Source: Salipiger mangrovisoli
Lineage (GTDB): Bacteria; Pseudomonadota; Alphaproteobacteria; Rhodobacterales; Rhodobacteraceae
Assembly (NCBI RefSeq): GCF_015223355.1
Contig: NZ_JADFFK010000006.1
Location: 124,001-188,000, forward strand
Direction: 5' to 3'
Length of the DNA stretch: 64,000 nt
A program made the translations under genes and the position numbers. Shown here in pieces: positions 1 to 64,000 of this stretch; the stretch's first letter is position 1, and every line of letters begins with the position of its first letter. The notes beneath the pieces were generated by a model that was not told the origin of the DNA, searched no databases, and was given only the letters and a program-made list of their open reading frames with translations.

Positions 1-199
1 GTCGGGCTTCGCGCTCGGCGTGCTCAGCCACCGCGCCTACTACAAGGCACTGGATGCCGCCGAATTCGGCGACACCACCAACATGCTCGGCCTGCCGCTC
101 TGGCCGTTTTACGGGATTCTCGCCCTTGGCTGCGGCTTCTGTGTCTTGGTCTTTGCGCTGCAAATCCTGAAGGTCCTCGTGCTCGGAGAAGAACAATGA
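1..199 (+). CDS. dctQ: TRAP transporter small permease (DctQ-like), 3' end only
   Basis: The window opens inside this gene; the reading frame starts at base 2 and stops with TGA at 197-199. The visible part is about 65 residues and ends in a hydrophobic segment followed by a short charged tail, as in the last membrane helix of DctQ proteins. The stop overlaps the start of dctM as ATGA (196-199), which implies translational coupling. DctQ forms the membrane complex with DctM, and a periplasmic binding protein, not seen here, delivers the substrate. The substrate cannot be read from this fragment. The assignment rests on hydrophobicity and on the adjoining dctM. Confidence 0.75.
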   Translation, partial: SGFALGVLSHRAYYKALDAAEFGDTTNMLGLPLWPFYGILALGCGFCVLVFALQILKVLVLGEEQ

Positions 200-1503
200 G
201 TGAAGTCTCCGCCGGGCTGCTCGGCATTGCCGCGCTCTTCCTTCTGATGATCCTGCGTACGCCGGTGGCCTTTGCCATGCTGCTGGTCGGCTTCTTCGGC
301 TACTGGGGCCTGTCGGGCTTTCGCGGCGCCAGCGCCATGCTGCTGACCGAGAGCTACTCGGCGGTCTCCTCCTACTCGCTGATCGTCGTGCCGATGTTCG
401 TGCTGCTGGGCAACATCGCCTCGGCCGCGGGCTATTCGCGCGGGCTTTATGATGCCGCCTATGCCTGGGTCGGGCGCTTCCGGGGCGGGCTCGCCTCGGC
501 CTCGGTGATCGGCTGCGCTGCCTTCTCGGCGGTCTCTGGCTCGTCCGTTGCCACGGCGGTGACGCTGGGCAAGGTGGCCCTGCCGCAGATGAAGCGGCTT
601 GGCTATGCCGACAGCCTCGCCACCGGGGCGGTCGCCGCGGGCGGCACGCTCGGCTTCCTGATCCCGCCCTCCACCGGCTTCGTGCTCTACGCGATCCTTA
701 CCGAGGAATCGATCGGGCGACTGTTCATGGCGGGCATCCTGCCGGGCGTCCTGCTCTGCGCGCTCTTCATCGGGGTGATCTGGCTGCAGGCGACGCTGCG
801 CCCCGAGGACGGTCCGCAGGGCGAGAAGATCGGCTGGGCCGAGAAGTTCCGCATCTCGTCCGAGGCCTGGCCGCTGTTCGGCGTCATCCTCGTGTCGATC
901 GGCGGCATCTACCTGGGTGTCTTCACCCCGGTCGAGGCCTCGGGCATCGGTGCGGGTCTGGTCATCCTGCTGGCGCTGGTGCAGCGCCGGATGGGCTGGG
1001 CGGGCTTCAAGGAAGCGGTGCTCGACACGCTGAAGACCAGCGCCATGCTCTACATGGTCGTGATCGGTGCCAACGTGCTGAATCCCTTCCTTGCCATCAC
1101 CCATATCCCCGCGACGCTGGGCGCACAGCTCGAGACGCTGGGCCTGGGGGCCTATGGCACGCTGATCGTGATCCTGCTTGGCTATGTGGTGCTGGGCATG
1201 TTCATGGACGGGCTCTCGATGCTGGTCATCACCATCCCCATCGTCTTCCCGGTGATCACCGGCTTCGGCTTCGATCCGATCTGGTTCGGCGTGGTGGCGG
1301 TGATCGTCATCGAGATGGGCATGATCACCCCGCCGGTGGGGATGAATGTCTTCGTGGTGCGCGGCGTGGCCGGTCCGGGCGTGCCCCTGACCACCGTGTT
1401 CAGCGGCGTGACGCCCTTCCTGATCGCGATGATCGTCGGGCTGGTGCTGATCATCCTCTTCCCGCAGATCGCCACGTTGATCCCGAACACGATGTTCGAT
1501 TAA
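196..1503 (+). CDS. dctM: TRAP transporter large permease (DctM family)
   Basis: A 435-residue, strongly hydrophobic protein of the usual DctM length (about 425-440). It starts with a membrane helix (ILRTPVAFAMLLVGFFGYW) and carries the conserved family segments GGTLGFLIPPS near residue 155 and MFMDGLSMLVITIPI near residue 335. It is the ion-coupled transport subunit of a tripartite ATP-independent periplasmic transporter in the inner membrane. The start overlaps the stop of the DctQ gene. A hairpin with a 9-bp stem follows at 1566, so this is probably the last gene of its operon. The substrate (often a C4-dicarboxylate or a sugar acid) cannot be told from sequence. Confidence 0.93.
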   Translation: MSEVSAGLLGIAALFLLMILRTPVAFAMLLVGFFGYWGLSGFRGASAMLLTESYSAVSSYSLIVVPMFVLLGNIASAAGYSRGLYDAAYAWVGRFRGGLASASVIGCAAFSAVSGSSVATAVTLGKVALPQMKRLGYADSLATGAVAAGGTLGFLIPPSTGFVLYAILTEESIGRLFMAGILPGVLLCALFIGVIWLQATLRPEDGPQGEKIGWAEKFRISSEAWPLFGVILVSIGGIYLGVFTPVEASGIGAGLVILLALVQRRMGWAGFKEAVLDTLKTSAMLYMVVIGANVLNPFLAITHIPATLGAQLETLGLGAYGTLIVILLGYVVLGMFMDGLSMLVITIPIVFPVITGFGFDPIWFGVVAVIVIEMGMITPPVGMNVFVVRGVAGPGVPLTTVFSGVTPFLIAMIVGLVLIILFPQIATLIPNTMFD

Positions 1504-1565
1504 AGCGATACAGCACAGAGATACAGAGCCGGGTCACCGGCCATGCACGAGGGACGTGCAAGGGG

Positions 1566-1599
1566 AAGGCCCCGTCGAGAGATCGGCGGGGCCTTGTTC
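1566..1599 (+). terminator. Probable rho-independent terminator after dctM
   Basis: AAGGCCCCG (1566-1574) pairs perfectly with CGGGGCCTT (1587-1595) over a 12-nt loop and is followed by TTGTTCC. It lies 63 bp after the dctM stop. From here to about 1960 there is no gene I can support. The stretch 1840-1930 is AT-richer than its surroundings and probably holds the promoter of the next gene. Confidence 0.7.
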
Positions 1600-1961
1600 C
1601 GTCCTGCTCATATTGCGTCACGCAGCTGGCAAAATGGCGAATCGTCGCTGGTGAAGTTGGGATTCTGCGGAAATCCGGTGCCGCCGAAATGACACCCGCA
1701 ATGGTTTCTTTGGCCCACGCGTGCAGGAAGTGGCGCGGATCGGGGCAGGGGCGGCGGTTTGCTGCCAAGAATTCGGCCAAGATTGGTCCTCAGCCTTGTG
1801 CCCCGGACTTTCATCGGCGTTGCAGCCGTGGTCATGCTGAAAGTTTTCGTGTAATAGGATTCGGGTAGTGAAGATTTATCCTGCGCGCAAGCTATAGATT
1901 TTACGTCAATATTTTCTGGGGACCCGAATTTTCGCGGGTCCTGACCGGAGGTGCTTTTCTT

Positions 1962-3077
1962 ATGCGAATTGGAACGGAGAATCCGATGAACATTGTTATC
2001 CTTGGTTGCGGAGGCTTTATCGGCAGCCACTTGCTTGATCGCCTGCTCACCACCACCGATCACAAGATCATCGGATGGGACCCGGAGAGCTCGAAAATTC
2101 GGAAGCATCTCGACAATCCGAATTTCACGCTCCACCAGAGGTACGTCGACGATCCCGAGACCCAGCAGGATCTTCGGAACGCCGTGGCCGAAGGTGACGT
2201 GGTGATCAACCTTGCCGCGATCTGCAACCCGTCCGAGTACAACACCAACCCGATCAGCGTGATCAAATCCAACCTGTTCGACGTTTACCCGATCGTCGAG
2301 CTTTGCGTGGAATACAAGCGCTGGTTGATCAGCTTCTCGACCAGCGAGTGCTACGGCCGCACGCTGTCGAGCTATGTTGGGGACACCTCCTACGAGAACC
2401 CCGATCTCTACGAACTGAAGGAAGACGAAACGCCGCTGATCATGGGGCCGATCGTCAACCAGCGCTGGACCTACGCCTGCGCCAAGCAGATGGTCGAGCG
2501 CCTCGTCTATGCGCACCACAAGGAAGACGGCCTGCCGTTCACCGTGGTGCGTCCGCTGAACTTCTTCGGTCCGCGCATGGACTACATTCCCCAGCGCGAC
2601 GGCGATGGCGTTCCCCGCGTGCTGGCTTGCTTCATGGGCGCGCTGCTCAACGGCGATCCGATGAAGCTGGTCGATGGCGGCAAGGCGCGCCGCACCATCG
2701 TCTCGATCTACGAGGCGGTCGATGCGATCTGCCGCATGCTCGACAACCCCGAGAAGGCCAACGGCCACGCCTTCAACATCGGCAACCGCAACAACGAAGT
2801 CACCATGGCCGAACTGGCGGACATGATGCGCAAGACCTATGCCAAGATCACCGGCGACGCCTCTTACGAGGATTACCCGATCATCGAGGTCAGCGCGGAA
2901 GAGTTCTATGGCGAAGGCTATGAGGACTGCGACCGCCGGATGCCCGATGTCTCCAAGGCCAAGGACCTGCTTGGCTGGGAGCCGAAGATCGCCCTGGAAG
3001 ACGTTCTGCTCGACACGATGACCTACTTCCACAACGAGTACGCCGGCACGATGAAGCCCGCGCAAGTGGCCGAATAA
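1962..3077 (+). CDS. NAD-dependent UDP-glucuronate decarboxylase / UDP-sugar synthase (ArnA dehydrogenase-domain type)
   Basis: A short-chain dehydrogenase-type sugar-nucleotide enzyme of 371 residues. The Rossmann motif GCGGFIG is at residues 15-21. The STSE motif (T127, S128, E129) and Y171-x3-K175 match the catalytic residues of the C-terminal decarboxylase domain of ArnA and of UDP-apiose/xylose synthases. It probably oxidises and decarboxylates UDP-glucuronate in the cytoplasm to a UDP-4-keto-pentose, UDP-xylose or UDP-apiose; which one cannot be read. Two starts are possible. ATG 1962 has GGAGG ten bases upstream. ATG 1986 has GGAACGGAGA five bases upstream and puts the Rossmann strand right at the N-terminus, as in homologues. 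A hairpin follows the stop. A surface-polysaccharide role is inferred; the next gene encodes an extracellular glycosidase-like RTX protein. Confidence 0.85.
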   Translation: MRIGTENPMNIVILGCGGFIGSHLLDRLLTTTDHKIIGWDPESSKIRKHLDNPNFTLHQRYVDDPETQQDLRNAVAEGDVVINLAAICNPSEYNTNPISVIKSNLFDVYPIVELCVEYKRWLISFSTSECYGRTLSSYVGDTSYENPDLYELKEDETPLIMGPIVNQRWTYACAKQMVERLVYAHHKEDGLPFTVVRPLNFFGPRMDYIPQRDGDGVPRVLACFMGALLNGDPMKLVDGGKARRTIVSIYEAVDAICRMLDNPEKANGHAFNIGNRNNEVTMAELADMMRKTYAKITGDASYEDYPIIEVSAEEFYGEGYEDCDRRMPDVSKAKDLLGWEPKIALEDVLLDTMTYFHNEYAGTMKPAQVAE

Positions 3078-3106
3078 GCCGCGTTACCTTCCCGGTATTT
3101 CCTCCC

Positions 3107-3140
3107 TGCCGCGTCCCTCCCTGGGCGCGGCAATCATTTT
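3107..3140 (+). terminator. Probable terminator after the UDP-sugar synthase gene
   Basis: TGCCGCG (3107-3113) and CGCGGCA (3126-3132) form a perfect 7-bp stem with a 12-nt loop, followed by ATCATTTT. It stands 30 bp after the stop codon. Confidence 0.55.
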
Positions 3141-3744
3141 GAGGGGGCGTCACCCCGCCAATTCGCGCGCGAAGGGGGCAAGATCACCGGCGCGGGAGGT
3201 GCCATTCAAATTGGAGGTCGCACCTCGATTTCCGGTTTTATATTCAAATTTCCGTATCTCATTTTTCAAGCCTTCATAGGCGCTTCTGAATTCGGGCGCG
3301 CAAGCGGCCCGAATGTTGCCAGGCGCGAGCCGGCCAGCGCGCAACGCGGGCAAGGTGCTGTGAAGGATTTTCCAGGAAATTGGCTTGGCGTGGCCGAATT
3401 GGGTGGATGTCTCACGCCCGTCGGCACCGCGCCGGTCGCGATGCCACAAAGGCAAATAACACATGCGAAATACCCTATTTGACACCGGGGGCATCGGTTG
3501 GCGGCCGAGAGCCGGTTGATCGAGACCGCGCTCCGGCGCCTTACACCAACCTCAGGGTGAAGCCCTTGCGGACGCGGTGAGACGTTTTGGCAACCGCGGC
3601 ACCGGAAAGAGGCACAGAAACGAAGTGTTTCTGAAAGAAGATAAAAAACGGCAAAATTATGTCTTACTCTGGTCGGCAAATTCTGGCGGGCAGACTCCGA
3701 CCGGCGCGCCGACGATTTTTCCCAGTTCTAGTTTGGTACCGATC
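3141..3744. other. Intergenic stretch before the RTX-glycosidase gene, no gene seen
   Basis: About 600 bp without a supportable gene. The frame of the downstream RTX protein stays open back to a GTG at 3577, but that part encodes a basic, low-complexity sequence and lacks a convincing ribosome site. The segment around 3205-3265 is clearly AT-richer than the rest and contains ATTCAAATT twice in near-copy, so it is the likeliest promoter region. Confidence 0.4.
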
Positions 3745-6700
3745 ATGCTCTATCTTTCGTCGCTTCTGCTCAGCGTGCTCCTTTGGAGCATGGCCAGCGG
3801 CTCGTCTTCCGGCTCGGACAGCGACGATGCGCAGGATGATGGCGCGGCAGGCACCGCCGATGACCTGGACGCGGGACTGATCCTGGGCACGATCGGAAAT
3901 GACATGCTGACCGGCACCAGCGGCAACGAGACGTTGGATGGCGGCCCCGGCGACGATCGTCTTGTCGGCGGCGGTGGCCATGACCTGCTGGTTGACCGGC
4001 TCGGCTCGGATACGGCCGAGGGCGGGGCGGGCAGCGATTTCATCGTGATGGTGGACGACCTGCCGGGCGCATCCGACGTGCTCGACGGCGGTGGCGGTGT
4101 TGATCTGCTTTGGGGGGACGATGGCGACACGGTGACCGGCGGCGGCGGTGCCGACCTTTTCATCGTGCCGGTCGGGCAAGAAGGGGCGGAGCCGGTCACC
4201 ATTACCGACCTCGATTTCTCCCGGCTTACAGATCAGGACCTTCCGGACCGAGTTGTCTTTGTGACACCCGAGGGAGACATCATCCCGCGCGCCGCCTTCT
4301 TCGACGGCACGCTCGCGGCGGGTATCGGCGATATGCCCGACGGCAGCGGCGCGGGTGTCTTCATGAATGGCGAGGTCGTGGCGGTGATCGAGGGTTACAC
4401 CGCCGAAGAGCTTTTCTACGAAACGATATGGATCGGCAATTTCTCGTCGGCGCTCAATGCCACCTTCGAGGGCGACGACATGCTGATCGGCACCGAAACG
4501 CGCGACGACTTCTTCGGCGGGCCGGGCGCCGACGTTCTGGTGGGGCGGGGCGGCGGCGACTACCTCGACGGCCAGGACGGGAATGACTCGATCAGCGGTG
4601 TCGATGTGGCGGGGGCCGACACGGTGGGCGACACGCTGGTCGGCAACGCCGGGGACGACATTCTCTTCGGCGACGAGGGGGACCACCTCGCGGGCGGGGC
4701 AGGCAACGATTACTACGACATCGTGGTGCCGCAGGGCGACGATGCCTTCACCCCGCTCACGCTGCACACCTACGAGCTGAACGGCAATGACGGCGGTCCC
4801 GAACTCATCTCGCTGATGCGGGCGGACGGCACGCTGATCGATGCGGACGAAGCCTATGACAATCTGACCGTCGCCGAGGCAGCGGACGGCAGCGGCGCGG
4901 CGCTGATCTATGACGGCATCGTGCTCGCGGTGATCAAGGGGGTGGACGCGGCGTCGCTCGGCGATCCCGCGGGCTGGCTGGGCAACCTGACCCAATTGAC
5001 CCCGGTGGCCTCTGCGCCGCCCGCCTTCGACGGCACGCATGTTTCCGTCACCGCGGCCACGGGCACCGGCCAGATGCTCGAAGGGGCCTATTTCGGCGGC
5101 AATCTCGTGTTCAGCGTGAACACCGAGGACGGCGTGCCCTTCGACAATTTCGGCACGGCGGCGGATGCGCTCGACATCACCCACCTGCGCTTCCCGGCCG
5201 GGCAGGGCGACAGCGGCGATCTGGAAGTCGATGGCGATGGTTTCCTCAACGTGCTGGAAATGCAGCGCGTGGACGGTGCGTGGCAGCTGCGGCAGGAGGT
5301 CACCGACATGCTCGACTGGGCGCGCGAGAATGGCGCGCAGGTGACGCTGGTGCTGCCGACGAAGAACTACGGCGTGGATGAGTTCGAGACGCTGGACGAT
5401 GAGATCGCGCGCTTCGCCGAGACGGTGATGCGTGACTATTCCGATGTGGTCGAGGCCTTCGAGATCGGCAACGAATACTGGAGCATGGGCGAAACGGCCT
5501 ATGGCACCAAGGCCGATGTCGCCGCGGTCGCGCTGGCGCGCGGTATGGAGGACGCGGGCTTCGCGGAAGACGATCAGGCCGCGATCCTCGTGCAGATGGC
5601 CTCGCCCTTCGCCGGGTCGGAGTATCACGTCTCGGTCGATGACAGACCCTATCTGGAGCGCGTGCAGGACGCGAACCGCACGATCATCGACCAGCTTGGC
5701 ACCGAGGCGCGGGAGGCGATCGACGGGGTGGTCGAGCACTACTACTACGACAAGCAGGTCACCGAGTTCGAGGGTACCAGCGGCGAGATGAACTTCATCA
5801 ACCGCGACTACGCCGTCTGGGAGGAAGAGTTCGACAAGGAGCTCGACCTCTACATCACCGAGTGGAACGTGCGCACCTCCGACACCGCCGAGACCGGGCT
5901 GCGCTCGGCCTCGGTGATGGTCGAGATGACCAGCAACATGAACGGGCTCGGGGTGGATGCGGCGCATGTCTGGCCGGTGCAGCACAACACGCCGACCGAC
6001 CTTGCCGGCAAGCAGACCGAAGACGTGATCACCGACGCCGAGGGGCGCGTGCTCAACACCATCAACGGCGCCACTTTCGACCTGATGAGTTCCAGCTTGC
6101 CGGGGCTGGAGCTGCTCGACACCGACCTTTCGATCGCGGACGGCAGCTTCACCTTCCACGCCTGGCAGTCCGAGGACAGCACCGTGGTCTACGTCGCCTC
6201 GCGGGCGACCGACACGATCGAGCTGGAGCTGGACCTTTCGACGCTGGTGCCGGACTACAGCTCTGCCTCGGCGGTGAAGATTGGCGCGGATTTCTCGGCC
6301 AATTCCAGTGATGGCGTGCACTACGTGCCGGGCAGCGGCTTCGAGGAGGCCGACAGCCTGCTGGTCAACGGTCAGCGCTACTACATCAACGAGAACGATG
6401 TGCGGGCCGAGCTGACTGACCTCGCGGTGACGGGCACCACGGTTCTGGTGACGCTCGATCCCTTCGAGGTGATCGAGATCACCTACGTGACCTCGGCGGG
6501 GGCGATGATCCCGCCCGACAGCGGTGGCGAAGCCGGAGACCGGATCACCGGCAGCGCTGCGGCGGACACCTTGGAGGGGGGAGATGGCGATGACACGCTC
6601 GCAGGACAGGGCGGCGATGATCACCTTACCGGCGGCAAGGGCGACGATCAGGTCAACGGCGGCGAGGGCGACGACCGGCTGCTCGGCTGGGGCGGCGACG

Positions 6701-7125
6701 ATTCCCTCAAGGGAGCCGAGGGCGACGACCTGATCTCGGGTAATCAGGGCGACGACACTCTGGTTGGCAGCGAGGGCGACGACACGTTGAGCGGCGGCGA
6801 GGACGACGACGAGCTGAACGGCATGACGGGCAACGACCGCCTTTCGGGCGGTTTGGGAGCGGATACGCTGACCGGCTGGGCCGGGCGCGACGTCTTCGTG
6901 CTGGCCGAAGGCGATCTGACCGGCGGCGACGTGATCACCGACTTCACACCCGGCAAGGACGTGATCGAAGTCGACCTGCCGGGCATCGACGATCTGTCGG
7001 ACATCAGCTTCAGCGCCGGCGCCGAGGGCATCACCCTCCACTTCGGCAGCGAAGGCAGCCTGCTGCTGCAGGGCGATCTGCGCCTTGCCGATGTGAGCGC
7101 AGCCCGGAACTTCGTCTTCGTCTGA
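3745..7125 (+). CDS. RTX calcium-binding protein with an embedded clan-GH-A-like glycosidase domain
   Basis: About 1126 residues from ATG 3745, chosen because the protein then begins with a hydrophobic segment (MLYLSSLLLSVLLW) as many Rhodobacterales RTX proteins do. The open frame extends to GTG 3577 but looks non-coding. Domains in order: a linker rich in Asp and Ser; GGxGxD-type RTX nonapeptides at about 3886-4050 and 4516-4720; a glycosidase-like region at about 5030-6500; a second RTX block at about 6537-6880; and a C-terminal segment like type I secretion signals. The glycosidase region carries EIGNEYW (Asn-Glu, E577, candidate acid/base) and YITEWN (E706, candidate nucleophile), the pattern of clan A retaining glycosidases such as families 39 and 51. 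It is probably secreted by an ABC-type I system not encoded here and folded by calcium. The substrate is unknown. Confidence 0.8.
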   Translation: MLYLSSLLLSVLLWSMASGSSSGSDSDDAQDDGAAGTADDLDAGLILGTIGNDMLTGTSGNETLDGGPGDDRLVGGGGHDLLVDRLGSDTAEGGAGSDFIVMVDDLPGASDVLDGGGGVDLLWGDDGDTVTGGGGADLFIVPVGQEGAEPVTITDLDFSRLTDQDLPDRVVFVTPEGDIIPRAAFFDGTLAAGIGDMPDGSGAGVFMNGEVVAVIEGYTAEELFYETIWIGNFSSALNATFEGDDMLIGTETRDDFFGGPGADVLVGRGGGDYLDGQDGNDSISGVDVAGADTVGDTLVGNAGDDILFGDEGDHLAGGAGNDYYDIVVPQGDDAFTPLTLHTYELNGNDGGPELISLMRADGTLIDADEAYDNLTVAEAADGSGAALIYDGIVLAVIKGVDAASLGDPAGWLGNLTQLTPVASAPPAFDGTHVSVTAATGTGQMLEGAYFGGNLVFSVNTEDGVPFDNFGTAADALDITHLRFPAGQGDSGDLEVDGDGFLNVLEMQRVDGAWQLRQEVTDMLDWARENGAQVTLVLPTKNYGVDEFETLDDEIARFAETVMRDYSDVVEAFEIGNEYWSMGETAYGTKADVAAVALARGMEDAGFAEDDQAAILVQMASPFAGSEYHVSVDDRPYLERVQDANRTIIDQLGTEAREAIDGVVEHYYYDKQVTEFEGTSGEMNFINRDYAVWEEEFDKELDLYITEWNVRTSDTAETGLRSASVMVEMTSNMNGLGVDAAHVWPVQHNTPTDLAGKQTEDVITDAEGRVLNTINGATFDLMSSSLPGLELLDTDLSIADGSFTFHAWQSEDSTVVYVASRATDTIELELDLSTLVPDYSSASAVKIGADFSANSSDGVHYVPGSGFEEADSLLVNGQRYYINENDVRAELTDLAVTGTTVLVTLDPFEVIEITYVTSAGAMIPPDSGGEAGDRITGSAAADTLEGGDGDDTLAGQGGDDHLTGGKGDDQVNGGEGDDRLLGWGGDDSLKGAEGDDLISGNQGDDTLVGSEGDDTLSGGEDDDELNGMTGNDRLSGGLGADTLTGWAGRDVFVLAEGDLTGGDVITDFTPGKDVIEVDLPGIDDLSDISFSAGAEGITLHFGSEGSLLLQGDLRLADVSAARNFVFV

Positions 7126-7133
7126 AGCAGGGT

Positions 7134-7154
7134 GCCCGCCCTGTTCGGGCGGGC
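7134..7154. terminator. Hairpin between convergent genes, probable shared terminator
   Basis: GCCCGCCC (7134-7141) and GGGCGGGC (7147-7154) form a perfect 8-bp stem over a TGTTC loop. It lies between the converging RTX-glycosidase and porin genes, so it can serve both strands. There is no U tract on either side. Confidence 0.55.
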
Positions 7155-7161
7155 GGCAGGG

Positions 7162-8346
7162 TCAGAAGGTCGCGCGGATGCGGAAGCCGACCTGCGTGTA
7201 GTCGTCGTAGCTTTCGAAGCTCGGCTTCACCCACATGATGTTGCCGCCGATGCGCCAGTTCTCGGTGAGCGCGGCCTCGTAGAAGCCTTCGACCGCCGAC
7301 TCGTCGCGCAGCTTCACTCCGTAGGCCCCCAGCGCCTCGCCCAGCTTGTCTGACCAGTTGTACTTGCTCCAGGCCAGGCCCCAGCGGTCGCTGGAGCGAC
7401 CGTAGAGCGGCGAGTTGCCCCCCACCCCGAGCAGGAACATCTCGTCGAGCGGGTTGGGATTGCCGTCCCCGAAGCCGACCTGGCCGAAGACGCCCCAGCC
7501 CACCATCGGGTTCTGCGGATCGCTCCAGAGGTATTGCTGGAAGCTCACGCCGGTATAGTTCACCCCATCCTTGGTGCTGGCAAAGGCGTCGTCGCTGGGC
7601 GACAGCAGCAGGGACTCGTAGTCAGTGCCCTTCTTCGTCGAATGGGCGATATTGAGGCTGTAGAAGCCGGGCTTTCCGTTGATCTGCGTCGTGTAGGTCG
7701 CGGTGCCGTTGTAGACCACGCCCTCGTCGAAAAGATCGTCCCAGAACTCCTCGCCCTGCGCGTTGTTGGCGTCGTAGATCATCAGCGTGTAGATCATCGG
7801 CGCGTAGTTCACCGTCAGCATGCCGCCGAAGATGTAGGGCGGCAGCACGAAGTTGCTGGGCGCGCCGATGCCGAGATACTGGAAGCCGCCCTGTCCCTGA
7901 CCGCCAAGCAGCGGCGTCGCCTCTGCCAGGTCGATGACGTTGAACTTGCCGAGGGACAGGCTCGTCGTGTTGTTGAACTGCTGCGTCATGGTCAGCGAAA
8001 GCGTCGTCTGGTTGTCCGAGGTGAGCGCCGGGAGCGTCGCGAAGGTGTTGGTGGGCCAGACGAGGCCGCCTTCTCCGAGACCGACGATATCGTCGCCGTC
8101 ATTGTATTCGAAATGTCCGCTGATCGAGCCGCCGGACCAGATCTCCGCGTAGCTCATCTTGATGTCGGCGCGCCAGCTGTAGCGCGCGTCGTCATCGGCA
8201 TCCCCTTCGATCGGCGCGTCGGCGAATGTTGTGAAGCCGAAACTGAACTTGGGTCCCTGGTCTTGTGCCCAAGCGGTGGCGGGCAGGCTGGCCGAGGTCA
8301 GCAGGGCAGCGGTCAGGACGGGACGGGAAAAAAGACGGACCGGCAT
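7162..8346 (-). CDS. Outer-membrane porin, carbohydrate-selective (OprB-like)
   Basis: A 394-residue protein with a clear signal peptide (cut after ATAWA, about residue 27). A beta-barrel-type body with alternating aromatic and polar residues follows, and the chain ends in Phe, the usual outer-membrane assembly signal. Sections such as FNVIDLAEATPLLGGQGQG and the repeated Trp/Tyr-rich strands resemble OprB-family porins, which let sugars and other small solutes through the outer membrane. The ribosome site GAGGAT stands just before the ATG on the minus strand. It is transcribed toward the RTX-glycosidase gene. A role in taking up the glycosidase products is possible but is only inferred from proximity. 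Confidence 0.75.
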   Translation of the reverse strand: MPVRLFSRPVLTAALLTSASLPATAWAQDQGPKFSFGFTTFADAPIEGDADDDARYSWRADIKMSYAEIWSGGSISGHFEYNDGDDIVGLGEGGLVWPTNTFATLPALTSDNQTTLSLTMTQQFNNTTSLSLGKFNVIDLAEATPLLGGQGQGGFQYLGIGAPSNFVLPPYIFGGMLTVNYAPMIYTLMIYDANNAQGEEFWDDLFDEGVVYNGTATYTTQINGKPGFYSLNIAHSTKKGTDYESLLLSPSDDAFASTKDGVNYTGVSFQQYLWSDPQNPMVGWGVFGQVGFGDGNPNPLDEMFLLGVGGNSPLYGRSSDRWGLAWSKYNWSDKLGEALGAYGVKLRDESAVEGFYEAALTENWRIGGNIMWVKPSFESYDDYTQVGFRIRATF

Positions 8347-8569
8347 GGCAAAATCCTCGTATCGGAGGTGGCTGTTCCTTGGGAAATCACGGCCCCGGTC
8401 CCGTGGCCGCAGAATACGATGCGGCTTGGCCTCCGAGGCGGTACGCGTAAAGACAGGTCTTCAAACCATCTGATTTCACGGCGAGAAATCGTGCCGGGAA
8501 ACCTATGCAGAAAGCCTTCCACAGGTGGGCGACAAAAGCAATTCTCGATCTACCTTGGCGCGAAGCTTG

Positions 8570-9477
8570 GCGAGCACTGTGGCATGGGTGCCCTTGCGTC
8601 AGGCATCCGAAATGCCCGAGCGCCGCCGGTCCGTCTTCACCATGGTGTCTGGCTCGAAGCAGCGCAGCGGGGCGTTCCAGCGCGTCGGGACGCCTGTCGG
8701 CACGGCCAGTTTCAGCGCAGGCAGCACTCCGGGGTGCAGCGGCACCAGGTCCGCCGCGACAAGAGCCTAGCGCCGCGCAGGACGTCCGGAAGGTCGGGCA
8801 GGGCCGTCGAGCGGCCCGGCGCCGGGGTAACCCCGGCGCGCAGGTAGAGTGAGCCGCCCTCGCACCCATGGCGCTTGGCAGGGTCCAGCCGGGCAGGGGA
8901 AGCCGGCGCTTCCGCGCGCCTGTCTCAAGGATCACCGCACGCTTCAATGATCCGCGTCGCCTGGGCCCAGGCAAATGCGTAGCGCCCGACTCCTCGGGCA
9001 TACGTCGCGGGCCGACACGCCGGAGACGTGCCGCGCGGCGCCTTCGCGGCCATGCCCTCAGGGCTCGCGCAGATGGTCACCAGCACGGCGGATGGGGAGA
9101 CTGAGCGCTCACGCGTCCTCCTCCGGCTGGTACAGGAGTTTGCCGGACTGGCGGGTGAGGATCATGCCCGGTGTCACGGGCACGAGACAGGTCCGCCGGT
9201 CGGGAGCGCCGTCGCGCAGCAGCTCCACACGTGCGTCGGTGGGGATCGGGTCTTGCCGCACCAGGGAGCCTCGCGAAAGAGAAGGCAGCAGCGCCCGCTT
9301 CGGCGATCTGCGGAGCGATGCGCAGCGCATGCCGCGCCGCCAGCGTCACACATAGGCGCCGGGATGGTAAGGCGACTGGCCACAGATGCGCGTGCCGTCA
9401 TCCGGCTTCACCCGGAAGCCGGTCAAGCAGTGCACGACGGTGAGTCGGGCGCGGGGGTCCGCGGCCGAATGCGCCAT
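8570..9477 (-). pseudogene. Apparently decayed coding DNA downstream of fliJ
   Basis: No intact gene was found between the porin promoter and fliJ. On the minus strand, however, short stretches read like real protein and are broken by stops or frame changes. One 43-codon frame begins directly at the fliJ stop (9477 to 9346) and reads on in another frame (LAARHALRIAPQIAEAG). A fragment ending LVPVTPGMILTRQSGKLL stops near 9109. Fragments around 8900-8600 include SLYLRAGVTPAPGRST and, one frame over, LVPLHPGVLPALKLAVPTG, ending near 8612. I do not recognise the family or families. The region could also be ordinary GC-rich spacer, so the call is tentative. Confidence 0.35.
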
Positions 9478-9906
9478 TCAGCGCGTCCAGCGCAGCAGCG
9501 ACAGCTCGTCCTGAGCCTCGGCCTCACGTTTGGCCTTTGCCTCGCGCTCCTCGGCAAGCCGCTTGAGGCGCAGTATCTCGTAGGTCTTCTGCTCGGCCAG
9601 CGCGGCGCGCAGCTTTTCTTCGGACCGAGCCAGTTCGGGAGCGAGCCGGGCGGCGTCGCTGGAGATCCGGTCGACCTCGGCGCGGATCGAGCGGATGAAG
9701 CGCCCAAGATAGGGGGCACCCTCAAGCCCGTCGATCCGGGACTCGCCAGAGAGCCGGTCGAGCAGCGCGGTTTTCTCGCCTTCAAGCTTGTCCATGCGGG
9801 CGCGCAGTACGCCGGTCTCGGCGGCTTGACGCTCGGTTTCCAGGGATTTGAGCCGCTCCATCACCTGAAGCGCCCGGAGCCGGCGCAGGGCCGCCTCAGT
9901 GGCCAT
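9478..9906 (-). CDS. fliJ: FliJ-like flagellar export coiled-coil protein
   Basis: A 142-residue, highly charged, almost wholly helical protein with long heptad-like stretches rich in Glu, Arg, Lys, Ala and Leu. This is the size and build of FliJ, the cytoplasmic stalk that couples the FliI ATPase to the export gate. It is the third gene of the motA operon; its ATG lies inside the end of the preceding gene (11-bp overlap). Sequence identity to FliJ is weak by eye, as is usual for this family, so the call relies on length, coiled-coil character and flagellar context. No fliI is next to it, which is unusual. Decayed DNA follows instead. Confidence 0.6.
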   Translation of the reverse strand: MATEAALRRLRALQVMERLKSLETERQAAETGVLRARMDKLEGEKTALLDRLSGESRIDGLEGAPYLGRFIRSIRAEVDRISSDAARLAPELARSEEKLRAALAEQKTYEILRLKRLAEEREAKAKREAEAQDELSLLRWTR

Positions 9907-10159
9907 TGGCCGGGGTCTCGGGCTGGGCCTGAGGTGCGGGATCGCTGGGCAGCGGCCGCTCGCCGCCGAGCTTCATCCGCATGTTCATGAGGATCTCGGC
10001 CGGGAAGCCGTTCCCCGAAGGTGGGACGGCGTGGAATTCGCCGGGCCGGGCCGCCGAGATGTATCCCAGTGTCGAAAGATCCTCTTCGGGTGTCGGCGCG
10101 CTTGCGGCCGAGGCCATCCCGGTGAGCAGCAGCAGCGGCAGCGTACCGAGGCGGGTCAT
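9896..10159 (-). CDS. Small exported protein between motA and fliJ, function unknown
   Basis: An 87-residue protein. ATG 10159 overlaps the motA stop as ATGA, and its 3' end overlaps fliJ by 11 bp, so it is translationally coupled on both sides. Residues 1-20 form a signal peptide (TLPLLLLTGMASA). The mature part is about 65 residues, has the segment FPAEILMNMRMKLGGE and ends in a Pro/Gln-rich tail. It would therefore be periplasmic. Its position directly behind motA suggests a stator- or motor-associated role, which is inference; I do not recognise the family. Confidence 0.65.
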   Translation of the reverse strand: MTRLGTLPLLLLTGMASAASAPTPEEDLSTLGYISAARPGEFHAVPPSGNGFPAEILMNMRMKLGGERPLPSDPAPQAQPETPANGH

Positions 10160-11022
10160 GCCGCGGGCAGTTCCTTCTGCGCGGCCTCGACCTCGTAGAA
10201 GTCCGGCTGCATCCGGGTGGGAATGTTGCCGCGCCCGATCTCGACGCAGATGCTCGGCGGGTGGTCCGACACCATTGCGACGAAGATGTCGCGGATGATG
10301 TGGTAGAAGGCAGCATCCTCGTCCTCGATCTGCGTCAGGCGGCCGGAAACCGGCTGCACCATGCAATAGGCGAGGAAGACGCCAAGGAAGGTGCCGACGA
10401 GCGCGCCGCCGATCATCCCGCCAAGGATCTCGGGTGGCTGATCGATCGACGACATGGTCTTGATCACCCCCAGCACCGCGGCGACGATCCCGATGGCGGG
10501 AAGCCCGTCGGCCATCTGCTGGATCGCATGGGCCGAGGCCATGGCCTCGTGGTGGTGCTTCTTGATCTTGCGGTTGATGACATCCTCGGTCTGGTACTTG
10601 TCGTCGAACTGCATCGACAGCATGCGGAAGCTGTCCCGGATCAGGTCGATGGCGAAATGATCGGCCGCGATGCGCGGGTAGCGCGCGAAGATGTCGCTCT
10701 GTTCGGGCGACTCGATGTGGCTGTCGAGCGCGAGGACGCCGCGCGCCTTGTAGATGCGCGACAACTCGAACATCAGGTTGAGCAGATCGGAATAGTCCTT
10801 TGCCTTCCAGCGCGGACCCTTGAGCACTTTCACGACACCCTTGCCGGCGCTCTTGATCACCGAGAAACTGTTGGCGATCACGAAGGCGCCGATCGACGCG
10901 CCGCCGATCATCATGCCCTCGAACGGCAGGGCATGCAGCACAATGTCCATCTTGCCGCCGGACAGGATGAAGCCTCCGAAGACAAGGCCGAAGACAAGGG
11001 CGAGTCCCAGGATCATCGTCAT
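10156..11022 (-). CDS. motA: Flagellar stator protein MotA
   Basis: A 288-residue inner-membrane protein of the usual MotA length. It shows two N-terminal helices (ILGLALVFGLVFGGFILSG and MMIGGASIGAFVIANSF), a charged cytoplasmic loop, and two C-terminal helices. The third helix contains the conserved proline context DGLPAIGIVAAVLGVI and the fourth GGALVGTFLGVFLAYC followed by QPVSGRL. With MotB it forms the ion channel that drives rotation. It heads an operon with a small exported protein and fliJ. The divergent region upstream (11023-11157) carries two CAAG-type direct repeats. motB is 5 kb away in another operon, so the usual motAB pairing is broken. Confidence 0.95.
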   Translation of the reverse strand: MTMILGLALVFGLVFGGFILSGGKMDIVLHALPFEGMMIGGASIGAFVIANSFSVIKSAGKGVVKVLKGPRWKAKDYSDLLNLMFELSRIYKARGVLALDSHIESPEQSDIFARYPRIAADHFAIDLIRDSFRMLSMQFDDKYQTEDVINRKIKKHHHEAMASAHAIQQMADGLPAIGIVAAVLGVIKTMSSIDQPPEILGGMIGGALVGTFLGVFLAYCMVQPVSGRLTQIEDEDAAFYHIIRDIFVAMVSDHPPSICVEIGRGNIPTRMQPDFYEVEAAQKELPAA

Positions 11023-11101
11023 GGATTGAAATCTCTACTTGGCTCTTGCGGCCGGAATGCGCCGGCGGTCATGATCAGCATATGTAAATTTGACTTCCGT
11101 T

Positions 11102-11118
11102 CAAGTATAAACAAGAAT
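11102..11118 (+). promoter_or_regulatory. CAAG(A/T)AT direct repeat in the divergent promoter region of motA
   Basis: CAAGTAT (11102-11108) and CAAGAAT (11112-11118) are exactly 10 bp apart, one helical turn, and a further CAAGTC lies at 11127. This spacing is typical for paired winged-helix (OmpR-type) binding. The same CAAGAA core recurs before other flagellar operons in this window. The regulator is not known. Confidence 0.4.
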
Positions 11119-11157
11119 AGATAAGACAAGTCGAAGAACTGTTCGGGGCCGCTGATC

Positions 11158-12234
11158 ATGAACGCCGAAAAACTCGCTTATTTCTTCGAGGCCGCGGAGC
11201 TTCAGACGGTGTTCGCCGACTGGCCGGACGAGATCGGGCTTGCGCTCTGCCTCGACGAGGCCGGGAGCTGCGAGATGGTGCTGCACCATGTCGAGGAGGG
11301 CCGGGCGGTTCTGCGCAAGGTCGGCGCGGTGCTGGACAGCGCCAAGGGCGGCTTCGCCGTGGTTCCGCCGGTCGAAGGGTACCCAACGCGCCGCGTGCTG
11401 TTCTCGGACGAGCAAAAGCTGTTGAAGCTGGTGGCGGGCGAGGATGACCTTGCCGAGATGGCCGAGGACTACCTGATCAACTATCGCTTCGAGCAGGACC
11501 GCAAGGCGCGTCCCGCCCCCATGCGCGTGATGGAGGCGATGCCCGAGGCCGTGGCGACGGCACTGCGTGGGCCCGAACCCTTCCGCTGGCGCCCGCGCCT
11601 GCACCTTTCGGAGCTGACGCCGAAAAGTGTCGCCCGCCGCAAGTCAAAGCGTGGCGAGATGCCCGAGGGCTACGCCTCGGCAGAGGTTGTCTCGGACAGC
11701 GATTGCCTGTTCGTCGAGGCCGAGGTCAGCCTTGGGTATCGCGGCGTGCGTGTGACGCTGAGCCCGGAGCTTGTGACCATCCAGACGCGCGCGGTGCTGG
11801 TGGATGAGGTTGGTTTCCGCGATGACTTCTCGCGCTTCGTGCTGCCGCGGAAGGCCGTGCAGGGCTGGGTGCCCGGCGCGCCGCTGGTCATCGACATCCC
11901 CGAGACCCGCTTTCCCGCCGGACTGCGGCAGCGCTTCGCTGCCTCGCCGCGCACGGCGGAAGTGACCGTGACCGATCATGGCGTCTTCGTCGCGCCGGGT
12001 GCCGTGAGCCGCGCGGCGGAGCCCGCCGTGCCCGAGGCGCAGCCGCAGGCCGAGGTGCTGGCAAGGCCGCGCCGGGCGCGCCGCCTTTTCACGCCGGTGC
12101 GCGTTGCGCTGGCGGTGCTGACCGGCGCAGGGCTGATGACCGGGACCATGATGCGGGCGGTGGAGCTGCCCACGGGGCTCGCCACCCCGGTGCTCGAGAT
12201 CGCTTTTGACGCGGCGGAGAGGACGGGGCGTTGA
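11158..12234 (+). CDS. Uncharacterised membrane-anchored protein, divergent from motA
   Basis: A 358-residue protein I do not recognise. Residues 1-300 look cytoplasmic and soluble, with an early acidic part (YFFEAAELQTVFADWPDE) and a beta-rich middle. A basic stretch RPRRARR and a single hydrophobic helix (VRVALAVLTGAGLMTGTMM, about residues 320-340) then precede a short tail. It shares its promoter region with motA and is followed by a possible small ORF and the TPR-glycosyltransferase on the same strand. A motility role is inferred only from position. The ATG 11158 start fits the beginning of coding-like composition. Confidence 0.7.
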   Translation: MNAEKLAYFFEAAELQTVFADWPDEIGLALCLDEAGSCEMVLHHVEEGRAVLRKVGAVLDSAKGGFAVVPPVEGYPTRRVLFSDEQKLLKLVAGEDDLAEMAEDYLINYRFEQDRKARPAPMRVMEAMPEAVATALRGPEPFRWRPRLHLSELTPKSVARRKSKRGEMPEGYASAEVVSDSDCLFVEAEVSLGYRGVRVTLSPELVTIQTRAVLVDEVGFRDDFSRFVLPRKAVQGWVPGAPLVIDIPETRFPAGLRQRFAASPRTAEVTVTDHGVFVAPGAVSRAAEPAVPEAQPQAEVLARPRRARRLFTPVRVALAVLTGAGLMTGTMMRAVELPTGLATPVLEIAFDAAERTGR

Positions 12235-12407
12235 TGCGCCCGGCGCGCCCTGCGTTCCGTCCCGCCGCGGATGATCTTCTTGCGTCCACGGTTTTGACCG
12301 GTCCTGGCCATAACGGGCTCCGTGCCCCTGCGCCGCGTGACATCCCCGCGGCCGCGCGTGTCGCCGGATCGGCGGCATATTCCCATATCCCGAAGGAGGC
12401 CCCATGA
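12234..12407 (+). CDS. Possible 57-residue coupled small ORF
   Basis: ATG 12234 overlaps the stop of the preceding gene (TGATG), and its TGA overlaps the ATG of the next gene (ATGA at 12404), so the frame fills the gap exactly. The product would be basic and rich in Ala, Pro and Arg, with no recognised domain. About two thirds of third codon positions are G or C, lower than in the neighbours, which argues against a real protein. It may act as a coupling leader or be chance. Confidence 0.25.
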   Translation: MRPARPAFRPAADDLLASTVLTGPGHNGLRAPAPRDIPAAARVAGSAAYSHIPKEAP

Positions 12408-14257
12408 ACGTCCACGCCCTTACGCGCAAGGAAAAGCGGGCCCTCTCTGCGAGGGGTGCGAAGCTCTACGGCATCGGCGGCGACTCCGCGGTTTCGCTGT
12501 TTCAGGCCTACCAGTGCCTGAAGGTCGGCAATCTGGCCGAGGCCTGCCAGCTGGTGCTGCCGCTCACCAAGTCGGTTCCCGAGAACCCCCATGCGTGGAT
12601 CGTTCTGGGTCTCGCGGCCCTGAACCGGCGCGAGGGCCAGACCGCCAAGGCGTTCTTCAGCAAGGCGGCGGAAAGCGCGCCCAAGTCGGTTGACGTGATC
12701 ACCGGTCTGGCCAAGGCGCATTTCTTCTGCGCCGAGCCGGACGAAGCCGTTGCGAAGATGGAAGAGGCGTTTGCGGCCGGGAACACCGAGGTCGAGTTGA
12801 TGGTGCTCTACCTGTCGGTCATGGAACTGTTTGACCGGGTCCCGGCTGCGGCAAAGGTGCTCGAGCCGCTCATGGACAAGGTCAAGAGCGTCGAACTGAG
12901 CCGGACGGTCGGCGTCAAGCTGGCGGAATGCGAGAGCTACAAAGAGGCGGGGCTTTGGCTCGATCGCGCGCATCGGATCGCGCCTGAGAGCGAACTGGGC
13001 AGGCTTGCGGCGGCATCTGCCTGCTTCCAGCGCGGCGAAATGGCGGAAGCAGAAGCGCGCGCTCGCGAATTGCTTGCGGAGGGGGTCAACGACCGCGAGG
13101 ACGCCTTGATGACCCTCATTGGCGCGCTCCGCTTCCAGTCGAAGCATGACGAGGTGCTCGCGCTGGCTGAGGGTCATGTTTTCAGCGATCCCGTCATGCA
13201 TGGCCGCGCGCGCGCCTTCGTGGCCAATGCCTATCACGACCTTGGACTGCGCGCCGAGGCGCGGCAGGCCTATCTCGAGGCAATGCAGTCTGCGAGCGAG
13301 GAGCGTTCGATCGCGCGGGCCTACGGGGCCTTCTGTTTCGGCCACGGCGAGTATGACGAGGGCGTACCGCATTACCTGAAGCGCCTGCCGGAGAGCTACC
13401 GCAGAACGGTGCCCGTGGAAAACGCTTCGGCGGAAAACCTGGAGCGGGAAAAGCGCCTCTACGTGATGAGCGAACAGGGGGTCGGCGACCAGTTGGCGCT
13501 GCTGACGCTGGTGCGTCTCCTGCCCGAGCTCAAGGGTCGAGAAATTGTCTTCGTCGCGGACCGGCGGGAATCGGTGCTGCTGCTGGGCAATGCGCTGGGG
13601 ATCTCGGTGGTCACGAAAGGCGATTTCAAGCTCCACGGCATGGGCGTGTCCAGGCAACAGATCGTCGCGCTGGGTGATCTCGTTCGCTTGCTGCCGGGAC
13701 AACCGGCCGATGCCCGTCAGGGCGGGTACCTCGCACCGCGGGCGGATGCCGTGAGCGAACTGCGCGCGCGTTATCGCAGCCTCGCCGGAGATCGCCCGAT
13801 CTTCGGCATGGCTTGGGCTGCGCGGGGGCTCATCGGCACGTTGCGCTCTGTCGATCTGGCCGAGATGGTCGGCATCCTGCCTCCGAATGCCTTCGTCGTG
13901 AGCCTGCAGTACGGGGACACCGACGCGGAGATCGCCGCCGCCCGCGCCGCGCGACCGGACGTCGAGATCCATTGCGATCCGCTGGTTGACCAGATGGCCG
14001 ATCTCGCGGCCTTCGCCGCGCAATGTGCCGCGGTGGACCGGATTGTCACCATCGACAACACCACCGCGCATGTGTGCGGTGCCCTTGGGCATCCCGAGAC
14101 GCACATGCTGGTGCCGGAGGGCGCGGAATGCATGTGGTACTGGGGCGCGGAGGTCCGTCAGGACCCCTGGTATGGTGTGCTCAAGCTGCACCGTCAGGCA
14201 AAGGTCGGCGACTGGAGCGCGAGCTTCGCCTCGGTGCGCGAGGCGCTCGCCGGTTAG
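12404..14257 (+). CDS. TPR protein with C-terminal GT9-like glycosyltransferase domain
   Basis: 617 residues. The first 330 or so are helical repeats of the tetratricopeptide type (for example the segment VPENPHAWIVLGLAALNRRE). The C-terminal half looks like the GT-B fold seen in heptosyltransferase-like and OGT-like TPR enzymes. It contains a glycine-rich segment SEQGVGDQLALL near residue 358, and near the end IDNTTAHVCGALGHPE, ECMWYWG and WYGVLKLHRQ, which match the usual D-T-x2-AH-x2-GA-G and W-Y-x-LHRQ pattern. RBS GAAGGAGG precedes ATG 12404. Enzymes of this build glycosylate proteins or glycans in the cytoplasm. Inside a flagellar cluster the natural guess is flagellin modification; this is inference. 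Its stop overlaps the stop of the opposing regulator gene. Confidence 0.75.
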   Translation: MNVHALTRKEKRALSARGAKLYGIGGDSAVSLFQAYQCLKVGNLAEACQLVLPLTKSVPENPHAWIVLGLAALNRREGQTAKAFFSKAAESAPKSVDVITGLAKAHFFCAEPDEAVAKMEEAFAAGNTEVELMVLYLSVMELFDRVPAAAKVLEPLMDKVKSVELSRTVGVKLAECESYKEAGLWLDRAHRIAPESELGRLAAASACFQRGEMAEAEARARELLAEGVNDREDALMTLIGALRFQSKHDEVLALAEGHVFSDPVMHGRARAFVANAYHDLGLRAEARQAYLEAMQSASEERSIARAYGAFCFGHGEYDEGVPHYLKRLPESYRRTVPVENASAENLEREKRLYVMSEQGVGDQLALLTLVRLLPELKGREIVFVADRRESVLLLGNALGISVVTKGDFKLHGMGVSRQQIVALGDLVRLLPGQPADARQGGYLAPRADAVSELRARYRSLAGDRPIFGMAWAARGLIGTLRSVDLAEMVGILPPNAFVVSLQYGDTDAEIAAARAARPDVEIHCDPLVDQMADLAAFAAQCAAVDRIVTIDNTTAHVCGALGHPETHMLVPEGAECMWYWGAEVRQDPWYGVLKLHRQAKVGDWSASFASVREALAG

Positions 14258-14937
14258 AGCGGGGCGTCGCCCTCCAGCACATAGCCCTGCGCCCGGATCG
14301 TGCGCACCTGGAGCGCATTGCCATACTGCTCGGCCAGTTTCTTGCGGATGCGGGCGATGTGAACGTCGAAGCGCCGGTCGCCGTAGGCCCATTCGCCGCC
14401 GGTCACCTCGGTCGCGAGCAGGGCGCGGCTGACGATCTGTCCGCGCCGGGCATGCAGGCAGGCAAGGATGCGCTCCTCGAGGGGGGTGAGGCCAAGCTGG
14501 ACGAGCCGGGCAGCGCGTTGCCCGGCGAGAGACGCCCTTTGCAGGCGCACCGACAGCCGGGCCAGCATTTCCGAAGGGTCGTGGTCGGCGCGGAGCGCGT
14601 CGTCGGCACCCGCGGCGAAGATCTCGGCGGCGCCGCGCGCGCGGTTGCCATGATCGACCGCGAGGATCACCGCATCGGGGGCGTGCCGGCGGACGCCGAC
14701 AATCAGGCCGAGCATGTCGTCATCGCGCGGCAGGTGGGCGGAAAGCCCGACGATCATCGCGGTGAGGGGCACGTCGGGCGCCATCAGGTCGCGCGCTTCC
14801 GCAGGGCGCGCGCGCCGGAGCACCCGGCGCAGACCGCTCCGTTCCAACAGTTCGGACCAGGCGTTGCGCTGCGCCGTGTCGCGTTCCACCACGACCGCGA
14901 AGGAAGCGCGCTGGATCATTGCGGCAGGCTCGGACAA
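14254..14937 (-). CDS. OmpR-type winged-helix regulator with degenerate receiver domain
   Basis: 227 residues. The C-terminal half is a clear OmpR/PhoB DNA-binding domain: LTPLEERILACL, then DVHIARIRKKL and VRTIRAQGYVL. The N-terminal 120 residues have the receiver layout but lack the key residues: AVVVERD stands where the acidic pair should be, AMIVGLSAH where the phosphoacceptor Asp should be, and ILAVDHG where the Thr/Lys region should be. It therefore probably works without phosphorylation. Its stop (TAA 14254-14256) overlaps the stop of the convergent glycosyltransferase gene. It is divergent from the mucR-like gene at 15058. Together with the FtcR-like protein at 30503 it makes a pair of pseudo-receiver regulators in this flagellar cluster; direct targets are unknown. 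Confidence 0.8.
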   Translation of the reverse strand: MSEPAAMIQRASFAVVVERDTAQRNAWSELLERSGLRRVLRRARPAEARDLMAPDVPLTAMIVGLSAHLPRDDDMLGLIVGVRRHAPDAVILAVDHGNRARGAAEIFAAGADDALRADHDPSEMLARLSVRLQRASLAGQRAARLVQLGLTPLEERILACLHARRGQIVSRALLATEVTGGEWAYGDRRFDVHIARIRKKLAEQYGNALQVRTIRAQGYVLEGDAPL

Positions 14938-14993
14938 GGTTTCGACAAATTTTTTCCCATGACTTGGCGTAAGATTTTTATATTCAACATGGA

Positions 14994-15047
14994 TTAACCT
15001 TCAATTCCTATTTGCCTGTTCAGGAGAAGACCAAAGTCACCAAGAAG
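14994..15047 (+). promoter_or_regulatory. TTAACC half-site and CAAGAAG before the first mucR-like gene
   Basis: TTAACCTTCA (14994-15003) shares ten bases with the site before the sigma-factor gene (18028) and fits half of a CtrA box. CCAAGAAG lies at 15040-15047. Both are in the 120-bp divergent region between the winged-helix regulator and the mucR-like gene. Confidence 0.35.
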
Positions 15048-15057
15048 AGACTAGGAA

Positions 15058-15327
15058 ATGGGTAAAGAGTTGCAGCGGTTGCTGTTGCGGTTTCTGGGGC
15101 GCATCCGACGGCCGGACGCGCTGCCCGTGGCCGAAACATATTCGATGCTGACCTGTCGCGAAACCGGCATGCAAAAGCCGCTCCTGCGCAGGCACCTGCG
15201 CGAGGTGCTCGGCATGACGCCCGAGGAGTACCGCAGGAAATGGCGGCTGCCTCAGGACGCGCCACTGGTTTCGCAAGCCTATCTCGACCGGCGGGAAGCC
15301 GCTCGAAACATGGAGTGGGAAGGTTAA
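15058..15327 (+). CDS. MucR/Ros-like regulator with a damaged zinc finger
   Basis: 89 residues. The segment LTCRETGMQKPLLRRHLREV followed by LGMTPEEYRRKWRLP and APLVSQAY aligns with the MucR/Ros domain, in which CxxC and HxxxxH ligands bind zinc before a 'MTPEEYR-W-LP-P-V-Y' tail. Here the second Cys is replaced (CRET) and the second His is missing, so metal binding as in the family is doubtful. The protein is shorter than typical MucR (about 140) because the N-terminal oligomerisation part is reduced. It lies directly upstream of an intact mucR-like gene and may be a modulator or antagonist, or may bind DNA without zinc. That is inference. Confidence 0.7.
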   Translation: MGKELQRLLLRFLGRIRRPDALPVAETYSMLTCRETGMQKPLLRRHLREVLGMTPEEYRRKWRLPQDAPLVSQAYLDRREAARNMEWEG

Positions 15328-15340
15328 ATTGCCCATAGGG

Positions 15341-15424
15341 CAAGAATCTATGTAAAGTATAAGTGCAATCCCCGTCGACGGGCGCGCTTGTTCAAGGACA
15401 GAAAAGTCAAGAACAGGCAAGAAC
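15341..15424 (+). promoter_or_regulatory. Cluster of CAAGAA motifs before the mucR-motB operon
   Basis: CAAGAAT occurs at 15341-15347, CAAGGAC at 15393, and CAAGAAC at both 15408-15414 and 15418-15424. The last two are a direct repeat with exact 10-bp phasing. The block lies in the leader of the intact mucR-like gene. It is the densest example of the motif shared by the flagellar promoters in this window. Confidence 0.45.
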
Positions 15425-15486
15425 GGACAGAAGTGCGTTTGGTCCCGGCGATGCGACAGCAGAATGACGATCGGCAGGATAAGAAT

Positions 15487-15918
15487 ATGAACGGACATGA
15501 CGAATCGCAGGACATGGTGGCCCGGATCGTGGCCGCCTACGCGTCCCGCCCGGACGTGACTCCGGATGAAATCGTGAACCTTTACCGGCGCCTGACCGGC
15601 GAAGTTCAAGAGACGCCCGCGGCACGGGCGCCGCAGGCTCCTGCCGCCGGGGCGGGCGGAATGCACCCGGCGCTTCCCGTGGCGCAGGCCGTGACCGAGG
15701 ACAAGGTGTACTGCCTGTGCTGCGGCCGCGGCTTCAAGATGCTGAAGCGCCATCTCGGCGCCGAGCACGGCATGACCGAGGCGCAATATCGCGCGGCCTT
15801 CAATCTTGCCGAGGAGTTTCCGCTGGTGGCACCGAGCTACTCGCGCAAGAAGGCCGCCCATGCCAAGGAAGCCGGGCTCGGCAAATACGACCGCACCGTG
15901 ATGGTGGGGCAGGAGTAA
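15487..15918 (+). CDS. mucR: MucR/Ros-family zinc-finger transcriptional regulator
   Basis: 143 residues from ATG 15487. This start gives the usual MucR N-terminus (DMVARIVAAYASRPDVTPDEIVNLY split by a short linker from the finger) and has AGGA upstream; the frame itself stays open further 5'. The zinc finger is intact: CLCCGRGFKMLKRHLGAEHG with Cys-x2-Cys and His-x4-His ligands, then MTEAQYR and FPLVAPSY. MucR proteins are alphaproteobacterial H-NS-like regulators of exopolysaccharide, motility and cell-cycle genes. The gene lies 9 bp before motB and is probably cotranscribed with it, so it may regulate the flagellar cluster locally. Confidence 0.87.
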   Translation: MNGHDESQDMVARIVAAYASRPDVTPDEIVNLYRRLTGEVQETPAARAPQAPAAGAGGMHPALPVAQAVTEDKVYCLCCGRGFKMLKRHLGAEHGMTEAQYRAAFNLAEEFPLVAPSYSRKKAAHAKEAGLGKYDRTVMVGQE

Positions 15919-15927
15919 GAGCGCGAA

Positions 15928-16935
15928 ATGGCTGGCAGGAACGAACAGGCGGTCATCGTAAAGAAGATCGAGGAAAGCGGCGGACACGGGCATCACGGTG
16001 GTGCCTGGAAAGTCGCATACGCGGACTTCATGACCGCGATGATGGCCTTCTTCCTGCTGCTGTGGATCCTTGCCGCGTCCGATGAAGAAAAGCTGCGCGG
16101 GCTTGCCGACTACTTCACCCCGTCGCTTTCGGAATCCGGGGGACGCGGTGACGGCCTGCTGGACGGCATGGTGCTGGGGCAGGACGGCGTGATGAGCGGC
16201 ACCGATGGGCCGCAAAGTCCTGTCCAATTGCCAAGCTTCGGACAGGAAAACCCGCTCGCGGTGTTTGACAGCCGGCTGCGTGACCCGGATTCGCGGGTCG
16301 TGGTCGAATTCGATACCCGGCCCGAGGGACAGCAGGACAGCCAGACCATCAACACCGGCGAGAATGGCGTTGCCGATGGGATCGCGGCGGCCCAGGCCGC
16401 GGCGGAAGCCGAGGCGGCGGCAGAGCAGGCCGAGCGCACCGAGCAGGAATGGCAGGAGGCGCAGGAACGTCTCGAGCAAACGATCACCGAGCAGATCGTC
16501 GAGGATCCCGAGCTGCAGGCGATGCAGGAGAACCTGCTGTTCCAGCGCACGGCGGACGGGCTCGAAATCCAGATCGTTGACAAGAACAGCAGTTCTATGT
16601 TCGCCACGGGCAGCGCGCGGATCGAGGATCGGACCCGTGACCTGCTGCGCATCGTCGCCGAGGCCATCACCGACCTGCCGAACGAGATCACCATTTCCGG
16701 GCATACGGATTCGGTGCCTTACCAGCGGGCCGGCAGCTATTCCAACTGGGAGCTTTCCGCAGATCGCGCCAATGCGACGCGCCGCGTGCTCGTGGATACC
16801 GGGGTCAATCCGGCAAGGATTACGCGCATTTCCGGCCTTGCCGATACGGCGCCGCTGGATTCGGAACATCCCGCGGCCCCTGAAAACCGCCGTATCAGCG
16901 TCACATTGCAGTATCCGAAGCCGCAGCAGCCTTAA
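15928..16935 (+). CDS. motB: Flagellar stator protein MotB
   Basis: 335 residues. The N-terminus carries the MotB signature AWKVAYADFMTAMMAFFLLLW with the proton-binding Asp33 at the start of the single membrane helix. A long acidic/Gln-rich linker with a coiled stretch (about residues 150-185) follows. The C-terminal OmpA-like peptidoglycan-binding domain includes ITISGHTDSVPYQRAGSYSN and NRRISVTL. It anchors MotA4-5/MotB2 stators to the cell wall. It follows mucR by 9 bp, apart from motA. Confidence 0.96.
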   Translation: MAGRNEQAVIVKKIEESGGHGHHGGAWKVAYADFMTAMMAFFLLLWILAASDEEKLRGLADYFTPSLSESGGRGDGLLDGMVLGQDGVMSGTDGPQSPVQLPSFGQENPLAVFDSRLRDPDSRVVVEFDTRPEGQQDSQTINTGENGVADGIAAAQAAAEAEAAAEQAERTEQEWQEAQERLEQTITEQIVEDPELQAMQENLLFQRTADGLEIQIVDKNSSSMFATGSARIEDRTRDLLRIVAEAITDLPNEITISGHTDSVPYQRAGSYSNWELSADRANATRRVLVDTGVNPARITRISGLADTAPLDSEHPAAPENRRISVTLQYPKPQQP

Positions 16936-17261
16936 TGCCTGCAAAGCGTGCTCGGGAAAGTAGCGGCAAAACTCACCATATCTAGTGTTCTCTTTGCCGC
17001 ACAAAGCTGTATATCCACACGTAATTTGCGGAATGTTAAGGAAACTCAGAGGGTGTGGGTGGCGATCTCTGCGATGGAAGCAGGAATGCTCGATGTGAAA
17101 ATCCTTGCAAACACAGGGATTTCACTGCGCGACTCGCACTCCTTCATCTAGCATCCAGAAAGATCAAGACCTCAATATCTAGGAGGTCGATTTACATTTG
17201 GTGGGTTTGCGAGGATCCGCTCAAAACCTACTGTGTACCCGGGGAAAGACTCACTTGGGGC
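16936..17261. other. Intergenic region after motB, no gene seen
   Basis: About 325 bp of comparatively AT-rich sequence with no supportable gene. The frame of the next protein stays open through it back to 17055, but the translation there (many Cys, Arg, Ser) does not look like protein. It most likely holds the promoter of the next gene. Confidence 0.4.
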
Positions 17262-18041
17262 ATGGGTAAACGGATGCGTAGCGGGGACATTCTGCGTTTA
17301 ATCTGGCGGGAGGGCGTGGCTCTTCCGGAAGTGGAATTCGGGGTCAGGTTTCAAATGGCGCTGACGGCGATCCTGCCGGTACAGGCAGAGACCCTGATGG
17401 CTCGCGGCGACTGCAGGCATCCGCTTGTCATGGCCGACGAGCTGGAATTGGCCCCTGCATTGCCACTCGGCGACGTGCTCGTCGAAGAGCTGCCGCTCGA
17501 TCTGCCTTATGGCACGATGGTGGTGATGCTGCCTGTATCGGGCGTCTCGTTTTCGCAGCTCCTGGGTGAAACCGTTGCCGAAGCGCTGCTGCTGGCACAG
17601 AGCCTTGGCGGTGTGCCGATGGAGCATGAGACCGACGCGCTCTACATCATGGCGCATGCGGCGATGCGCCGAGCCGCCGCACTTGGTCGTGAAGGACATG
17701 AAGTTGAGCCGCAGGGCTTCTGCCGCGGTCTCGGGCGGAGCCTGTCGCGCCACTGGCTGGCCGAGCGCAGGCCGCTTTTGCCCGATCCCATGCTCTTCTC
17801 GCGGTCTGATTTCCTTTGGCAGCGGCAGCTGGCGGTGTATCTCGCGGACCTTGATCCGGGGTTCTCCTCGCCCGATCCGCTGCTGGTTCCAGAGGATCTG
17901 CTCAGCGTCTCCGATACACCGCTTCGCCTGAGCGACTGGGTCAGCCGCACAGAGACCATGCTGCGTGCGGTCATGGGCGCGCCAGAGCGCGAGTATATGC
18001 CGCTAAAGGCGAGTTTTGCTGCTCGATTTAACCTTCAGTAA
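17262..18041 (+). CDS. Uncharacterised protein upstream of the flagellar sigma factor
   Basis: 259 residues from ATG 17262; a start 12 bp later is equally possible. No family is recognised. The protein is soluble-looking and Leu-rich, without signal peptide or membrane helix. It has short conserved-looking parts such as MVVMLPVSGVSFSQLLGE and a C-terminal DWVSRTETMLRAVMG. Codon use matches the neighbours, so it is probably real. A role in flagellar regulation or assembly is suggested only by its place between motB and the sigma factor/fliK/flgD genes. Confidence 0.6.
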   Translation: MGKRMRSGDILRLIWREGVALPEVEFGVRFQMALTAILPVQAETLMARGDCRHPLVMADELELAPALPLGDVLVEELPLDLPYGTMVVMLPVSGVSFSQLLGETVAEALLLAQSLGGVPMEHETDALYIMAHAAMRRAAALGREGHEVEPQGFCRGLGRSLSRHWLAERRPLLPDPMLFSRSDFLWQRQLAVYLADLDPGFSSPDPLLVPEDLLSVSDTPLRLSDWVSRTETMLRAVMGAPEREYMPLKASFAARFNLQ

Positions 18042-18042
18042 A
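18028..18042 (+). promoter_or_regulatory. Near-CtrA box before the sigma-factor gene
   Basis: TTAA-CCTTCAG-TAAA matches the CtrA consensus TTAA-N7-TTAA in seven of eight positions and lies 76 bp before the sigma-factor start. It overlaps the stop region of the preceding gene. The same TTAACCTTCA string occurs at 14994. Confidence 0.45.
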
Positions 18043-18082
18043 TCATTATATTCTTCCTGATATCAAAGAATTGTGTTTACTT

Positions 18083-18100
18083 ATTCTTGCAGGCAAGAAT
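18083..18100 (+). promoter_or_regulatory. Perfect CAAGAAT inverted repeat before the sigma-factor gene
   Basis: ATTCTTGCAGGCAAGAAT is an 18-bp perfect palindrome, 17 bp before the sigma-factor start. It is the most symmetrical copy of the CAAGAA motif found in front of several flagellar operons here. Its position close to the start fits an operator, or an mRNA hairpin that would sequester the ribosome site. Confidence 0.5.
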
Positions 18101-18117
18101 GAGTTGGGCGTTTCTTC

Positions 18118-18867
18118 ATGATGTCCATGACGTACCAGGCAGCGATGCGCGAGCCGTTCCTCGACATAGAGCAGGAGCGCAGGGCCATTTGCAGCTGGCA
18201 GGATAGCGGGGACCGCAAGGCCCTCGAATTGTTGCTGCGGTCGCACGCACGGCAGGCGTGGTCGCAGGCGGCGCGGTTCACCGACAACCCGGTGCACCTC
18301 GAGGATTTGGCGGCGGAAGGCTTCCTCGGGCTCATCAAGGCCGCCGACTGCTTCGATCGGCAGCAGGAGGTGCGCTTCTCGACCTATGCCGCATGGTGGG
18401 TGATGAACGGGATTTCCGGCGCGCTGGCGCGGATCAAGGCGGTGATCGACATTCCTGCGCGCACCTATCTTGACGCGCAGACAGGCAAGCTGTCCGAGGA
18501 AGAGCGCGCGCGCATCCGCATGGCGACCCACGGGATCATCGCGCTCGACGGGGGTGAAGATGATGAGGACGGGCGTCCGCGCGATATCCTCGTCTCGGGC
18601 GAACCCGGCCCCGAAGAGCTTGTGACGCTGGAAAGCGAGCGGGCGATGCTGACCCGGCTGCTGGCGGAGGCGCTCGAGCCGATGACCCCGGAAGAAGCCG
18701 AGGTGATCCGTCGGCGACGCCTGCAGCCCGACCCCGAGCCCTTCGGCAGCATCGCACGCGATCTCGGCGTGTCGCAGGACCGCCTGCGCCAGGTTGAGAA
18801 GCGCGCCATGCTGCGGCTTCGGCGCAATCTGATCGACAAGGGGTTCTCTCGGGCGGTGCTGACATGA
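18118..18867 (+). CDS. Sigma-70 family factor, divergent RpoH-like, in the flagellar cluster
   Basis: 249 residues. Region 2 is clear (EDLAAEGFLGLIKAADCFDRQ, split here by one residue from VRFSTYAAWWVMNGI), and region 4 ends with the HTH DLGVSQDRLRQVEKRAMLRLR. The spacing resembles RpoH, but the RpoH box (QKKLFFNLR in the family) is absent, so it is not a normal heat-shock sigma. Its stop overlaps the start of fliK (ATGA), so it is cotranscribed with fliK and flgD. It probably directs RNA polymerase to flagellar promoters in place of, or beside, FliA; this is inference. No strong ribosome site is seen and the start could also be ATG 18121 or 18127. Confidence 0.8.
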   Translation: MMSMTYQAAMREPFLDIEQERRAICSWQDSGDRKALELLLRSHARQAWSQAARFTDNPVHLEDLAAEGFLGLIKAADCFDRQQEVRFSTYAAWWVMNGISGALARIKAVIDIPARTYLDAQTGKLSEEERARIRMATHGIIALDGGEDDEDGRPRDILVSGEPGPEELVTLESERAMLTRLLAEALEPMTPEEAEVIRRRRLQPDPEPFGSIARDLGVSQDRLRQVEKRAMLRLRRNLIDKGFSRAVLT

Positions 18868-20195
18868 TCAATTTGCTGACCGCGCTTGGCGCACCGAATG
18901 CCAGCCAAGCAGAAGCGAAGGGAACCGAGAAGCCGGCCGAGGGAGAGACGCCCTTTGCCGGGCTTCTCGCCTTGCTTGGCGGCGGAAAGGATGCTGGCAC
19001 TGACAGCGTGGAAGAGACCGGCGACGGCGTTTCCGACCTGCTTGCGCAGGCGGGCGCGGCGCTCGCGGATCCCGATCTTTCCGAGGAGGAAATCGCCGCA
19101 GTCCTCGCCCCGGTGATCGAGCAGATCGGCACGGCGCTTGCCGCCGATCCGGTGCTGCTGGACAAGGCCAAGGCATTGGTCGCCAAGCTTTCCGAAACGC
19201 TGGTGGAGGCGGGGCCAGAGGCCGAGGAGCTCTCCTGGCGCGATCTGTCGAAGGGACTGGCCGATCTTCAGGCCGAGCTTTCGGGCGCGGAAGAGGAACC
19301 GGGGGACGAGGCGGCGCTGGCCGCCCTAATGCAGCTGGCGCTTGTGACCGCGGAAGAGGTGGCACCGACCTTTGTTCCGGTCCCCTCGGGGCTGGGACAA
19401 CTGCTGAGCCTGCCTCTGCGAGACACATCACAAGTGGTCGAGGTCGCGCCTGGCGACCAGCAGCCTGAGCTGCCCGAGTTTGCGTCGGATGGCCTCGGCC
19501 GGAGTGCGCTCACAGAGGGAGAGGGCGCATTCCCGGGAACCGCGGAGGACGAGGGCGATGCGCGCGCCGCGCTCCCGCGCGCCGAGGCCCGCCCGGTCGC
19601 GGGCTTCGCCCTGGCCGCGCCACCTACGGCGGCGCACGGCGCAGACCAACTCCCGCCGCCGGGGCCGCTTCAGGTGCAGGCTGCGCCGCTTGGTCCGGTG
19701 TCGGCAACGCCGCTCGCGGCCAGCGCGATGGCGGCCTCGCAGCTTGCCGGTGCTGCGCCGCAGGTGGCGGCGCAGGGGCAGGACGTGCTGGGCCAAATTC
19801 GCGCCAGCTCAAGCGCCGAAGGCAAGATCAATGTCGAACTGAAGCCCGAGGGATTGGGCAAGGTCGAGATTTCCCTGACGCCGGACGAGGCGGGCAGGAT
19901 GCAGGTGGTCGTGCGCGCCGATCAGGCCGCTGTGCTGAGCGCCCTGCGCGCCGATCGCGACGGGCTCATGGCCCTGCTTCGCGACGCCGGGCATGCGGTC
20001 GAGGACGGCGCACTCAGCTTCGCCGACATGGACGCTCAAGGCGGTGCCCAGGGGCGCGGGCAAGGGCAGGACGGTGCGCGTTCAGGCGGTTTCACAACCT
20101 ATGGGACCGCCAGTGCCGAGGCCGCGCGCGCCGAGAGCGGCGCAACGACTCAATCGCTCGCGCTGCCCGTGGGCAGCGTCGACCTCAGGATTTGA
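18864..20195 (+). CDS. fliK: Flagellar hook-length control protein FliK
   Basis: 443 residues, low-complexity and rich in Ala, Glu, Gly and Pro through the first 310. A conserved C-terminal Flg_hook domain follows (about residues 315-385) with INVELKPEGLGKVEISLTPD and VVVRADQAAVLSALRAD. This is the usual FliK design: a flexible ruler that measures hook length and a C-terminal part that switches FlhB specificity. The start overlaps the sigma-factor stop, and flgD follows 15 bp later. Confidence 0.9.
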   Translation: MINLLTALGAPNASQAEAKGTEKPAEGETPFAGLLALLGGGKDAGTDSVEETGDGVSDLLAQAGAALADPDLSEEEIAAVLAPVIEQIGTALAADPVLLDKAKALVAKLSETLVEAGPEAEELSWRDLSKGLADLQAELSGAEEEPGDEAALAALMQLALVTAEEVAPTFVPVPSGLGQLLSLPLRDTSQVVEVAPGDQQPELPEFASDGLGRSALTEGEGAFPGTAEDEGDARAALPRAEARPVAGFALAAPPTAAHGADQLPPPGPLQVQAAPLGPVSATPLAASAMAASQLAGAAPQVAAQGQDVLGQIRASSSAEGKINVELKPEGLGKVEISLTPDEAGRMQVVVRADQAAVLSALRADRDGLMALLRDAGHAVEDGALSFADMDAQGGAQGRGQGQDGARSGGFTTYGTASAEAARAESGATTQSLALPVGSVDLRI

Positions 20196-20210
20196 CGGGA
20201 ACAGAACACA

Positions 20211-20885
20211 ATGGCCATCGATCCCTTTGGGACCACCAGCGTCAGCACGACGCCCAGTTCGTCCAGCAGCTCGATGAGCCAGCTGTCGGAGGACTACGAA
20301 AGCTTCATCACGCTGCTGACGGCGCAGATCCAGAACCAGAACCCGCTCGAGCCGATGGACAGTACCACCTTCATCTCCCAGCTCGCTCAGCTGAGCCAGG
20401 TGGAGCAGTCGGTGGCGACGAACGCCAACCTCGAAGGCATTTCGGACCAGCTGGCCTCGATGGGGGCGATCACCGGCCTGTCGCTGATCGGGCGTTCGGT
20501 GGTGACCGCCACGGATGAGGTCGTGCTGGCCGAGGATGGCGGGTCGGCCGAGATGTCCTACTATCTCGCTGCCGAGGCGGACAGCGTGACCCTGACCGTC
20601 ACGGCCGAGGACGGCACCGTGCTGCGCACATATGGCGGTCTGGATACCACCGCTGGGGCGCGGCACGCCGTGGGCTGGGATGGGCTGGACTACGAAGGCC
20701 TGCCGCTGCCGGCAGGCGGCTACACCATGGCGCTGACGGCGCTCGATGCCGAGGGCAGCACGATTGCCTCGCAGACCTACGCGCCGCTGAAAGTTCAGAG
20801 CATGACATATGAAAACGGTCTCGCCACGCTCCACCTGGAGAATGGCGAGACCGTGCTTGCCGGTCTCGTCGAAGAGATCATCTAA
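20211..20885 (+). CDS. flgD: Flagellar hook-assembly scaffold FlgD
   Basis: 224 residues. The N-terminal signature is YESFITLLTAQIQNQNPLEP followed by MDSTTFISQLAQLSQVEQS, and the C-terminal half is a beta-rich FlgD Tudor/FnIII-like region (GWDGLDYEGLPLPAGGYT). FlgD caps the growing hook and is removed when the hook is complete. It is the last gene of the sigma-fliK-flgD unit; a strong terminator lies just after it inside the opposing gene. Confidence 0.96.
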   Translation: MAIDPFGTTSVSTTPSSSSSSMSQLSEDYESFITLLTAQIQNQNPLEPMDSTTFISQLAQLSQVEQSVATNANLEGISDQLASMGAITGLSLIGRSVVTATDEVVLAEDGGSAEMSYYLAAEADSVTLTVTAEDGTVLRTYGGLDTTAGARHAVGWDGLDYEGLPLPAGGYTMALTALDAEGSTIASQTYAPLKVQSMTYENGLATLHLENGETVLAGLVEEII

Positions 20886-20889
20886 GCGC

Positions 20890-21537
20890 TCAGGTGCGCG
20901 GCACGTCGGCCTTCACCAGCGACAGGAACAGGACTTCGGAGACATCGTCTCCGAAGTCTTTTTTCAGGTCCTCGGACAGCTCCTGCGAGAGCTTGCCGGT
21001 GTCGATGCTCACGCCTTTCATCGACCGGCCATCGGCGGCGCGATGCATCGAGGTCAGGATGGCATCGCGCAGGCGCGAGGCATTCTCGGGGATGTTGAAG
21101 TTCACCGCGGTGTTGATGTCGCGCATCGCCACGCCGACTTCCGAAACCACGTAGGTGATGCTGTCGGCGCGATAGACCGGCACCGAGATCTTGCCCAGTG
21201 ACACGATGCTGGAATCGGTCGCGCGATCCTTGGTCAGCATCCCCTGCGCAGCGGCGGGCTTATGGGCGATTTCGGTTTCGGCTTCAGGTCCTGCCGACGT
21301 CTGGGCCTGGTCGAGGTGCTGCGGACGCCCGGTGTCGCCGTCCGCTTGTGGAGCGGTGGTATGCTTTGGGCCATGCGTGGCAAGATCGTCAAGGATCTGC
21401 TCCGCTTCGGAAGGCCCGGCTTCTGCCGTTTGCTCTTCCAAATTCTGCGCAGCGGGGGCCAGGACATGCCCGGCACCATAGCCGACGGCCCCGAAGATCA
21501 GGGGCAGCGCGGCCAGGGCGATGTATGATTTCTTCAT
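20890..21537 (-). CDS. FliL-like membrane-anchored protein following flgH
   Basis: 215 residues. One N-terminal membrane helix (IALAALPLIFGAVGYGAGHV) is followed by a long Ala/Glu/Pro/Gln-rich linker and a periplasmic domain. The end of that domain (NASRLRDAILTSMHR, then LSEDLKKDFGDDVSEVLFL) follows the FliL pattern LRD-IL...L--L-KELN--L----V--VLF. It is not the main FliL, which is at 42099. It lies 84 bp after flgH, on the same strand, and is convergent with flgD. A second FliL-type protein could act on the stator or basal body; this is inference. The family call rests on a short match. Confidence 0.6.
   Translation of the reverse strand: MKKSYIALAALPLIFGAVGYGAGHVLAPAAQNLEEQTAEAGPSEAEQILDDLATHGPKHTTAPQADGDTGRPQHLDQAQTSAGPEAETEIAHKPAAAQGMLTKDRATDSSIVSLGKISVPVYRADSITYVVSEVGVAMRDINTAVNFNIPENASRLRDAILTSMHRAADGRSMKGVSIDTGKLSQELSEDLKKDFGDDVSEVLFLSLVKADVPRT
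20932..20964 (+). terminator. Strong plus-strand terminator inside the opposing gene's 3' end
   Basis: GACTTCGGAGAC (20932-20943) pairs perfectly with GTCTCCGAAGTC (20947-20958) over an ATC loop and is followed by six T. It lies 47 bp after the flgD stop and within codons of the FliL-like gene, where it encodes KKDFGDDVSE on the other strand. It should end the sigma-fliK-flgD transcript. Confidence 0.8.
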
Positions 21538-21621
21538 AACGAATCCCGCAGTTTCTCTGTCAGGGTCCGTAATGACGCGCGATTCGGGCTATTTTTTCGT
21601 CAAATCACGGCGTTATTCGGG

Positions 21622-22386
21622 TCAATAAGGCAGAATAACGTCCATGACATCTTCGCCGTATCCCCGTGTCTGCTGTCGGCTGACCGATCCGCGGCCGCCA
21701 TAGGAGATGCGCGCCTCCGCGATCTTGTCGTAGGGAATGGCGTTGCTGCGGTCGATGTCCTGCGGCCGGATGATGCCGGTGACGCGCAGTTCACGCAGTT
21801 CCTCGTTCACCTTCACCTCCTGGCGACCGGCGACGACGAAATTGCCATTCGGAAGTTCCTGGACCACCAGGGCGGCCATGCGCAACGAGATCATCTCCTC
21901 GCGGTCGATCGAGCCCGAGCCAGAGGCGCCGGTCTTCGAGGTGATGTCGACGATGTTGTCGCCCGATGGCAGGTCCTCGGGGCCGACACCGGGCAGGATC
22001 TTGTCGATCTGGGTGCCGTAGCCGAAGAAGGAGGGGAAGCCGAGCGTCGAGTTGCCGCTGCGGCTGCGGTCGGATTCATTGCTGAGCGAGGCGGTGTCGT
22101 CGATCTCGACCAGGATGGTCAGGATGTCGCCGATCTGCGTCGCCCTCTGGTCGCCGAAGAACCCCGAAGAGCCGCGTTCCCAGAGCGACGCACCCTCGGC
22201 GCGATAGGGGATGCGGTCGGGCTTGGGCGGCGGCATGGGAATGTTCACGCTGCGCGCCTCGGCGAGCGTCTGCGGATCGAGCCCGACACGGCTGACCTCG
22301 GGGTCGCGGTCGAAGGCGGGAGAATTGCAGCCAGCCAGCAGGGCCAGCGCGGAGGCGGCCATCAGGCCATGACGGAGCGGGGTCAT
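21622..22386 (-). CDS. flgH: Flagellar L-ring lipoprotein FlgH
   Basis: 254 residues with a lipoprotein signal peptide (ALALLAGC, Cys20). Family-typical segments include SLWERGSSGFFGDQRATQIGD and the C-terminal VKVNEELRELRVTGIIRPQDI. FlgH forms the outer-membrane L ring around the rod. Its ATG overlaps the flgA stop by 4 bp. Confidence 0.96.
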   Translation of the reverse strand: MTPLRHGLMAASALALLAGCNSPAFDRDPEVSRVGLDPQTLAEARSVNIPMPPPKPDRIPYRAEGASLWERGSSGFFGDQRATQIGDILTILVEIDDTASLSNESDRSRSGNSTLGFPSFFGYGTQIDKILPGVGPEDLPSGDNIVDITSKTGASGSGSIDREEMISLRMAALVVQELPNGNFVVAGRQEVKVNEELRELRVTGIIRPQDIDRSNAIPYDKIAEARISYGGRGSVSRQQTRGYGEDVMDVILPY

Positions 22387-23042
22387 CGGATCACCTCTAC
22401 GAGGCCCTCTCCGCGCGCAACCGCGACGAGGGGGGTATTGCTGACGAGATTGACGATGCGCACGTCCTGCCCGCGGTGGGCATCGGTGAGCGCGCGGCCG
22501 GGAGCGGTCACCACAAGCCGGCCATCGTCGTAAAGAATGTTCACCTTGTCGCCGCGGCCGATCACCAGCGGCTGCATCACAGACTGGGTCATCACCGGGC
22601 GGCCCTGTGCCAGCATCCGCCGCACCTGCATGCCGTCGAGCTTTGCCTCGTCGACGATGGTGAAGGCACCGACGCGGCTGAGTGGCATCTCGACGGTCTT
22701 GATGTCGGTTGCGCCGATCACCTCGCCGGGCATCAATCGCCGGGTGGGGACCGGCAGCGTCTGTGTTGCGATGACGAAGCCCTGAAGCCGGTGGGTCACC
22801 CCCTCTTCGGTCAGCGCATTGGCCAGGAACTGGCCGCTGTCGCGGTCCATCCAGAAGGCCGAGATGGTTTCGGCATCTTCGATCTGCGTGCCCTTGAAGC
22901 GGACGCGCAGATTGGCTTCGGACGGCAGTGCCGCGCCCCAGTTCATACGCGCCTGCTCTTCGATGAGCACATCCGGAGACTCTGCCATCGCGACAAGCGG
23001 CGCCAGGGTCAACAGGGCGAGAAGGCAGGCGAAACGGGACAT
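22383..23042 (-). CDS. flgA: P-ring assembly chaperone FlgA
   Basis: 219 residues with a signal peptide (cut after PLVAMA) and a C-terminal SAF domain (VPTRRLMPGEVIGATDIKT, then MLAQGRPVMTQSVM). FlgA is a periplasmic chaperone for the P-ring protein FlgI, which is encoded 8 kb away. It sits between flgG (5 bp gap) and flgH (overlap) in the flgF-G-A-H operon. Confidence 0.93.
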   Translation of the reverse strand: MSRFACLLALLTLAPLVAMAESPDVLIEEQARMNWGAALPSEANLRVRFKGTQIEDAETISAFWMDRDSGQFLANALTEEGVTHRLQGFVIATQTLPVPTRRLMPGEVIGATDIKTVEMPLSRVGAFTIVDEAKLDGMQVRRMLAQGRPVMTQSVMQPLVIGRGDKVNILYDDGRLVVTAPGRALTDAHRGQDVRIVNLVSNTPLVAVARGEGLVEVIR

Positions 23043-23046
23043 GACG

Positions 23047-23832
23047 TCAGCGGATTTGGTTGGCGGCCGACATCATCTGGTCAGCGGTTTCGATCGCCTT
23101 CGAGTTCATCTCGTAGGCGCGCTGCGCCTGGATCAGGTCGGTGATCTGGCGGATGATATCGACGTTGGAGCTTTCCAGGTATCCCTGGCGCAGGATGCCG
23201 ACGCCCTCGTCACCGGGGGTGGCCGGGATCGGGTCACCCGAGGCCACGGTGGCCTGCAACAGGTTGTTTCCCATCGGGCGCATGCCGGCATCGTTGACGA
23301 AGGTGGTCAGGGTCAGCTGGCCGACCTCGACCGGGGTCGTGTCGTTGCCGACATAGGCGCTGACGATGCCGGTCTCGCTGATCGAGACCGACACGGTGTC
23401 GTCCGGCAATACGATGCCCGGATCGATCTCGAAGCCCTGCTCGTTGACGATCTGCCCCTCGGCCGACAGGCGGAACGAGCCGTCACGGGTGAAGGCCTGG
23501 GTGCCGTCGGGCATGTTGACGGTGAAATATCCACGTCCGTCGATCGCCATGTCGAGCTGGTTCTCGGTCTGCGCCAGCCCGCCCTGGGTGTTCAGCCGCA
23601 CGGTGCCAGCGGTGCGCACGCCGAGGCCGATGTCGAGGCCGGTCGGACGGGTGTTGCCTTCTTCGGCGGTCACCGCGCCCTCGCGGGTGATGTTCTCGTA
23701 GATCAGGTCGGTGAAGCTCGCCCGCGAGGCCTTGAAGCCCGTGGTGTTGGCGTTCGCGATGTTGTTGGAGATGACGTCGACGTTGGTCTGCTGCGCCATC
23801 ATGCCGGTAGCGGCGATTCCGAGTGCCTTCAT
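23047..23832 (-). CDS. flgG: Flagellar distal-rod protein FlgG
   Basis: 261 residues, the exact usual length. It begins with the rod/hook motif MAQQTNVDVISNNIANANTT followed by GFKASRASF and ends with the matching C-terminal helix (SNVDIIRQITDLIQAQRAYE). The internal segment MAIDGRGYFTV is typical of FlgG. It is the second gene of the flgF operon, 13 bp after flgF. Confidence 0.97.
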   Translation of the reverse strand: MKALGIAATGMMAQQTNVDVISNNIANANTTGFKASRASFTDLIYENITREGAVTAEEGNTRPTGLDIGLGVRTAGTVRLNTQGGLAQTENQLDMAIDGRGYFTVNMPDGTQAFTRDGSFRLSAEGQIVNEQGFEIDPGIVLPDDTVSVSISETGIVSAYVGNDTTPVEVGQLTLTTFVNDAGMRPMGNNLLQATVASGDPIPATPGDEGVGILRQGYLESSNVDIIRQITDLIQAQRAYEMNSKAIETADQMMSAANQIR

Positions 23833-23845
23833 GGTCGTCCCTTCC

Positions 23846-24592
23846 TCAGCTGTTCCGGATCCGGCTCAGCATGTCCTTTTTCAGATCGTCATCCGATTGC
23901 ACCAGGTTCAGCGACTGCTGATAGGCCTGCTGGATCTCGATCAGCCGCGTGACCTCGGTCACCGCCTGCACATTGCTCATCTCGACGGCGCCCTGGATGA
24001 CCTGGGTGGTCGACTCGTCCGGGATCAGCCGGGCATTCCCATCTTGGGGCATGAACATGCCGCCGCCCGAGCGTCCGAGACTCTGGCGGTCGGGCAGGGT
24101 GAAGACGCCGACCTGGCCCAGCACCGCGCCGTCGGCAGAGGTTATCACCCCGTCGTTCGAGATGCTGACGGTCGAGGCCTGATCTGGCGGCAGCACCATC
24201 GGCGCGCCGCCCGCGTCAAGCAGCTGCGCGCCGCTCGCGGTGATCACCCGCCCCTCGGCATCGAGAACGAACCCGCCATCGCGACCGAATGCGGTTCTGC
24301 CATCTGACGTCTGATAGCCGAACCAGCCATCGCCGCTGAGGGCGAGGTCCAGCGCATTGCCGGTCGGCATGATCGCGCCCGAGCTGTTGTCGACATAGGA
24401 GCCGCGATCGAGCACGTAGTTGGTGCCTTCACCCGCAAGCGCGGCGTCGTCTTTTTGCAGGTAGGTCTCGAACAGCACCCGCTCGGCCTTGAAGCCGGTG
24501 GAGTTCGCATTGGCAATGTTGTTCGAGGTCACGTCGATCTGCCGCTCAAGAGCGGTCAGCCGGGAAAGCGCGACGTAGATAGAATTATCCAT
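23846..24592 (-). CDS. flgF: Flagellar proximal-rod protein FlgF
   Basis: 248 residues with the N-terminal motif RQIDVTSNNIANANSTGFKA, the middle LALSGDGWFGYQ and a C-terminal helix EVTRLIEIQQAYQQSL. It heads the minus-strand operon flgF-flgG-flgA-flgH-fliL-like. In many relatives fliI, flgB, flgC, fliE and fliQ precede flgF; here they are absent and a divergent gene starts 100 bp away. Confidence 0.95.
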   Translation of the reverse strand: MDNSIYVALSRLTALERQIDVTSNNIANANSTGFKAERVLFETYLQKDDAALAGEGTNYVLDRGSYVDNSSGAIMPTGNALDLALSGDGWFGYQTSDGRTAFGRDGGFVLDAEGRVITASGAQLLDAGGAPMVLPPDQASTVSISNDGVITSADGAVLGQVGVFTLPDRQSLGRSGGGMFMPQDGNARLIPDESTTQVIQGAVEMSNVQAVTEVTRLIEIQQAYQQSLNLVQSDDDLKKDMLSRIRNS

Positions 24593-24620
24593 GCAAACGG
24601 CCTATTAATATTTGCTCGAT

Positions 24621-24633
24621 CATTCTTTTCTTG
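24621..24633 (-). promoter_or_regulatory. CAAGAA motif before flgF
   Basis: On the minus strand the sequence CAAGAAAAGAATG lies about 30 bp upstream of the flgF start, within the 102-bp region divergent to the TPR-like gene. It is a tandem of the CAAGAA/AAGAAT core found before other flagellar operons. Confidence 0.35.
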
Positions 24634-24694
24634 ATGATGATGCGTGTTTTGCTAAGATAACGCAAGCATAATGATGATGAAGCGGGCATAAGCG

Positions 24695-26551
24695 GTGGTC
24701 TATTCTTGTGCAATCGCAGGGAAACGTGTGGCGGTCTTGGCGCTGTTCCTCTGCGCCTGCCCGGCCTTGGCGGAGCGCGCCGGTCCGCAGCATTTTGCGC
24801 AGGTCACCCCGGCGGCGATCTCCGAGCCCCGCGTGATCGATCCGCCGGCGCTCTACCTCGGGCAGCGGGCCGAGGAGCCCTTCATCGAGGAACGGGCGCG
24901 GTTGATGGAGGCGGTGATCGCCGCCGGCGACCGGCAGCCCGATCAGGCGCGGGCCTTGACCGATCTGGCCGAGTTCTTCTTCGCGCATGCCATGGCGCCC
25001 GAGGGGCTTTCCGTGCTGGGTGGCGTGGCGGGTGAGGCGGTGCCGCCCGCCCATCTGTTGCGCGCGCGGGCTTTCGAACTGGCGCTCGGGCTGATCGATA
25101 CGCGCGGGCGGCCATTGACGCCCCGCGCCGAAGCCCTGCTCGATCCTCCGCATTCTGCCTGGCCCGATCAGCCGCTGTTTCTTGCACTCTCGCACATTCG
25201 CGACGGAAACTGCGTGGATGCCCGGCCCCTGCTCGAACAGGCGACAGCGCGCCTCGCGCGCTTCCCGGCGCCGGTGCGGGCGCAGGTGCTTCCCGGCCTT
25301 CTGCAATGCGCGATCGAAACCGGGCAGTGGTACCTTGCGCGAGATATTGCTGTCTCGTTCGAGGGGTACGCCGAGTTGAGAGACGGCACGGCATATTACT
25401 ACCTGCTCGGGCAGGTGGCCGAGACGGTTGACGAGCCGTTGGCCGCCTTCGACAGCTACATGCATGCGATCACTGGCCGCGATATCTGGGCGCACCGGGC
25501 GCGCCGGGCGTTGGTCACGCTGGGCCTTACGCGCGATGCCCTCTCAACCCCAGACGCGATCCGCCTGCTGAAGCTGGAGGCGGAGATGTGGCGCGGCGAC
25601 GAGTCTTCGGGCGCGGTGATGGATCAGCTTGCCTCGCTGCAGGTGATCTCGGGGCGCAAGACGGACGCGATCGAAACCTACGGCTTGCTGATCGCGCGGC
25701 TGGCGGGCACCACGTCAGCGACCGCCGCGCAGCAGAAGGCGCGGGCGCTGATCGAGGACATCTACCGCAGGGGCGCCGAGGGTGAGATCCCGCTGGGCCG
25801 TTTCATGGCGGATCACGAGCGCATCGCGCGCTATTTCCGCTTCACGCAGAGTTTCGCGCTGGCCTCGGAGTTGTTTGCAGACACCTTCCGCAAGGCGGGT
25901 GCAACCAAGGTTGCCGCCGAAGAATATGCCACCACTCACGATTACCTTACGGCGGCGCAGGATCTGGGCATCACCACCGCAGAAGAGGGCCAATTGGCGC
26001 GTCTCAAGGTGAAAGAGGCCGAGACCCTGCTGGCGGGCGGTCAGTTCGAGGCCCTGGGAGCGTTGCTGTTGCAGCCGATTGCCCTGACGGACCCGGTGTT
26101 GAAGCGCCGCTTCGACCTGGTTTCGGCGCGCTATTTCGATGAGACCGGCCAAACCGTGGAGGTGCTCGCTGACGGGCAGGACACGCCGGACGGCGAAGCG
26201 ACGACGCAGCTGCTGCGCCTGCGCGCCTTGGCGCGGTTCGAGCGTGGCGAATGGCCGGCGGCCAAGGCCTCTTATGCGCGGCTCTACGCGCGTGAGGGCA
26301 ACGAGATGCCCTTGCCGGACGCCATTCGCTACCTGCTCTCGGCGCATCGCAGTGGCGACAGCGCGCGCGCGGCGGACCTGGCCGGGCAATTCCCGAGCCT
26401 GACCGAGCTGCCGGGCTGGGCTGAGATCGCGCGCGGGCTGACGCGGGAAGCCCCTGCCTTGTTGCCGCTGCGCGAAGAAACCGCGCGGGCGCGGATCGAC
26501 AAGGCCCAGGAAACCCTCGACAGCCTTCCCGAGGTGGAGCGCCTGAACTGA
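24695..26551 (+). CDS. Large periplasmic helical-repeat protein, divergent from flgF
   Basis: 618 residues from GTG 24695. A GTG at 24728 with AGGGA ahead is an alternative and puts the signal peptide at the start (VAVLALFLCACPALA). The rest is a long alpha-helical solenoid with TPR-like helix pairs (for example LADGQDTPDG then LLRLRALARFERGEWPAAKA). It has no catalytic motif and no membrane anchor beyond the signal. By topology and place it recalls the periplasmic motor protein MotC of rhizobia, but I see no sequence proof. It stands alone between flgF and flgE, with divergent promoters. Confidence 0.7.
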   Translation: MVYSCAIAGKRVAVLALFLCACPALAERAGPQHFAQVTPAAISEPRVIDPPALYLGQRAEEPFIEERARLMEAVIAAGDRQPDQARALTDLAEFFFAHAMAPEGLSVLGGVAGEAVPPAHLLRARAFELALGLIDTRGRPLTPRAEALLDPPHSAWPDQPLFLALSHIRDGNCVDARPLLEQATARLARFPAPVRAQVLPGLLQCAIETGQWYLARDIAVSFEGYAELRDGTAYYYLLGQVAETVDEPLAAFDSYMHAITGRDIWAHRARRALVTLGLTRDALSTPDAIRLLKLEAEMWRGDESSGAVMDQLASLQVISGRKTDAIETYGLLIARLAGTTSATAAQQKARALIEDIYRRGAEGEIPLGRFMADHERIARYFRFTQSFALASELFADTFRKAGATKVAAEEYATTHDYLTAAQDLGITTAEEGQLARLKVKEAETLLAGGQFEALGALLLQPIALTDPVLKRRFDLVSARYFDETGQTVEVLADGQDTPDGEATTQLLRLRALARFERGEWPAAKASYARLYAREGNEMPLPDAIRYLLSAHRSGDSARAADLAGQFPSLTELPGWAEIARGLTREAPALLPLREETARARIDKAQETLDSLPEVERLN

Positions 26552-26622
26552 GCGGTGCTAGGTGCCAAGATCAGGCATGATTCAGTCGCGCGGCGCCGAA
26601 ATTAATACAAGTAAAGGCAAAT

Positions 26623-26630
26623 TTAACCAT
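26623..26630 (+). promoter_or_regulatory. TTAACCAT CtrA-type half-site before flgE
   Basis: TTAACCAT is a known variant of the CtrA recognition octamer. It lies 70 bp before the flgE start in an AT-rich stretch. The inverted repeat GGCAAA/TTTGCC (26616-26621, 26643-26648) brackets it. Confidence 0.4.
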
Positions 26631-26699
26631 GGTGAAACCTGGTTTGCCTAAGTGATCAGTCAACTGCGGTTCAACTGCGACCAATAGGGCGAGACGGAC

Positions 26700-28001
26700 A
26701 TGAGCATTTCCAGCGCGATGGCGGCCGGGGTCAGCGGCCTCACGGCGAACTCCAATGCGGTTGAACGCATTTCAAACAACATCGCGAATGCGGATACCAT
26801 CGGGTATCGCCGCAGCTTCGCGCAGATGATCACCTCGGGTTCGACCGCGGCCACGGGCAGCACCTCGGCAGGTGTCGCGACCACGATCACCCATTCCAAC
26901 ACCTCAGAGGGGACCTTCCAGGAGACTTCGGTCGCCTCGAACCTGACGATCAACGGCAGCGGGTTCTTCGTGGTGAACTCGAACATCAACGCGGGCTACA
27001 CCAGCGGCAACATGTTCACGCGGGACGGCAGCTTCGCGCCCGACGAGAATGGCAACCTGGTCAATGGCGCGGGGCTGTACCTGATGGGCTTCGCCTATGA
27101 CGGCACGGGCCAGCTCGGCGGGGTGGACCGTTCGAGCTTCTCGGACCTGGTGCCGGTCAACGTCGCCAGCCAGGCGATCAACGGCTCGGCCACCAGCGCG
27201 ATCGGCATCAGCGGCACGCTGCCGTCGCAGGAAACGGGCGTCGCCGAACCCGGCAATGCCTTCACCACCTCTGTCGAGTTCTACAACGCACTCGGCGAGG
27301 CGGAGCGGCTGACGCTGTCGTTCCAGCCCACCACGACCGATGACGCCTGGGATGTCACCATCTCGGGCCCCGATGGTGACTATGGCTCGGTGACGATCAC
27401 CTTCAACAACAGCGGTGCCGATGCCGGATCGCCTGCGAGCTATTCCAATGTGACATCGCTGGCCACCGCGCCCGCCGGCTTCGGTTTCGATACGGCGACC
27501 GGCGAGATGACCCTGACGGTCAACAATGGCACCACGCCGCAGGCGCTGACCATCTCGCTGGGTGCGCCGGGGGCGTTTGACGGGCTGACCCAGTTCGCCG
27601 GGGACTACACGCCGATGAAGGTCGATGCGGACGGCAGCGAAAGCGGCATGCTGACCAGCGTGGAGTTCGACGAGTCCGGCGATGTCTGGGGCGTCTTCGA
27701 CAATGGCACCCGCAAGGTGCTCTATTCCGTGCCGCTGGCGACCTTCGCCAATGCCAACGGGCTGGCCACCTCCAACAACTCGACCTTCCAGGTGTCGAAT
27801 GAATCCGGTGACTTCTACCTTGGCGCGCCAGGCACCGGCGAGACCGGCTCGCTGACCTCGGGCGGCATCGAGGGCTCCAACGTCGATATCGCGCAGGAGC
27901 TCACCAACCTCATCCAGCGTCAGCGCGCCTATTCGTCGAACGCGAAGATCATCACGACCGCCGACGAGATGCTGAACGAAACCGTCAATCTCAAGCGCTG
28001 A
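26700..28001 (+). CDS. flgE: Flagellar hook protein FlgE
   Basis: 433 residues. The N-terminal axial motif ANSNAVERISNNIANADTIG is followed by YRRSFAQM, and a C-terminal helix (EGSNVDIAQELTNLIQRQRA) matches. The D1 signature is GSGFFVVN, and the large middle domain is rich in Gly, Thr and Asn. FlgE builds the universal joint between rod and filament. It heads flgE-flgK-flgL, with GAGACGG as ribosome site. Confidence 0.96.
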   Translation: MSISSAMAAGVSGLTANSNAVERISNNIANADTIGYRRSFAQMITSGSTAATGSTSAGVATTITHSNTSEGTFQETSVASNLTINGSGFFVVNSNINAGYTSGNMFTRDGSFAPDENGNLVNGAGLYLMGFAYDGTGQLGGVDRSSFSDLVPVNVASQAINGSATSAIGISGTLPSQETGVAEPGNAFTTSVEFYNALGEAERLTLSFQPTTTDDAWDVTISGPDGDYGSVTITFNNSGADAGSPASYSNVTSLATAPAGFGFDTATGEMTLTVNNGTTPQALTISLGAPGAFDGLTQFAGDYTPMKVDADGSESGMLTSVEFDESGDVWGVFDNGTRKVLYSVPLATFANANGLATSNNSTFQVSNESGDFYLGAPGTGETGSLTSGGIEGSNVDIAQELTNLIQRQRAYSSNAKIITTADEMLNETVNLKR

Positions 28002-28049
28002 CCTCGGGCAGCGACACCGGGTGACAGACTTGGCAGATAGGATCGCACC

Positions 28050-29462
28050 ATGAGCCTTTCCGCGGCCCTCAACGCGGCACGCAGCGGGTTGAGCGTCACG
28101 TCCCGCTGGGCGCAGACGACCTCGAACAACATCGCCAACGCCAACAATGCGTCCTATGCGCGCCGCGATCCGACGATCGTTTCGGGACACTCTGGCGGCG
28201 TTACGATCAGCGAGATCACCCAGGCGGTGAACACCTCGCTCGACAGCATGTATCGTCTCGAGGTGTCGCGCACCGCAACTCAGGATGCGATCGCCACCGG
28301 CCTGTCGCTCTACACCGCGCAGCTTGGCGATACGGGCTCGGACGTGACGCTGCTGACCCAGCTCACGGATTTCCAGAACGCGCTGGGACTGATGGCGGCG
28401 AGCCCGACCGACAGCTCGTTGCAGCGCGCCGCGCTGACCGATGCGCAGGAGCTGACGCTGTCGCTCAACCTCGCCTCCAACTCGCTCATCGACGCACGGG
28501 AGCAAGCGCTGTCGTCGGCGCAGAATGACATCACGAGCATCAACACGACGCTCGCGGATCTCGCCAAGATGAACGAGAAGCTCGCCAGTGGTAAGCTCAG
28601 CGAGGGCCAGAAGCTCGCGCTTGGCGACGAGATCACGGCCAAGCTCGACAGCCTCGCCGAGAAAATGGACTTCACCATGCGCACCGATGCGAAGGGGCGG
28701 ATGGAGATTTTCACCACCGGCGGCACGGCGCTGCTGCTTGGCGAAACCGCCGAAACCATCAGCTTTGACGCGGAGACGGGTGTTCTGAGCGCCGGAGCCG
28801 TCGACATCACGCCGGGAGCCGCGGGTGCCCGTGGCATCGGCGAGGGCTCGCTCGCCGGGCAGATCACGCTCTACAACGATGTCATCCCCGAGATGAGCGC
28901 GCAGCTCGACGAGGTGGCCAAGGGGTTGATCAGCGTCTTCGAGACGTCCGATGTGTCGCTGGCACCGGGTGAGGCAGGTCTGTTCACCGACGCCGGCGCG
29001 GCGCTGAGTGATCCCGTGGCTGCCGGGCTTGCTGCGCGGATCGCCGTGAACAGCGCCCTCGTGCCCGACGAGGGCGGGGCGGTCTGGCGCTTCCGCGACG
29101 GTGTCGGGGCGACCGTGCAGGGCGAAAGCAACGATGCCTCGCAGCTCAATGCCTTTGTTGACGCCATGGCGGGCAAGACCAGCTTCGATGCCAGGCTGGG
29201 GCTCGCCGACAGCGCGACGCTGGCCGATTACATGGCAAGCCTGATCGCCAGCCAGAACACCACGCGCGCGAACGCGGAAACTGGCGCCGAGACCTCTGCT
29301 GCCGCGGCACTCACGGTGCAGGAGACGCGGCTCGGCTTCATGGGCGTGAATGTCGATGACGAGCTGCAACAGCTCGTCGCCATCGAACAGGCCTATTCTG
29401 CAAATGCGCAGGTGATGACCACGGTCATGTCCATGCTCGACACGCTGCTCGACTCCTTCTGA
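28050..29462 (+). CDS. flgK: Hook-filament junction protein FlgK (HAP1)
   Basis: 470 residues. The N-terminus RSGLSVTSRWAQTTSNNIAN and the C-terminus VDDELQQLVAIEQAYSANAQ are the paired axial helices of FlgK. The protein is somewhat shorter than the enterobacterial one (about 550), as in other alphaproteobacteria. It follows flgE by 48 bp, with AGGAT upstream of ATG 28050. Confidence 0.95.
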   Translation: MSLSAALNAARSGLSVTSRWAQTTSNNIANANNASYARRDPTIVSGHSGGVTISEITQAVNTSLDSMYRLEVSRTATQDAIATGLSLYTAQLGDTGSDVTLLTQLTDFQNALGLMAASPTDSSLQRAALTDAQELTLSLNLASNSLIDAREQALSSAQNDITSINTTLADLAKMNEKLASGKLSEGQKLALGDEITAKLDSLAEKMDFTMRTDAKGRMEIFTTGGTALLLGETAETISFDAETGVLSAGAVDITPGAAGARGIGEGSLAGQITLYNDVIPEMSAQLDEVAKGLISVFETSDVSLAPGEAGLFTDAGAALSDPVAAGLAARIAVNSALVPDEGGAVWRFRDGVGATVQGESNDASQLNAFVDAMAGKTSFDARLGLADSATLADYMASLIASQNTTRANAETGAETSAAAALTVQETRLGFMGVNVDDELQQLVAIEQAYSANAQVMTTVMSMLDTLLDSF

Positions 29463-29476
29463 TCCCGGAGCCCGCC

Positions 29477-30535
29477 ATGATCTACCTAAGCAAAGGCCCA
29501 TCGACGCTCTACTCGAGCCTGCTGCGCCGGAACCAGAACGCCGAAGCGGCCAGCGCCCTGTCGCGGGCCGAGCAGGAGCTGTCCACCGGATATAAGGCCG
29601 ACGTCTACAAGTCGATTGGTCTCGGGGCGACCGAGGCCCTCAGCCTCAACGCCACGCTGGATCGCGACGAGGCGCAGTCGACGACCAACAAGCTCGTGCT
29701 GTCCCGTCTCGAGATGATCACCCAGTCGCTGGGCGCGATGCGCGAGTCGGTCCAGGATGTGCTCGACGTGGCGGTGTCCAATGCCGGTCAGGCCACCGAC
29801 GCGTCTTCGGGCATGCAGATCGCCGCAAAGGCGGCGCTGGATGCGTTCATCGGCCAGGCTGGCCAGGCTTACGGTGGCAGCGCGCTGTTCGCCGGAACGT
29901 CGAATGTCACCAATGCGCTGCAGGGCTGGTCCGAAACGCAGGCCGGAAGCGGCCTCTCGCCGCAGGGGGTCATCGGGGGCCTGCTGTCCGGCGGATTGAA
30001 TTCGGTTGCCGACGTCGACAGCGTGCTGGCCGAGATCGACGCGATCTTCTCCGACAGCGCCACCGATCCGGACACCAACTTTCAGACGCTTTTCTACAAC
30101 GGCTCGACCGGCACCGCGCCTGCGCGCGCCAATCTGGGGGACGGCGTCAGCATTTCCTATGGTGTGCAGGCCGACGCCGAGCCGTTCCGGCAGGTTCTCA
30201 AGGGCCTGGTCATGCTCGCGTCCTACGATCCCGCCTCGATCTCGGACAGCGCCGCTTATTCGAGCTGGGTCAACGAGGCGATCACGGCGATCTCGGCGGG
30301 GACCGCGGGGCTGCTCGATGCCGAAACGCAGGTCTCTACCGTGGCGGCGCGGCTCGAGTCGCAGAACGAGCAGATCGCGGATCGGGCGGTGCTCTACAAG
30401 ACCCGCCTCATGGAGTTGGATGGTGTCGATGCCTATGACGCGGCCAGCAACGTCACCATGCTGCAAGCCCAGCTCGAAGCCAGCTACACGGTCAGCGCGC
30501 GCCTATCCAACCTGAGCTTTCTGAACTACATGTGA
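29477..30535 (+). CDS. flgL: Hook-filament junction protein FlgL (HAP3)
   Basis: 352 residues with flagellin-like ends: an N-terminal helix with AEQELSTGYKADVYKSIG and a C-terminal helix ending LQAQLEASYTVSARLSNLSF. FlgL is the last junction piece before the filament. It follows flgK by 14 bp with GGAG ahead of the ATG. Its last 33 bp overlap, on the other strand, the 3' end of the FtcR-like regulator. Confidence 0.92.
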   Translation: MIYLSKGPSTLYSSLLRRNQNAEAASALSRAEQELSTGYKADVYKSIGLGATEALSLNATLDRDEAQSTTNKLVLSRLEMITQSLGAMRESVQDVLDVAVSNAGQATDASSGMQIAAKAALDAFIGQAGQAYGGSALFAGTSNVTNALQGWSETQAGSGLSPQGVIGGLLSGGLNSVADVDSVLAEIDAIFSDSATDPDTNFQTLFYNGSTGTAPARANLGDGVSISYGVQADAEPFRQVLKGLVMLASYDPASISDSAAYSSWVNEAITAISAGTAGLLDAETQVSTVAARLESQNEQIADRAVLYKTRLMELDGVDAYDAASNVTMLQAQLEASYTVSARLSNLSFLNYM

Positions 30536-31294
30536 TGCACTCGCGAGGCTGAGGCGCGGCGCCTCGGCCTCGCGGCCGGCCTCGGCGCCGGGTGCCAACT
30601 TGTAGCCGCGCCCGCGGATGGTTCGGATGTGCGGGTCGCCAGACGGCGACATTTCCTCGATCTTCTTGCGAATGCGGCAGATGTAGACGTCGATCACCTT
30701 GTCGAAGGGCTGATCCTCGGCCATGCCGTAGACCGCGTCATAGATCACCGATTTCGACACCACGCGCGGCGCTGCCAGCGCGATCTGCTGGAAGATTGCC
30801 AGCTCGCGCTGCGACAAACGCATCGGGGTGCCCGCCACGTCCGGGTCGCGCCCGTCGAAATAGGCGGTGACATCCCCGATTCGAACCGATCCGGCAGCAT
30901 GGCCGTGGAACCGGCGCGTGATGGCGTTCACCCGCGAGCGCAGCTCGGGCCCGGTCAGCGGGCCGACGATGTCATCATCGGCACCGGCGTCGAGCGCTTC
31001 CATCGCGGCTTCGGGGTCGCGCTGGTCGCGCAGCACCAGGATCGGGTTCCGGCAGCCGGATTTCCGCAGGCGGAAAATGTGTTCAAGTGTGCGCGGTTGC
31101 TCCGAGAGCAGGACCGGGCGGTCGGCGTAGCCGTCGCTGCTTAGAAGGTCCAGCTCGCGCTCGAAGAAATCATCGCTGACGGCGACCGGCTGCCACTGCG
31201 CCGCGTCCAGTTCGGACAGCAGGCCGCTGAAGGCATTCGAACGGGGCTCGTAAAGATAGATATGCAAACTGCTCTCCCGAAGGCCGACCGACAC
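30503..31294 (-). CDS. FtcR/Rem-like flagellar winged-helix regulator with degenerate receiver
   Basis: 263 residues. The C-terminal OmpR-type domain is well kept (LSQREL..FQQIALAAPRVVSKS, DVYICRIRKKIEEM, IRTIRGRGYKLAP) and resembles the CtrA/FtcR/Rem group. The receiver-like N-terminus has no phosphoacceptor Asp (PVLLSEQPR where it should be), as in orphan flagellar activators of rhizobia and Brucella, so control is probably by its own level. A 35-residue tail follows the DNA-binding domain and overlaps flgL antisense. It is divergent from flgI. It is the best local candidate for an activator of the flagellar operons; the FtcR name is by analogy. Confidence 0.82.
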   Translation of the reverse strand: MSVGLRESSLHIYLYEPRSNAFSGLLSELDAAQWQPVAVSDDFFERELDLLSSDGYADRPVLLSEQPRTLEHIFRLRKSGCRNPILVLRDQRDPEAAMEALDAGADDDIVGPLTGPELRSRVNAITRRFHGHAAGSVRIGDVTAYFDGRDPDVAGTPMRLSQRELAIFQQIALAAPRVVSKSVIYDAVYGMAEDQPFDKVIDVYICRIRKKIEEMSPSGDPHIRTIRGRGYKLAPGAEAGREAEAPRLSLASASHVVQKAQVG

Positions 31295-31345
31295 TCGTTA
31301 TCCATGATTGGATGACCTGATCATGCGAAGAATTTTTCGTGAGGT

Positions 31346-31363
31346 CAAGCAATACACAAGGAT
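31346..31363 (+). promoter_or_regulatory. Weak CAAG repeat between the FtcR-like gene and flgI
   Basis: CAAGCAAT (31346-31353) and CAAGGAT (31357-31363) are spaced 11 bp apart in the divergent region. They are imperfect relatives of the CAAGAAT motif and would fit autoregulation of the regulator together with flgI control. Confidence 0.25.
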
Positions 31364-31451
31364 AGCATGATTAGTTTGGAAATTGTCATTGAATAGTTTG
31401 GCGATACGATGTTTAGTCCTTGAAACACAGGACCGCAGCCCAGGGAGTCCC

Positions 31452-32564
31452 ATGCGTATCGCAGCCTGCCTCGGCGCCGCCATCGTGGCGCTCTTCACGG
31501 CGTTTCCCGCAGCGTCGGATGTCCGGATCAAGGACATCGCGACCTTTGAGGGCGTGCGGGAGAACCAGCTCGTCGGCTATGGTCTCGTGGTTGGACTCAA
31601 TGGCACCGGCGACAGTCTGCGCAACAGCCCCTTCACCGAGAAGAGCATCGAGGCGATGCTCGATCGCCTTGGCGTCGGGAACATGTCCGATGACCAGATC
31701 AAGACGAGCAACACCGCCGCAGTCATGGTGACCGCCATGCTGCCGCCCTTCGCGCGGCTCGGCTCGCCGATCGACGTGGTGGTCTCCTCGCTCGGCGACG
31801 CGACCTCGCTGCGCGGCGGCACGTTGATCGTCACGCCGCTGACCGGCGCGGACGGGGAAGTCTACGCGGTTGCCCAGGGTCCGATCGCCGTGGCGGGCTA
31901 TGCTGCACAGGGCATGGCGGCCTCTGTGGTCGAGGGCGTGCCCACCGTGGCGCGGATCGAAAACGGTGCGACGGTGGAAAACGAAGTCGACTTCGCGCTG
32001 TCCTCGCTCAGTTCCGTGCGCATTGCCCTTCGCAACCCCGATTTCACCACCGCGACCCGCATGGCCGAGGCGATCAACAAGCGGATGGGCACCAATACGG
32101 CAACCGCGCTCGACCCCGGCACCGTCGAGGTCGCACTGCATGGCGCGGGCAAGGGGGATATCGCGGGCATCATGTCCGACGTCGAGAATATCCGGGTCGA
32201 CCCGGACGCCGTTGCCAAGGTGGTGATCGACGCGCGTTCGGGCACAATCGTCATCGGCGAAGACGTGAGGATCGACCGCGTGGCGGTCAGCCAGGGCGGG
32301 CTGACGGTCATGGTGCGCGAGGATCCCGAGGTCAGCCAGCCCGAGCCGATCACCATCGGCGGCACCACGGTCGTGGTGCCGCGCACCACCGTCGGCGTTG
32401 ACGAGCAGGAAACCCATTTCACCATCCTCGAAGGCGCAGATGTCAGCCTGCAACGGCTGGTGGATGCGCTGAATGCCATCGGCCTGACCGCGACGCAGAC
32501 GATTTCCATCCTGCAGGCCATCAAGGCTGCGGGCGCGCTGCACGCCGATCTCGAGATCATCTGA
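31452..32564 (+). CDS. flgI: Flagellar P-ring protein FlgI
   Basis: 370 residues from ATG 31452, chosen because AGGGAG stands four bases before it and a signal peptide follows (cut after AAS, before DVRIKDIATFEGVRENQLVG). The frame is open 69 bp further upstream but that part adds only a non-family tail. Typical segments: GYGLVVGLNGTGDSL, LPPFARLGSPIDVVVSSLGDA (cut here by composition only), and LQRLVDALNAIG. FlgI polymerises in the peptidoglycan layer around the rod with the help of FlgA. It heads flgI-flgJ-flgN. Confidence 0.96.
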   Translation: MRIAACLGAAIVALFTAFPAASDVRIKDIATFEGVRENQLVGYGLVVGLNGTGDSLRNSPFTEKSIEAMLDRLGVGNMSDDQIKTSNTAAVMVTAMLPPFARLGSPIDVVVSSLGDATSLRGGTLIVTPLTGADGEVYAVAQGPIAVAGYAAQGMAASVVEGVPTVARIENGATVENEVDFALSSLSSVRIALRNPDFTTATRMAEAINKRMGTNTATALDPGTVEVALHGAGKGDIAGIMSDVENIRVDPDAVAKVVIDARSGTIVIGEDVRIDRVAVSQGGLTVMVREDPEVSQPEPITIGGTTVVVPRTTVGVDEQETHFTILEGADVSLQRLVDALNAIGLTATQTISILQAIKAAGALHADLEII

Positions 32565-32577
32565 GGGGAGAGACAGC

Positions 32578-32898
32578 ATGGATGTGAAGACTTCCATGGC
32601 CGCTTTGCAGGTGACCGGCGCGCAGATCGCGCAGCCCGGCGCCATCGCGCCCGACGCGCCCGCGAGTGCGGCAAAGGAATTCGAGGCGATGTTTCTCACC
32701 GAGATGGTCAACGAGATGCTGAGCGAGGTCGATCTTGGCGATTTCGGCGGGGGCAAGGCCGAGGAACACTGGCGCTATTTCCTGGCCGAGGCCTTCGGCA
32801 AGGAGCTGGCGGAGCAGGGTGGCGCGGGCATTGCGCGCAACCTGGAACAGGCGATGTCGGCCTATGGCGCGGCCGCCCGGCGTGGAGACCACACATGA
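32578..32898 (+). CDS. flgJ: Rod-binding protein, FlgJ N-terminal domain only
   Basis: 106 residues corresponding to the FlgJ rod-capping domain (AAKEFEAMFLTEMVNEML and WRYFLAEAFGKELAEQGG). The C-terminal muramidase of gamma-proteobacterial FlgJ is missing, as is usual in alphaproteobacteria, where a separate lytic transglycosylase (not seen here) opens the wall. It lies 13 bp after flgI and overlaps the next gene by 4 bp. Confidence 0.9.
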   Translation: MDVKTSMAALQVTGAQIAQPGAIAPDAPASAAKEFEAMFLTEMVNEMLSEVDLGDFGGGKAEEHWRYFLAEAFGKELAEQGGAGIARNLEQAMSAYGAAARRGDHT

Positions 32899-33305
32899 CG
32901 CAGATGACCAGACCCCGCGCCCATGCGCTGATCGACCGGCTGGCCCGCCTGCTGCGCGACGAAATCGCTGCCATCGGTAAGGGCGAACTGGCGCGCGTCG
33001 AAGAGCTGTTCCCGCGCAAGCAGGAACTCCTTGCCGAGATCGAGGCCGCATTTGCCGACCCCGAGCCTTTGCTGGGGGGCGATGATCCCGCTGCGGAGAA
33101 GCTGCGCGACAGCCTGTCCGGCCTGCGCGAGCTGATCCACAGCGACCTGGCGCTGCTGCGGCGGATGACCGAAGCAACCGGGGCGGTGGCGAAAGAGATC
33201 GACCGGATCCGCGAACGCCAGAGCCTGCGGGGCGTCTATGGCAAGGATGGCACGAAATCGAAACAAGGCGTGACCCAGACGCAACGCTACGACCAATCGG
33301 TCTAG
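32895..33305 (+). CDS. flgN: FlgN-like export chaperone
   Basis: 136 residues, mostly helical with a long coiled coil (ALIDRLARLLRDEIAAIGKG, then LRDSLSGLRELIHSDLALLRR) and a disordered basic C-terminus. The size, build and place behind flgJ fit FlgN, the chaperone for the junction proteins FlgK and FlgL. Direct sequence similarity is low, as always in this family. A perfect CtrA-type box begins 3 bp after its stop. Confidence 0.72.
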   Translation: MTQMTRPRAHALIDRLARLLRDEIAAIGKGELARVEELFPRKQELLAEIEAAFADPEPLLGGDDPAAEKLRDSLSGLRELIHSDLALLRRMTEATGAVAKEIDRIRERQSLRGVYGKDGTKSKQGVTQTQRYDQSV

Positions 33306-33307
33306 AT

Positions 33308-33322
33308 TTAACCCCCGATTAA
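33308..33322 (+). promoter_or_regulatory. Perfect CtrA box before flagellin 1
   Basis: TTAACCCCCGATTAA is an exact TTAA-N7-TTAA match to the CtrA consensus. Its end lies 95 bp before the flagellin start, the same place as the box before flagellin 2. It begins right after the flgN stop. Confidence 0.75.
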
Positions 33323-33371
33323 CCAGCGGCTTCAATTTCTCGTGTTACTGCTGACCCACGGCAGGACCGTT

Positions 33372-33388
33372 TTCGCCAGAAAGGCGAA
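33372..33388 (+). promoter_or_regulatory. Conserved leader hairpin of flagellin 1 mRNA
   Basis: TTCGCC-AGAAA-GGCGAA forms a 6-bp stem with a 5-nt loop about 30 nt before the start codon. The whole leader from CCACGGCAGGACC to AGAAATCGGAGCAGA is nearly identical in front of flagellin 2. It is a candidate target of FlbT/FlaF-type post-transcriptional control; flbT lies 2.6 kb downstream. Confidence 0.5.
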
Positions 33389-33417
33389 CAACGACGATAG
33401 AAATCGGAGCAGATACA

Positions 33418-34287
33418 ATGTCTTCTATCAATACCAATGCAAGCGCGATGAACGCGCTGTCGACGCTGCGCGGCATCAACAAGAACCTCGAAAGCACTCA
33501 GAGCCGCATTTCGACCGGCCTGAAAATCCAGTCCGGCAAGGACAACGCAGCATACTTCTCGATCTCGGAATCCATGTCGTCCGACAGCTCGGTCTACAAA
33601 TCGATCGATGAAGGTCTGACGCTGACGAAGAACTCGATCTCCACCGCCCGCCTGGGTGCCGAGTCGATCGCGTCGCTGGCCGAGACCTTCTCGGAGCGTG
33701 TGGCCTTTGCCCAAGGTGACGCCGTGGATCGCGCGGCGATCCAGGACGAGCTGAATGGCCTCATCAACCAGATGAAGAACACCATCGAGCAGGCGACCTT
33801 CAACGGCAACGACCTGGTGAACGCGGCCGGCGCTGGAAACATCGGCACCACGGCGGCCGTGGTGGGAACGACCTCGACAGTCACGGTGGTCACCGGCATC
33901 ACGCGCGACTCCAGCGGCTCGCTCGATGTGACGTCGATGTCCTTCAGCACCGAGGATTTGTCGAGCATCGTCGATGCCCTCGAAGGGATCAACCTCACGA
34001 CCAGCGCTGACCTTGGGGCCGACCTGGAGGCCGCGAAGTCGGCCTTCGACGATGCAACCGATGCGGCAACCCGTCTCGGCATTGCCGAGAAGTCGATCGA
34101 GAACCAGCAGGAGTTCCTCAACAAGCTGACCGACAACATCGACACCGGTGTTGGCGCGATGATCGATGCGGACATGGAAGAGGAAGCGGCGCGTCTGCAG
34201 GCGCTGCAGGTGCAGCAGCAGCTGGCCACGCAGTCGCTGTCGATCGCCAACTCCTCGCCGCAGAGCATCCTGTCGCTGTTCCAGTAA
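33418..34287 (+). CDS. fliC: Flagellin, copy 1
   Basis: 289 residues. The N-terminal D0/D1 region (NASAMNALSTLRGINKNLES, then RISTGLKIQSGKDNAAYFSIS) and C-terminal region (IENQQEFLNKLTDNIDTGVG to SSPQSILSLFQ) are typical of short alphaproteobacterial flagellins. The middle D2-like part (about residues 140-215) is Thr/Val/Ser-rich. A terminator follows at 34327. It differs from copy 2 by only a few residues in the first 140 and in the last 70, and mainly in the middle. It is exported through the flagellar channel to form the filament. Confidence 0.96.
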   Translation: MSSINTNASAMNALSTLRGINKNLESTQSRISTGLKIQSGKDNAAYFSISESMSSDSSVYKSIDEGLTLTKNSISTARLGAESIASLAETFSERVAFAQGDAVDRAAIQDELNGLINQMKNTIEQATFNGNDLVNAAGAGNIGTTAAVVGTTSTVTVVTGITRDSSGSLDVTSMSFSTEDLSSIVDALEGINLTTSADLGADLEAAKSAFDDATDAATRLGIAEKSIENQQEFLNKLTDNIDTGVGAMIDADMEEEAARLQALQVQQQLATQSLSIANSSPQSILSLFQ

Positions 34288-34326
34288 TCCGCTGGCGCAG
34301 GCAGAGCTTCTGCCAGGAAGAACCGG

Positions 34327-34351
34327 GGGGGCGCCACTGGCGCCCCCTTTT
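34327..34351 (+). terminator. Rho-independent terminator of flagellin 1
   Basis: GGGGGCGCC (34327-34335), an ACT loop, GGCGCCCCC (34339-34347) and TTTT. It is nearly identical to the terminator of the second flagellin gene. Confidence 0.88.
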
Positions 34352-34500
34352 CTGTGCGTAAAGACTTTGGGCGCGGCGGCGGCGGCGATACGACGAAAGT
34401 CGGCGCGGCAAACCCGCTGGGGACACGATGTCTTTGCTTGCGACACAGAAAGGACACAATGCGTTACCCAAGCGCAACTCTGATGCTGTCCCTAGCGTAA

Positions 34501-34515
34501 TTAATGTTTCGTTAA
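34501..34515 (+). promoter_or_regulatory. Perfect CtrA box before flagellin 2
   Basis: TTAATGTTTCGTTAA is an exact TTAA-N7-TTAA match, ending 94 bp before the flagellin 2 start. The seven spacer bases differ from those of the first box, so only the contact bases are kept. Confidence 0.75.
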
Positions 34516-34564
34516 TCAATCGCTCCAATCTCTCGTGGTACGGGTAATCCACGGCAGGACCGTT

Positions 34565-34581
34565 TTCGCCAGAAAGGCGAA
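34565..34581 (+). promoter_or_regulatory. Conserved leader hairpin of flagellin 2 mRNA
   Basis: The same TTCGCC-AGAAA-GGCGAA stem-loop as at 33372, 28 nt before the start codon, in a leader almost identical to that of flagellin 1. Confidence 0.5.
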
Positions 34582-34609
34582 GAACAACGATAGAAATCGG
34601 AGCAGACAG

Positions 34610-35506
34610 ATGTCTTCCATCAATACCAATGCAAGCGCGATGAACGCGCTGTCGACGCTGCGCGGCATCAACAAGAACCTCGAAAGCACACAGGGCCGCA
34701 TCTCGACCGGCCTGAAGATCCAGTCCGGCAAGGACAACGCAGCTTACTTCTCGATCTCGGAATCCATGTCGTCCGACAGCTCGGTCTACAAGGCGATCGA
34801 CGAAGGCCTGACGCTGACCAAGAACTCGATCTCGACCGCCCGCCTGGGTGCCGAGTCGATCGCGACGCTGGCCGAGACCTTCTCCGAGCGCGTGGCCTTC
34901 GCCCAGGGCGACGCGGTGGATCGCGCAGCGATTCAGGACGAGCTGAATGGCCTCATCAACCAGATGAAGAACACCATTGCTCAGGCCACCTTCAACGGCA
35001 ACGACCTGGTGAACGCGGCAGAGGCGGAAAACATCACGCTGGGAACTTCGGCCGGTGTGACAGCAATCGCAGCGGGAACTTCCGGGGTCAGCGTCGTGAC
35101 CGGGATCACGCGTGACAGCACGGGCTCGCTGGACACCACCTCGATGTCGTTCAACAAGGTCGATCTCTCGTCGATCGTTGCCGAACTTGCTGGCATCGAC
35201 GTCTCGGATTCCGCGATGTCTGCGGGCGATCTGCAGGCGGCTCTTTCGACGGCGAAAACTGCCTTCGACGCTGCCACCGAGTCTGCCACCAAGCTCGGCA
35301 TCGCCGAGAAGTCGATCGAGAACCAGCAGGAGTTCCTGAACAAGCTGACCGACAACATCGACACCGGTGTCGGCGCCATGGTCGATGCCGACATGGAAGA
35401 GGAAGCGGCGCGTCTGCAGGCCCTGCAGGTGCAGCAGCAGCTGGCCACGCAATCGCTGTCGATCGCCAACTCCTCGCCGCAGAGCATTCTGTCGCTGTTC
35501 CAGTAA
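34610..35506 (+). CDS. fliC: Flagellin, copy 2
   Basis: 298 residues from ATG 34610; the frame is open upstream into the leader, but the flagellin start MSSINTNASAMNA is unmistakable. Ends are almost identical to copy 1. The variable middle is nine residues longer and has a different Thr/Ala/Ser pattern (for example VTAIAAGTSGVSVVTGITRD). Own CtrA box, leader hairpin and terminator are present, so it forms a full duplicated transcription unit. flaF and flbT follow. Confidence 0.96.
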   Translation: MSSINTNASAMNALSTLRGINKNLESTQGRISTGLKIQSGKDNAAYFSISESMSSDSSVYKAIDEGLTLTKNSISTARLGAESIATLAETFSERVAFAQGDAVDRAAIQDELNGLINQMKNTIAQATFNGNDLVNAAEAENITLGTSAGVTAIAAGTSGVSVVTGITRDSTGSLDTTSMSFNKVDLSSIVAELAGIDVSDSAMSAGDLQAALSTAKTAFDAATESATKLGIAEKSIENQQEFLNKLTDNIDTGVGAMVDADMEEEAARLQALQVQQQLATQSLSIANSSPQSILSLFQ

Positions 35507-35544
35507 TTCCTCTGGAATATGCGCGACTTCTGATGGCATAAGGA

Positions 35545-35568
35545 GGGGGCGCCAAGGGCGCCCCCTTT
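35545..35568 (+). terminator. Rho-independent terminator of flagellin 2
   Basis: GGGGGCGCC (35545-35553), AAG loop, GGCGCCCCC (35557-35565), TTT. Near-copy of the terminator at 34327. Confidence 0.85.
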
Positions 35569-35646
35569 CCGTCGGAGCATCGGACAAACCGGGCCCGGTT
35601 TACAGTCACCCCGCAGCAGGTCGGGGGAGCAGAGGCAGGAACGGCA

Positions 35647-36084
35647 ATGAGCATCTCCGCATACAAACGAACCATCCGCGAAAGCGAGTCGCCGAGGCAG
35701 ATCGAGGCCCGCGTCTTCGCGCGCATCACCGGGGCCATGTATCAGCACCACGCGGACTGGGCGGCCTCCTCCGAGAAACTCTCGCGCCTGGCCGTGCTTT
35801 CGGGCGGGCTGCGCGACGCGGTCGTGCAGAACCGCCGACTTTGGGAACGGCTGCGCGGCGACCTTGCGAGCGACAGCAACGCGCTGCCGCCGGCGTTGCG
35901 GGCCAACCTCCTGTCGATCTCTCTGTGGGTGGACCGCACCTGCGGCGTCGTGCTGGGCGGTGGACCCGGCCTTCCGGCGTTGATCGACGTGAACCAGAAC
36001 ATTCTTGCGGGGCTCTCGGCCGCCCGTCCGGCGCCGACGTCAGTGGATCAAGATGGCGCTCAATCTTACTCTCAAACCCTTTGA
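35647..36084 (+). CDS. flaF: Flagellin synthesis regulator FlaF
   Basis: 145 residues with the FlaF pattern: an N-terminal YKRTIRESESPRQIEARVFA, then GGLRDAVVQNRRLWERLRGD, then LRANLLSISLWVDRTCGVV. In Caulobacter FlaF supports flagellin production and secretion and opposes FlbT. The last part (after about residue 120) is unlike family members and overlaps flbT by 32 bp. Confidence 0.9.
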   Translation: MSISAYKRTIRESESPRQIEARVFARITGAMYQHHADWAASSEKLSRLAVLSGGLRDAVVQNRRLWERLRGDLASDSNALPPALRANLLSISLWVDRTCGVVLGGGPGLPALIDVNQNILAGLSAARPAPTSVDQDGAQSYSQTL

Positions 36085-36487
36085 GCGGATCGTCGTCAAC
36101 GGTTGCATGATGCGCAACGGCGGGCGCAAGACCACGCTCACCGTCGAGAACCGTGCCGACATCATCCGCGAAACCGATCTGCTGAAGCCCGAGGCGGCCA
36201 CCACCCCGGTGCGCGCGGCCTATTTCCTCATCCAGAGCGCGCTGGTCTACCCCGAGCGCCGGGATTCCCTGACCAAATCCGCACAGCAGCAACTCGCGAA
36301 GCTGGCCACGGTGTTCACCGCAGAGATGACCAGCCATGTCTTCGAGGCGGCAAACAACGTCAGCCAGGGTGAGTATTTCACCGCATTGCGCGATCTGCGT
36401 CCGCTGATCAAACGCGAAGCCGAGGTGCTCGGTCCCGCGGGGCTCGACCCCACCTCTCCCGAAGATCTGCCGAGGGCGCACAGATGA
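36053..36487 (+). CDS. flbT: Flagellin mRNA regulator FlbT
   Basis: 144 residues from ATG 36053, chosen because LTLKPFERIVVNGCMMRNG is the conserved FlbT N-terminus. Further signatures are RADIIRETDLLKPEAATTPV and VSQGEYFTALRDLRPLI. In Caulobacter FlbT binds the flagellin mRNA leader and promotes its decay when the hook is unfinished. The start lies inside flaF, and the stop overlaps the next start by 4 bp, so flaF-flbT-DUF1217 are coupled. The conserved leader hairpins of the two flagellins are likely partners. Confidence 0.92.
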   Translation: MALNLTLKPFERIVVNGCMMRNGGRKTTLTVENRADIIRETDLLKPEAATTPVRAAYFLIQSALVYPERRDSLTKSAQQQLAKLATVFTAEMTSHVFEAANNVSQGEYFTALRDLRPLIKREAEVLGPAGLDPTSPEDLPRAHR

Positions 36488-37305
36488 TTTCCATGTCCGG
36501 TATGTCCGCATCGCTTGCACTCCGTCTCATCGGCAAGACCGAGGACAAGGAGCATGCGATGATCGAAAGCGAGCCGCAGCACGCGCGTGAAATCTCCTAC
36601 TTCATGGAGAACATTGAGAACGTCGAAACGGTGGACGACCTGATCGGCGACTACCGGCTCTACAGTTTCGTCATGAAGGCCTACGACCTCGAGGATCAGA
36701 TCTTCGGCAAGGCGATGATGGGCAAGATCCTCAAGAGCGACATCGACGACAAGGAGTCGCTGGTAAACAAGCTCACCGACGACCGCTTCGAGGTGTTCTA
36801 CGAGGCGATGGGGTTCAGCGATGAGGGTGCGGCCAACAGCAATACCATCGATCCCGAGTGGAAGGCGAAAATCGTCGCCGCCTATGTCGACACCACCTAT
36901 GTGAACGGCAAGGCCGAAGACAACGAGGCGCTTGGTCTGGCGCTGCAGTTCCGCCGCAAGGCGGGCACCGTCGACTCGGCCTATGATCTTCTCAAGGACA
37001 AGGACATGGCGCAGTTCATCCGCACCGCGCTTGGCCTGCCCGACGAGATCGCGACCGGCGACATCGACCGGCAGGCGGCGCTGCTTTCGGAACGGATCGA
37101 TTTCGACAAGCTGGGCGACGAGGATTATGTCGAGAGCCTGGTGCGCAAGTTCGCCGCGATCAGTGATGCCACCAGCGATACGGTCTCGACCAATCCCATC
37201 GTCACGCTGATGTCGGGCGCACTGAGCTCCTCTTCGGGCAGCTTCGTTCCGGTCACCATCGACATCGACACCATCCAGGGTTTCAGCGGTTACAAGCTCC
37301 GCTGA
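36484..37305 (+). CDS. DUF1217 flagellar protein
   Basis: 273 residues with the build of DUF1217 proteins: a run of acidic helices (EISYFMENIENVETVDDLIG, then YRLYSFVMKAYDLEDQIFGK) and a repeat of similar halves. These are found next to flagellar genes throughout alphaproteobacteria, and their exact role is not settled. The start overlaps flbT. The last codons contain an 11-bp hairpin that can end transcription, converging with fliG. Confidence 0.85.
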   Translation: MISMSGMSASLALRLIGKTEDKEHAMIESEPQHAREISYFMENIENVETVDDLIGDYRLYSFVMKAYDLEDQIFGKAMMGKILKSDIDDKESLVNKLTDDRFEVFYEAMGFSDEGAANSNTIDPEWKAKIVAAYVDTTYVNGKAEDNEALGLALQFRRKAGTVDSAYDLLKDKDMAQFIRTALGLPDEIATGDIDRQAALLSERIDFDKLGDEDYVESLVRKFAAISDATSDTVSTNPIVTLMSGALSSSSGSFVPVTIDIDTIQGFSGYKLR

Positions 37306-37309
37306 AACC
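37279..37309. terminator. Hairpin between convergent DUF1217 and fliG
   Basis: GGTTTCAGCGG (37279-37289) and CCGCTGAAACC (37299-37309) form a perfect 11-bp stem over a 9-nt loop. It overlaps the final codons of the DUF1217 gene and stands 12 bp from the fliG stop. No clear U tract on either strand, so it may block both transcripts or stabilise mRNA ends. Confidence 0.55.
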
Positions 37310-37320
37310 TGGCGCGCGAC

Positions 37321-38376
37321 TCAATACATCTCGTCGTCTTCGTCGCCGAGCGGCAGTCGGATCTGATCCTCTTCAGCCAGCGTGCGCGCGTAATCGAGCA
37401 TCAGTGTCTGCGCTGAAGTGACATCGCGCCGGCGCACCGGCCCCATGGTTTCCATCTCTTCGACCAGCATGTCGCGCGAGCGACCGGGCAGGGCGTTTAG
37501 GAACGCGTCGCGGGCATCCTGGCTGGCGCCGCGCAGCGCGGTCGGCAGCGTGTTGCCGGGCACGCCCCGCATGATCCGGGCAAGGTCCATGGGTTCGAGC
37601 TTCACTAGGTCCTCGAAGGTGAACATCTTCGCCTTGATGGCCGAGAAGGAGTCGGGGATCGAGCTTTCCAGGGCCGGGGCCATGGCATCGAAAGCGCCGC
37701 GGTCGAGCTTGTTGAAGAGGTCCGCCATGCGCTGGTGTTGTTCGGCGGCCGTGGGCTGCGCGCCCGCGTTGATGATATCGCTCTGCAGGGATTCCTCGAT
37801 CTGGCGCATCATGTGATGCGGTACGGCTTCCATGCGGATCATCCGCTCAACCACCGAGTTCATCTTTTCCGGCCCGAGCAGCGGCAGCACCTTGGCGGCG
37901 ACGTCGGTCTTCACGTTGGTGAGGATTGCCGCGATGGTCTGCTCGTGCTCGCCCTTGAGGTAGTTGGCGATGACATTCTCGGACAGGCTGCTGAACCGCG
38001 CCCAAAGGTCGCGCTCCTTGAGCGGGCCGCGAATGTCCTTGAGGATGCCTTCGACCTGATCCCCGGGCAGCAGCGAGCGCAGAAGGTTCTCGGCCACGGC
38101 GAAGGAGCCGACCACGCCGCCGCCATTGGTCATGCCCTCGACGAAATCCGCCAGCACCTGTTCGACGGTCTCGGCCGAGATCGAGCCGAGACCCGACATG
38201 GCGCGGGTGACGCGCTGGATCTCGTCGTCGTCGAGCTGTTGCATCAGCGCCGACCCGCGCTTCTCGCCGAGGCACAGAAACAGGATCGCCGCCTTCTGCG
38301 GGCCGTTCAGCTTGCGGCGCGGGGCCTGCGACGCGGGGTCGCTCGACGTGGTGCGTTGGACGTTCGCTACGGCCAT
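37321..38376 (-). CDS. fliG: Flagellar motor switch protein FliG
   Basis: 351 residues. The N-terminal FliF-binding domain starts with LNGPQKAAILFLCLGEKRG. The middle contains the MIRMEAVPHHMMRQIEESLQ helix. The C-terminal torque domain includes FTFEDLVKLEPMDLARIMRG and the charged motor helix region around DARDAFLNALPGRSRDMLVE. It is the last gene of the fliF-fliH-fliN-fliP-fliG operon, an order differing from the common fliF-fliG pairing. Confidence 0.95.
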   Translation of the reverse strand: MAVANVQRTTSSDPASQAPRRKLNGPQKAAILFLCLGEKRGSALMQQLDDDEIQRVTRAMSGLGSISAETVEQVLADFVEGMTNGGGVVGSFAVAENLLRSLLPGDQVEGILKDIRGPLKERDLWARFSSLSENVIANYLKGEHEQTIAAILTNVKTDVAAKVLPLLGPEKMNSVVERMIRMEAVPHHMMRQIEESLQSDIINAGAQPTAAEQHQRMADLFNKLDRGAFDAMAPALESSIPDSFSAIKAKMFTFEDLVKLEPMDLARIMRGVPGNTLPTALRGASQDARDAFLNALPGRSRDMLVEEMETMGPVRRRDVTSAQTLMLDYARTLAEEDQIRLPLGDEDDEMY

Positions 38377-38398
38377 CAGGCGGCTCCAATCATATGTG

Positions 38399-39250
38399 TC
38401 AGCCCGCCCCTGCGAGCGGCAGATAACTTTCCATCAGGCTTCCGGCCAGCATGTACCAGCCGTCGATCAGCACGAAGAAGATCACCTTGAATGGCAGCGA
38501 GATCAGCACCGGCGGAAGCATCATCATGCCGGCGCTCATCAGCACCGAGGCAACAATCAGGTCGATCACCAGGAAGGGCAGGTAGATCAGGAAGCCGATC
38601 GAGAAGGCGCGGCGCAGTTCCGAAATCATGAACGCCGGCACCAGCTCGCGCCAGCCCACGGCCTCGGGGCCCTCGGGCAGGGGCCCCGGCTCGACCGCGG
38701 CGCCGCCTGCGTCGCTGCGCGCCGCGATGTCGTGGAACAGGCTGAGATCCTTCTCGCGGGTGTTCACATACATGAAGGCTTTGAAGGGCTGGCCGATCCG
38801 GGTCAGCGCCTGCTCCTCGGTGATGGAATTCTCCATCAACGGCTGCACGCCGCCCTCCCAGGCATCCTCGAACACCGGTTGCATGACGAAGAAGGTCATG
38901 AACAGCGCCATCGCTGTCAGCACCATGTTGGGCGGAGTCTGGTTCAGGCCGAGCGCCGAGCGCAGCATCGAGAAGACGATCACGAAGCGGGTGAAGCTGG
39001 TCATGATCACCAGCAGGCCCGGCGCCAGCGAGAGCACGGTCATCGCCGCGATGAGCTGGATGATCCGCCCCGAGAGCGTCGCGCGCTCGTCCGAACCGGC
39101 GGGGGCCGAGCTGAGAGCGTCGCCGATTGCCCCCAGCAGGTCCGAGCCCGCCGATTGCGCATCGGCGCGGCCCGCGGCCACAAGCAACAACCCCACCGCC
39201 ACAAGCAGGCAGGTCAGCGCTGTTCCCCACTGGCCGCATTTCCGGGTCAT
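38399..39250 (-). CDS. fliP: Flagellar export gate protein FliP
   Basis: 283 residues. A cleavable signal peptide (cut after GRADA) precedes the helices: IIQLIAAMTVLSLAPGLLVI, then MTSFTRFVIVFSMLRSALGL, and the C-terminal FLIYLPFLVIDLIVASVLMS followed by AGMMMLPP. FliP is the core of the export gate with FliQ and FliR, which are not in this window. Its ATG overlaps the fliN stop. Confidence 0.95.
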   Translation of the reverse strand: MTRKCGQWGTALTCLLVAVGLLLVAAGRADAQSAGSDLLGAIGDALSSAPAGSDERATLSGRIIQLIAAMTVLSLAPGLLVIMTSFTRFVIVFSMLRSALGLNQTPPNMVLTAMALFMTFFVMQPVFEDAWEGGVQPLMENSITEEQALTRIGQPFKAFMYVNTREKDLSLFHDIAARSDAGGAAVEPGPLPEGPEAVGWRELVPAFMISELRRAFSIGFLIYLPFLVIDLIVASVLMSAGMMMLPPVLISLPFKVIFFVLIDGWYMLAGSLMESYLPLAGAG

Positions 39251-39573
39251 TCTTCGGACACGTAGTCCTTGACGATCTCGATCAGCGAGACGCCCAGCCG
39301 GTCATCCGGCAGGCGCACCAGATCGCCGCGCGCCACGAGACGTTCGTTGATCATCACCTCGACCGGCTGGCCGATGCTCTTGTCGAGTTCGATGATCGAG
39401 CCGCGGCTGAGCTTCAGGAGTTGCGCGATCGGCATGCGGGTCTGGCCCAGCACGATCTGCACGTTCAGCCCGACGTTCAGCATCGCATCGATGCCTTGGC
39501 CGCTCTCTGCCGGCTTGGGGGCCGCGGCGGCGGCTCCGGTCTCGGACTGCTTGGTCTCTGCCTCGTCCATCAT
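39247..39573 (-). CDS. fliN: Flagellar motor switch protein FliN
   Basis: 108 residues. A short Ala/Glu-rich N-terminus precedes the SpoA domain (LNVQIVLGQTRMPIAQLLKL, then GSIIELDKSIGQPVEVMIN and GVSLIEIVKDY). It forms the lower switch ring with FliM and anchors FliH. The start ATG 39573 could also be the next codon. The gene is in the fliF-H-N-P-G operon. Confidence 0.94.
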   Translation of the reverse strand: MMDEAETKQSETGAAAAAPKPAESGQGIDAMLNVGLNVQIVLGQTRMPIAQLLKLSRGSIIELDKSIGQPVEVMINERLVARGDLVRLPDDRLGVSLIEIVKDYVSEE

Positions 39574-39576
39574 GTC

Positions 39577-40245
39577 TTAGTCTCCTGCCTGATCCTGCCC
39601 GATCGCCGCGTCGATGCGCGCCTTGCTGCTCTCCAGCGCGCCGAGGATGCGTTCGCAGATGTCGTTGAAACTGTAGGTCATCACGCCGTGGTCCCATTCG
39701 GCCCGCACATCCCCCGGAGCGAGGGCGGGGTCGGGCTTGACCTCGACGCGCCCGCCAAAGCCGGACTGTCGCGCGATGCGGTGAATCTCGGCGCCGCTGG
39801 TTTCGGTGACCTCGGGTGCGAAGCGCAGCTTCAGCTCCGCCGCGCCAAGCGCCATGCGGACCGCGCCGCGGGCTTCCTGCAGGGCTTCCTGCTCGGCAAG
39901 CGCCGCACCTGCCGCCGGCGCGACCTGCCGCAGAACCGAGAGCGCAAAGCCGACCATCTGCGATTCCAGCACCGCGTGGTGCCGGTCAGCATCGGCGAAG
40001 AGCGCCTGAAGCGCGGGGCCGACGGCTTCCATCGCGGTCACCTGGCGCGCGCTGCTGCTCTGCTGCGCCGCGTTCGAGGCCTCGTCCCGGCCCTGCGCGA
40101 GCCCGGCCTCGAAGCCCTCGGTCCGGGCCTCGCTCATCGCGGCGTCGAACTCCGCGCGGGTGTAGATCGCACCGATCTTGGCCTGCTCGCCGCGGCGCTG
40201 CGCGTCGGCTTCGGCATCGAAGTTGCGGTCGAAGATGAAGCTCAT
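39577..40245 (-). CDS. fliH: FliH-like export ATPase regulator
   Basis: 222 residues. The N-terminus is charged. The middle has ARTEGFEAGLAQGRDEASNA, a GxxxG-type helix usual in FliH, followed by a helical C-terminal half (RQVAPAAGAALAEQEALQEA). FliH holds the FliI ATPase at the export gate; no fliI is nearby. It overlaps fliF by 4 bp. The call relies on the helix pattern and the operon order. Confidence 0.78.
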   Translation of the reverse strand: MSFIFDRNFDAEADAQRRGEQAKIGAIYTRAEFDAAMSEARTEGFEAGLAQGRDEASNAAQQSSSARQVTAMEAVGPALQALFADADRHHAVLESQMVGFALSVLRQVAPAAGAALAEQEALQEARGAVRMALGAAELKLRFAPEVTETSGAEIHRIARQSGFGGRVEVKPDPALAPGDVRAEWDHGVMTYSFNDICERILGALESSKARIDAAIGQDQAGD

Positions 40246-41951
40246 GTCGCGGACCCTTCTGCCAGCCAGCTCTTCACCACCTTGATCGCGTCTTCGGGCT
40301 CGCGCTCGATCAGCTCACCGACGGTGTTGATCCAGCCGCGCTGGACCCCGCCCTGGACCGAGGCGAAAGACACCATCTCTTCGCTGCCCTCGGGCAGCGG
40401 GTCGAGCACGGTGCCGCTTTGGAAGACCTGCTCCTGACCGCCCTGCGGCGCGTGCAGCTGGGTCACGTTGGATTGACCGGGCAGGCCGGGAGGCGCCTTG
40501 GCGCCGGGCAGTGCCGGAGCGGCTCCGGGGGCCGGCAGGCCGCCCGCCGCGTCGCCGGCACCTGCCGCCGCGCCATTTGCCGCCATCAGCCGGGCAATCG
40601 CGGGGCGGACGCCGAAGGCGAGCACCGCGGCAACCAGCCCCAGCGAGAACAGCCCGCGCAGGATCGTCCCCATGTTCTCTGAGAGAATCTGGGTAAGGCT
40701 GCGCGACGCCGGCTCGCCCACGTCCATCGAGTAGTCCATGAAGCGCAGGCTCACCACCTCGACCGAGTCGCCGCGGGTCTCGTCGAAGCCCATCGCGCTC
40801 TGCACCAGTGCCTGAAGCCGCTCGAGTTCCTCGGCGGTGCGCTCCTCGTATTGGACCGAGCCGTCCGGCTGCACGTTGTAGATGCCGTTGATCAGCACCG
40901 CCACCGACATGCGCTGCACGTCGCCCGGCTCGCGCACTGTCTCGACCTGCTTGCCGCCGATCTCGTAGTTGACGATCTCGTTGTTGCTGTTCGAGCTGTT
41001 GGAATTCATGCCCGGCACGGCATCGGCCAGCGCGGCGGGGACATCGTCGGCAACGCCGACTTCGCCGCTGGCGGCGCGCTGGTCCTGGGTGACCTCTTCG
41101 CGGGTCTCGGTCGAGCGAACGACCCGCTGCTCGGGATCGTAGGTCTGCTCGCGCACCACCTGCCGTTCGCTCGACAAATCGACGCTGACGGTCACGCGGG
41201 CATTGCCCGCGCCGACGCGGGCCGAGAGGATCTGGGTGATGCGCTGGCTCAGCCGGTCCTCGATCTGCGCGCGCGCCGATTGCAGCGACGCCTCGCTGCC
41301 CGCCTCGCCGTCATCGGCAAGGATTGTCTCGCCGGAAGCCGACAGCACGGTCACCTGCGCCGGAGCAAGATCGGGTACCGCGGATGCAACCAGAGAGCGA
41401 ATCGCATGGGCCTGTTTCATCCCGATCTGCCGCGAACCGCGGACGATGACCGAGGCCGAGGGTTTGGGTCTCTCGCGGGAGAAGGGCTCGCGCTCGGGCA
41501 GCACCAGGTGGACCCGCGCCGCCTCGACGCCATCGATGGTCTGGATCGAGCGCGCAAGCTCGCCCTCCATGGCGCGCATCCGGTTCACCCGCTGCATGAA
41601 GCTGTTCATGCCCAGCCCGCTTTGCTCGTCGAACAGCTCCCAGCCCGGCGTGCCTTCGCTGGGCAGGCCAAGCGAGGCCAACTCCATGCGCGCCCGCGCC
41701 ATATCTTCGGCGGGAACGCTGACCGCGGTGCCGGCGGTATCGGTGCGGCTGCGGATGCCCGCGGCTTCAAGCGAGTCGACAATGCGGGCGGCATCGGCGG
41801 GATTCAGGTCGCGATACAGCGAGATATAGTCAGGAGTCGTGACAACGGAGAGGCCGAAAAAGACCGCAAGAACAAGGGCAAGACCCGTTCCTCCAAGCAC
41901 CGAGAGCCGTCGCCAGCCCAGCGATTTGAGATTTTCCAGTATCGCCTGCAC
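40242..41951 (-). CDS. fliF: Flagellar MS-ring protein FliF
   Basis: 569 residues. It has two membrane segments (about residues 20-40, VLALVFFGLSVV-like, and about 430-450) and ring-building motifs: YISLYRDLNPADAARIVDSL, VPAEDMARARMELASLGLPS, and YIPLYRD-like repeats. The Asn/Ser-rich region GMNSNSSNSNNEI is in the periplasmic loop, and the C-terminus (EELIEREPEDAIKVVKSWL) binds FliG. It heads the operon and is divergent from fliL. The promoter region between them carries several CAAGAA motifs. Confidence 0.95.
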   Translation of the reverse strand: MQAILENLKSLGWRRLSVLGGTGLALVLAVFFGLSVVTTPDYISLYRDLNPADAARIVDSLEAAGIRSRTDTAGTAVSVPAEDMARARMELASLGLPSEGTPGWELFDEQSGLGMNSFMQRVNRMRAMEGELARSIQTIDGVEAARVHLVLPEREPFSRERPKPSASVIVRGSRQIGMKQAHAIRSLVASAVPDLAPAQVTVLSASGETILADDGEAGSEASLQSARAQIEDRLSQRITQILSARVGAGNARVTVSVDLSSERQVVREQTYDPEQRVVRSTETREEVTQDQRAASGEVGVADDVPAALADAVPGMNSNSSNSNNEIVNYEIGGKQVETVREPGDVQRMSVAVLINGIYNVQPDGSVQYEERTAEELERLQALVQSAMGFDETRGDSVEVVSLRFMDYSMDVGEPASRSLTQILSENMGTILRGLFSLGLVAAVLAFGVRPAIARLMAANGAAAGAGDAAGGLPAPGAAPALPGAKAPPGLPGQSNVTQLHAPQGGQEQVFQSGTVLDPLPEGSEEMVSFASVQGGVQRGWINTVGELIEREPEDAIKVVKSWLAEGSAT

Positions 41952-41981
41952 GTGTTCTGCGCCCTGTCATGTCGCCCGTCG

Positions 41982-42017
41982 CAAGAATAAACACAACTGT
42001 TCTTGCTCATCAAGAAC
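41982..42017. promoter_or_regulatory. CAAGAA motif array between fliF and fliL
   Basis: CAAGAAT at 41982-41988 and the inverted repeat GTTCTTGctcatCAAGAAC at 41999-42017 lie in the 147-bp divergent region. A TTAACC CtrA-type half-site follows at 42073. Both fliF and fliL operons could be controlled from here. Confidence 0.5.
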
Positions 42018-42098
42018 TATACGGGAAGTTCTGCTTGCTTACCCGTAGGTTTCGCCGCATAGTTGGACAAGATTAACCACCGCTATCAAAGACGGTCC

Positions 42099-42683
42099 AT
42101 GGCTGACGCGACACTGACCGAGAACAGTTCCGACGGACCCTCTAAAAGAGGGAAGCTGGTGATCGCGCTTGCGATTGCCCTGGCCTGTGTCGCGGCGCTT
42201 CTGGCGGGGTTGGTCGCAGCGGCGGGTCCGGCCCGGTTGAGCGCGTTGATCTCCGGTGAAGACGCCGGGGCGAGTGACCCGGCCGGGCATCAGCCGGCGG
42301 CGTCGGAATCCTTGTCGCCTGCGGCGCTCGGGGCGGGTGGGGCGCACAGCCCCTTGCCCAAGAACATCATCTCGCTGCCGTTCCAGGAAATCATCGTGAA
42401 CATCACGGCGACGACCGCCACCGGCCGCCAGACCTCGCGCTTTCTCAAGCTGAACCTCGCGCTCATCTACGACAAGTCGCTGCCCGGCGCCGAAGCCATC
42501 GAGAGCCGCCAGCTGTTCCTGCGCGACAGCTTCCAGGACTACCTGCGGCAGCTCAACGAGAGCGATCTGCAGGGCTCGATCGGCCTGGCCCGGCTGAAGG
42601 CGGAGCTGCTGCGCCGCGCCCGCGCGATCACCGACAGCGATGCGCCGCTGGAGTTTCTCATCGCGGACCTGATCATCCAATGA
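42099..42683 (+). CDS. fliL: Flagellar basal-body protein FliL
   Basis: 194 residues from ATG 42099; the frame is open to a TTG at 42063 but that adds no family sequence. One membrane helix (LVIALAIALACVAALLAGLV) follows a short cytoplasmic tail. The periplasmic domain has the FliL pattern FLKLNLALIYDKSLPGAEAI and ends RARAITDSDAPLEFLIADLI. FliL surrounds stator units and stabilises rotation. It overlaps fliM by 4 bp. A second FliL-like protein is encoded at 20890. Confidence 0.9.
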   Translation: MADATLTENSSDGPSKRGKLVIALAIALACVAALLAGLVAAAGPARLSALISGEDAGASDPAGHQPAASESLSPAALGAGGAHSPLPKNIISLPFQEIIVNITATTATGRQTSRFLKLNLALIYDKSLPGAEAIESRQLFLRDSFQDYLRQLNESDLQGSIGLARLKAELLRRARAITDSDAPLEFLIADLIIQ

Positions 42684-43621
42684 CCGAGCAGAGCAGCATC
42701 ACGATCGACACCCGCGCCGTCGAGGAACTGATCGTCGAGCGCGCCAAGCGGTCCTACGCGCGCCTGCCGATGCTCGAGGTGGTGTTCGACCGCTTTGCGC
42801 TGTCATTGGCGCAGGTGCTGAAGGCCTATCTCGGCGCGATGGTCGACGTGAGCCTCGACAAGGTCGACTATCTGACCTGCCAGGATGCCATCGACTCGCT
42901 GCCCGAACCCGCGCTGATCGGCGTGACCGAGGCCGCCGAGTGGAGCGGGACCATCGCTGCGGCGCTGCGGCCCGAGCTTCTCTACGCGATCCTCGAGATC
43001 ACCTTCGGCGGCCGCACCGTTCCGGAAAGTCCGCGCAGCCCGCGTTCGTTCACCGGCATCGAGAAGCGCATCGGCAAGGCGTTTTGCGAAGAGACGCTGA
43101 AGGAATTGTCCGCCGCCTTCGAGAAGGTCACGCCGGTCAGTTTCGAGATCAGCCATCTCGAAACCAACCCGAAGGCGCTGCTGCTGGCGCCGCCGACCAG
43201 CTCCTGCGCCCGTGCGGTGCTGAAGATCAATATCGAGGACCGGATCGGCGAGATGGTCTTCCTGCTGCCGACCACAGCCCTCGATGCGGTCAGCGATGTG
43301 CTGTCGCAGAACTTTACCGGCGGCCAGCTGGGCGGCGACTCCGGCTGGCGCATGAAGTTGACGGACAAGCTCGGCACCACCAGCATCCCGCTTGCCGCCG
43401 TGCTGGGAGAGGCGACGCTCACCCTGCGGGACGTGCTGTCGTGGATGCCCGGCCAGGTGCTGGACCTGGGGATGCAGGTCGATGATCCGGTGACCCTCTG
43501 CGTCACCGGCAAGCAGATCGCCCGCGCCGAAGTGGGGCGCCGCAAGAACGGCAAGATCGCCCTGAAAGTTTCTGAAAAATTGTACGAAGAAGAGGATTTG
43601 CCAAATGTCCTTCTTGATTGA
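42680..43621 (+). CDS. fliM: Flagellar motor switch protein FliM
   Basis: 313 residues. The middle domain shows ARLPMLEVVFDRFALSLAQV and ITFGGRTVPES with the FGG motif. The C-terminal SpoA domain has LRDVLSWMPGQVLDLGMQVD. The usual N-terminal CheY-binding peptide (LSQxEIDALL type) is not seen; only about 20 residues precede the middle domain. It overlaps fliL (4 bp) and the next gene (17 bp). Confidence 0.92.
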   Translation: MTEQSSITIDTRAVEELIVERAKRSYARLPMLEVVFDRFALSLAQVLKAYLGAMVDVSLDKVDYLTCQDAIDSLPEPALIGVTEAAEWSGTIAAALRPELLYAILEITFGGRTVPESPRSPRSFTGIEKRIGKAFCEETLKELSAAFEKVTPVSFEISHLETNPKALLLAPPTSSCARAVLKINIEDRIGEMVFLLPTTALDAVSDVLSQNFTGGQLGGDSGWRMKLTDKLGTTSIPLAAVLGEATLTLRDVLSWMPGQVLDLGMQVDDPVTLCVTGKQIARAEVGRRKNGKIALKVSEKLYEEEDLPNVLLD

Positions 43622-43985
43622 CATTGCCATTCTGGTGCTTCTCGTCGGAACGCTGACCTACGCCTGGGTGGTGGATCGCCGTGTGCGCGTGCTGATGGCC
43701 GCGCTGCGGGAGCTGGAGCCGATGATCGGCAGCTTCTCGGCGGCGGTCGACAAGTCGGAAACCGCGGTCTCGGCGTTGCGCGTCGCCGGCGAACAGGCCG
43801 CCGACGCTCGCAGCCGCCGCCATCGCGAACCTGAACTCAGCCGCGGCGATGCAGCGCGGGGCGAGTCAGCCTCGTTCCGGACCACCCGCGAGCGCCCGAG
43901 CCGCCCGGTCGGCACGGCCTCTGTTTCTGGCAAGTCGGAACTGGTGCGCGGCTTCTTTGAAACCGTGCGCAACCGCGAGGCCTGA
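43605..43985 (+). CDS. DUF6468-type small membrane protein of flagellar clusters
   Basis: 126 residues with one N-terminal membrane helix (LIDIAILVLLVGTLTYAWVV), a following helix that could form a coiled coil (MAALRELEPMIGSFSAAVDK), and a basic, disordered C-terminus. Such proteins lie between fliM and motE in many alphaproteobacterial clusters; their role is not established. The start lies inside fliM. Confidence 0.65.
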   Translation: MSFLIDIAILVLLVGTLTYAWVVDRRVRVLMAALRELEPMIGSFSAAVDKSETAVSALRVAGEQAADARSRRHREPELSRGDAARGESASFRTTRERPSRPVGTASVSGKSELVRGFFETVRNREA

Positions 43986-43990
43986 GCCAG

Positions 43991-44641
43991 ATGCGTCCCA
44001 TCACATTCCTTCTCATCGGCCTTGCCGTCGCGGTGATCGGCAAGATCGGGGTGACCCTGGCGAACGAGCCGACCCTGGCGTCGGTGTCCAAGCCGGCCAA
44101 GGCCGAGCAGACGATGTTCGTCGGCGCGGCCTCGGCCGCCGCCAGCAGCGAGCCCGATCCGGTGCCCGCCGCGGCGACGGCTGCCGCGGCCGATCCGGCG
44201 ATGCTCTGCGAGGGTGGGCCCGAAGAGCTGTTGGCCTCGATCAGGGCCGAGCGCGAACTGCTGGTCGCGCAGAAGGATCGCTATGCGCAGCGCGAGGCGG
44301 AACTCGACCTTGCGCGCGAGACGCTCGAGGTCGAGCAGCAGCGCCTCGCTGATCTGAAGGTCGAGCTGGAAGGCCTGCTCGAGAAGGTCAAGGCGGCGCA
44401 TACCTCAGACGTCGACCGTCTGGTTGCGCTCTACCGCAACATGAAGCCCAAGGATGCCGCGACCATCATGGACGATCTCGACATCGAGGTGTCGGTCATG
44501 GTGCTGGGCACGATGAGCGAGCGCGACGCCGCGCCGATCATGGCGGCGCTGAACCCGGTGCGGGCGCGGGCGATTTCGCAGATCATCCTCGAGCGCTCGA
44601 AGCTGCCGGGCGACCAGCGGCTCGACGACATCCGCCTGTAA
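43991..44641 (+). CDS. motE: MotE-type periplasmic chaperone (MgtE N-terminal domain)
   Basis: 216 residues. A signal anchor (ITFLLIGLAVAVIGKIGV) is followed by an Ala/Pro linker, a long coiled coil (AERELLVAQKDRYAQREAEL and on), and a C-terminal MgtE-N-like domain (LVALYRNMKPKDAATIMDDL, then MSERDAAPIMAAL). In rhizobia MotE is a periplasmic chaperone for the motor protein MotC. The candidate partner here is the solenoid protein at 24695; this is inference. A strong terminator follows. Confidence 0.82.
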   Translation: MRPITFLLIGLAVAVIGKIGVTLANEPTLASVSKPAKAEQTMFVGAASAAASSEPDPVPAAATAAAADPAMLCEGGPEELLASIRAERELLVAQKDRYAQREAELDLARETLEVEQQRLADLKVELEGLLEKVKAAHTSDVDRLVALYRNMKPKDAATIMDDLDIEVSVMVLGTMSERDAAPIMAALNPVRARAISQIILERSKLPGDQRLDDIRL

Positions 44642-44660
44642 GGTCCGTTTCCTCGTGAAG

Positions 44661-44692
44661 GCGCCGGCCCGTGTTTGCGGGCCGGCGCTTTT
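44661..44692 (+). terminator. Strong terminator after motE, end of flagellar cluster
   Basis: GCGCCGGCCCG (44661-44671), TGTTTG loop, CGGGCCGGCGC (44678-44688), TTTT. The 11-bp perfect stem ends the fliL-fliM-DUF6468-motE operon. Confidence 0.92.
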
Positions 44693-44725
44693 CCGTCTCC
44701 GACGAGTGCACGTTTCTGCCCGCGA

Positions 44726-46426
44726 TCAGCTGGCCAGCTCGTAATAGGCCGCCTTCGCCTCGATCAGCGTGTCATGGCTTCCGCGTTCGATGACGCGTCC
44801 CTGCTCCAGAACCACGATATGATCCGCATCGCGCACGGTGTTGAGCCGGTGCGCAATGACCAGCGTCGTGCGCCCGACCGCCAGCCGCGACAGCGCCGCC
44901 TGCACCTCGCGCTCGGTGGTTCGGTCGAGCGCTGATGTTGCCTCGTCAAGCAAGAGGATCGGCGGGTTCTTGAGGAAGACGCGGGCGATCGCCACGCGCT
45001 GCCGCTGTCCGCCGGAGAGCATCACGCCGCGCTCGCCGACCACCGTGTCGAGCCCGTCGGGCAGGCTCTCGACGAGCGGGCCGAGCTGCGCGTGCGCGAC
45101 CGCGGCGCGGATTTCTTCCTCGGTTGCGTCAAGCTTGCCGTAGGCGATGTTGGCGCGCAGCGTACCGCCGAAGAGGAAGACATCCTGCGACACCAGCCCG
45201 ATCTGGCGGCGCAGCGACTCCAGCGTCATCTTCTGGATCGGGATGCCGTCGATGCGGATCTCGCCGCCCGTGGGTTCGTAGAACCGTGGAAGCAGCGCCA
45301 TCAGGCTCGACTTGCCCGCACCCGAGGGGCCGACCAGGGCCACGGTTTCGCCGGGGTTGATGTCGAGCGTGACGTCATGCAGCACGCCGCGCGCCCCATC
45401 ATAGGCGAAGCTGACCTTGTCGAAGCGGATCTCGCCCCGGAAGGCCGGGGCCGGGATGGCATCGGGCGCATCGGCGATATCGGCCTCGGTGGCCAGCAGC
45501 TCGGTGTAGCGGCGGAAACCGGCGATGCCGCGGGGATAGGTCTCCATCACTGCGGCGATCTTCTCGAGCGGGCGGAAGAACACGCCGACCAGCAGCAGGA
45601 AACCGACGAAGCCGCCCTCCGACAGCGAGCCGTCGAAGACGAAGGCGGCTCCCGCCACCATGACCACCACCTGCACCAGCCGCATGCCGCTGTAATGCAG
45701 CGCCGTGAGCTTCGCCATGATGCGGTAGGCATCAAGCTTGGTCTCGCGGTAGCTGCGGTTGTCCTTCTCGAAGAGCGCGCGCTCGTGCGGCTCGTTGGAA
45801 AAGGCCTGCACCACGCGGATGCCGCCGAGGCTTTCCTCGAGCCGCACGTTGAAGGCGCCGACACGACCGTAGATCGCCTGCCAGGTCTGCGTCATCCGGC
45901 CGCCGTAGACGGCGATCAGCCAGACCATCACCGGCACGATCGCCAGCGTCATCAGCGCCAGCGGCAGATGGATCCAGGCCATCAGGCCGAAGGCGCCGGC
46001 AAAGGTCATGACCGCGATGAACAGATCCTCGGGCCCATGGTGGGCGACCTCGCCGATCTCCTCGAGATCGCGGGTCACGCGGGCCACCAGCTTGCCGGTC
46101 TCGGCCCGGTCGTACCAGCGCCAGCTCAGCTTGGTCAGATGCGCGAAAGCCTTGCTGCGCATCTCGGTCTCGATGTTGATGCCCAGCATGTGGCCCCAGT
46201 AGGTGACCACGATCATTAGTACGGCGTTGATCATGTAGACCGCCACCAGCCCGACGGCGGCGACCAGCGTCAGCGTCCAGTTGCCGCCCGGCAGCAGATG
46301 GTCGATGAATCCGGCGATGGCCAGCGGAAATGCGAGCTCAAGCAGTCCCGAAAGCACGGCGGATCCGAAATCGAGCCAGAAGAGCCGCATGTGCGGGCGG
46401 TAGTAGGCGAAGAACTGGCGCAGCAT
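44726..46426 (-). CDS. ABC exporter half-transporter (MsbA/multidrug type)
   Basis: 566 residues with a fused membrane domain (six helices, residues 1-310) and nucleotide-binding domain. Walker A is GPSGAGKSS, the signature LSGGQRQRVAIAR, and Walker B ILLLDEATSALD. It works as a homodimer in the inner membrane to export a lipophilic or siderophore-like molecule; the substrate is not readable. It follows the TonB receptor gene on the same strand, but a terminator lies between them. Export of a siderophore is a guess from the neighbours. Confidence 0.9.
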   Translation of the reverse strand: MLRQFFAYYRPHMRLFWLDFGSAVLSGLLELAFPLAIAGFIDHLLPGGNWTLTLVAAVGLVAVYMINAVLMIVVTYWGHMLGINIETEMRSKAFAHLTKLSWRWYDRAETGKLVARVTRDLEEIGEVAHHGPEDLFIAVMTFAGAFGLMAWIHLPLALMTLAIVPVMVWLIAVYGGRMTQTWQAIYGRVGAFNVRLEESLGGIRVVQAFSNEPHERALFEKDNRSYRETKLDAYRIMAKLTALHYSGMRLVQVVVMVAGAAFVFDGSLSEGGFVGFLLLVGVFFRPLEKIAAVMETYPRGIAGFRRYTELLATEADIADAPDAIPAPAFRGEIRFDKVSFAYDGARGVLHDVTLDINPGETVALVGPSGAGKSSLMALLPRFYEPTGGEIRIDGIPIQKMTLESLRRQIGLVSQDVFLFGGTLRANIAYGKLDATEEEIRAAVAHAQLGPLVESLPDGLDTVVGERGVMLSGGQRQRVAIARVFLKNPPILLLDEATSALDRTTEREVQAALSRLAVGRTTLVIAHRLNTVRDADHIVVLEQGRVIERGSHDTLIEAKAAYYELAS

Positions 46427-46469
46427 CCGGCTGTCTCCCGAGGGTAGAAATGCAATCCTGCCGCTGAAG

Positions 46470-46505
46470 GCAGAAAGAGGCCCCGCATCCTTAGACGCGG
46501 GGCCT
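46470..46505 (-). terminator. Terminator of the TonB-receptor gene
   Basis: AGGCCCCGC (46478-46486) and GCGGGGCCT (46497-46505) form a perfect 9-bp stem. On the minus strand it is followed by CTTTCT. It stands 21 bp after the receptor stop. Confidence 0.7.
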
Positions 46506-46526
46506 CCGGTTGTCAGGTATTTCGGG

Positions 46527-48665
46527 TCACCACTTGTAGGTCAGGCGCGCCTGCACGGTGCGGCCGTCGCCGTAGTAGCAGCCGTAGTACTGGGTGCAGG
46601 AGGCGACATAGGCCTCGTCGGTCAGGTTGCTGACGTTGACCGAGAGCTGCATGTCCTCGGTGATCGCGTAGGAGGCCTGCAGGTCGAACAGGGTGACCGA
46701 GTCGAGCGCCATGGCGTTCGGCGCGTCGCCGTAGCGCTCGCCGATGTAGCGCGCCCCGCCCCCGAGGGTGAGCCCGGCCAGCGCGGCATCGGGCGCGAAG
46801 CTGTAGTTGGCCCAGAGGCTGGCGTTGTGCAGCGGCGCGTTGGGCAGTTGCTTGCCCTCGTTGTCGCCCTTGGTCTGTTCGGTGAGGTTGCGGGTATAGG
46901 CGCCGCGCAGCGTCCAGCCATTCTCTAGGTCAACCGTGCCTTCAAGCTCGAGCCCCTGCGAGCGCACCTCGCCGATCTGCGAATAGGCGTGCTCGCTGTC
47001 GCTCGAGGCGGCCTTCACGTTCTCCTGCGTCAGCTCGTAGAGCGCCGCGCCGAAAAAGCCGTTGAAGCCGAGCGGCTGGTACTTCACCCCCAGCTCCCAC
47101 TGCTTGCCGGTGGTCGGCTCGTAGGTCTTGCCAAGGTAGTCGGTGCCGAGTTCGGGGTCGAAGGAGGTGGTGTAGCTGAGGTAGGGCGCGACGCCGTTGG
47201 CGAAGAGGTAGGACAGCCCGGCGCGGCCGGTGGTCGCCTCGTCCTTGCGGTCGGCGTCGTAGGTGGTGGTCTTCATCGCCGAGGTGGCGGCATCCCACTG
47301 GGTCAGGGCGACATCGCCGCTCTGCTCGGCCCAGTCGTGGCGCAGTGCCAGCGAGGCGCGCCAGTTGCCGATCGCCATCTCGTCCTGCGCGTAGACCCCG
47401 ACCTGCGTCAGCGTCAGGTCGCGCTGTTGCACGTAGCCGGCGGCGGGCAGTCCGGCACTGTCGTCGGGATGCGCCGGGAAGGGGGTTTCGCCGGGGTAGT
47501 AGAACCGCGTCTCGTCATCCATGCCGTAGCGGCGCAGGTCGAGCCCGAAGAGCAGGGCATGCGCCACGTCGCCGGTCTCGGCATGGCCCTTGATCCGCAG
47601 GTCGAGGTTCTGGGTGAAGTTGTCTTCGTGCTGCTTGGTGACCACCCGGTTGACGAGGCCGTAGCCGCTCATTGCGGTGGAGACGTTGTAGCCGGTGAAG
47701 TCCCAGTCGAACTTCTGGTAGCGGAAGCTCGCCTCGGCGCTCCAGTCCCGGTTGATCTCCTGCGCCAGCTCGAAGCCGAGATTGAGCACCCGGCGGTCGC
47801 TCTCGTCGACGTCGGTGTCACCGCCGTAATAGTCGCGCAGATCCTCGTCATCCTCCTCGCCGATCAGCCCGTAGGGCACGCCGGTCGGGGTGATCGGGCT
47901 GTCTTTCTGCCACGAGCCGAGGAATTGCAGCGAGGTCTGCTCGGTCGGCTCCCAGCGGGTGGCGAGCCCGAGGTACTGGCGGCTGTTTTCCAGCTCCTCG
48001 ACGTCCTCCTCGCTTTCGCGGGCGACCGCGGTGACGCGGGCGGCGAAAGTGTCCGAGAAGGCGTGGTTGTAATCGACGAAGGCCTCGGTGGCCTTGGGAT
48101 CGCCGACGCCGACGCCCGCCTCGCCGAAGCTGAGGAACTGCGCGCGCTTCTGCACCTGGTTGATCACCCCGCCCGGGATGCCCGAGCCATAGAGCACCGA
48201 GGCCGGGCCCTTCAGCACCTCGATCCGCTCCAGCGAGTAGATCTCGAAGGAGGGCGCGCCGAAGTCGCGCAGGATGCGCAACCCGTTCAGGTACTGCGCG
48301 TCGCCGCCGTCGAAGCCGCGGATGGTGGGCGCGTCGAAGCGCGGGTCGGTGCCGTAGGGCTGGGCGGTGACCCCGGCGGTGTAGCCCAGCGTGTCGCCGA
48401 GCGTGGTTGCGCCCTGGTCCTCGATCTGCGCTCCGGTGATCACCGAGATCGACTGCGGCGTCTCGAGGATCGGCGTGCCGGTCTTGGTGGCGGTCTGCGC
48501 CGTGGTGGCGACATAGCCGGGCACCGGGTCCGAGGGGTCATAGGCACCCTCGAGCACGAGCTCGCCGAGGTCGAAGAGGTCTGCGGTGGATTGCGCCTGC
48601 ACGGCGCCGGCAAGGGCAAGCAGGCTGGCGCTCGCCAGATAGGACAGGCGGAGAGAACTGGTCAT
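46527..48665 (-). CDS. TonB-dependent siderophore receptor
   Basis: 712 residues from ATG 48665. This start is chosen because a signal peptide follows at once (cut after GAVQA); the open frame further upstream reads as the antisense of the AraC gene. The plug domain begins with TGTPILETPQSISVITGAQI and contains APTIRGFDGGDAQYLNGLRI. The barrel ends with ARLTYKW, the final aromatic residue typical of the class. It takes up a ferric siderophore through the outer membrane using TonB. The AraC regulator directly upstream fits siderophore-type control. Confidence 0.93.
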   Translation of the reverse strand: MTSSLRLSYLASASLLALAGAVQAQSTADLFDLGELVLEGAYDPSDPVPGYVATTAQTATKTGTPILETPQSISVITGAQIEDQGATTLGDTLGYTAGVTAQPYGTDPRFDAPTIRGFDGGDAQYLNGLRILRDFGAPSFEIYSLERIEVLKGPASVLYGSGIPGGVINQVQKRAQFLSFGEAGVGVGDPKATEAFVDYNHAFSDTFAARVTAVARESEEDVEELENSRQYLGLATRWEPTEQTSLQFLGSWQKDSPITPTGVPYGLIGEEDDEDLRDYYGGDTDVDESDRRVLNLGFELAQEINRDWSAEASFRYQKFDWDFTGYNVSTAMSGYGLVNRVVTKQHEDNFTQNLDLRIKGHAETGDVAHALLFGLDLRRYGMDDETRFYYPGETPFPAHPDDSAGLPAAGYVQQRDLTLTQVGVYAQDEMAIGNWRASLALRHDWAEQSGDVALTQWDAATSAMKTTTYDADRKDEATTGRAGLSYLFANGVAPYLSYTTSFDPELGTDYLGKTYEPTTGKQWELGVKYQPLGFNGFFGAALYELTQENVKAASSDSEHAYSQIGEVRSQGLELEGTVDLENGWTLRGAYTRNLTEQTKGDNEGKQLPNAPLHNASLWANYSFAPDAALAGLTLGGGARYIGERYGDAPNAMALDSVTLFDLQASYAITEDMQLSVNVSNLTDEAYVASCTQYYGCYYGDGRTVQARLTYKW

Positions 48666-48700
48666 GAGACGTCCCACGATACGGAATTTTTTCCGAGTAT

Positions 48701-49654
48701 TTATCTCGGGATTTGGTTGTGCGATTGAACCAGACCGCCGTGATTTGTCGCAATCGCGCGCGTTCTTGCCTTTCGCCAGGCGCCGGGGGTCTCGCCCTGG
48801 GCGGTGCGGAAGCTCCGGGTGAGATGTGCCTGGTCGGCGAACCCCACCTCGGCGGCGATCTCGGCAAGGCCAAGCCGCGTGTCGGTCATCAGCCCCATGG
48901 CGGTTTCGACCCGAAGCTGTGTCAGCCAGCGCTGCGGCGTCGTTCCGAGGCTCTGCTTGAAGGCGCGCGTGAGCCAGCTTTCGGAAAGACCCGCCAACTT
49001 GGCGAGTTCGGCAACCTCGATGCGCCGGTGCAGCGCCGACAGTGCATGGCTGCGCAACTCGCGAATGATATGCGGCGGGAGTCCCCCGCGCCGCGGCTCG
49101 GCGTCGGTCGCGCCTAGGTCGAGGACCTCGCACAGCAGGGCCGAAAGCAGCCCGTCGAGCATCACATCGGGGCGCGAAGGGGTCTGTACCTCTTCGGCAA
49201 GCAGCCCTGCAATCATGCCGGTGCGCTCGGCTCCGGACAGGAAATGCGCCTCGTCCATCCTGCGCTGCCCGCCCGCGCCGCGCAGACGCTGCGCCAAGGC
49301 GTCTTGCTCGAGGTGGAAGTCGAGGTGCGCGTAGTCGCGGTCTTCGAGCAAGGCGCTCCAGAGCGGCATGCCGGCGGGGATGTAAAAGGCACCTATGCCT
49401 TCCATCCAGGGTCCCTCCGGCGTGGTGCGCAGGCGCAGCGAGCGAGGCGCATCCAGAAAGATCACCAGCCGCGGATCGGGAGAGCGGTAGAAGCCGCCGC
49501 CACCTGCCGCGCCATGCACGTGCCAGACATCGGCGATCGCACCCTCCCAGCGCCGCCAGCGCAGCGGGCGGGTGGTGTGGATGGCCTGGGTCTGCGATGT
49601 CATGCGGGGCATGAAGGTCATGGCGGCTCGCGTCGGTCGGGCGGGGGGCTGCAA
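48701..49654 (-). CDS. AraC-family regulator of the siderophore receptor
   Basis: 317 residues. The C-terminal AraC domain is complete with two HTH motifs: VAELAKLAGLSESWLTRAFK and GLAEIAAEVGFADQAHLTRS. The N-terminus is a cupin-like sensing domain. PchR-type AraC proteins sense the siderophore and activate the receptor. It lies 35 bp upstream of the TonB receptor gene on the same strand. The start is uncertain: ATG 49621 or 49612 may be used instead of 49654. Confidence 0.88.
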   Translation of the reverse strand: MQPPARPTRAAMTFMPRMTSQTQAIHTTRPLRWRRWEGAIADVWHVHGAAGGGGFYRSPDPRLVIFLDAPRSLRLRTTPEGPWMEGIGAFYIPAGMPLWSALLEDRDYAHLDFHLEQDALAQRLRGAGGQRRMDEAHFLSGAERTGMIAGLLAEEVQTPSRPDVMLDGLLSALLCEVLDLGATDAEPRRGGLPPHIIRELRSHALSALHRRIEVAELAKLAGLSESWLTRAFKQSLGTTPQRWLTQLRVETAMGLMTDTRLGLAEIAAEVGFADQAHLTRSFRTAQGETPGAWRKARTRAIATNHGGLVQSHNQIPR

Positions 49655-50014
49655 TCTGCGGGCGATGGCGCGCAGGGGAGTCTCGGGAACGTTTCGGGAA
49701 GGGCGGCCCGGTGGTTGGCCGGGTGGCTACGGCTCAGTATCAATTTCCGACAACTTTAGTCAAGCAAGTTGCGCAGGCGGCCTGCACGAATGCGATTCGC
49801 GCTTGGCGGGGCTCCCGTTCGGGATGAGCGCCCGGCGCTTCAGGATGCGAAGGTCGCGTAAATGCACAATTCTGAGGCAACATTTGCGGCGCGTCCCCTC
49901 GAAGACCCAAGGTCCTCGCTTTTGCTCGGGATTTTTCATACCATTTGGTTTGATCACTTGCTATGACGCGGCATATCGCTGCGGTGCGGCGAGCGCAGTC
50001 GAAGAGGGCAGGGC
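49655..50014. other. Intergenic region between AraC gene and catabolic operon
   Basis: About 360 bp with no supportable gene. It should contain the divergent promoters of the AraC gene and the operon starting at 50015. The part 49890-49970 is AT-richer and is the likely promoter of the operon. Confidence 0.35.
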
Positions 50015-50815
50015 ATGAAACGATACTGGGCGGATTTCAGCAGCAGGGAGTTTGCCGCGCTCGACCGCGAGCGGCTGATCGCGGTGTTGCCGCTCGGCGC
50101 CATCGAGCAGCACGGCCCGCATCTGCCGATGTCGGTCGATACCGCGACCGTCGAGGGGCTGGTCTCGCGCCTTGCAGGCAGGCTGCCCGATCATATCCCG
50201 GTGGTCTTCCTGCCGACACAGGCGGTGACCAAGAGCAACGAACACAGCGCCTATCCCGGCAGCCTGACCCTTTCGGCCGAAACGCTGCTGCGCGTCTGGA
50301 CAGAGATCGGTGCCTGCGTGGCGCGTTCGGGTGTGCGCAAGATCGTCCTGCTCAACGGTCATGGCGGCAATATTCCGGCGATGGAGATCGTCGCCCGCGA
50401 GCTGCGCGAGAAGCATCGGATGATGGCCTTTGCCCTGAGCTGGTTCGCCGCGGGGATGCCCGAAGGCATTTATTCCGAGCGCGAGTTGCGCCACGGCATC
50501 CACGCCGGCGACATGGAAACCTCGGTCATGCTGGCGCTCGATGCCGCGAACGTCGACATGTCCCATGCCCGTGACTTCCCGTCCCAGGCCGAGATCTGGG
50601 CCACGGACACTCCCTCGATCGCGCTGCCCGGCCCGGCGAAGCCCGCCTGGCTGACGCAGGACCTCAGCAGCGCCGGGGCCTGCGGCGAGGCCCATCTGGC
50701 CAGCGCCGAGAAGGGCGAGGCGACGCTCGATCACGCGGTTGCCCGGCTCACCCAGATCTTCGAAGAGATCCACCGCGCGCCGCTGTCGCGCCTCGACACG
50801 CATCCCGACTGGTAA
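50015..50815 (+). CDS. Creatininase-family amidohydrolase
   Basis: 266 residues. Metal-ligand motifs fit the creatininase/MftE family: GAIEQHGPHLP (E31, H33, H36), D42, LNGHGGN (H116), and HAGDMETS (E168). These zinc- or manganese-dependent enzymes open lactam or cyclic amide rings (creatinine, dihydropyrimidine-like rings). It starts an operon with an ABC importer and a CodA-like deaminase, which together suggests breakdown of a small N-heterocycle in the cytoplasm. The exact substrate is not readable. Confidence 0.88.
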   Translation: MKRYWADFSSREFAALDRERLIAVLPLGAIEQHGPHLPMSVDTATVEGLVSRLAGRLPDHIPVVFLPTQAVTKSNEHSAYPGSLTLSAETLLRVWTEIGACVARSGVRKIVLLNGHGGNIPAMEIVARELREKHRMMAFALSWFAAGMPEGIYSERELRHGIHAGDMETSVMLALDAANVDMSHARDFPSQAEIWATDTPSIALPGPAKPAWLTQDLSSAGACGEAHLASAEKGEATLDHAVARLTQIFEEIHRAPLSRLDTHPDW

Positions 50816-50827
50816 GGAGACCTGCCC

Positions 50828-51631
50828 ATGCCTCTCGACACCTCCGCGCAGGGCGCTGCGCAGATCGAGATGTCCCACGTCTTCAAGCGCTTCGACAATG
50901 GAACGCTGGCGTTGCAGGACATGGACCTCACCATCCGGCAGGGAGAGTTCGTCAGCCTGCTCGGCCCGTCGGGCTGCGGCAAGTCCACCGCGCTGCGCAT
51001 GATCTCGGGGCTTCTCGCGCCCTCGTCGGGGCAGATCACGGTGAACGGCCACGCGCCGGGGAAGGGCGTGCAGGGGGGCGATGTCAGCTTCGTCTTCCAG
51101 GAGCCGACGCTGATGCCCTGGGCCACGGTTTTCGACAACGTCTACCTGCCGCTGAAGCTGCGCGGGCTGAGCCGCCGCCAGGCCGAGGCGCAGGTGACCG
51201 AGGCGCTCGAGATGGTCGGCCTTGCCAAGTTCGGCGGCAGCTACCCGCGCGAGCTTTCGGGGGGCATGAAGATGCGCGTCTCGATCGCCCGCGCCATGGT
51301 GACCAAGCCGAAGCTGCTGCTGATGGACGAGCCCTTCGCTGCGCTCGACGAGATGACGCGCTTCAAGCTCAACAACGACGTGCTGAACCTCTGGCGGCGC
51401 AACGGGCTGACGGTGATCTTCGTCACCCACTCGGTGTTCGAGAGCGTCTACCTGTCGAGCCGTGTGGTGGTCATGGCGCCGCGCCCGGGCCGCGTGGTGC
51501 ACGACATGGCGCTGCCCGATGCCGCCAGGCGCGACGCGCACTACCGCACCACGCCCGAATACGCCGAGACCTGCCGTCTCGTGTCCGACGCACTCGAAGG
51601 GACCATGGACGATGTCGACCTCAACCACTGA
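50828..51631 (+). CDS. ABC importer ATPase (SsuB/TauB/ThiZ-like)
   Basis: 267 residues with Walker A GPSGCGKST, signature LSGGMKMRVSIARA and Walker B LLLMDEPFAALDE. The sequence type belongs to the nitrate/sulfonate/hydroxymethylpyrimidine importer class. It pairs with the permease and binding protein in this operon. RBS AAGGAG precedes ATG 50828. Confidence 0.92.
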   Translation: MPLDTSAQGAAQIEMSHVFKRFDNGTLALQDMDLTIRQGEFVSLLGPSGCGKSTALRMISGLLAPSSGQITVNGHAPGKGVQGGDVSFVFQEPTLMPWATVFDNVYLPLKLRGLSRRQAEAQVTEALEMVGLAKFGGSYPRELSGGMKMRVSIARAMVTKPKLLLMDEPFAALDEMTRFKLNNDVLNLWRRNGLTVIFVTHSVFESVYLSSRVVVMAPRPGRVVHDMALPDAARRDAHYRTTPEYAETCRLVSDALEGTMDDVDLNH

Positions 51632-52475
51632 CCCCGTGACCATGGCCCCGCAGGCCGCACCCTCGGAGGATCCGGCGCTGCGCGCCGCCCGTCGCGAGCG
51701 CCGGATGCGCATCCTGATGCCCAGCCTCGCTCTGCTCGCCGCGCTCGGCCTCTGGGAATTCCTCGTGCGCTACAACGAGATCCCGCATTACCTGATCCCG
51801 GCGCCGAGCCTTATTCTCGAGACGCTGTGGAAAGACGGCCCGTCGCTGCTGTCGAGCGCGTGGTTCACCGTCAAGCTGACGCTGCTCTCGCTGGGGCTCG
51901 CGATCATCGGTGGGGTGGCGCTGGGGATGGTCTTTGCCCTGTCTCGCACCATCGAGATGAGCCTCTTTCCCTTCGCGGTGATCCTGCAGGTGACGCCGGT
52001 CGTGGCCATCGCACCGCTGATCCTCATCTACGTCGACAGCACTTTCGCGGCGCTGCTGATCTGCGCCTGGATCGTCGCCTTCTTCCCGATCCTGTCGAAC
52101 ACCGCGATCGGCATGCGCAGCGCCGACCACAACCTGCGCGACCTCTTCTCGCTCTACGGCGCGACAAAGTGGCAGCGCCTGCGCTACCTGCTGATCCCCT
52201 CGGCGCTGCCCTACTTCATGGCCGCGCTGAAGATTGCAGGCGGCCTCGCGCTGATCGGCGCGGTGGTGGCCGAGTTCGTCGCCGGCACCGCCGGACAGAA
52301 CACCGGTCTGGCCTCGCGCATCCTCGAGTCGAGCTTCCGCAACGAGATCCCCCGCATGTTCGCCGCGCTCTTGCTGGTGTCGATGCTGGGCATCCTGATC
52401 TTCCTCGCCACCTCCTGGCTCTCGCGCGCGGTGCTCAGTCACTGGCACGAGAGCGAGATCAAGCGGCAGGGCTGA
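51612..52475 (+). CDS. ABC importer permease (SsuC/ThiX-like)
   Basis: 287 residues from ATG 51612, overlapping the ATPase gene by 20 bp. A soluble N-terminus precedes five to six helices. The coupling (EAA) loop is DLFSLYGATKWQRLRYLLIP. It forms the channel of the importer whose binding protein is encoded at 55067. Confidence 0.92.
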   Translation: MSTSTTDPVTMAPQAAPSEDPALRAARRERRMRILMPSLALLAALGLWEFLVRYNEIPHYLIPAPSLILETLWKDGPSLLSSAWFTVKLTLLSLGLAIIGGVALGMVFALSRTIEMSLFPFAVILQVTPVVAIAPLILIYVDSTFAALLICAWIVAFFPILSNTAIGMRSADHNLRDLFSLYGATKWQRLRYLLIPSALPYFMAALKIAGGLALIGAVVAEFVAGTAGQNTGLASRILESSFRNEIPRMFAALLLVSMLGILIFLATSWLSRAVLSHWHESEIKRQG

Positions 52476-52478
52476 GCG

Positions 52479-53648
52479 ATGACCACGTTGACCGGCGTCG
52501 CGCTGACCGGGCGCGATGGATATTGGGACGTGACGCTGGAGGGGGGGCGCATCGCCGCCCTCACCCCATCGGACGGGCAGGGGGGCGGTCTGCTGCTGCC
52601 CTGCTTCGCCGACGCGCATGTCCACCTCGACAAGACCTTCACCGCCGCGCGGGTGCCGAGCCGCCCGCAATCGCTGCACGAGGCCATCGAGCTGATGGCC
52701 GGGGACAAGCCGAACTGGACCGCGGATGACCTCCGCCAGCGCGCCGCGCGCGGCCTGCGGCGAGCCTTTGCCAATGGCACCAAGGCGATGCGCAGCCACG
52801 TCGACTGGACCGAGGCCGAGGTGCCCGAGGCGCTTGCCGCTCTGCGCGGGCTGGCCGAGGAATGGCGCGGCAGTGTTGATTTGCAGCTTGCCACGCTGAC
52901 ACCCCTGGATGCCTTCGCCGAATTCGGCGACCGGATCGCGCAGGAGATCGCCGGGAGCGGCGCCGTGCTGGGTGCCTTCGTCTACCGCAACGAGGATATT
53001 CCCGGGAAGCTGCGCGCGGTTTTCGATCTGGCAGAGAAACACGACCTGCACCTCGACTTCCACGTCGATGAGGGGCTGGACCCGGAGGCGCAGGGGCTCG
53101 ACGCGATCCTGCACGAGACCGAGGCGCGGGGCATGGCGGGCCGGGTTTTGGTCGGCCATTGCTGTTCGCTCTCGGTGCGTCCCGAGGGCGCGGTGGCTGA
53201 TCTTCTGGGCCGGTCAGGGGAGGCAGGCATGGCGCTCTGCACCTTGCCGACGACCAACGCCTTTCTGCAAGATGCCACGCCCGGCCGCACGCCGCGGCTG
53301 CGGGGGCTCGCCCCGGTGCACGAGGCGCGCGCGGCGGGGATGCCGGTGATGCTGGCCTCGGACAACGTGTGCGATCCCTTCTACCCGCAGGGCGACTACG
53401 ATCTTTTCGACGTCTACCGCATGGCCGTTCTGGCGGGGCACCTCGACCCGCAGGGATGGCTGACAAGCGTCACCGAGACCCCGGCGCAGTGGCTCGGTCA
53501 TGACGTCGCCATCAAGGCGGGCGCTTCCGCCGACTTCATCCATATCGCCGCCACCGGCCTCGACGATGCGCTGAACCGCCCGCGCGCGGTCCGCACCGTC
53601 TGGCGCGATGGCGCCCCCATCCCCGAGACCCCCGGAGACTTCGCATGA
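52479..53648 (+). CDS. CodA-like cytosine deaminase-family amidohydrolase
   Basis: 389 residues. It carries H47-x-H49 in FADAHVHLDKT, H195/E198 in FHVDEG, H227 in GHCCSL and D295 in ASDNVCDPF, which are the metal and catalytic residues of cytosine/creatinine deaminase-type enzymes. It deaminates a ring amino group of an N-heterocycle; cytosine, isocytosine and creatinine are candidates. It is translationally coupled to the FAD oxidase (4-bp overlap) and follows the permease by 3 bp. Confidence 0.88.
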   Translation: MTTLTGVALTGRDGYWDVTLEGGRIAALTPSDGQGGGLLLPCFADAHVHLDKTFTAARVPSRPQSLHEAIELMAGDKPNWTADDLRQRAARGLRRAFANGTKAMRSHVDWTEAEVPEALAALRGLAEEWRGSVDLQLATLTPLDAFAEFGDRIAQEIAGSGAVLGAFVYRNEDIPGKLRAVFDLAEKHDLHLDFHVDEGLDPEAQGLDAILHETEARGMAGRVLVGHCCSLSVRPEGAVADLLGRSGEAGMALCTLPTTNAFLQDATPGRTPRLRGLAPVHEARAAGMPVMLASDNVCDPFYPQGDYDLFDVYRMAVLAGHLDPQGWLTSVTETPAQWLGHDVAIKAGASADFIHIAATGLDDALNRPRAVRTVWRDGAPIPETPGDFA

Positions 53649-55036
53649 CCGACACCCACCTCGCCGCCCCGCTGGGCCGCCACACCGAGGCGCTCGCCGC
53701 GCTGCGGCAGGACCTTGACGGGCTGCGCTTCTACGACGACGACCGCGCGCTCGAAGCGCGCTCGAAAGACTACTTCTGGTACAGCCCGATCCTTGACGCC
53801 GAGCTGAAGGACAAGCGCGCCGAGCTGGTGGTGATCCCGCAGGATCAGGACGAGGTGATCCGCGTCGCCGCGGCCGCTGCGCGCCACAAGGTTCCTGTCA
53901 CGCTGCGTGGTGGCGGCACCGGCAACTACGGTCAATGCGTGCCGCTCGACGGCGGGCTGGTCATCGATCTGACGCGCCTCAACCGCATTCTCGAGATCAC
54001 CCCCGGCCATGCGCATGTCGAGGCGGGCATCCGCATGTCGAAGCTCGACGACGCGGCGCGCGAGACCGGGCAGGAGCTGACGATGTATCCCTCGACCCGC
54101 AGCCTTGCCACGATCGGCGGCTTCATCGCGGGTGGCTCGGGCGGCATCGGCTCGCTGCGCCACGGCATGCTGCGCGACGAGGGCAATCTGACCTATCTCA
54201 AGGTGCTGACGCTGGAGGAAGAGCCGCAGGTGATCGAGCTGCGCGGGCAAGACGTGCAGAAGGTGCACCACGCCTATGGCACCAATGGCATCGTGCTGGA
54301 GGTCGGGCTGGCGCTCACCCCCTCGACCGATTGGCTGCACACCGCGGCGCTCTTCGACGGCTACGACAAGGCGCTGCGCTTTGCCACCGCCGCGCAGGAG
54401 GATGGTCTCGACTGCTACCTGCTGACCCCGGTCGAGCGCCGCTTCGCGCCCTATTACCGCAAGTTCGAGGGCTATTTCCCCGAGGACCGCGACGCGGTCT
54501 TCGCCATGGTCGCCCCGTCGGACATCGAGCGTTTCCGCGCGCGGGCCGAGGCCGAGGGCGCAACGATCTCCTTTGCCATGACCATGGAGGAGATCCACGC
54601 CAATCGCCTGCAGCCCGCCTATGAATGCGGCTGGAACCACACGACTCTGCAGGCGCTGAAGGTGGACAAGGGCTGGACCTACCTGCAGGTCGCCTATCCG
54701 CGTCCCTTCGACATCGATCTGGTGATGCGCCAGATGGACCGCTACGGCGACGAGATGTTCTGGCACCACGAGATGGCGCGGCAGGACGGCGAGATCCAGA
54801 TCTTCGCCCTGCCGCTGGTGCGCTTCCGCGGCAAGGACGAGATGTACGCGCTGATCGCGGAACTGGAAGCAGACGGGTGCACGATCTTCGACCCGCATGT
54901 GGTCACCATCGAGGATGGCGGCATGAAAACGATCGACACGGCGCAGATCGACTTCAAGAAGCTGGCCGATCCCTACGGGCTGATGAACCCGGGCAAGACC
55001 CGGGGCTGGCGCCCCGAAATGGCGCGCAGCGCATAA
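53645..55036 (+). CDS. FAD-binding oxidase (GlcD/PCMH type)
   Basis: 463 residues. The FAD domain has LRGGGTGNYGQCVPLDGGLV and GGFIAGGSGGIGSL; a C-terminal substrate domain with the Trp/His-rich motif MFWHHEM follows. Members oxidise hydroxy-acids or ring compounds. Inside this operon it may oxidise the ring-opened product or a hydantoin-like intermediate; this is inference. Its start overlaps the deaminase stop. Confidence 0.85.
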   Translation: MTDTHLAAPLGRHTEALAALRQDLDGLRFYDDDRALEARSKDYFWYSPILDAELKDKRAELVVIPQDQDEVIRVAAAAARHKVPVTLRGGGTGNYGQCVPLDGGLVIDLTRLNRILEITPGHAHVEAGIRMSKLDDAARETGQELTMYPSTRSLATIGGFIAGGSGGIGSLRHGMLRDEGNLTYLKVLTLEEEPQVIELRGQDVQKVHHAYGTNGIVLEVGLALTPSTDWLHTAALFDGYDKALRFATAAQEDGLDCYLLTPVERRFAPYYRKFEGYFPEDRDAVFAMVAPSDIERFRARAEAEGATISFAMTMEEIHANRLQPAYECGWNHTTLQALKVDKGWTYLQVAYPRPFDIDLVMRQMDRYGDEMFWHHEMARQDGEIQIFALPLVRFRGKDEMYALIAELEADGCTIFDPHVVTIEDGGMKTIDTAQIDFKKLADPYGLMNPGKTRGWRPEMARSA

Positions 55037-55066
55037 CGAGACCCTTCTACCGACAGGACCAAACTC

Positions 55067-56077
55067 ATGAAAACTCTCTCCGTTTCCCTGACCGCGCTGG
55101 CGGCTTCGCTCGCGGCATCTGCGGCCTTCGCCGGCGACAAGGTCGTCTTCGGCACCAACTGGCTGGCGCAGGGCGGCCACGGCGGCTTCTACCAGGCGCT
55201 GGCGGACGGCACCTACGAGAAATACGGACTTGAGGTCGAGATCCGCCAGGGTGGCCCGCAGGTGAACAACCGTCCCATGCTGATCGCCGGCAAGCTCGAC
55301 TTCCTGATGGCGGGCAACCTGCTGCTCTCGTTCGACAACGTGCGCAACGGCATCCCGACCACCGTCGTCGCGGCGATCTTCCAGAAGGATCCGCAGGCAC
55401 TGATCGCGCATGAAGGCGCTTACGAGAGCTGGGAAGACCTGAGCACCGCGCCCGAGATTCTGCTGTCCAAGGACGGCCAGTTCTCCTACTGGAAGTGGAT
55501 GGTGCAGGACTTCGGCTTCCGCGACGAGCAGGTCCGCCCTTACGGCTACAACCTCGCGCAGTTCCTGAGCGACGAGAAGATGGTGCAGCAGGCCTATGCC
55601 ACCGCCGAGCCTCTCTATGCCGCGGCCGAGGGTGCGGATGTGGCGACCTACCTGATGGCGGATTACGGCTGGAACACCTATGCCACCACCATCGAGACCC
55701 GTCAGCAGATGATCGACGAGAACCCCGAGCTGGTGCAGCGCTTCGTCGATGCCTCGATCGAGGGCTGGTACACCTTCCTCTACGGCGATCACACCGCCGG
55801 CTACGAGGCGATCATCGCCGCCAACCCCGAGCTGACGGTCGAGAAGCTCGACGCCGAAATGGCGCAGGTGCGCGAGCTTGGCATCATCGACAGCGGCGAC
55901 GCGCTCGAGCTTGGCATTGGCGCGATGACCGACGCGCGCATCGCCGACTTCTACGAGACCGCGGTGAACAGCGGCATTCTCGAGGAAGGGGACCTCGACC
56001 TGAGCAAGGTGGCCGATACCTCCTTCGTCAACAAGCGCCACGGCATCGAGATCAAGACCGCCGCCGAGGCGAACTGA
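55067..56077 (+). CDS. ABC importer binding protein (NMT1/THI5/ThiY-like)
   Basis: 336 residues with a signal peptide (cut after ASAAFA). The N-terminal lobe begins VVFGTNWLAQGGHGGFYQAL, a THI5/ThiY-type segment associated with pyrimidine-like ligands; MLIAGKLDFLMAGN follows. It delivers the substrate to the permease/ATPase pair encoded upstream. It is separated from those by two catabolic genes, an order that suggests the entire set was moved or kept as one unit. Confidence 0.9.
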   Translation: MKTLSVSLTALAASLAASAAFAGDKVVFGTNWLAQGGHGGFYQALADGTYEKYGLEVEIRQGGPQVNNRPMLIAGKLDFLMAGNLLLSFDNVRNGIPTTVVAAIFQKDPQALIAHEGAYESWEDLSTAPEILLSKDGQFSYWKWMVQDFGFRDEQVRPYGYNLAQFLSDEKMVQQAYATAEPLYAAAEGADVATYLMADYGWNTYATTIETRQQMIDENPELVQRFVDASIEGWYTFLYGDHTAGYEAIIAANPELTVEKLDAEMAQVRELGIIDSGDALELGIGAMTDARIADFYETAVNSGILEEGDLDLSKVADTSFVNKRHGIEIKTAAEAN

Positions 56078-56095
56078 GCCGGAAAGGGTGGTGCC

Positions 56096-56740
56096 GTGCG
56101 CGTCCTGATCGTCTTTGCCCATCCGGGCCGGGAAAGCTACGGTGCCGCCCTTCTTGCCACGGCCCGCGAGACCCTCTTGCGGGCCGGGCACGAGGTCGAG
56201 GTGATCGACCTCTATGCCGAAGGCTTCGATCCGGTTCTCAGTGCCGAGGACTGGGCCGACTACATTCCGAACACCGACCGGCTCATCGCCAGGGTCGCGC
56301 CACACGTCGCGGCGCTGCGCCGGGCCGAGGGGCTGGTCCTTGTCTATCCCACCTGGATGTACGGCCCGCCCGCCATCCTCAAGGGCTGGATGGAACGGGT
56401 CTGGCTTCCCGGCGTCGCCTTCGACGTGGCCGGCGCTCGCAAGAAGCGGGCCACGGGCTGCCTGCAGAACATCCGCCATTTCGCGGTGATCACCACCTCG
56501 GGCTCGCCCTGGTGGTGGCTGCGGCTGATCCGCGACCCCGGCAGGTCAATGCTGGCGCGGGGTTTCCGGGTGCTGTTCCACCCGCGTTGCCGGGTGACCT
56601 GGTTGCAGCTACACGACATGAATCACCGCAAGCCAAGCGACCTGAAGGCCTTTCTCGGAAAGGTCGGCATGCGTCTGTCCCGGTTCGGCGAACCGGCAAG
56701 CAAGGGGAAAGACGATGAGCGCCGCACATCTGAAGCGTAA
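56096..56740 (+). CDS. NAD(P)H:quinone-oxidoreductase-type flavoprotein
   Basis: 214 residues with a flavodoxin-like fold of the NQO1/KefF group: VLIVFAHPGRESYGAALL, then LVLVYPTWMYGPPAILKGWM and the C-terminal MNHRKPSDLKAFL. It starts with GTG 56096, with GGAAAGGG ahead. It could reduce quinone or flavin cofactors for the oxidase. Its end overlaps the regulator gene by 26 bp. Confidence 0.85.
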   Translation: MRVLIVFAHPGRESYGAALLATARETLLRAGHEVEVIDLYAEGFDPVLSAEDWADYIPNTDRLIARVAPHVAALRRAEGLVLVYPTWMYGPPAILKGWMERVWLPGVAFDVAGARKKRATGCLQNIRHFAVITTSGSPWWWLRLIRDPGRSMLARGFRVLFHPRCRVTWLQLHDMNHRKPSDLKAFLGKVGMRLSRFGEPASKGKDDERRTSEA

Positions 56741-57341
56741 AGAAATCCACGACGCCATCCGCGAGGCGGCGCTGCGCGAGTTCGCCAGCACCGGGCTGTC
56801 GGGTACCTCGACCCAGCAGCTGGCCAAGGCCGCCGGGATCACCAAGGCGCAGCTACACTATTACATCACCTCGAAGGAGGACCTCTACCGCGAGGTGCTG
56901 GACGGGATCATCGGCGAGTGGCGCGACATCTTCTTCGTCGGCGAGTCCGACGATCCGGCCGAGGTGATCTCCGGCTATGTTCGACTGAAGCTGCGGCTGG
57001 CGCTCGACTGCCCCGAGGCCTCGCGCCTCTTTCTGCAGGAACTGGGCCGCGGAGCACCGGAGATGGGCGGCAAATGGGAGGGGCTGCACGCCTCGGTGCA
57101 GGCGGGCACTGCGGTGATCCAGCGCTGGATCGACGAGGGCCGGATGAACCCGGTCGACCCGCTGCTCTTCATGATGAACATCTGGGCGGTGACCCAGCAC
57201 TACGCCGACTACGAACTTCAGAGCCGCCGAGTGCTTGGCGTCGAGCCCGGTGCAAAGATGGATTTCGAGCGGATCGCGGCAGAGGCGGTGCAGATGTTTC
57301 TCGCGCGTGCGGGTCTGACAGAAGAAGGAAACCCCGCATGA
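56715..57341 (+). CDS. RutR-like TetR-family regulator
   Basis: 208 residues. The N-terminal HTH (ALREFASTGLSGTSTQQLAK, then AAGITKAQLHYYI) and the large helical ligand domain (SRLFLQELGRGAPEMGGKW) are close to RutR, which senses uracil/thymine. It probably represses this operon until the heterocycle or its product binds. Its end overlaps the RidA-family gene (ATGA). Confidence 0.88.
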   Translation: MSAAHLKRKEIHDAIREAALREFASTGLSGTSTQQLAKAAGITKAQLHYYITSKEDLYREVLDGIIGEWRDIFFVGESDDPAEVISGYVRLKLRLALDCPEASRLFLQELGRGAPEMGGKWEGLHASVQAGTAVIQRWIDEGRMNPVDPLLFMMNIWAVTQHYADYELQSRRVLGVEPGAKMDFERIAAEAVQMFLARAGLTEEGNPA

Positions 57342-57721
57342 AGGCACTGACCCCGACCGCGATCGCAGCGCCCTTCGGGCACTACTCGCATGGCATCGCC
57401 GCCGGACCGGTGGTGGCGACCTCGGGCCAGCTGGCGCTGCGGTCGGACGGCACCATTCCCGAGGGCGTAGAGGCGCAGGCCGATGTCGTTTTCGCCGCGC
57501 TGCGCGCGATCCTCGCCGAGGATGGACTGGATTTTTCGGACGTGTTGCGCTTCTCTGCCTTCGTCACCCGGCGCGAGGACATGCCGGGCTACATGGCCGC
57601 CCGCGACCGTGCTTGCGCCGAGCTTGAGGTGAAGCCGGCCTCGACCCTGATGATCGTATCGGGCTTCACGCGGCCCGAGTTCCTTGTCGAAATCGAGGCT
57701 CTTGCGCTGCGCCGCGGCTGA
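57338..57721 (+). CDS. RidA/RutC-family protein
   Basis: 127 residues from ATG 57338, coupled to the TetR gene. RidA segments are present (VVATSGQLALRSDGTIPEGV and EFLVEIEAL). Where catalytic RidA enzymes carry an Arg (PARS), this protein has PAST, so enamine deaminase activity is doubtful; it may be a binding member like RutC-type relatives. It closes the catabolic operon. Confidence 0.85.
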   Translation: MKALTPTAIAAPFGHYSHGIAAGPVVATSGQLALRSDGTIPEGVEAQADVVFAALRAILAEDGLDFSDVLRFSAFVTRREDMPGYMAARDRACAELEVKPASTLMIVSGFTRPEFLVEIEALALRRG

Positions 57722-57893
57722 GTCCCGCCGTGACTTAATGCGAAATTAGACACTTTCATGCAACATGCTCCGCGCGGCATTGCCGCTGCGGATACGCAGC
57801 CCCTGCCTGACGTTGCGTCTTTGCGCAACGCGTGAAAGAGGTGGCCCAACGGTCGGGTAACAGCGGCCGCGCTTCCATTCGAGAGGCAGTGTT

Positions 57894-60323
57894 GTGACGA
57901 GTTATACGTTAAGTGCCTTTGGCACGACCGACTACCGTACGGTGGTCGAGAACGGCGTCGGCGGGGCCTACGTCCGCTCGGACTGGGAGCAGTCCGAACG
58001 GGTGACCATCGTTGTCACCGACGATGACGACTACCTGACCGGCGGCGGCGGCGCTCTCGACGCCAGCGAGCAGACCGCTACGGCCACCGATGCCAGTGGC
58101 GCGCTCATCACCTCGGGCAAGCTCTACATCGGCAGCGCCAACATAGTCACCGCGCCCGATGGCAGCACCATTCATGTCTACGAGATGTGGATCGAGGGCT
58201 ACGGCAGCCCGCTCGGATATGTCACCGACGCGCCGATCACGCCGGGGGTGACCTACACCTACGTCGGCGGCACCTCGGTCCCCGCCGAGGGCGTGGCCTA
58301 CAGCAGTTTCAACAGCCAAGCCTACGAGCGCGACGATCCCAACACGATGACCGGCGGAAGCTTCTCGGAATCGCTCGATGGCGGCTCCGGGGACGACGTC
58401 ATCTCGGGCGGAGGCGGCAACGACACGCTGATCTACGGCGAGGGCAACGACACCGTCTACGGCGGCGACGGCAACGACTACATCGACGACATCAAAGGCG
58501 CGCAATACTACGGTGCGAACCTGATCTACGGCGGTGCCGGCGATGACCTGATCTACGGTGGCTGGGGCAACGACACCCTCTACGGCGACGAGGGCAACGA
58601 CACGATCTACGGCGAGGGCGACGACGACAGCATCGAGGGCGGTGCCGGGAACGACCTGATCTACGCCGGCGACGGCAACGACACGATCTTCGCCGGCGAG
58701 GGCAATGACACCGTCTGGGGAGAAGCCGACAACGACAGCATCGAGGGGGGGCTCGGCGACGACCAACTCTGGGGCGGCATTGGCGACGATGTCCTCAAGG
58801 GCGGCGACGGCGTCGATGTCCTCTACGGTGAAGACGGCAGCGACACGCTTGATGGCGGCGCCGGGAACGACTCGCTCTGGGGCGGGGTCGGGGCGGATTC
58901 GCTTTGGGGCGGTGACGGCGACGACAACATCTCGGGCGATGACGGCAACGACTCGATGAACGGCGGCGAGGGCAATGACACCCTCTGGGCCGGAACCGGC
59001 GACGACACGATGTGGGGCGAGGGGGGCTCGGACCGTTTCTTCATAGGCAATGCCGACGGAAATGACACCATCTACGCTGGCGAGGATGGCGATGATTCCG
59101 ACGTCGACGCGCTCGACTTCTTCTGGGCTTCCGATCCCGTCACGGTCACCTTCGAGGGGTGGGAGTTCGGCAATTACAGCGTCGGTAGCGGGACCTCTAC
59201 GGGTCATTTCTGGAGCATCGAGCAGGTCGTCGGTGGCACCGGCAGCGATACGATCGATGCCGCGACGAGCGACAGTGACCAGCAACTCTACGGTATGTCC
59301 GGTGACGACAGCCTGACCGGCGGCAGTGGCGCCGACAGCCTTGAGGGCGGCAGCGGCGACGACACGCTCGCGGGCGGGGCGGGCGACGACCTTCTGACCG
59401 GCGGCGACGGCAGCGACAGCTATGTCTTCGCGCCGGGCGGTGGCAGCGACACGGTCACCGATTTCGACATGACGCTGGACGGGGCCCGGACCACCGACCA
59501 GCTCAACACCAGCGCGCTGCGCGATTCCGACGGCGAGACCGTCAACACCTGGGACATCTCTGTCTCCGACGATGGGTCGGGCAATGCGGTGCTGACCTTC
59601 CCCACCGGGGAAAGCGTTGTGCTGTTGGGGGTCTCGCCGGCAAGCGTGATGTCGGACGAGACACTGCACGCCATGGGGGTGCCCTGCCTGGTCAGCGGCA
59701 CGCTCCTGGCCACTCCGGGCGGATGGACCCCGGTCGAGGCGCTGTGCGCGGGTGATCTGGTGATGACCGAGACCGGCGCGCAGCCGATCCTCTGGGCCGG
59801 GGCCCGCCACGTCAGCGCCGAGGAGATCGAGGCCGACCCGATGCTCGCCCCCGTGGTGGTCCAGCAAGGTGCCCTTGGCAACCGTTGCGAGCTGCGGCTG
59901 TCGCGGCAGCACTGTATCGCCGTCACCGAGCCGGGGTCCGGTCGGGCGGCGCTGGTGCGGGCCGGGCATCTCGCCGAGCGGCGCGGCACGCGGGTGCGCG
60001 TGGCACGCGGCGCTCGCGGCGTGGGGTACCACCACTTGCTGCTGCCCGCGCACGCCTTGCTCAACGCCGGCGGGGTGCTGGTCGAAAGTCTCTGGCCCGG
60101 CCCCACGGCATTGCGCGCCCTTGGTCGGCGCGCGCAGATCGAACTCGCCGGGGTCATGCCGCATCTGGCGCCCGCGATCTGGGGCACGCAGCCGGTCAGT
60201 GCGCTTTACGGGCCGCCGGCCTTGCCGGTGCTCTCCGGTGCCGACGTGCGCGAAGGCGAGGGGCCGATGCTGCCGCTGCTGACGGGTCCGCACGCGGACG
60301 AGGGGCTACGGATCAAAGCCTGA
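57894..60323 (+). CDS. RTX repeat protein with C-terminal Hint domain
   Basis: 809 residues starting at GTG 57894 (GAGAGG ribosome site 7 bp upstream). A 150-residue N-terminal domain has no recognised family. Two RTX blocks (58371-59037 and 59293-59432) with dense GGxGxDxx repeats bind calcium. A C-terminal Hint_2 domain starts at Cys598 ([20 protein letters not shown]) and includes the LSRQHCIAV motif. Such Hint domains can self-process. The protein is probably exported by a type I system that is not in the window. The Gly/Asp/Asn repeats make the DNA look repetitive. Confidence 0.88.
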
Positions 60324-60393
60324 GGCGAAGCATTCCCTCCGGCGGCGCAGGGCGCTACACCGGGGCGCGCGACCAAAGACAGGACGACCGAAC

Positions 60394-61368
60394 ATGCTGA
60401 CCCTCCCGAACGACCATCCGCCGCGGGGTGCGGCCCTGCACACGCAGCTTACCGACAGCGGGGCGGCGCGCATCGTGCGGCATATCGCCGAGGCGCTGCC
60501 GCCGATTGCCGACCGGCTGGCAGAGGGTCTGCTGACCGGCGATCCGGCAAAGATTGTCGGCGACAATGAGAGCGGCGATGCGCAGAAGGCGCTGGATGTC
60601 GGCGCGCATGAGCACATGCTGCGGGCGCTTTCCGGCTGCAACATCCGCCACGTGCTGTCCGAGGAGGCCGAGGCGGTGGTGACGCTCGACCCCGAGGGCG
60701 AGTTCGATGTGGCGATGGACCCGATCGACGGGTCCGGCTCGATCGGCATCTGCGCGCTGCTCGGGATGCTTTTCGTGGTCTATCCCGCAGGTGACGGCAG
60801 TTTCCGTCGCCCCGGAACCGAGGCCGTCGCGGCGGGATATGCCTGCTTCGGCCATTCGGTGGATTTCGCCTGGTCGCTCGGCGACGGGGTGCATATCGCC
60901 ACGCTCGACCGCCGCGCCGGGGATTTCCGGGTGACCGCCGAAAACATCCGTCTCAAGGCGGCCACCTCGATGATCGCGGTCAATGCCTCGAACGAGCGGC
61001 ACTGGGCACCAGGGCTGCGCGCCTATGCCAGCGACATGCGCGCGGGCAAGGATGGTCCACTTGGCAAGAACTACAACATGCGCTGGCTGGCCGCGGCGGT
61101 GGGCGACCTGCACCGCATCATGTTGAAGGGCGGGGCGTTCCTCTATCCGCAGGACGGGCGCAAGGGCTACGAGCAGGGCCGGCTGCGCTTGGCCTACGAG
61201 GCGATCCCAATCGCGTTCATGGTCGAGCAGGCCGGGGGCCGGGCCACCGACGGACGCCGGCGCATCCTCGAGCTGGTACCGCAAGAACCGCATGGCTTCT
61301 GTCCGCTGATCTTCGGATCGGTCGAGGAAGTGCAGTGCATAGAAGCCTATATCGCCACGCACGGCTGA
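60394..61368 (+). CDS. Fructose-1,6-bisphosphatase-like phosphatase (class I)
   Basis: 324 residues. Metal-binding motifs of class I FBPase are E90-E91 (in HVLSEEAEAV) and D109-x2-D112 in MDPIDGSGSIG, and the C-terminus has EAIPIAFMVEQAGGRATDG. It dephosphorylates fructose-1,6- or sedoheptulose-1,7-bisphosphate in the cytoplasm. It stands alone, 70 bp after the RTX-Hint gene and without Calvin-cycle genes around it. Confidence 0.9.
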   Translation: MLTLPNDHPPRGAALHTQLTDSGAARIVRHIAEALPPIADRLAEGLLTGDPAKIVGDNESGDAQKALDVGAHEHMLRALSGCNIRHVLSEEAEAVVTLDPEGEFDVAMDPIDGSGSIGICALLGMLFVVYPAGDGSFRRPGTEAVAAGYACFGHSVDFAWSLGDGVHIATLDRRAGDFRVTAENIRLKAATSMIAVNASNERHWAPGLRAYASDMRAGKDGPLGKNYNMRWLAAAVGDLHRIMLKGGAFLYPQDGRKGYEQGRLRLAYEAIPIAFMVEQAGGRATDGRRRILELVPQEPHGFCPLIFGSVEEVQCIEAYIATHG

Positions 61369-61582
61369 GGCTGGACGGGTCCTGGCCTGCCACGCCGGCC
61401 GGCCGGGATTGGACCAATGGCATTCCAAGAATGTGTCGCCCGTTCATCGGCGCGATGCGCACCGGCAGGCCGCGGCATGCGTGGCCAAGAACCAACATTG
61501 GCGCGCAATACGCTGTTCGGATCGCTTGAAGAGGGCAGGGCGCCGGTGCAGGGCGCTTGCATCGGCGAGGTGTTTCGACAAG

Positions 61583-62317
61583 ATGGGATGCCAATATTCC
61601 GCTAACGCGAGCGTCCTTGCCTTGACCGATCTTCTGCCAGATGTCCCCGCCCTGCCTCCGGCGTCGGAATCCCCGACCGCAATCGCGCAATGGGTGGCGG
61701 ATGTCCTGCGGGACCGGATTGTCAAAGGGGTCTATCCGCCGGGCTCGCGCTTGGTGGAGCGCCGGATTTCCGCCGAACTCGACCTGTCGCGCACGCCGGT
61801 GCGCGAGGCGCTGAAGCTGCTGCACCAGGACGGGCTGATCGAGATCTCGCGCAACAAGGGCGCGCAGGTCGTGCGGTGCAGCGCAGAGGAAGCGCGGCAG
61901 CTCTTCGAAGTGATCGCCTCGCTCGAAAGCCTCGCGGCGGAACGGCTGGCGCGCACCCTCACTCCCGAGCTGCTCGATGAGATCGAGGAGATGCACGCGC
62001 GCATGATGACCTACTACAAGATCGGCAATCAGACCGACTATTTCGACACCAACAGCGAGATCCACGATTTCGTCGTCGCGGCCTGCGGCAACCCGGTGAT
62101 CCATGATGCGCACAAGCGGCTGATCGCCCGCGCGCGCTACGGCCGGTTCGTGGCGATCCACAACCCGGACCGGCTGGCGCAGTCGGTCGCGGAGCACGAG
62201 GCGCTGATGGAGGCCCTGCGCAGCGGCGACGAGGTCGCGGCGGCCAGGGTGTGGCGCCAGCACCTCCAGCACACCGGCGAGAGTTTTGCCGCGATGCTGG
62301 AGGCGGAAACAGCCTAG
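61583..62317 (+). CDS. GntR-family (FCD-type) transcriptional regulator
   Basis: 244 residues from ATG 61583, chosen because the protein then reads as a GntR regulator; the open frame extends upstream but is poor in coding character. The HTH is LRDRIVKGVYPPGSRLVERR and DLSRTPVREALKLLHQDGLI. The FCD ligand domain follows (HDFVVAACGNPVIHDAHKRL). Stop is 9 bp from the stop of the converging amidohydrolase gene. It likely controls that gene and the divergent binding-protein gene. Confidence 0.86.
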   Translation: MGCQYSANASVLALTDLLPDVPALPPASESPTAIAQWVADVLRDRIVKGVYPPGSRLVERRISAELDLSRTPVREALKLLHQDGLIEISRNKGAQVVRCSAEEARQLFEVIASLESLAAERLARTLTPELLDEIEEMHARMMTYYKIGNQTDYFDTNSEIHDFVVAACGNPVIHDAHKRLIARARYGRFVAIHNPDRLAQSVAEHEALMEALRSGDEVAAARVWRQHLQHTGESFAAMLEAETA

Positions 62318-62326
62318 GACCCGCCC

Positions 62327-63637
62327 TCAGCCCCTGGCACGCCGCCAGAGTCCTTCGCAGACCTGCTGCGCGGTCTGAACCACCTCGGTCATGTCGGCCC
62401 GCGTCGGGCGGCGATGGCGCACCAGCCAGTCACCTTCGACCATCACGTCGGTCACATTGCCCGCATTGGCCGAGTGCACCACGATGCCCGCGCCGTCGAT
62501 CTGCGGGCGCAGGTTCGGCGCATCTGGATCGAGCAGGATGAGATCCGCGGGATCGCCGATGGTCAGCGTGCCGGTTGCCGCATGGCCGCGCAGCGCCGCG
62601 GCACCACCCTGCGTTGCCCAGCCGAAAACCTGCGCCGCGTCAAAGTCGAAGGACATGCCGGCCTTCCAGCGGGCGCTTGCAAGCGCCATGCGCATGGCCT
62701 CGAACATGTCGGCCGACTTCGTGTCGGTGCATAGGGTGATCGTCGCCCCGGCCTCGAGCAGCGCCTTGATCGGCGCCGCCGCGCCGAAGCTGGCGTTGCC
62801 GATGGGTGCATGGGCAACGACCGCCCCCGCCGCGCCGAAACGGGCGATGTCGCTGTCGCTCATGAAGATGCAATGCGCGGCGATGAGATCGGGCGAAAGC
62901 ACGCCCACGTCCTCCAGGAACTCGGTCGGGGTCATGCCCTCGCGGGCGCGCAGCTGGTCCACTTCCATCTGCGACTGGCTGAGGTGCGTGTGGATCTGCT
63001 TGCCGCTGGTCTCGGCAAGATCGCGCATCCGAAGGAACATCTCGCGCGAGCAGCTGTCGGGCGCATGGGGTGCGAGGATCGTGCTGATCCGGCCCTTGCC
63101 GTCCCATGTCTCCTGCAAAGCCAGGGCCGCGCCAAGTGTCGCCTCGCCAAGCGCCTCGTCGCGGGCAAAGCGTCCCTCTGCGAGCGCGGCGCTGTCCATG
63201 TCCATGACCCGGCCGCCGACCATCGCCCGCAGACCCAACTCATGCGCCGCCTGCGCAAGAGCCTCGGGGCAGCGGTAGTAATCGACAATGGTGGTGGCCC
63301 CGGCGCAGAGCATTTCCATGACGCCGAGCCGGGCGAGGGCGAGCGTCTCCTCGTCCGACAGCCAGTGACCCTGCGGCACGCCGGGCGTGTAGGCCGGGGC
63401 AAAACTCACATCCTCGATCATCCCCCGTACGATCATCAGCGGCGAATGGTTGTGGGAGTTCACCAGACCCGGAAGACAGAGCGCCCCGCGCCCGTCGATG
63501 ATCTCGGCTCCGGGCGCAGGGGGCAAAGCCCGTCCGATGTCGGCCACCCTGCCATCGTCGCCGACAATCAGGTCGAGCCCCCTGCGCAAGCCCGAGTCGG
63601 GTGTCAGCAGAGCGATGTTTCTGATATGGGATGCCAT
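62327..63637 (-). CDS. Amidohydrolase (chlorohydrolase/ATZ/TRZ or nucleobase deaminase type)
   Basis: 436 residues from ATG 63637; the open frame goes further upstream but with non-family sequence. H62-x-H64 (LVNSHNHSP), H216/H218 (IHTHLSQ), H255 (AHCIF) and D305 (LCTDTKSAD) are the metal and catalytic residues of this class, whose members deaminate or dechlorinate purines, S-adenosylhomocysteine or triazines. It is divergent from the Tat-exported binding protein and convergent with a GntR regulator; together they look like an uptake-and-degradation unit. Confidence 0.87.
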   Translation of the reverse strand: MASHIRNIALLTPDSGLRRGLDLIVGDDGRVADIGRALPPAPGAEIIDGRGALCLPGLVNSHNHSPLMIVRGMIEDVSFAPAYTPGVPQGHWLSDEETLALARLGVMEMLCAGATTIVDYYRCPEALAQAAHELGLRAMVGGRVMDMDSAALAEGRFARDEALGEATLGAALALQETWDGKGRISTILAPHAPDSCSREMFLRMRDLAETSGKQIHTHLSQSQMEVDQLRAREGMTPTEFLEDVGVLSPDLIAAHCIFMSDSDIARFGAAGAVVAHAPIGNASFGAAAPIKALLEAGATITLCTDTKSADMFEAMRMALASARWKAGMSFDFDAAQVFGWATQGGAAALRGHAATGTLTIGDPADLILLDPDAPNLRPQIDGAGIVVHSANAGNVTDVMVEGDWLVRHRRPTRADMTEVVQTAQQVCEGLWRRARG

Positions 63638-63851
63638 TTTGGTTTTCCTTCGGTGCAAGAGAGGGGCAGAGCGCCGGGATAGGCGCACATTCTTCGGGCA
63701 GAATTGAAAAAGGCGCGGCTTAACGTGGAATTTCTTCGGAACTTGGGCGGGATATCCGCATAAGTCAAATGGCATTCCATTTTGACATCCGGCAGAAGAA
63801 CCGGCCCCACCGCGGCCACCGAGCCGTGCAACCGACAGAGAAGGACACCTC

Positions 63852-64000
63852 ATGACTCGCCTTGCACCCCGCGGCATAACGCGCCGCTCGCTTCTGAAGA
63901 CCTCGGCCTACGCGGCCGCCGGAACGCTCGCCGCGCCCGCCCTGCTGCGGGCGCAATCGTCCGAGCTGGTGATCGGCTGCGCCGGATCGCACACCGCCTG
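63852..64000 (+). CDS. Tat-exported periplasmic binding protein, 5' end only
   Basis: The first 49 codons are seen; the window ends inside the gene. The twin-arginine signal (RRSLLKTSAYAAAGTLAAPA) is followed by the mature start SSELVIGCAGS, which resembles extracellular solute-binding proteins of ABC importers. Ribosome site GAGAAGGA stands 8 bp before the ATG. It is divergent from the amidohydrolase gene. Confidence 0.7.
   Translation, partial: MTRLAPRGITRRSLLKTSAYAAAGTLAAPALLRAQSSELVIGCAGSHTA

What the first reader, a model, noticed from the sequence alone, without database searches (positions are those of the whole stretch)
11102..42017. A recurring CAAGAA(T/C) motif in the promoter regions of the flagellar operons
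CAAGAA-type sites occur at 11112, 15041, 15341, 15408, 15418, 18083-18100 (perfect palindrome ATTCTTGCAGGCAAGAAT), 24628, 41982, 41999 and 42011 (inverted repeat GTTCTTGctcatCAAGAAC). All lie in short regions before flagellar genes. This many copies in little more than 1 kb of GC-rich intergenic DNA is far above what chance should give. Two pairs (11102/11112 and 15408/15418) have exact 10-bp spacing, as winged-helix dimers need. It suggests an operator for a dedicated flagellar regulator, with the FtcR-like protein, the second pseudo-receiver regulator or MucR as candidates.
Basis: partly seen in the sequence, partly recalled or inferred. Interest (0 to 1): 0.75.

Follow-up and report, generated by a model that had tools for sequence, protein, structure and literature searches.

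The report
DNA switch sites of fla2 flagella
A short DNA box, TATNCTTG, sits on the start sites of many genes of a horizontally spread marine-bacterial flagellum and looks like the docking site of a repressor, most likely the zinc-finger protein encoded in the same gene cluster.

Summary
The motif is real and far above chance, but CAAGAA(T/C) is only part of it. The conserved half-site is TATNCTTG (reverse complement CAAGNATA). The window holds a fla2-type flagellar cluster of an Alloyangia/Salipiger-like bacterium. Across 25 fla2 clusters (some read only in part), boxes recur at the same promoters (motA, sigma, flgF, ctrA-like/flgI, fliF/fliL) and at a flgB/fliI promoter 69 kb before the window. 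They are nearly absent from the flgE, flagellin and ftcR/mucR promoters, which more often carry CtrA-type TTAA boxes. The tandem form (10-11 bp period) occurred in 12 of 394 family genomes, 7 of them at the fla2 motA promoter. Boxes overlap predicted -35, -10 or start-site elements, as repressor operators do. FtcR has no recognisable ortholog in three motif-bearing genomes; sigma and the CtrA-like regulator are missing from two motif-bearing clusters. The zinc-finger MucR is the only one of these regulators found in all 25, and its relative Ros reads a similar half-site (TATATTTCA). Best reading: a fla2-wide operator, probably of the fla2 MucR acting as repressor (operator about 0.9; MucR as reader about 0.5). 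A new member of a known kind. No binding was tested.

The parts
11102..11119 (-). tandem box CAAGTATA-AA-CAAGAATA (minus strand TATTCTTG-TT-TATACTTG), 10-bp period, upstream of and overlapping the motA -35
   Evidence: conserved in Salipiger-type relatives, Pseudooceanicola, Primorskyibacter and five further genomes
11077..11104 (-). motA core promoter, TTGAAC-N16-TATGCT (inferred)
11090..11118 (+). possible promoter of the 11158 gene, TTGACT-N17-AAGAAT, its -10 inside the box (inferred)
   Evidence: the same element is visible in relatives
18082..18100 (.). inverted box TATTCTTG-CAGG-CAAGAAT at the predicted start of the sigma-gene transcript, next to a -10-like TTACTT (18077-18082) (promoter inferred)
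   Evidence: Marinovum has CTATCCTTG-N4-CAAGGATAG
24621..24633 (.). CATTCTTTTCTTG, just downstream of the flgF -10-like hexamer
24663..24670 (-). CAAGCATA box; includes the flgF -35 (TTGCGT 24665-24660), -10 CATCAT 24642-24637 (inferred)
24701..24708 (+). TATTCTTG box 19 bp before the 24728 gene
31343..31364 (-). CAAGCAATA...CAAGGATA tandem (CAAG to CAAG 11 bp) before the CtrA-like gene, overlapping -35 TTGACC (31348-31343); -10 CATGAT at 31325-31320 (inferred)
41982..41989 (-). CAAGAATA box; contains the fliF -10-like TATTCT (inferred)
41999..42017 (.). inverted repeat GTTCTTG-CTCAT-CAAGAAC; covers the fliF -35-like TTGATG (inferred)
42032..42063 (+). fliL core promoter TGCTTGCTT-N17-CATAGT (inferred); in several relatives its -35 is TATACTTG
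15490..15918 (+). zinc-finger MucR/Ros-family protein, preferred reader of the box
15058..15327 (+). small MucR-like protein lacking the zinc ligands
14254..14937 (-).
30503..31294 (-). CtrA-like regulator, probably a reader of TTAA boxes rather than of this box
18118..18867 (+). RpoH-like sigma factor of the fla2 cluster
33308..33322 (+). CtrA-type box TTAACCCCCGATTAA before the flagellin gene (contrast class)

Best explanation
TATNCTTG is the half-site of an operator that marks six promoter regions of the fla2 flagellar system: motA, sigma, flgF/24728, ctrA-like/flgI, fliF/fliL and flgB/fliI. It occurs singly, as direct repeats of 10-11 bp, or as inverted repeats. Because it overlaps the predicted -35, -10 or start site, its reader most likely blocks RNA polymerase. 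The best candidate reader is the cluster's own zinc-finger MucR/Ros protein. In this model MucR holds down the early fla2 operons, including the sigma and CtrA-like genes, until it is relieved; the CtrA-like protein (or CtrA) then drives late genes through TTAA boxes. Shown by computation: box, conservation, placement relative to genes, promoter classes, co-occurrence. Inferred: core promoters, repression, MucR as reader, order of events.
For: Enrichment: CAAGNATA 7 seen vs 0.14 expected in the cluster's intergenic DNA. In 59 box-class promoter sequences of 11 representative lineages there are 136 half-sites (at most 1 mismatch outside CTTG) vs 13.2 +/- 3.5 in 100 shuffles. Strict boxes in motA 10 of 11, sig 5 of 11, flgF/24728 7 of 11, ctrA-like/flgI 8 of 8, fliF/fliL 7 of 8, flgB/fliI 9 of 10 sequences; contrast: ftcR/mucRs 0 of 5, mucR 1 of 7, flgE 1 of 11, flagellin 0 of 8, gap before the 20890 gene 0 of 7. 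Five further promoters of Pseudooceanicola/Primorskyibacter (ctrA-like/flgI 3, fliF/fliL 2) all have a strict box. Five clusters found through their motA box: 18 boxes in 2,578 bp of other box-class promoters (11 of 20 promoters) vs 0 in 1,870 bp of contrast promoters (0 of 14). Unlinked test: the flgB/fliI promoter 69 kb before the window carries CAAGGATA. Family scan: tandem form in 12 of 394 genomes, 7 at motA. Placement. MucR in 25 of 25 clusters (for 21; for 4). Zinc ligands kept in the 5 full-length MucR aligned; the one PDB match is Ros, 2JSP, and the ros-box half-site is TATATTTCA (PMC9779718, passages).
Against: No binding or expression data. MucR proteins are described as reading AT-rich DNA of low consensus (PMC9779718, passages), and the ros-box differs at two of the specified half-site positions. 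Recurrent 10-11 bp direct repeats fit a winged-helix regulator as well. Single boxes are not exclusive to fla2. The two promoter classes are not clean: TTAA boxes with at most one mismatch also occur in ctrA-like/flgI 4 of 8, fliF/fliL 4 of 8, sig 3 of 11, flgB/fliI 3 of 10 and motA 1 of 11 sequences, and 3 of 8 flagellin promoters lack one. In G128 strict boxes were seen only at motA and fliF/fliL. S. pontiacus motA and the G064/G065/G066 flgB/fliI promoters have no strict box. Losses of sigma and CtrA-like were judged on the fetched clusters, not on whole genomes. The mucR promoter itself mostly lacks strict boxes (1 of 7).
Confidence: 0.5

Rival explanations
1. The box is the operator of an OmpR/PhoB-type winged-helix regulator (CtrA-like 30503, FtcR-like 14254, or a chromosomal one) that binds tandem direct repeats.
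For: Direct repeats of 10 bp (motA) and 11 bp (ctrA-like) overlapping -35, and direct-pair distances grouped at 10-12, 19-21, 27 and 30-34 bp with none at 13-18 or 22-26.
Against: No recognisable FtcR in three motif-bearing genomes nor in the G128 cluster. CtrA-like missing from the G128 and G283 clusters, and its recognition helix closely follows that of CtrA. Of the five later clusters the three with CtrA-like have a perfect TTAA-N7-TTAA at the flagellin gene; the two without it have none (one has a one-mismatch copy). Inverted repeats occur at sig, fliF/fliL and Sulfitobacter flgB/fliI. The distances come from few promoters seen in many relatives, so they are not independent.
Confidence: 0.22
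2. The box is a recognition element of the cluster's own RpoH-like sigma factor rather than an operator.
For: RpoH-type sigma factors read CTTG at -35 (recalled). In several promoters the box is the -35 of a CTTG-N19/20-[CT]ATNNT promoter, and in fliF and flgB it coincides with a -10-like hexamer. The sigma gene was found in 23 of the 25 clusters.
Against: The same box cannot be both -35 and -10 of one sigma. No partner element stands out at a fixed distance over all sites. Tandem and inverted arrangements are not expected. Sigma is missing from the G128 and G283 clusters, which keep boxes.
Confidence: 0.13
3. The box is read by a host (chromosomal) regulator not encoded in the cluster.
For: Single boxes occur elsewhere in the genome.
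Against: The cluster type is spread between genera, often on plasmids (PMC12363192 passages), and keeps its boxes, which favours a regulator that travels with it. Paired forms outside fla2 are nearly absent in this genome.
Confidence: 0.13
4. The repeats are a chance product of AT-rich promoter DNA.
For: The cluster's intergenic DNA (GC 0.523) is AT-richer than the sampled coding DNA of the genome (GC 0.678).
Against: Shuffles, permutations, intergenic background, conservation and the later-fetched clusters all speak against it.
Confidence: 0.02

Closest known systems
ros-box / RosR-box of Agrobacterium Ros and Rhizobium RosR
   Different: The core is CTTG rather than TTTC; also occurs as direct repeats and single boxes; the paired forms seen here belong to one flagellar system
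MucR repression of flagellar genes in Brucella via ftcR
   Same: A MucR protein and an FtcR-type regulator act on flagellar genes (PMC9779718, passages)
   Different: Here the boxes lie directly on structural-gene promoters, and the ftcR/mucR promoters mostly lack strict boxes
CtrA box (TTAA-N7-TTAA; recalled consensus)
   Same: Half-sites repeated about one helix turn apart at flagellar promoters
   Different: Different letters; within fla2 the two boxes favour different promoters, with overlap
OmpR/PhoB-type tandem operators
   Same: 10-11 bp direct repeats overlapping -35 at two promoters
   Different: Inverted and single boxes elsewhere; the two clustered OmpR-type proteins are each missing from some box-bearing clusters
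fla2-type flagellar gene cluster (Marinovum algicola pMaD5)
   Same: Same genes and largely the same order; the window cluster belongs here
   Different: In the window genome the flgB/fliI genes lie about 69 kb before the window's start on the same contig

Membership tests
fla2-type flagellar gene cluster | Similarity and gene order of the Marinovum algicola DG898 reference cluster | tested here: met
   reference named in PMC12363192 (passages)
Ros/MucR protein family | ROS_MUCR domain | tested here: met
   E 6.9e-33; Ros structure 2JSP E 1.8e-17
Ros/MucR protein family | Zinc ligands C-x2-C ... H ... H (positions recalled) | tested here: met
   kept in 5 of 5 full-length fla2 MucR aligned; not in the small 15058 protein
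ros-box | Inverted repeat TATATTTCA/TGTAATATA | tested here: not met
   resemblance only: TATNCTTG agrees at the TAT and TT positions, differs at two (by eye)
ros-box | Bound by a Ros/MucR protein | not testable with these tools
   needs a binding assay
CtrA box | TTAA-N7-TTAA | tested here: not met
   the TATNCTTG box differs; TTAA boxes are counted apart
OmpR/PhoB tandem operator | Direct repeats with 10-11 bp period at the target promoters | tested here: inconclusive
   met at motA and ctrA-like; inverted pairs at sig, fliF/fliL and Sulfitobacter flgB/fliI
Sigma-factor promoter | Two elements at one fixed spacing | tested here: not met
   no partner fixed over all sites; the core promoters found use the box in different roles

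The most novel reading that the evidence does not exclude
A family usually described as H-NS-like, low-specificity silencers (MucR) has here become the sequence-specific, travelling repressor of a horizontally spread flagellum: boxes and repressor move together, letting hosts that already own a fla1 flagellum keep the second one silent until needed.
Probability: 0.3. Interest if true: 0.7.

Novelty: new member of a known kind. Interest (0 to 1): 0.5.

Why it matters
Two flagellar systems in one cell need coordination; the 2025 survey of Rhodobacterales flagella names this as a question with only first indications (PMC12363192, passage read). A named box with defined promoters, a short list of readers and naturally reduced clusters (G128, G283) makes it directly testable in fla2.

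Tried and rejected
CAAGAA(T/C) as the motif itself: rejected, because relatives replace it by CAAGGATA while keeping TATNCTTG.

RpoH-type promoter CTTG-N17-CWTATG at motA as the whole story: rejected as a general rule, since the box sits in different roles at other promoters.

The sigma homolog in G069: not in a flagellar context and no box before it, so uninformative; it was dropped from the cluster counts.

Search for a wider regulon: 40 other genome stretches chosen from the 100 places that one search listed (of 121), 43 sites, 15 called intergenic by a home-made gene caller; no paired form and no functional theme seen by eye in the printed contexts. That caller misses genes (it overwrote the mucR region), so curated gene bounds were used for the cluster.

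Literature: the listings showed no description of this box. Passages were read of two papers only (PMC12363192; PMC9779718). One search searched raw letters: 3,224 papers, 20 listed, by title none on these flagella. Only open-licence papers are held, so absence from print is not proven.
Full report
CHECK. CAAGAA occurs 38 times in the window against 16.25 +/- 4.30 in shuffles. In the 2,419 bp of curated intergenic DNA of the cluster, CAAGAAY occurs 10 times against 0.64 expected from 52.8 kb of intergenic DNA sampled from the same genome. CAAGAA is the commonest of the 30 permutations of its letters there (13, next 7). The sites at 15041-15423 are not full boxes and vary within the genus (CAAGAA at 15041 kept in 11 of 13 clusters, 15341 in 7, 15418 in 5, the 15408/15418 pair in 1).

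WHAT THE CLUSTER IS. The closest named relatives are Alloyangia and Salipiger. The genes match the fla2-type flagellar cluster of Marinovum algicola plasmid pMaD5, the fla2 reference of PMC12363192 (passages and outline read). Annotated fla2-like clusters were also read from Sulfitobacter pontiacus, S. mediterraneus and Roseivivax marinus plasmids.

THE REAL MOTIF. Comparing orthologous promoters of 12 genus relatives, P. batsensis, P. atlanticus, Primorskyibacter and four plasmid clusters shows that the conserved unit is TATNCTTG; CAAGAATA is one version and CAAGGATA another. In 59 box-class promoter sequences of 11 representative lineages there are 136 half-sites (at most one mismatch outside CTTG), against 13.2 +/- 3.5 in shuffles. 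Strict boxes are present at motA in 10 of 11, sig 5 of 11, flgF/24728 7 of 11, ctrA-like/flgI 8 of 8, fliF/fliL 7 of 8, flgB/fliI 9 of 10 sequences. Contrast: ftcR/mucRs 0 of 5, mucR 1 of 7, flgE 1 of 11, flagellin 0 of 8, the gap before the 20890 gene 0 of 7. In one search the ctrA-like/flgI promoters of the three Pseudooceanicola/Primorskyibacter genomes (3 of 3) and two fliF/fliL promoters (2 of 2; the third was cut off) also have strict boxes.

TESTS ON DATA NOT USED TO FIND IT. (a) The fla2 flgB/fliI genes of this genome lie at C66:55204, about 69 kb before the window's start; their 67-bp divergent promoter carries CAAGGATA. (b) In 394 family genomes the tandem pattern TATYCTTG-N2/3-TATNCTTG occurs in 12 (4 genomes for the reversed control); 7 of the 12, and 7 of the 8 with a 2-bp gap, lie between motA and the 11158 gene of a fla2 cluster. 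Two of these seven (the window genome and G066) were already known. (c) The other five clusters were fetched. Leaving out motA, by which they were found, their box-class promoters hold 18 strict boxes in 2,578 bp, 11 of 20 promoters; contrast promoters hold 0 in 1,870 bp, 0 of 14. Promoters longer than 500 bp were cut to the last 150 bp for this count; sequences missing a gene were left out.

PLACEMENT. Core-promoter-like pairs in the window, with similar pairs in several relatives: motA TTGAAC-N16-TATGCT, ctrA-like TTGACC-N17-CATGAT, fliL TTGCTT-N17-CATAGT, flgF TTGCGT-N17-CATCAT, fliF TTGATG-N18-TATTCT. Boxes overlap -35 (motA, ctrA-like, flgF; fliL in relatives), a -10-like hexamer (fliF, flgB) or the predicted start (sig, 24728). 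In flgB the box stays 23-24 bp from the start codon in Alloyangia-type relatives, Marinovum, Pseudooceanicola and Primorskyibacter although the intergenic length differs; Sulfitobacter has 31 bp and a second, inverted box, and G064, G065 and G066 have no strict box there. An activator cannot normally work from over the -10 or start site (general knowledge), so repression is the simpler reading. This is inference: no transcript start is mapped.

WHO READS IT. FtcR: in three motif-bearing genomes the best hits score 54.3 bits or less and are about as close to CtrA-like as to FtcR, while clustered FtcR proteins score 85-224 bits. Sigma and CtrA-like are not found in the G128 and G283 clusters, and FtcR not in G128. 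G283 keeps strict boxes at motA, flgF/24728, flgI, fliF/fliL and flgB/fliI; G128 at motA and fliF/fliL only. The zinc-finger MucR is present in 25 of 25 clusters (21 by search; 4 by annotation and alignment). G069 was left out because it has no flagellar cluster. CtrA-like keeps a CtrA-type recognition helix. Flagellin promoters have a perfect TTAA-N7-TTAA in the three later-fetched clusters with CtrA-like; the two without it have no perfect copy. This suggests that CtrA-like, or CtrA, reads the TTAA class. The split is a tendency: with one mismatch allowed TTAA boxes also occur in 4 of 8 ctrA-like/flgI and 4 of 8 fliF/fliL promoters, and 3 of 8 flagellin promoters lack one. The ros-box half-site TATATTTCA (PMC9779718, passages) resembles TATNCTTG.

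LIMITS. Direct pairs cluster at 10-12, 19-21 and 30-34 bp, which a winged-helix regulator would also explain. Single boxes occur elsewhere in the genome: TATYCTTG 121 times against 27 for the reversed pattern; of 43 sampled sites 15 were called intergenic. Inverted TTCTTG-N3-9-CAAGAA occurs at 3 places in 6.35 Mb, two of them in this cluster. Loss of sigma and CtrA-like in G128 and G283 was seen in the fetched clusters only. Related sequences are not independent, so counts over relatives overstate the number of events.

VERDICT. A real, conserved, fla2-wide operator; repressor-type by placement; fla2 MucR the likeliest reader (0.5).

Noticed in passing
window 18118-18867: RpoH-like sigma factor inside the fla2 cluster, in most fla2 clusters but not found in the G128 and G283 clusters; a 44%-identical homolog in G069 sits in a non-flagellar context.
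   Followed up: partly
G000 contig C66:55204 (outside the window): The fla2 flgB/fliI genes are split from the main cluster (about 69 kb before the window start) on the same contig, and also lie tens of kb away in several genus relatives, while Marinovum has them near motA.
   Followed up: partly
window 15058-15327: Small MucR-like protein without zinc ligands next to the full MucR, present in many fla2 clusters.
   Followed up: partly
window 33308-33322, 26622-26638, 14983-14999: CtrA-type TTAA boxes (one perfect, two imperfect) before flagellin, flgE and the ftcR/mucR region: a second promoter class within fla2.
   Followed up: partly
window 11158-12234, 17055-18041, 24728-26551: Conserved fla2 proteins without any Pfam match (E up to 0.05).
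   Followed up: no
L203, L206, L208, L209, L210: Five tandem-pattern hits in other genomes that show no fla2 gene within about 1.5 kb on either side; four have the 11-bp form.
   Followed up: no
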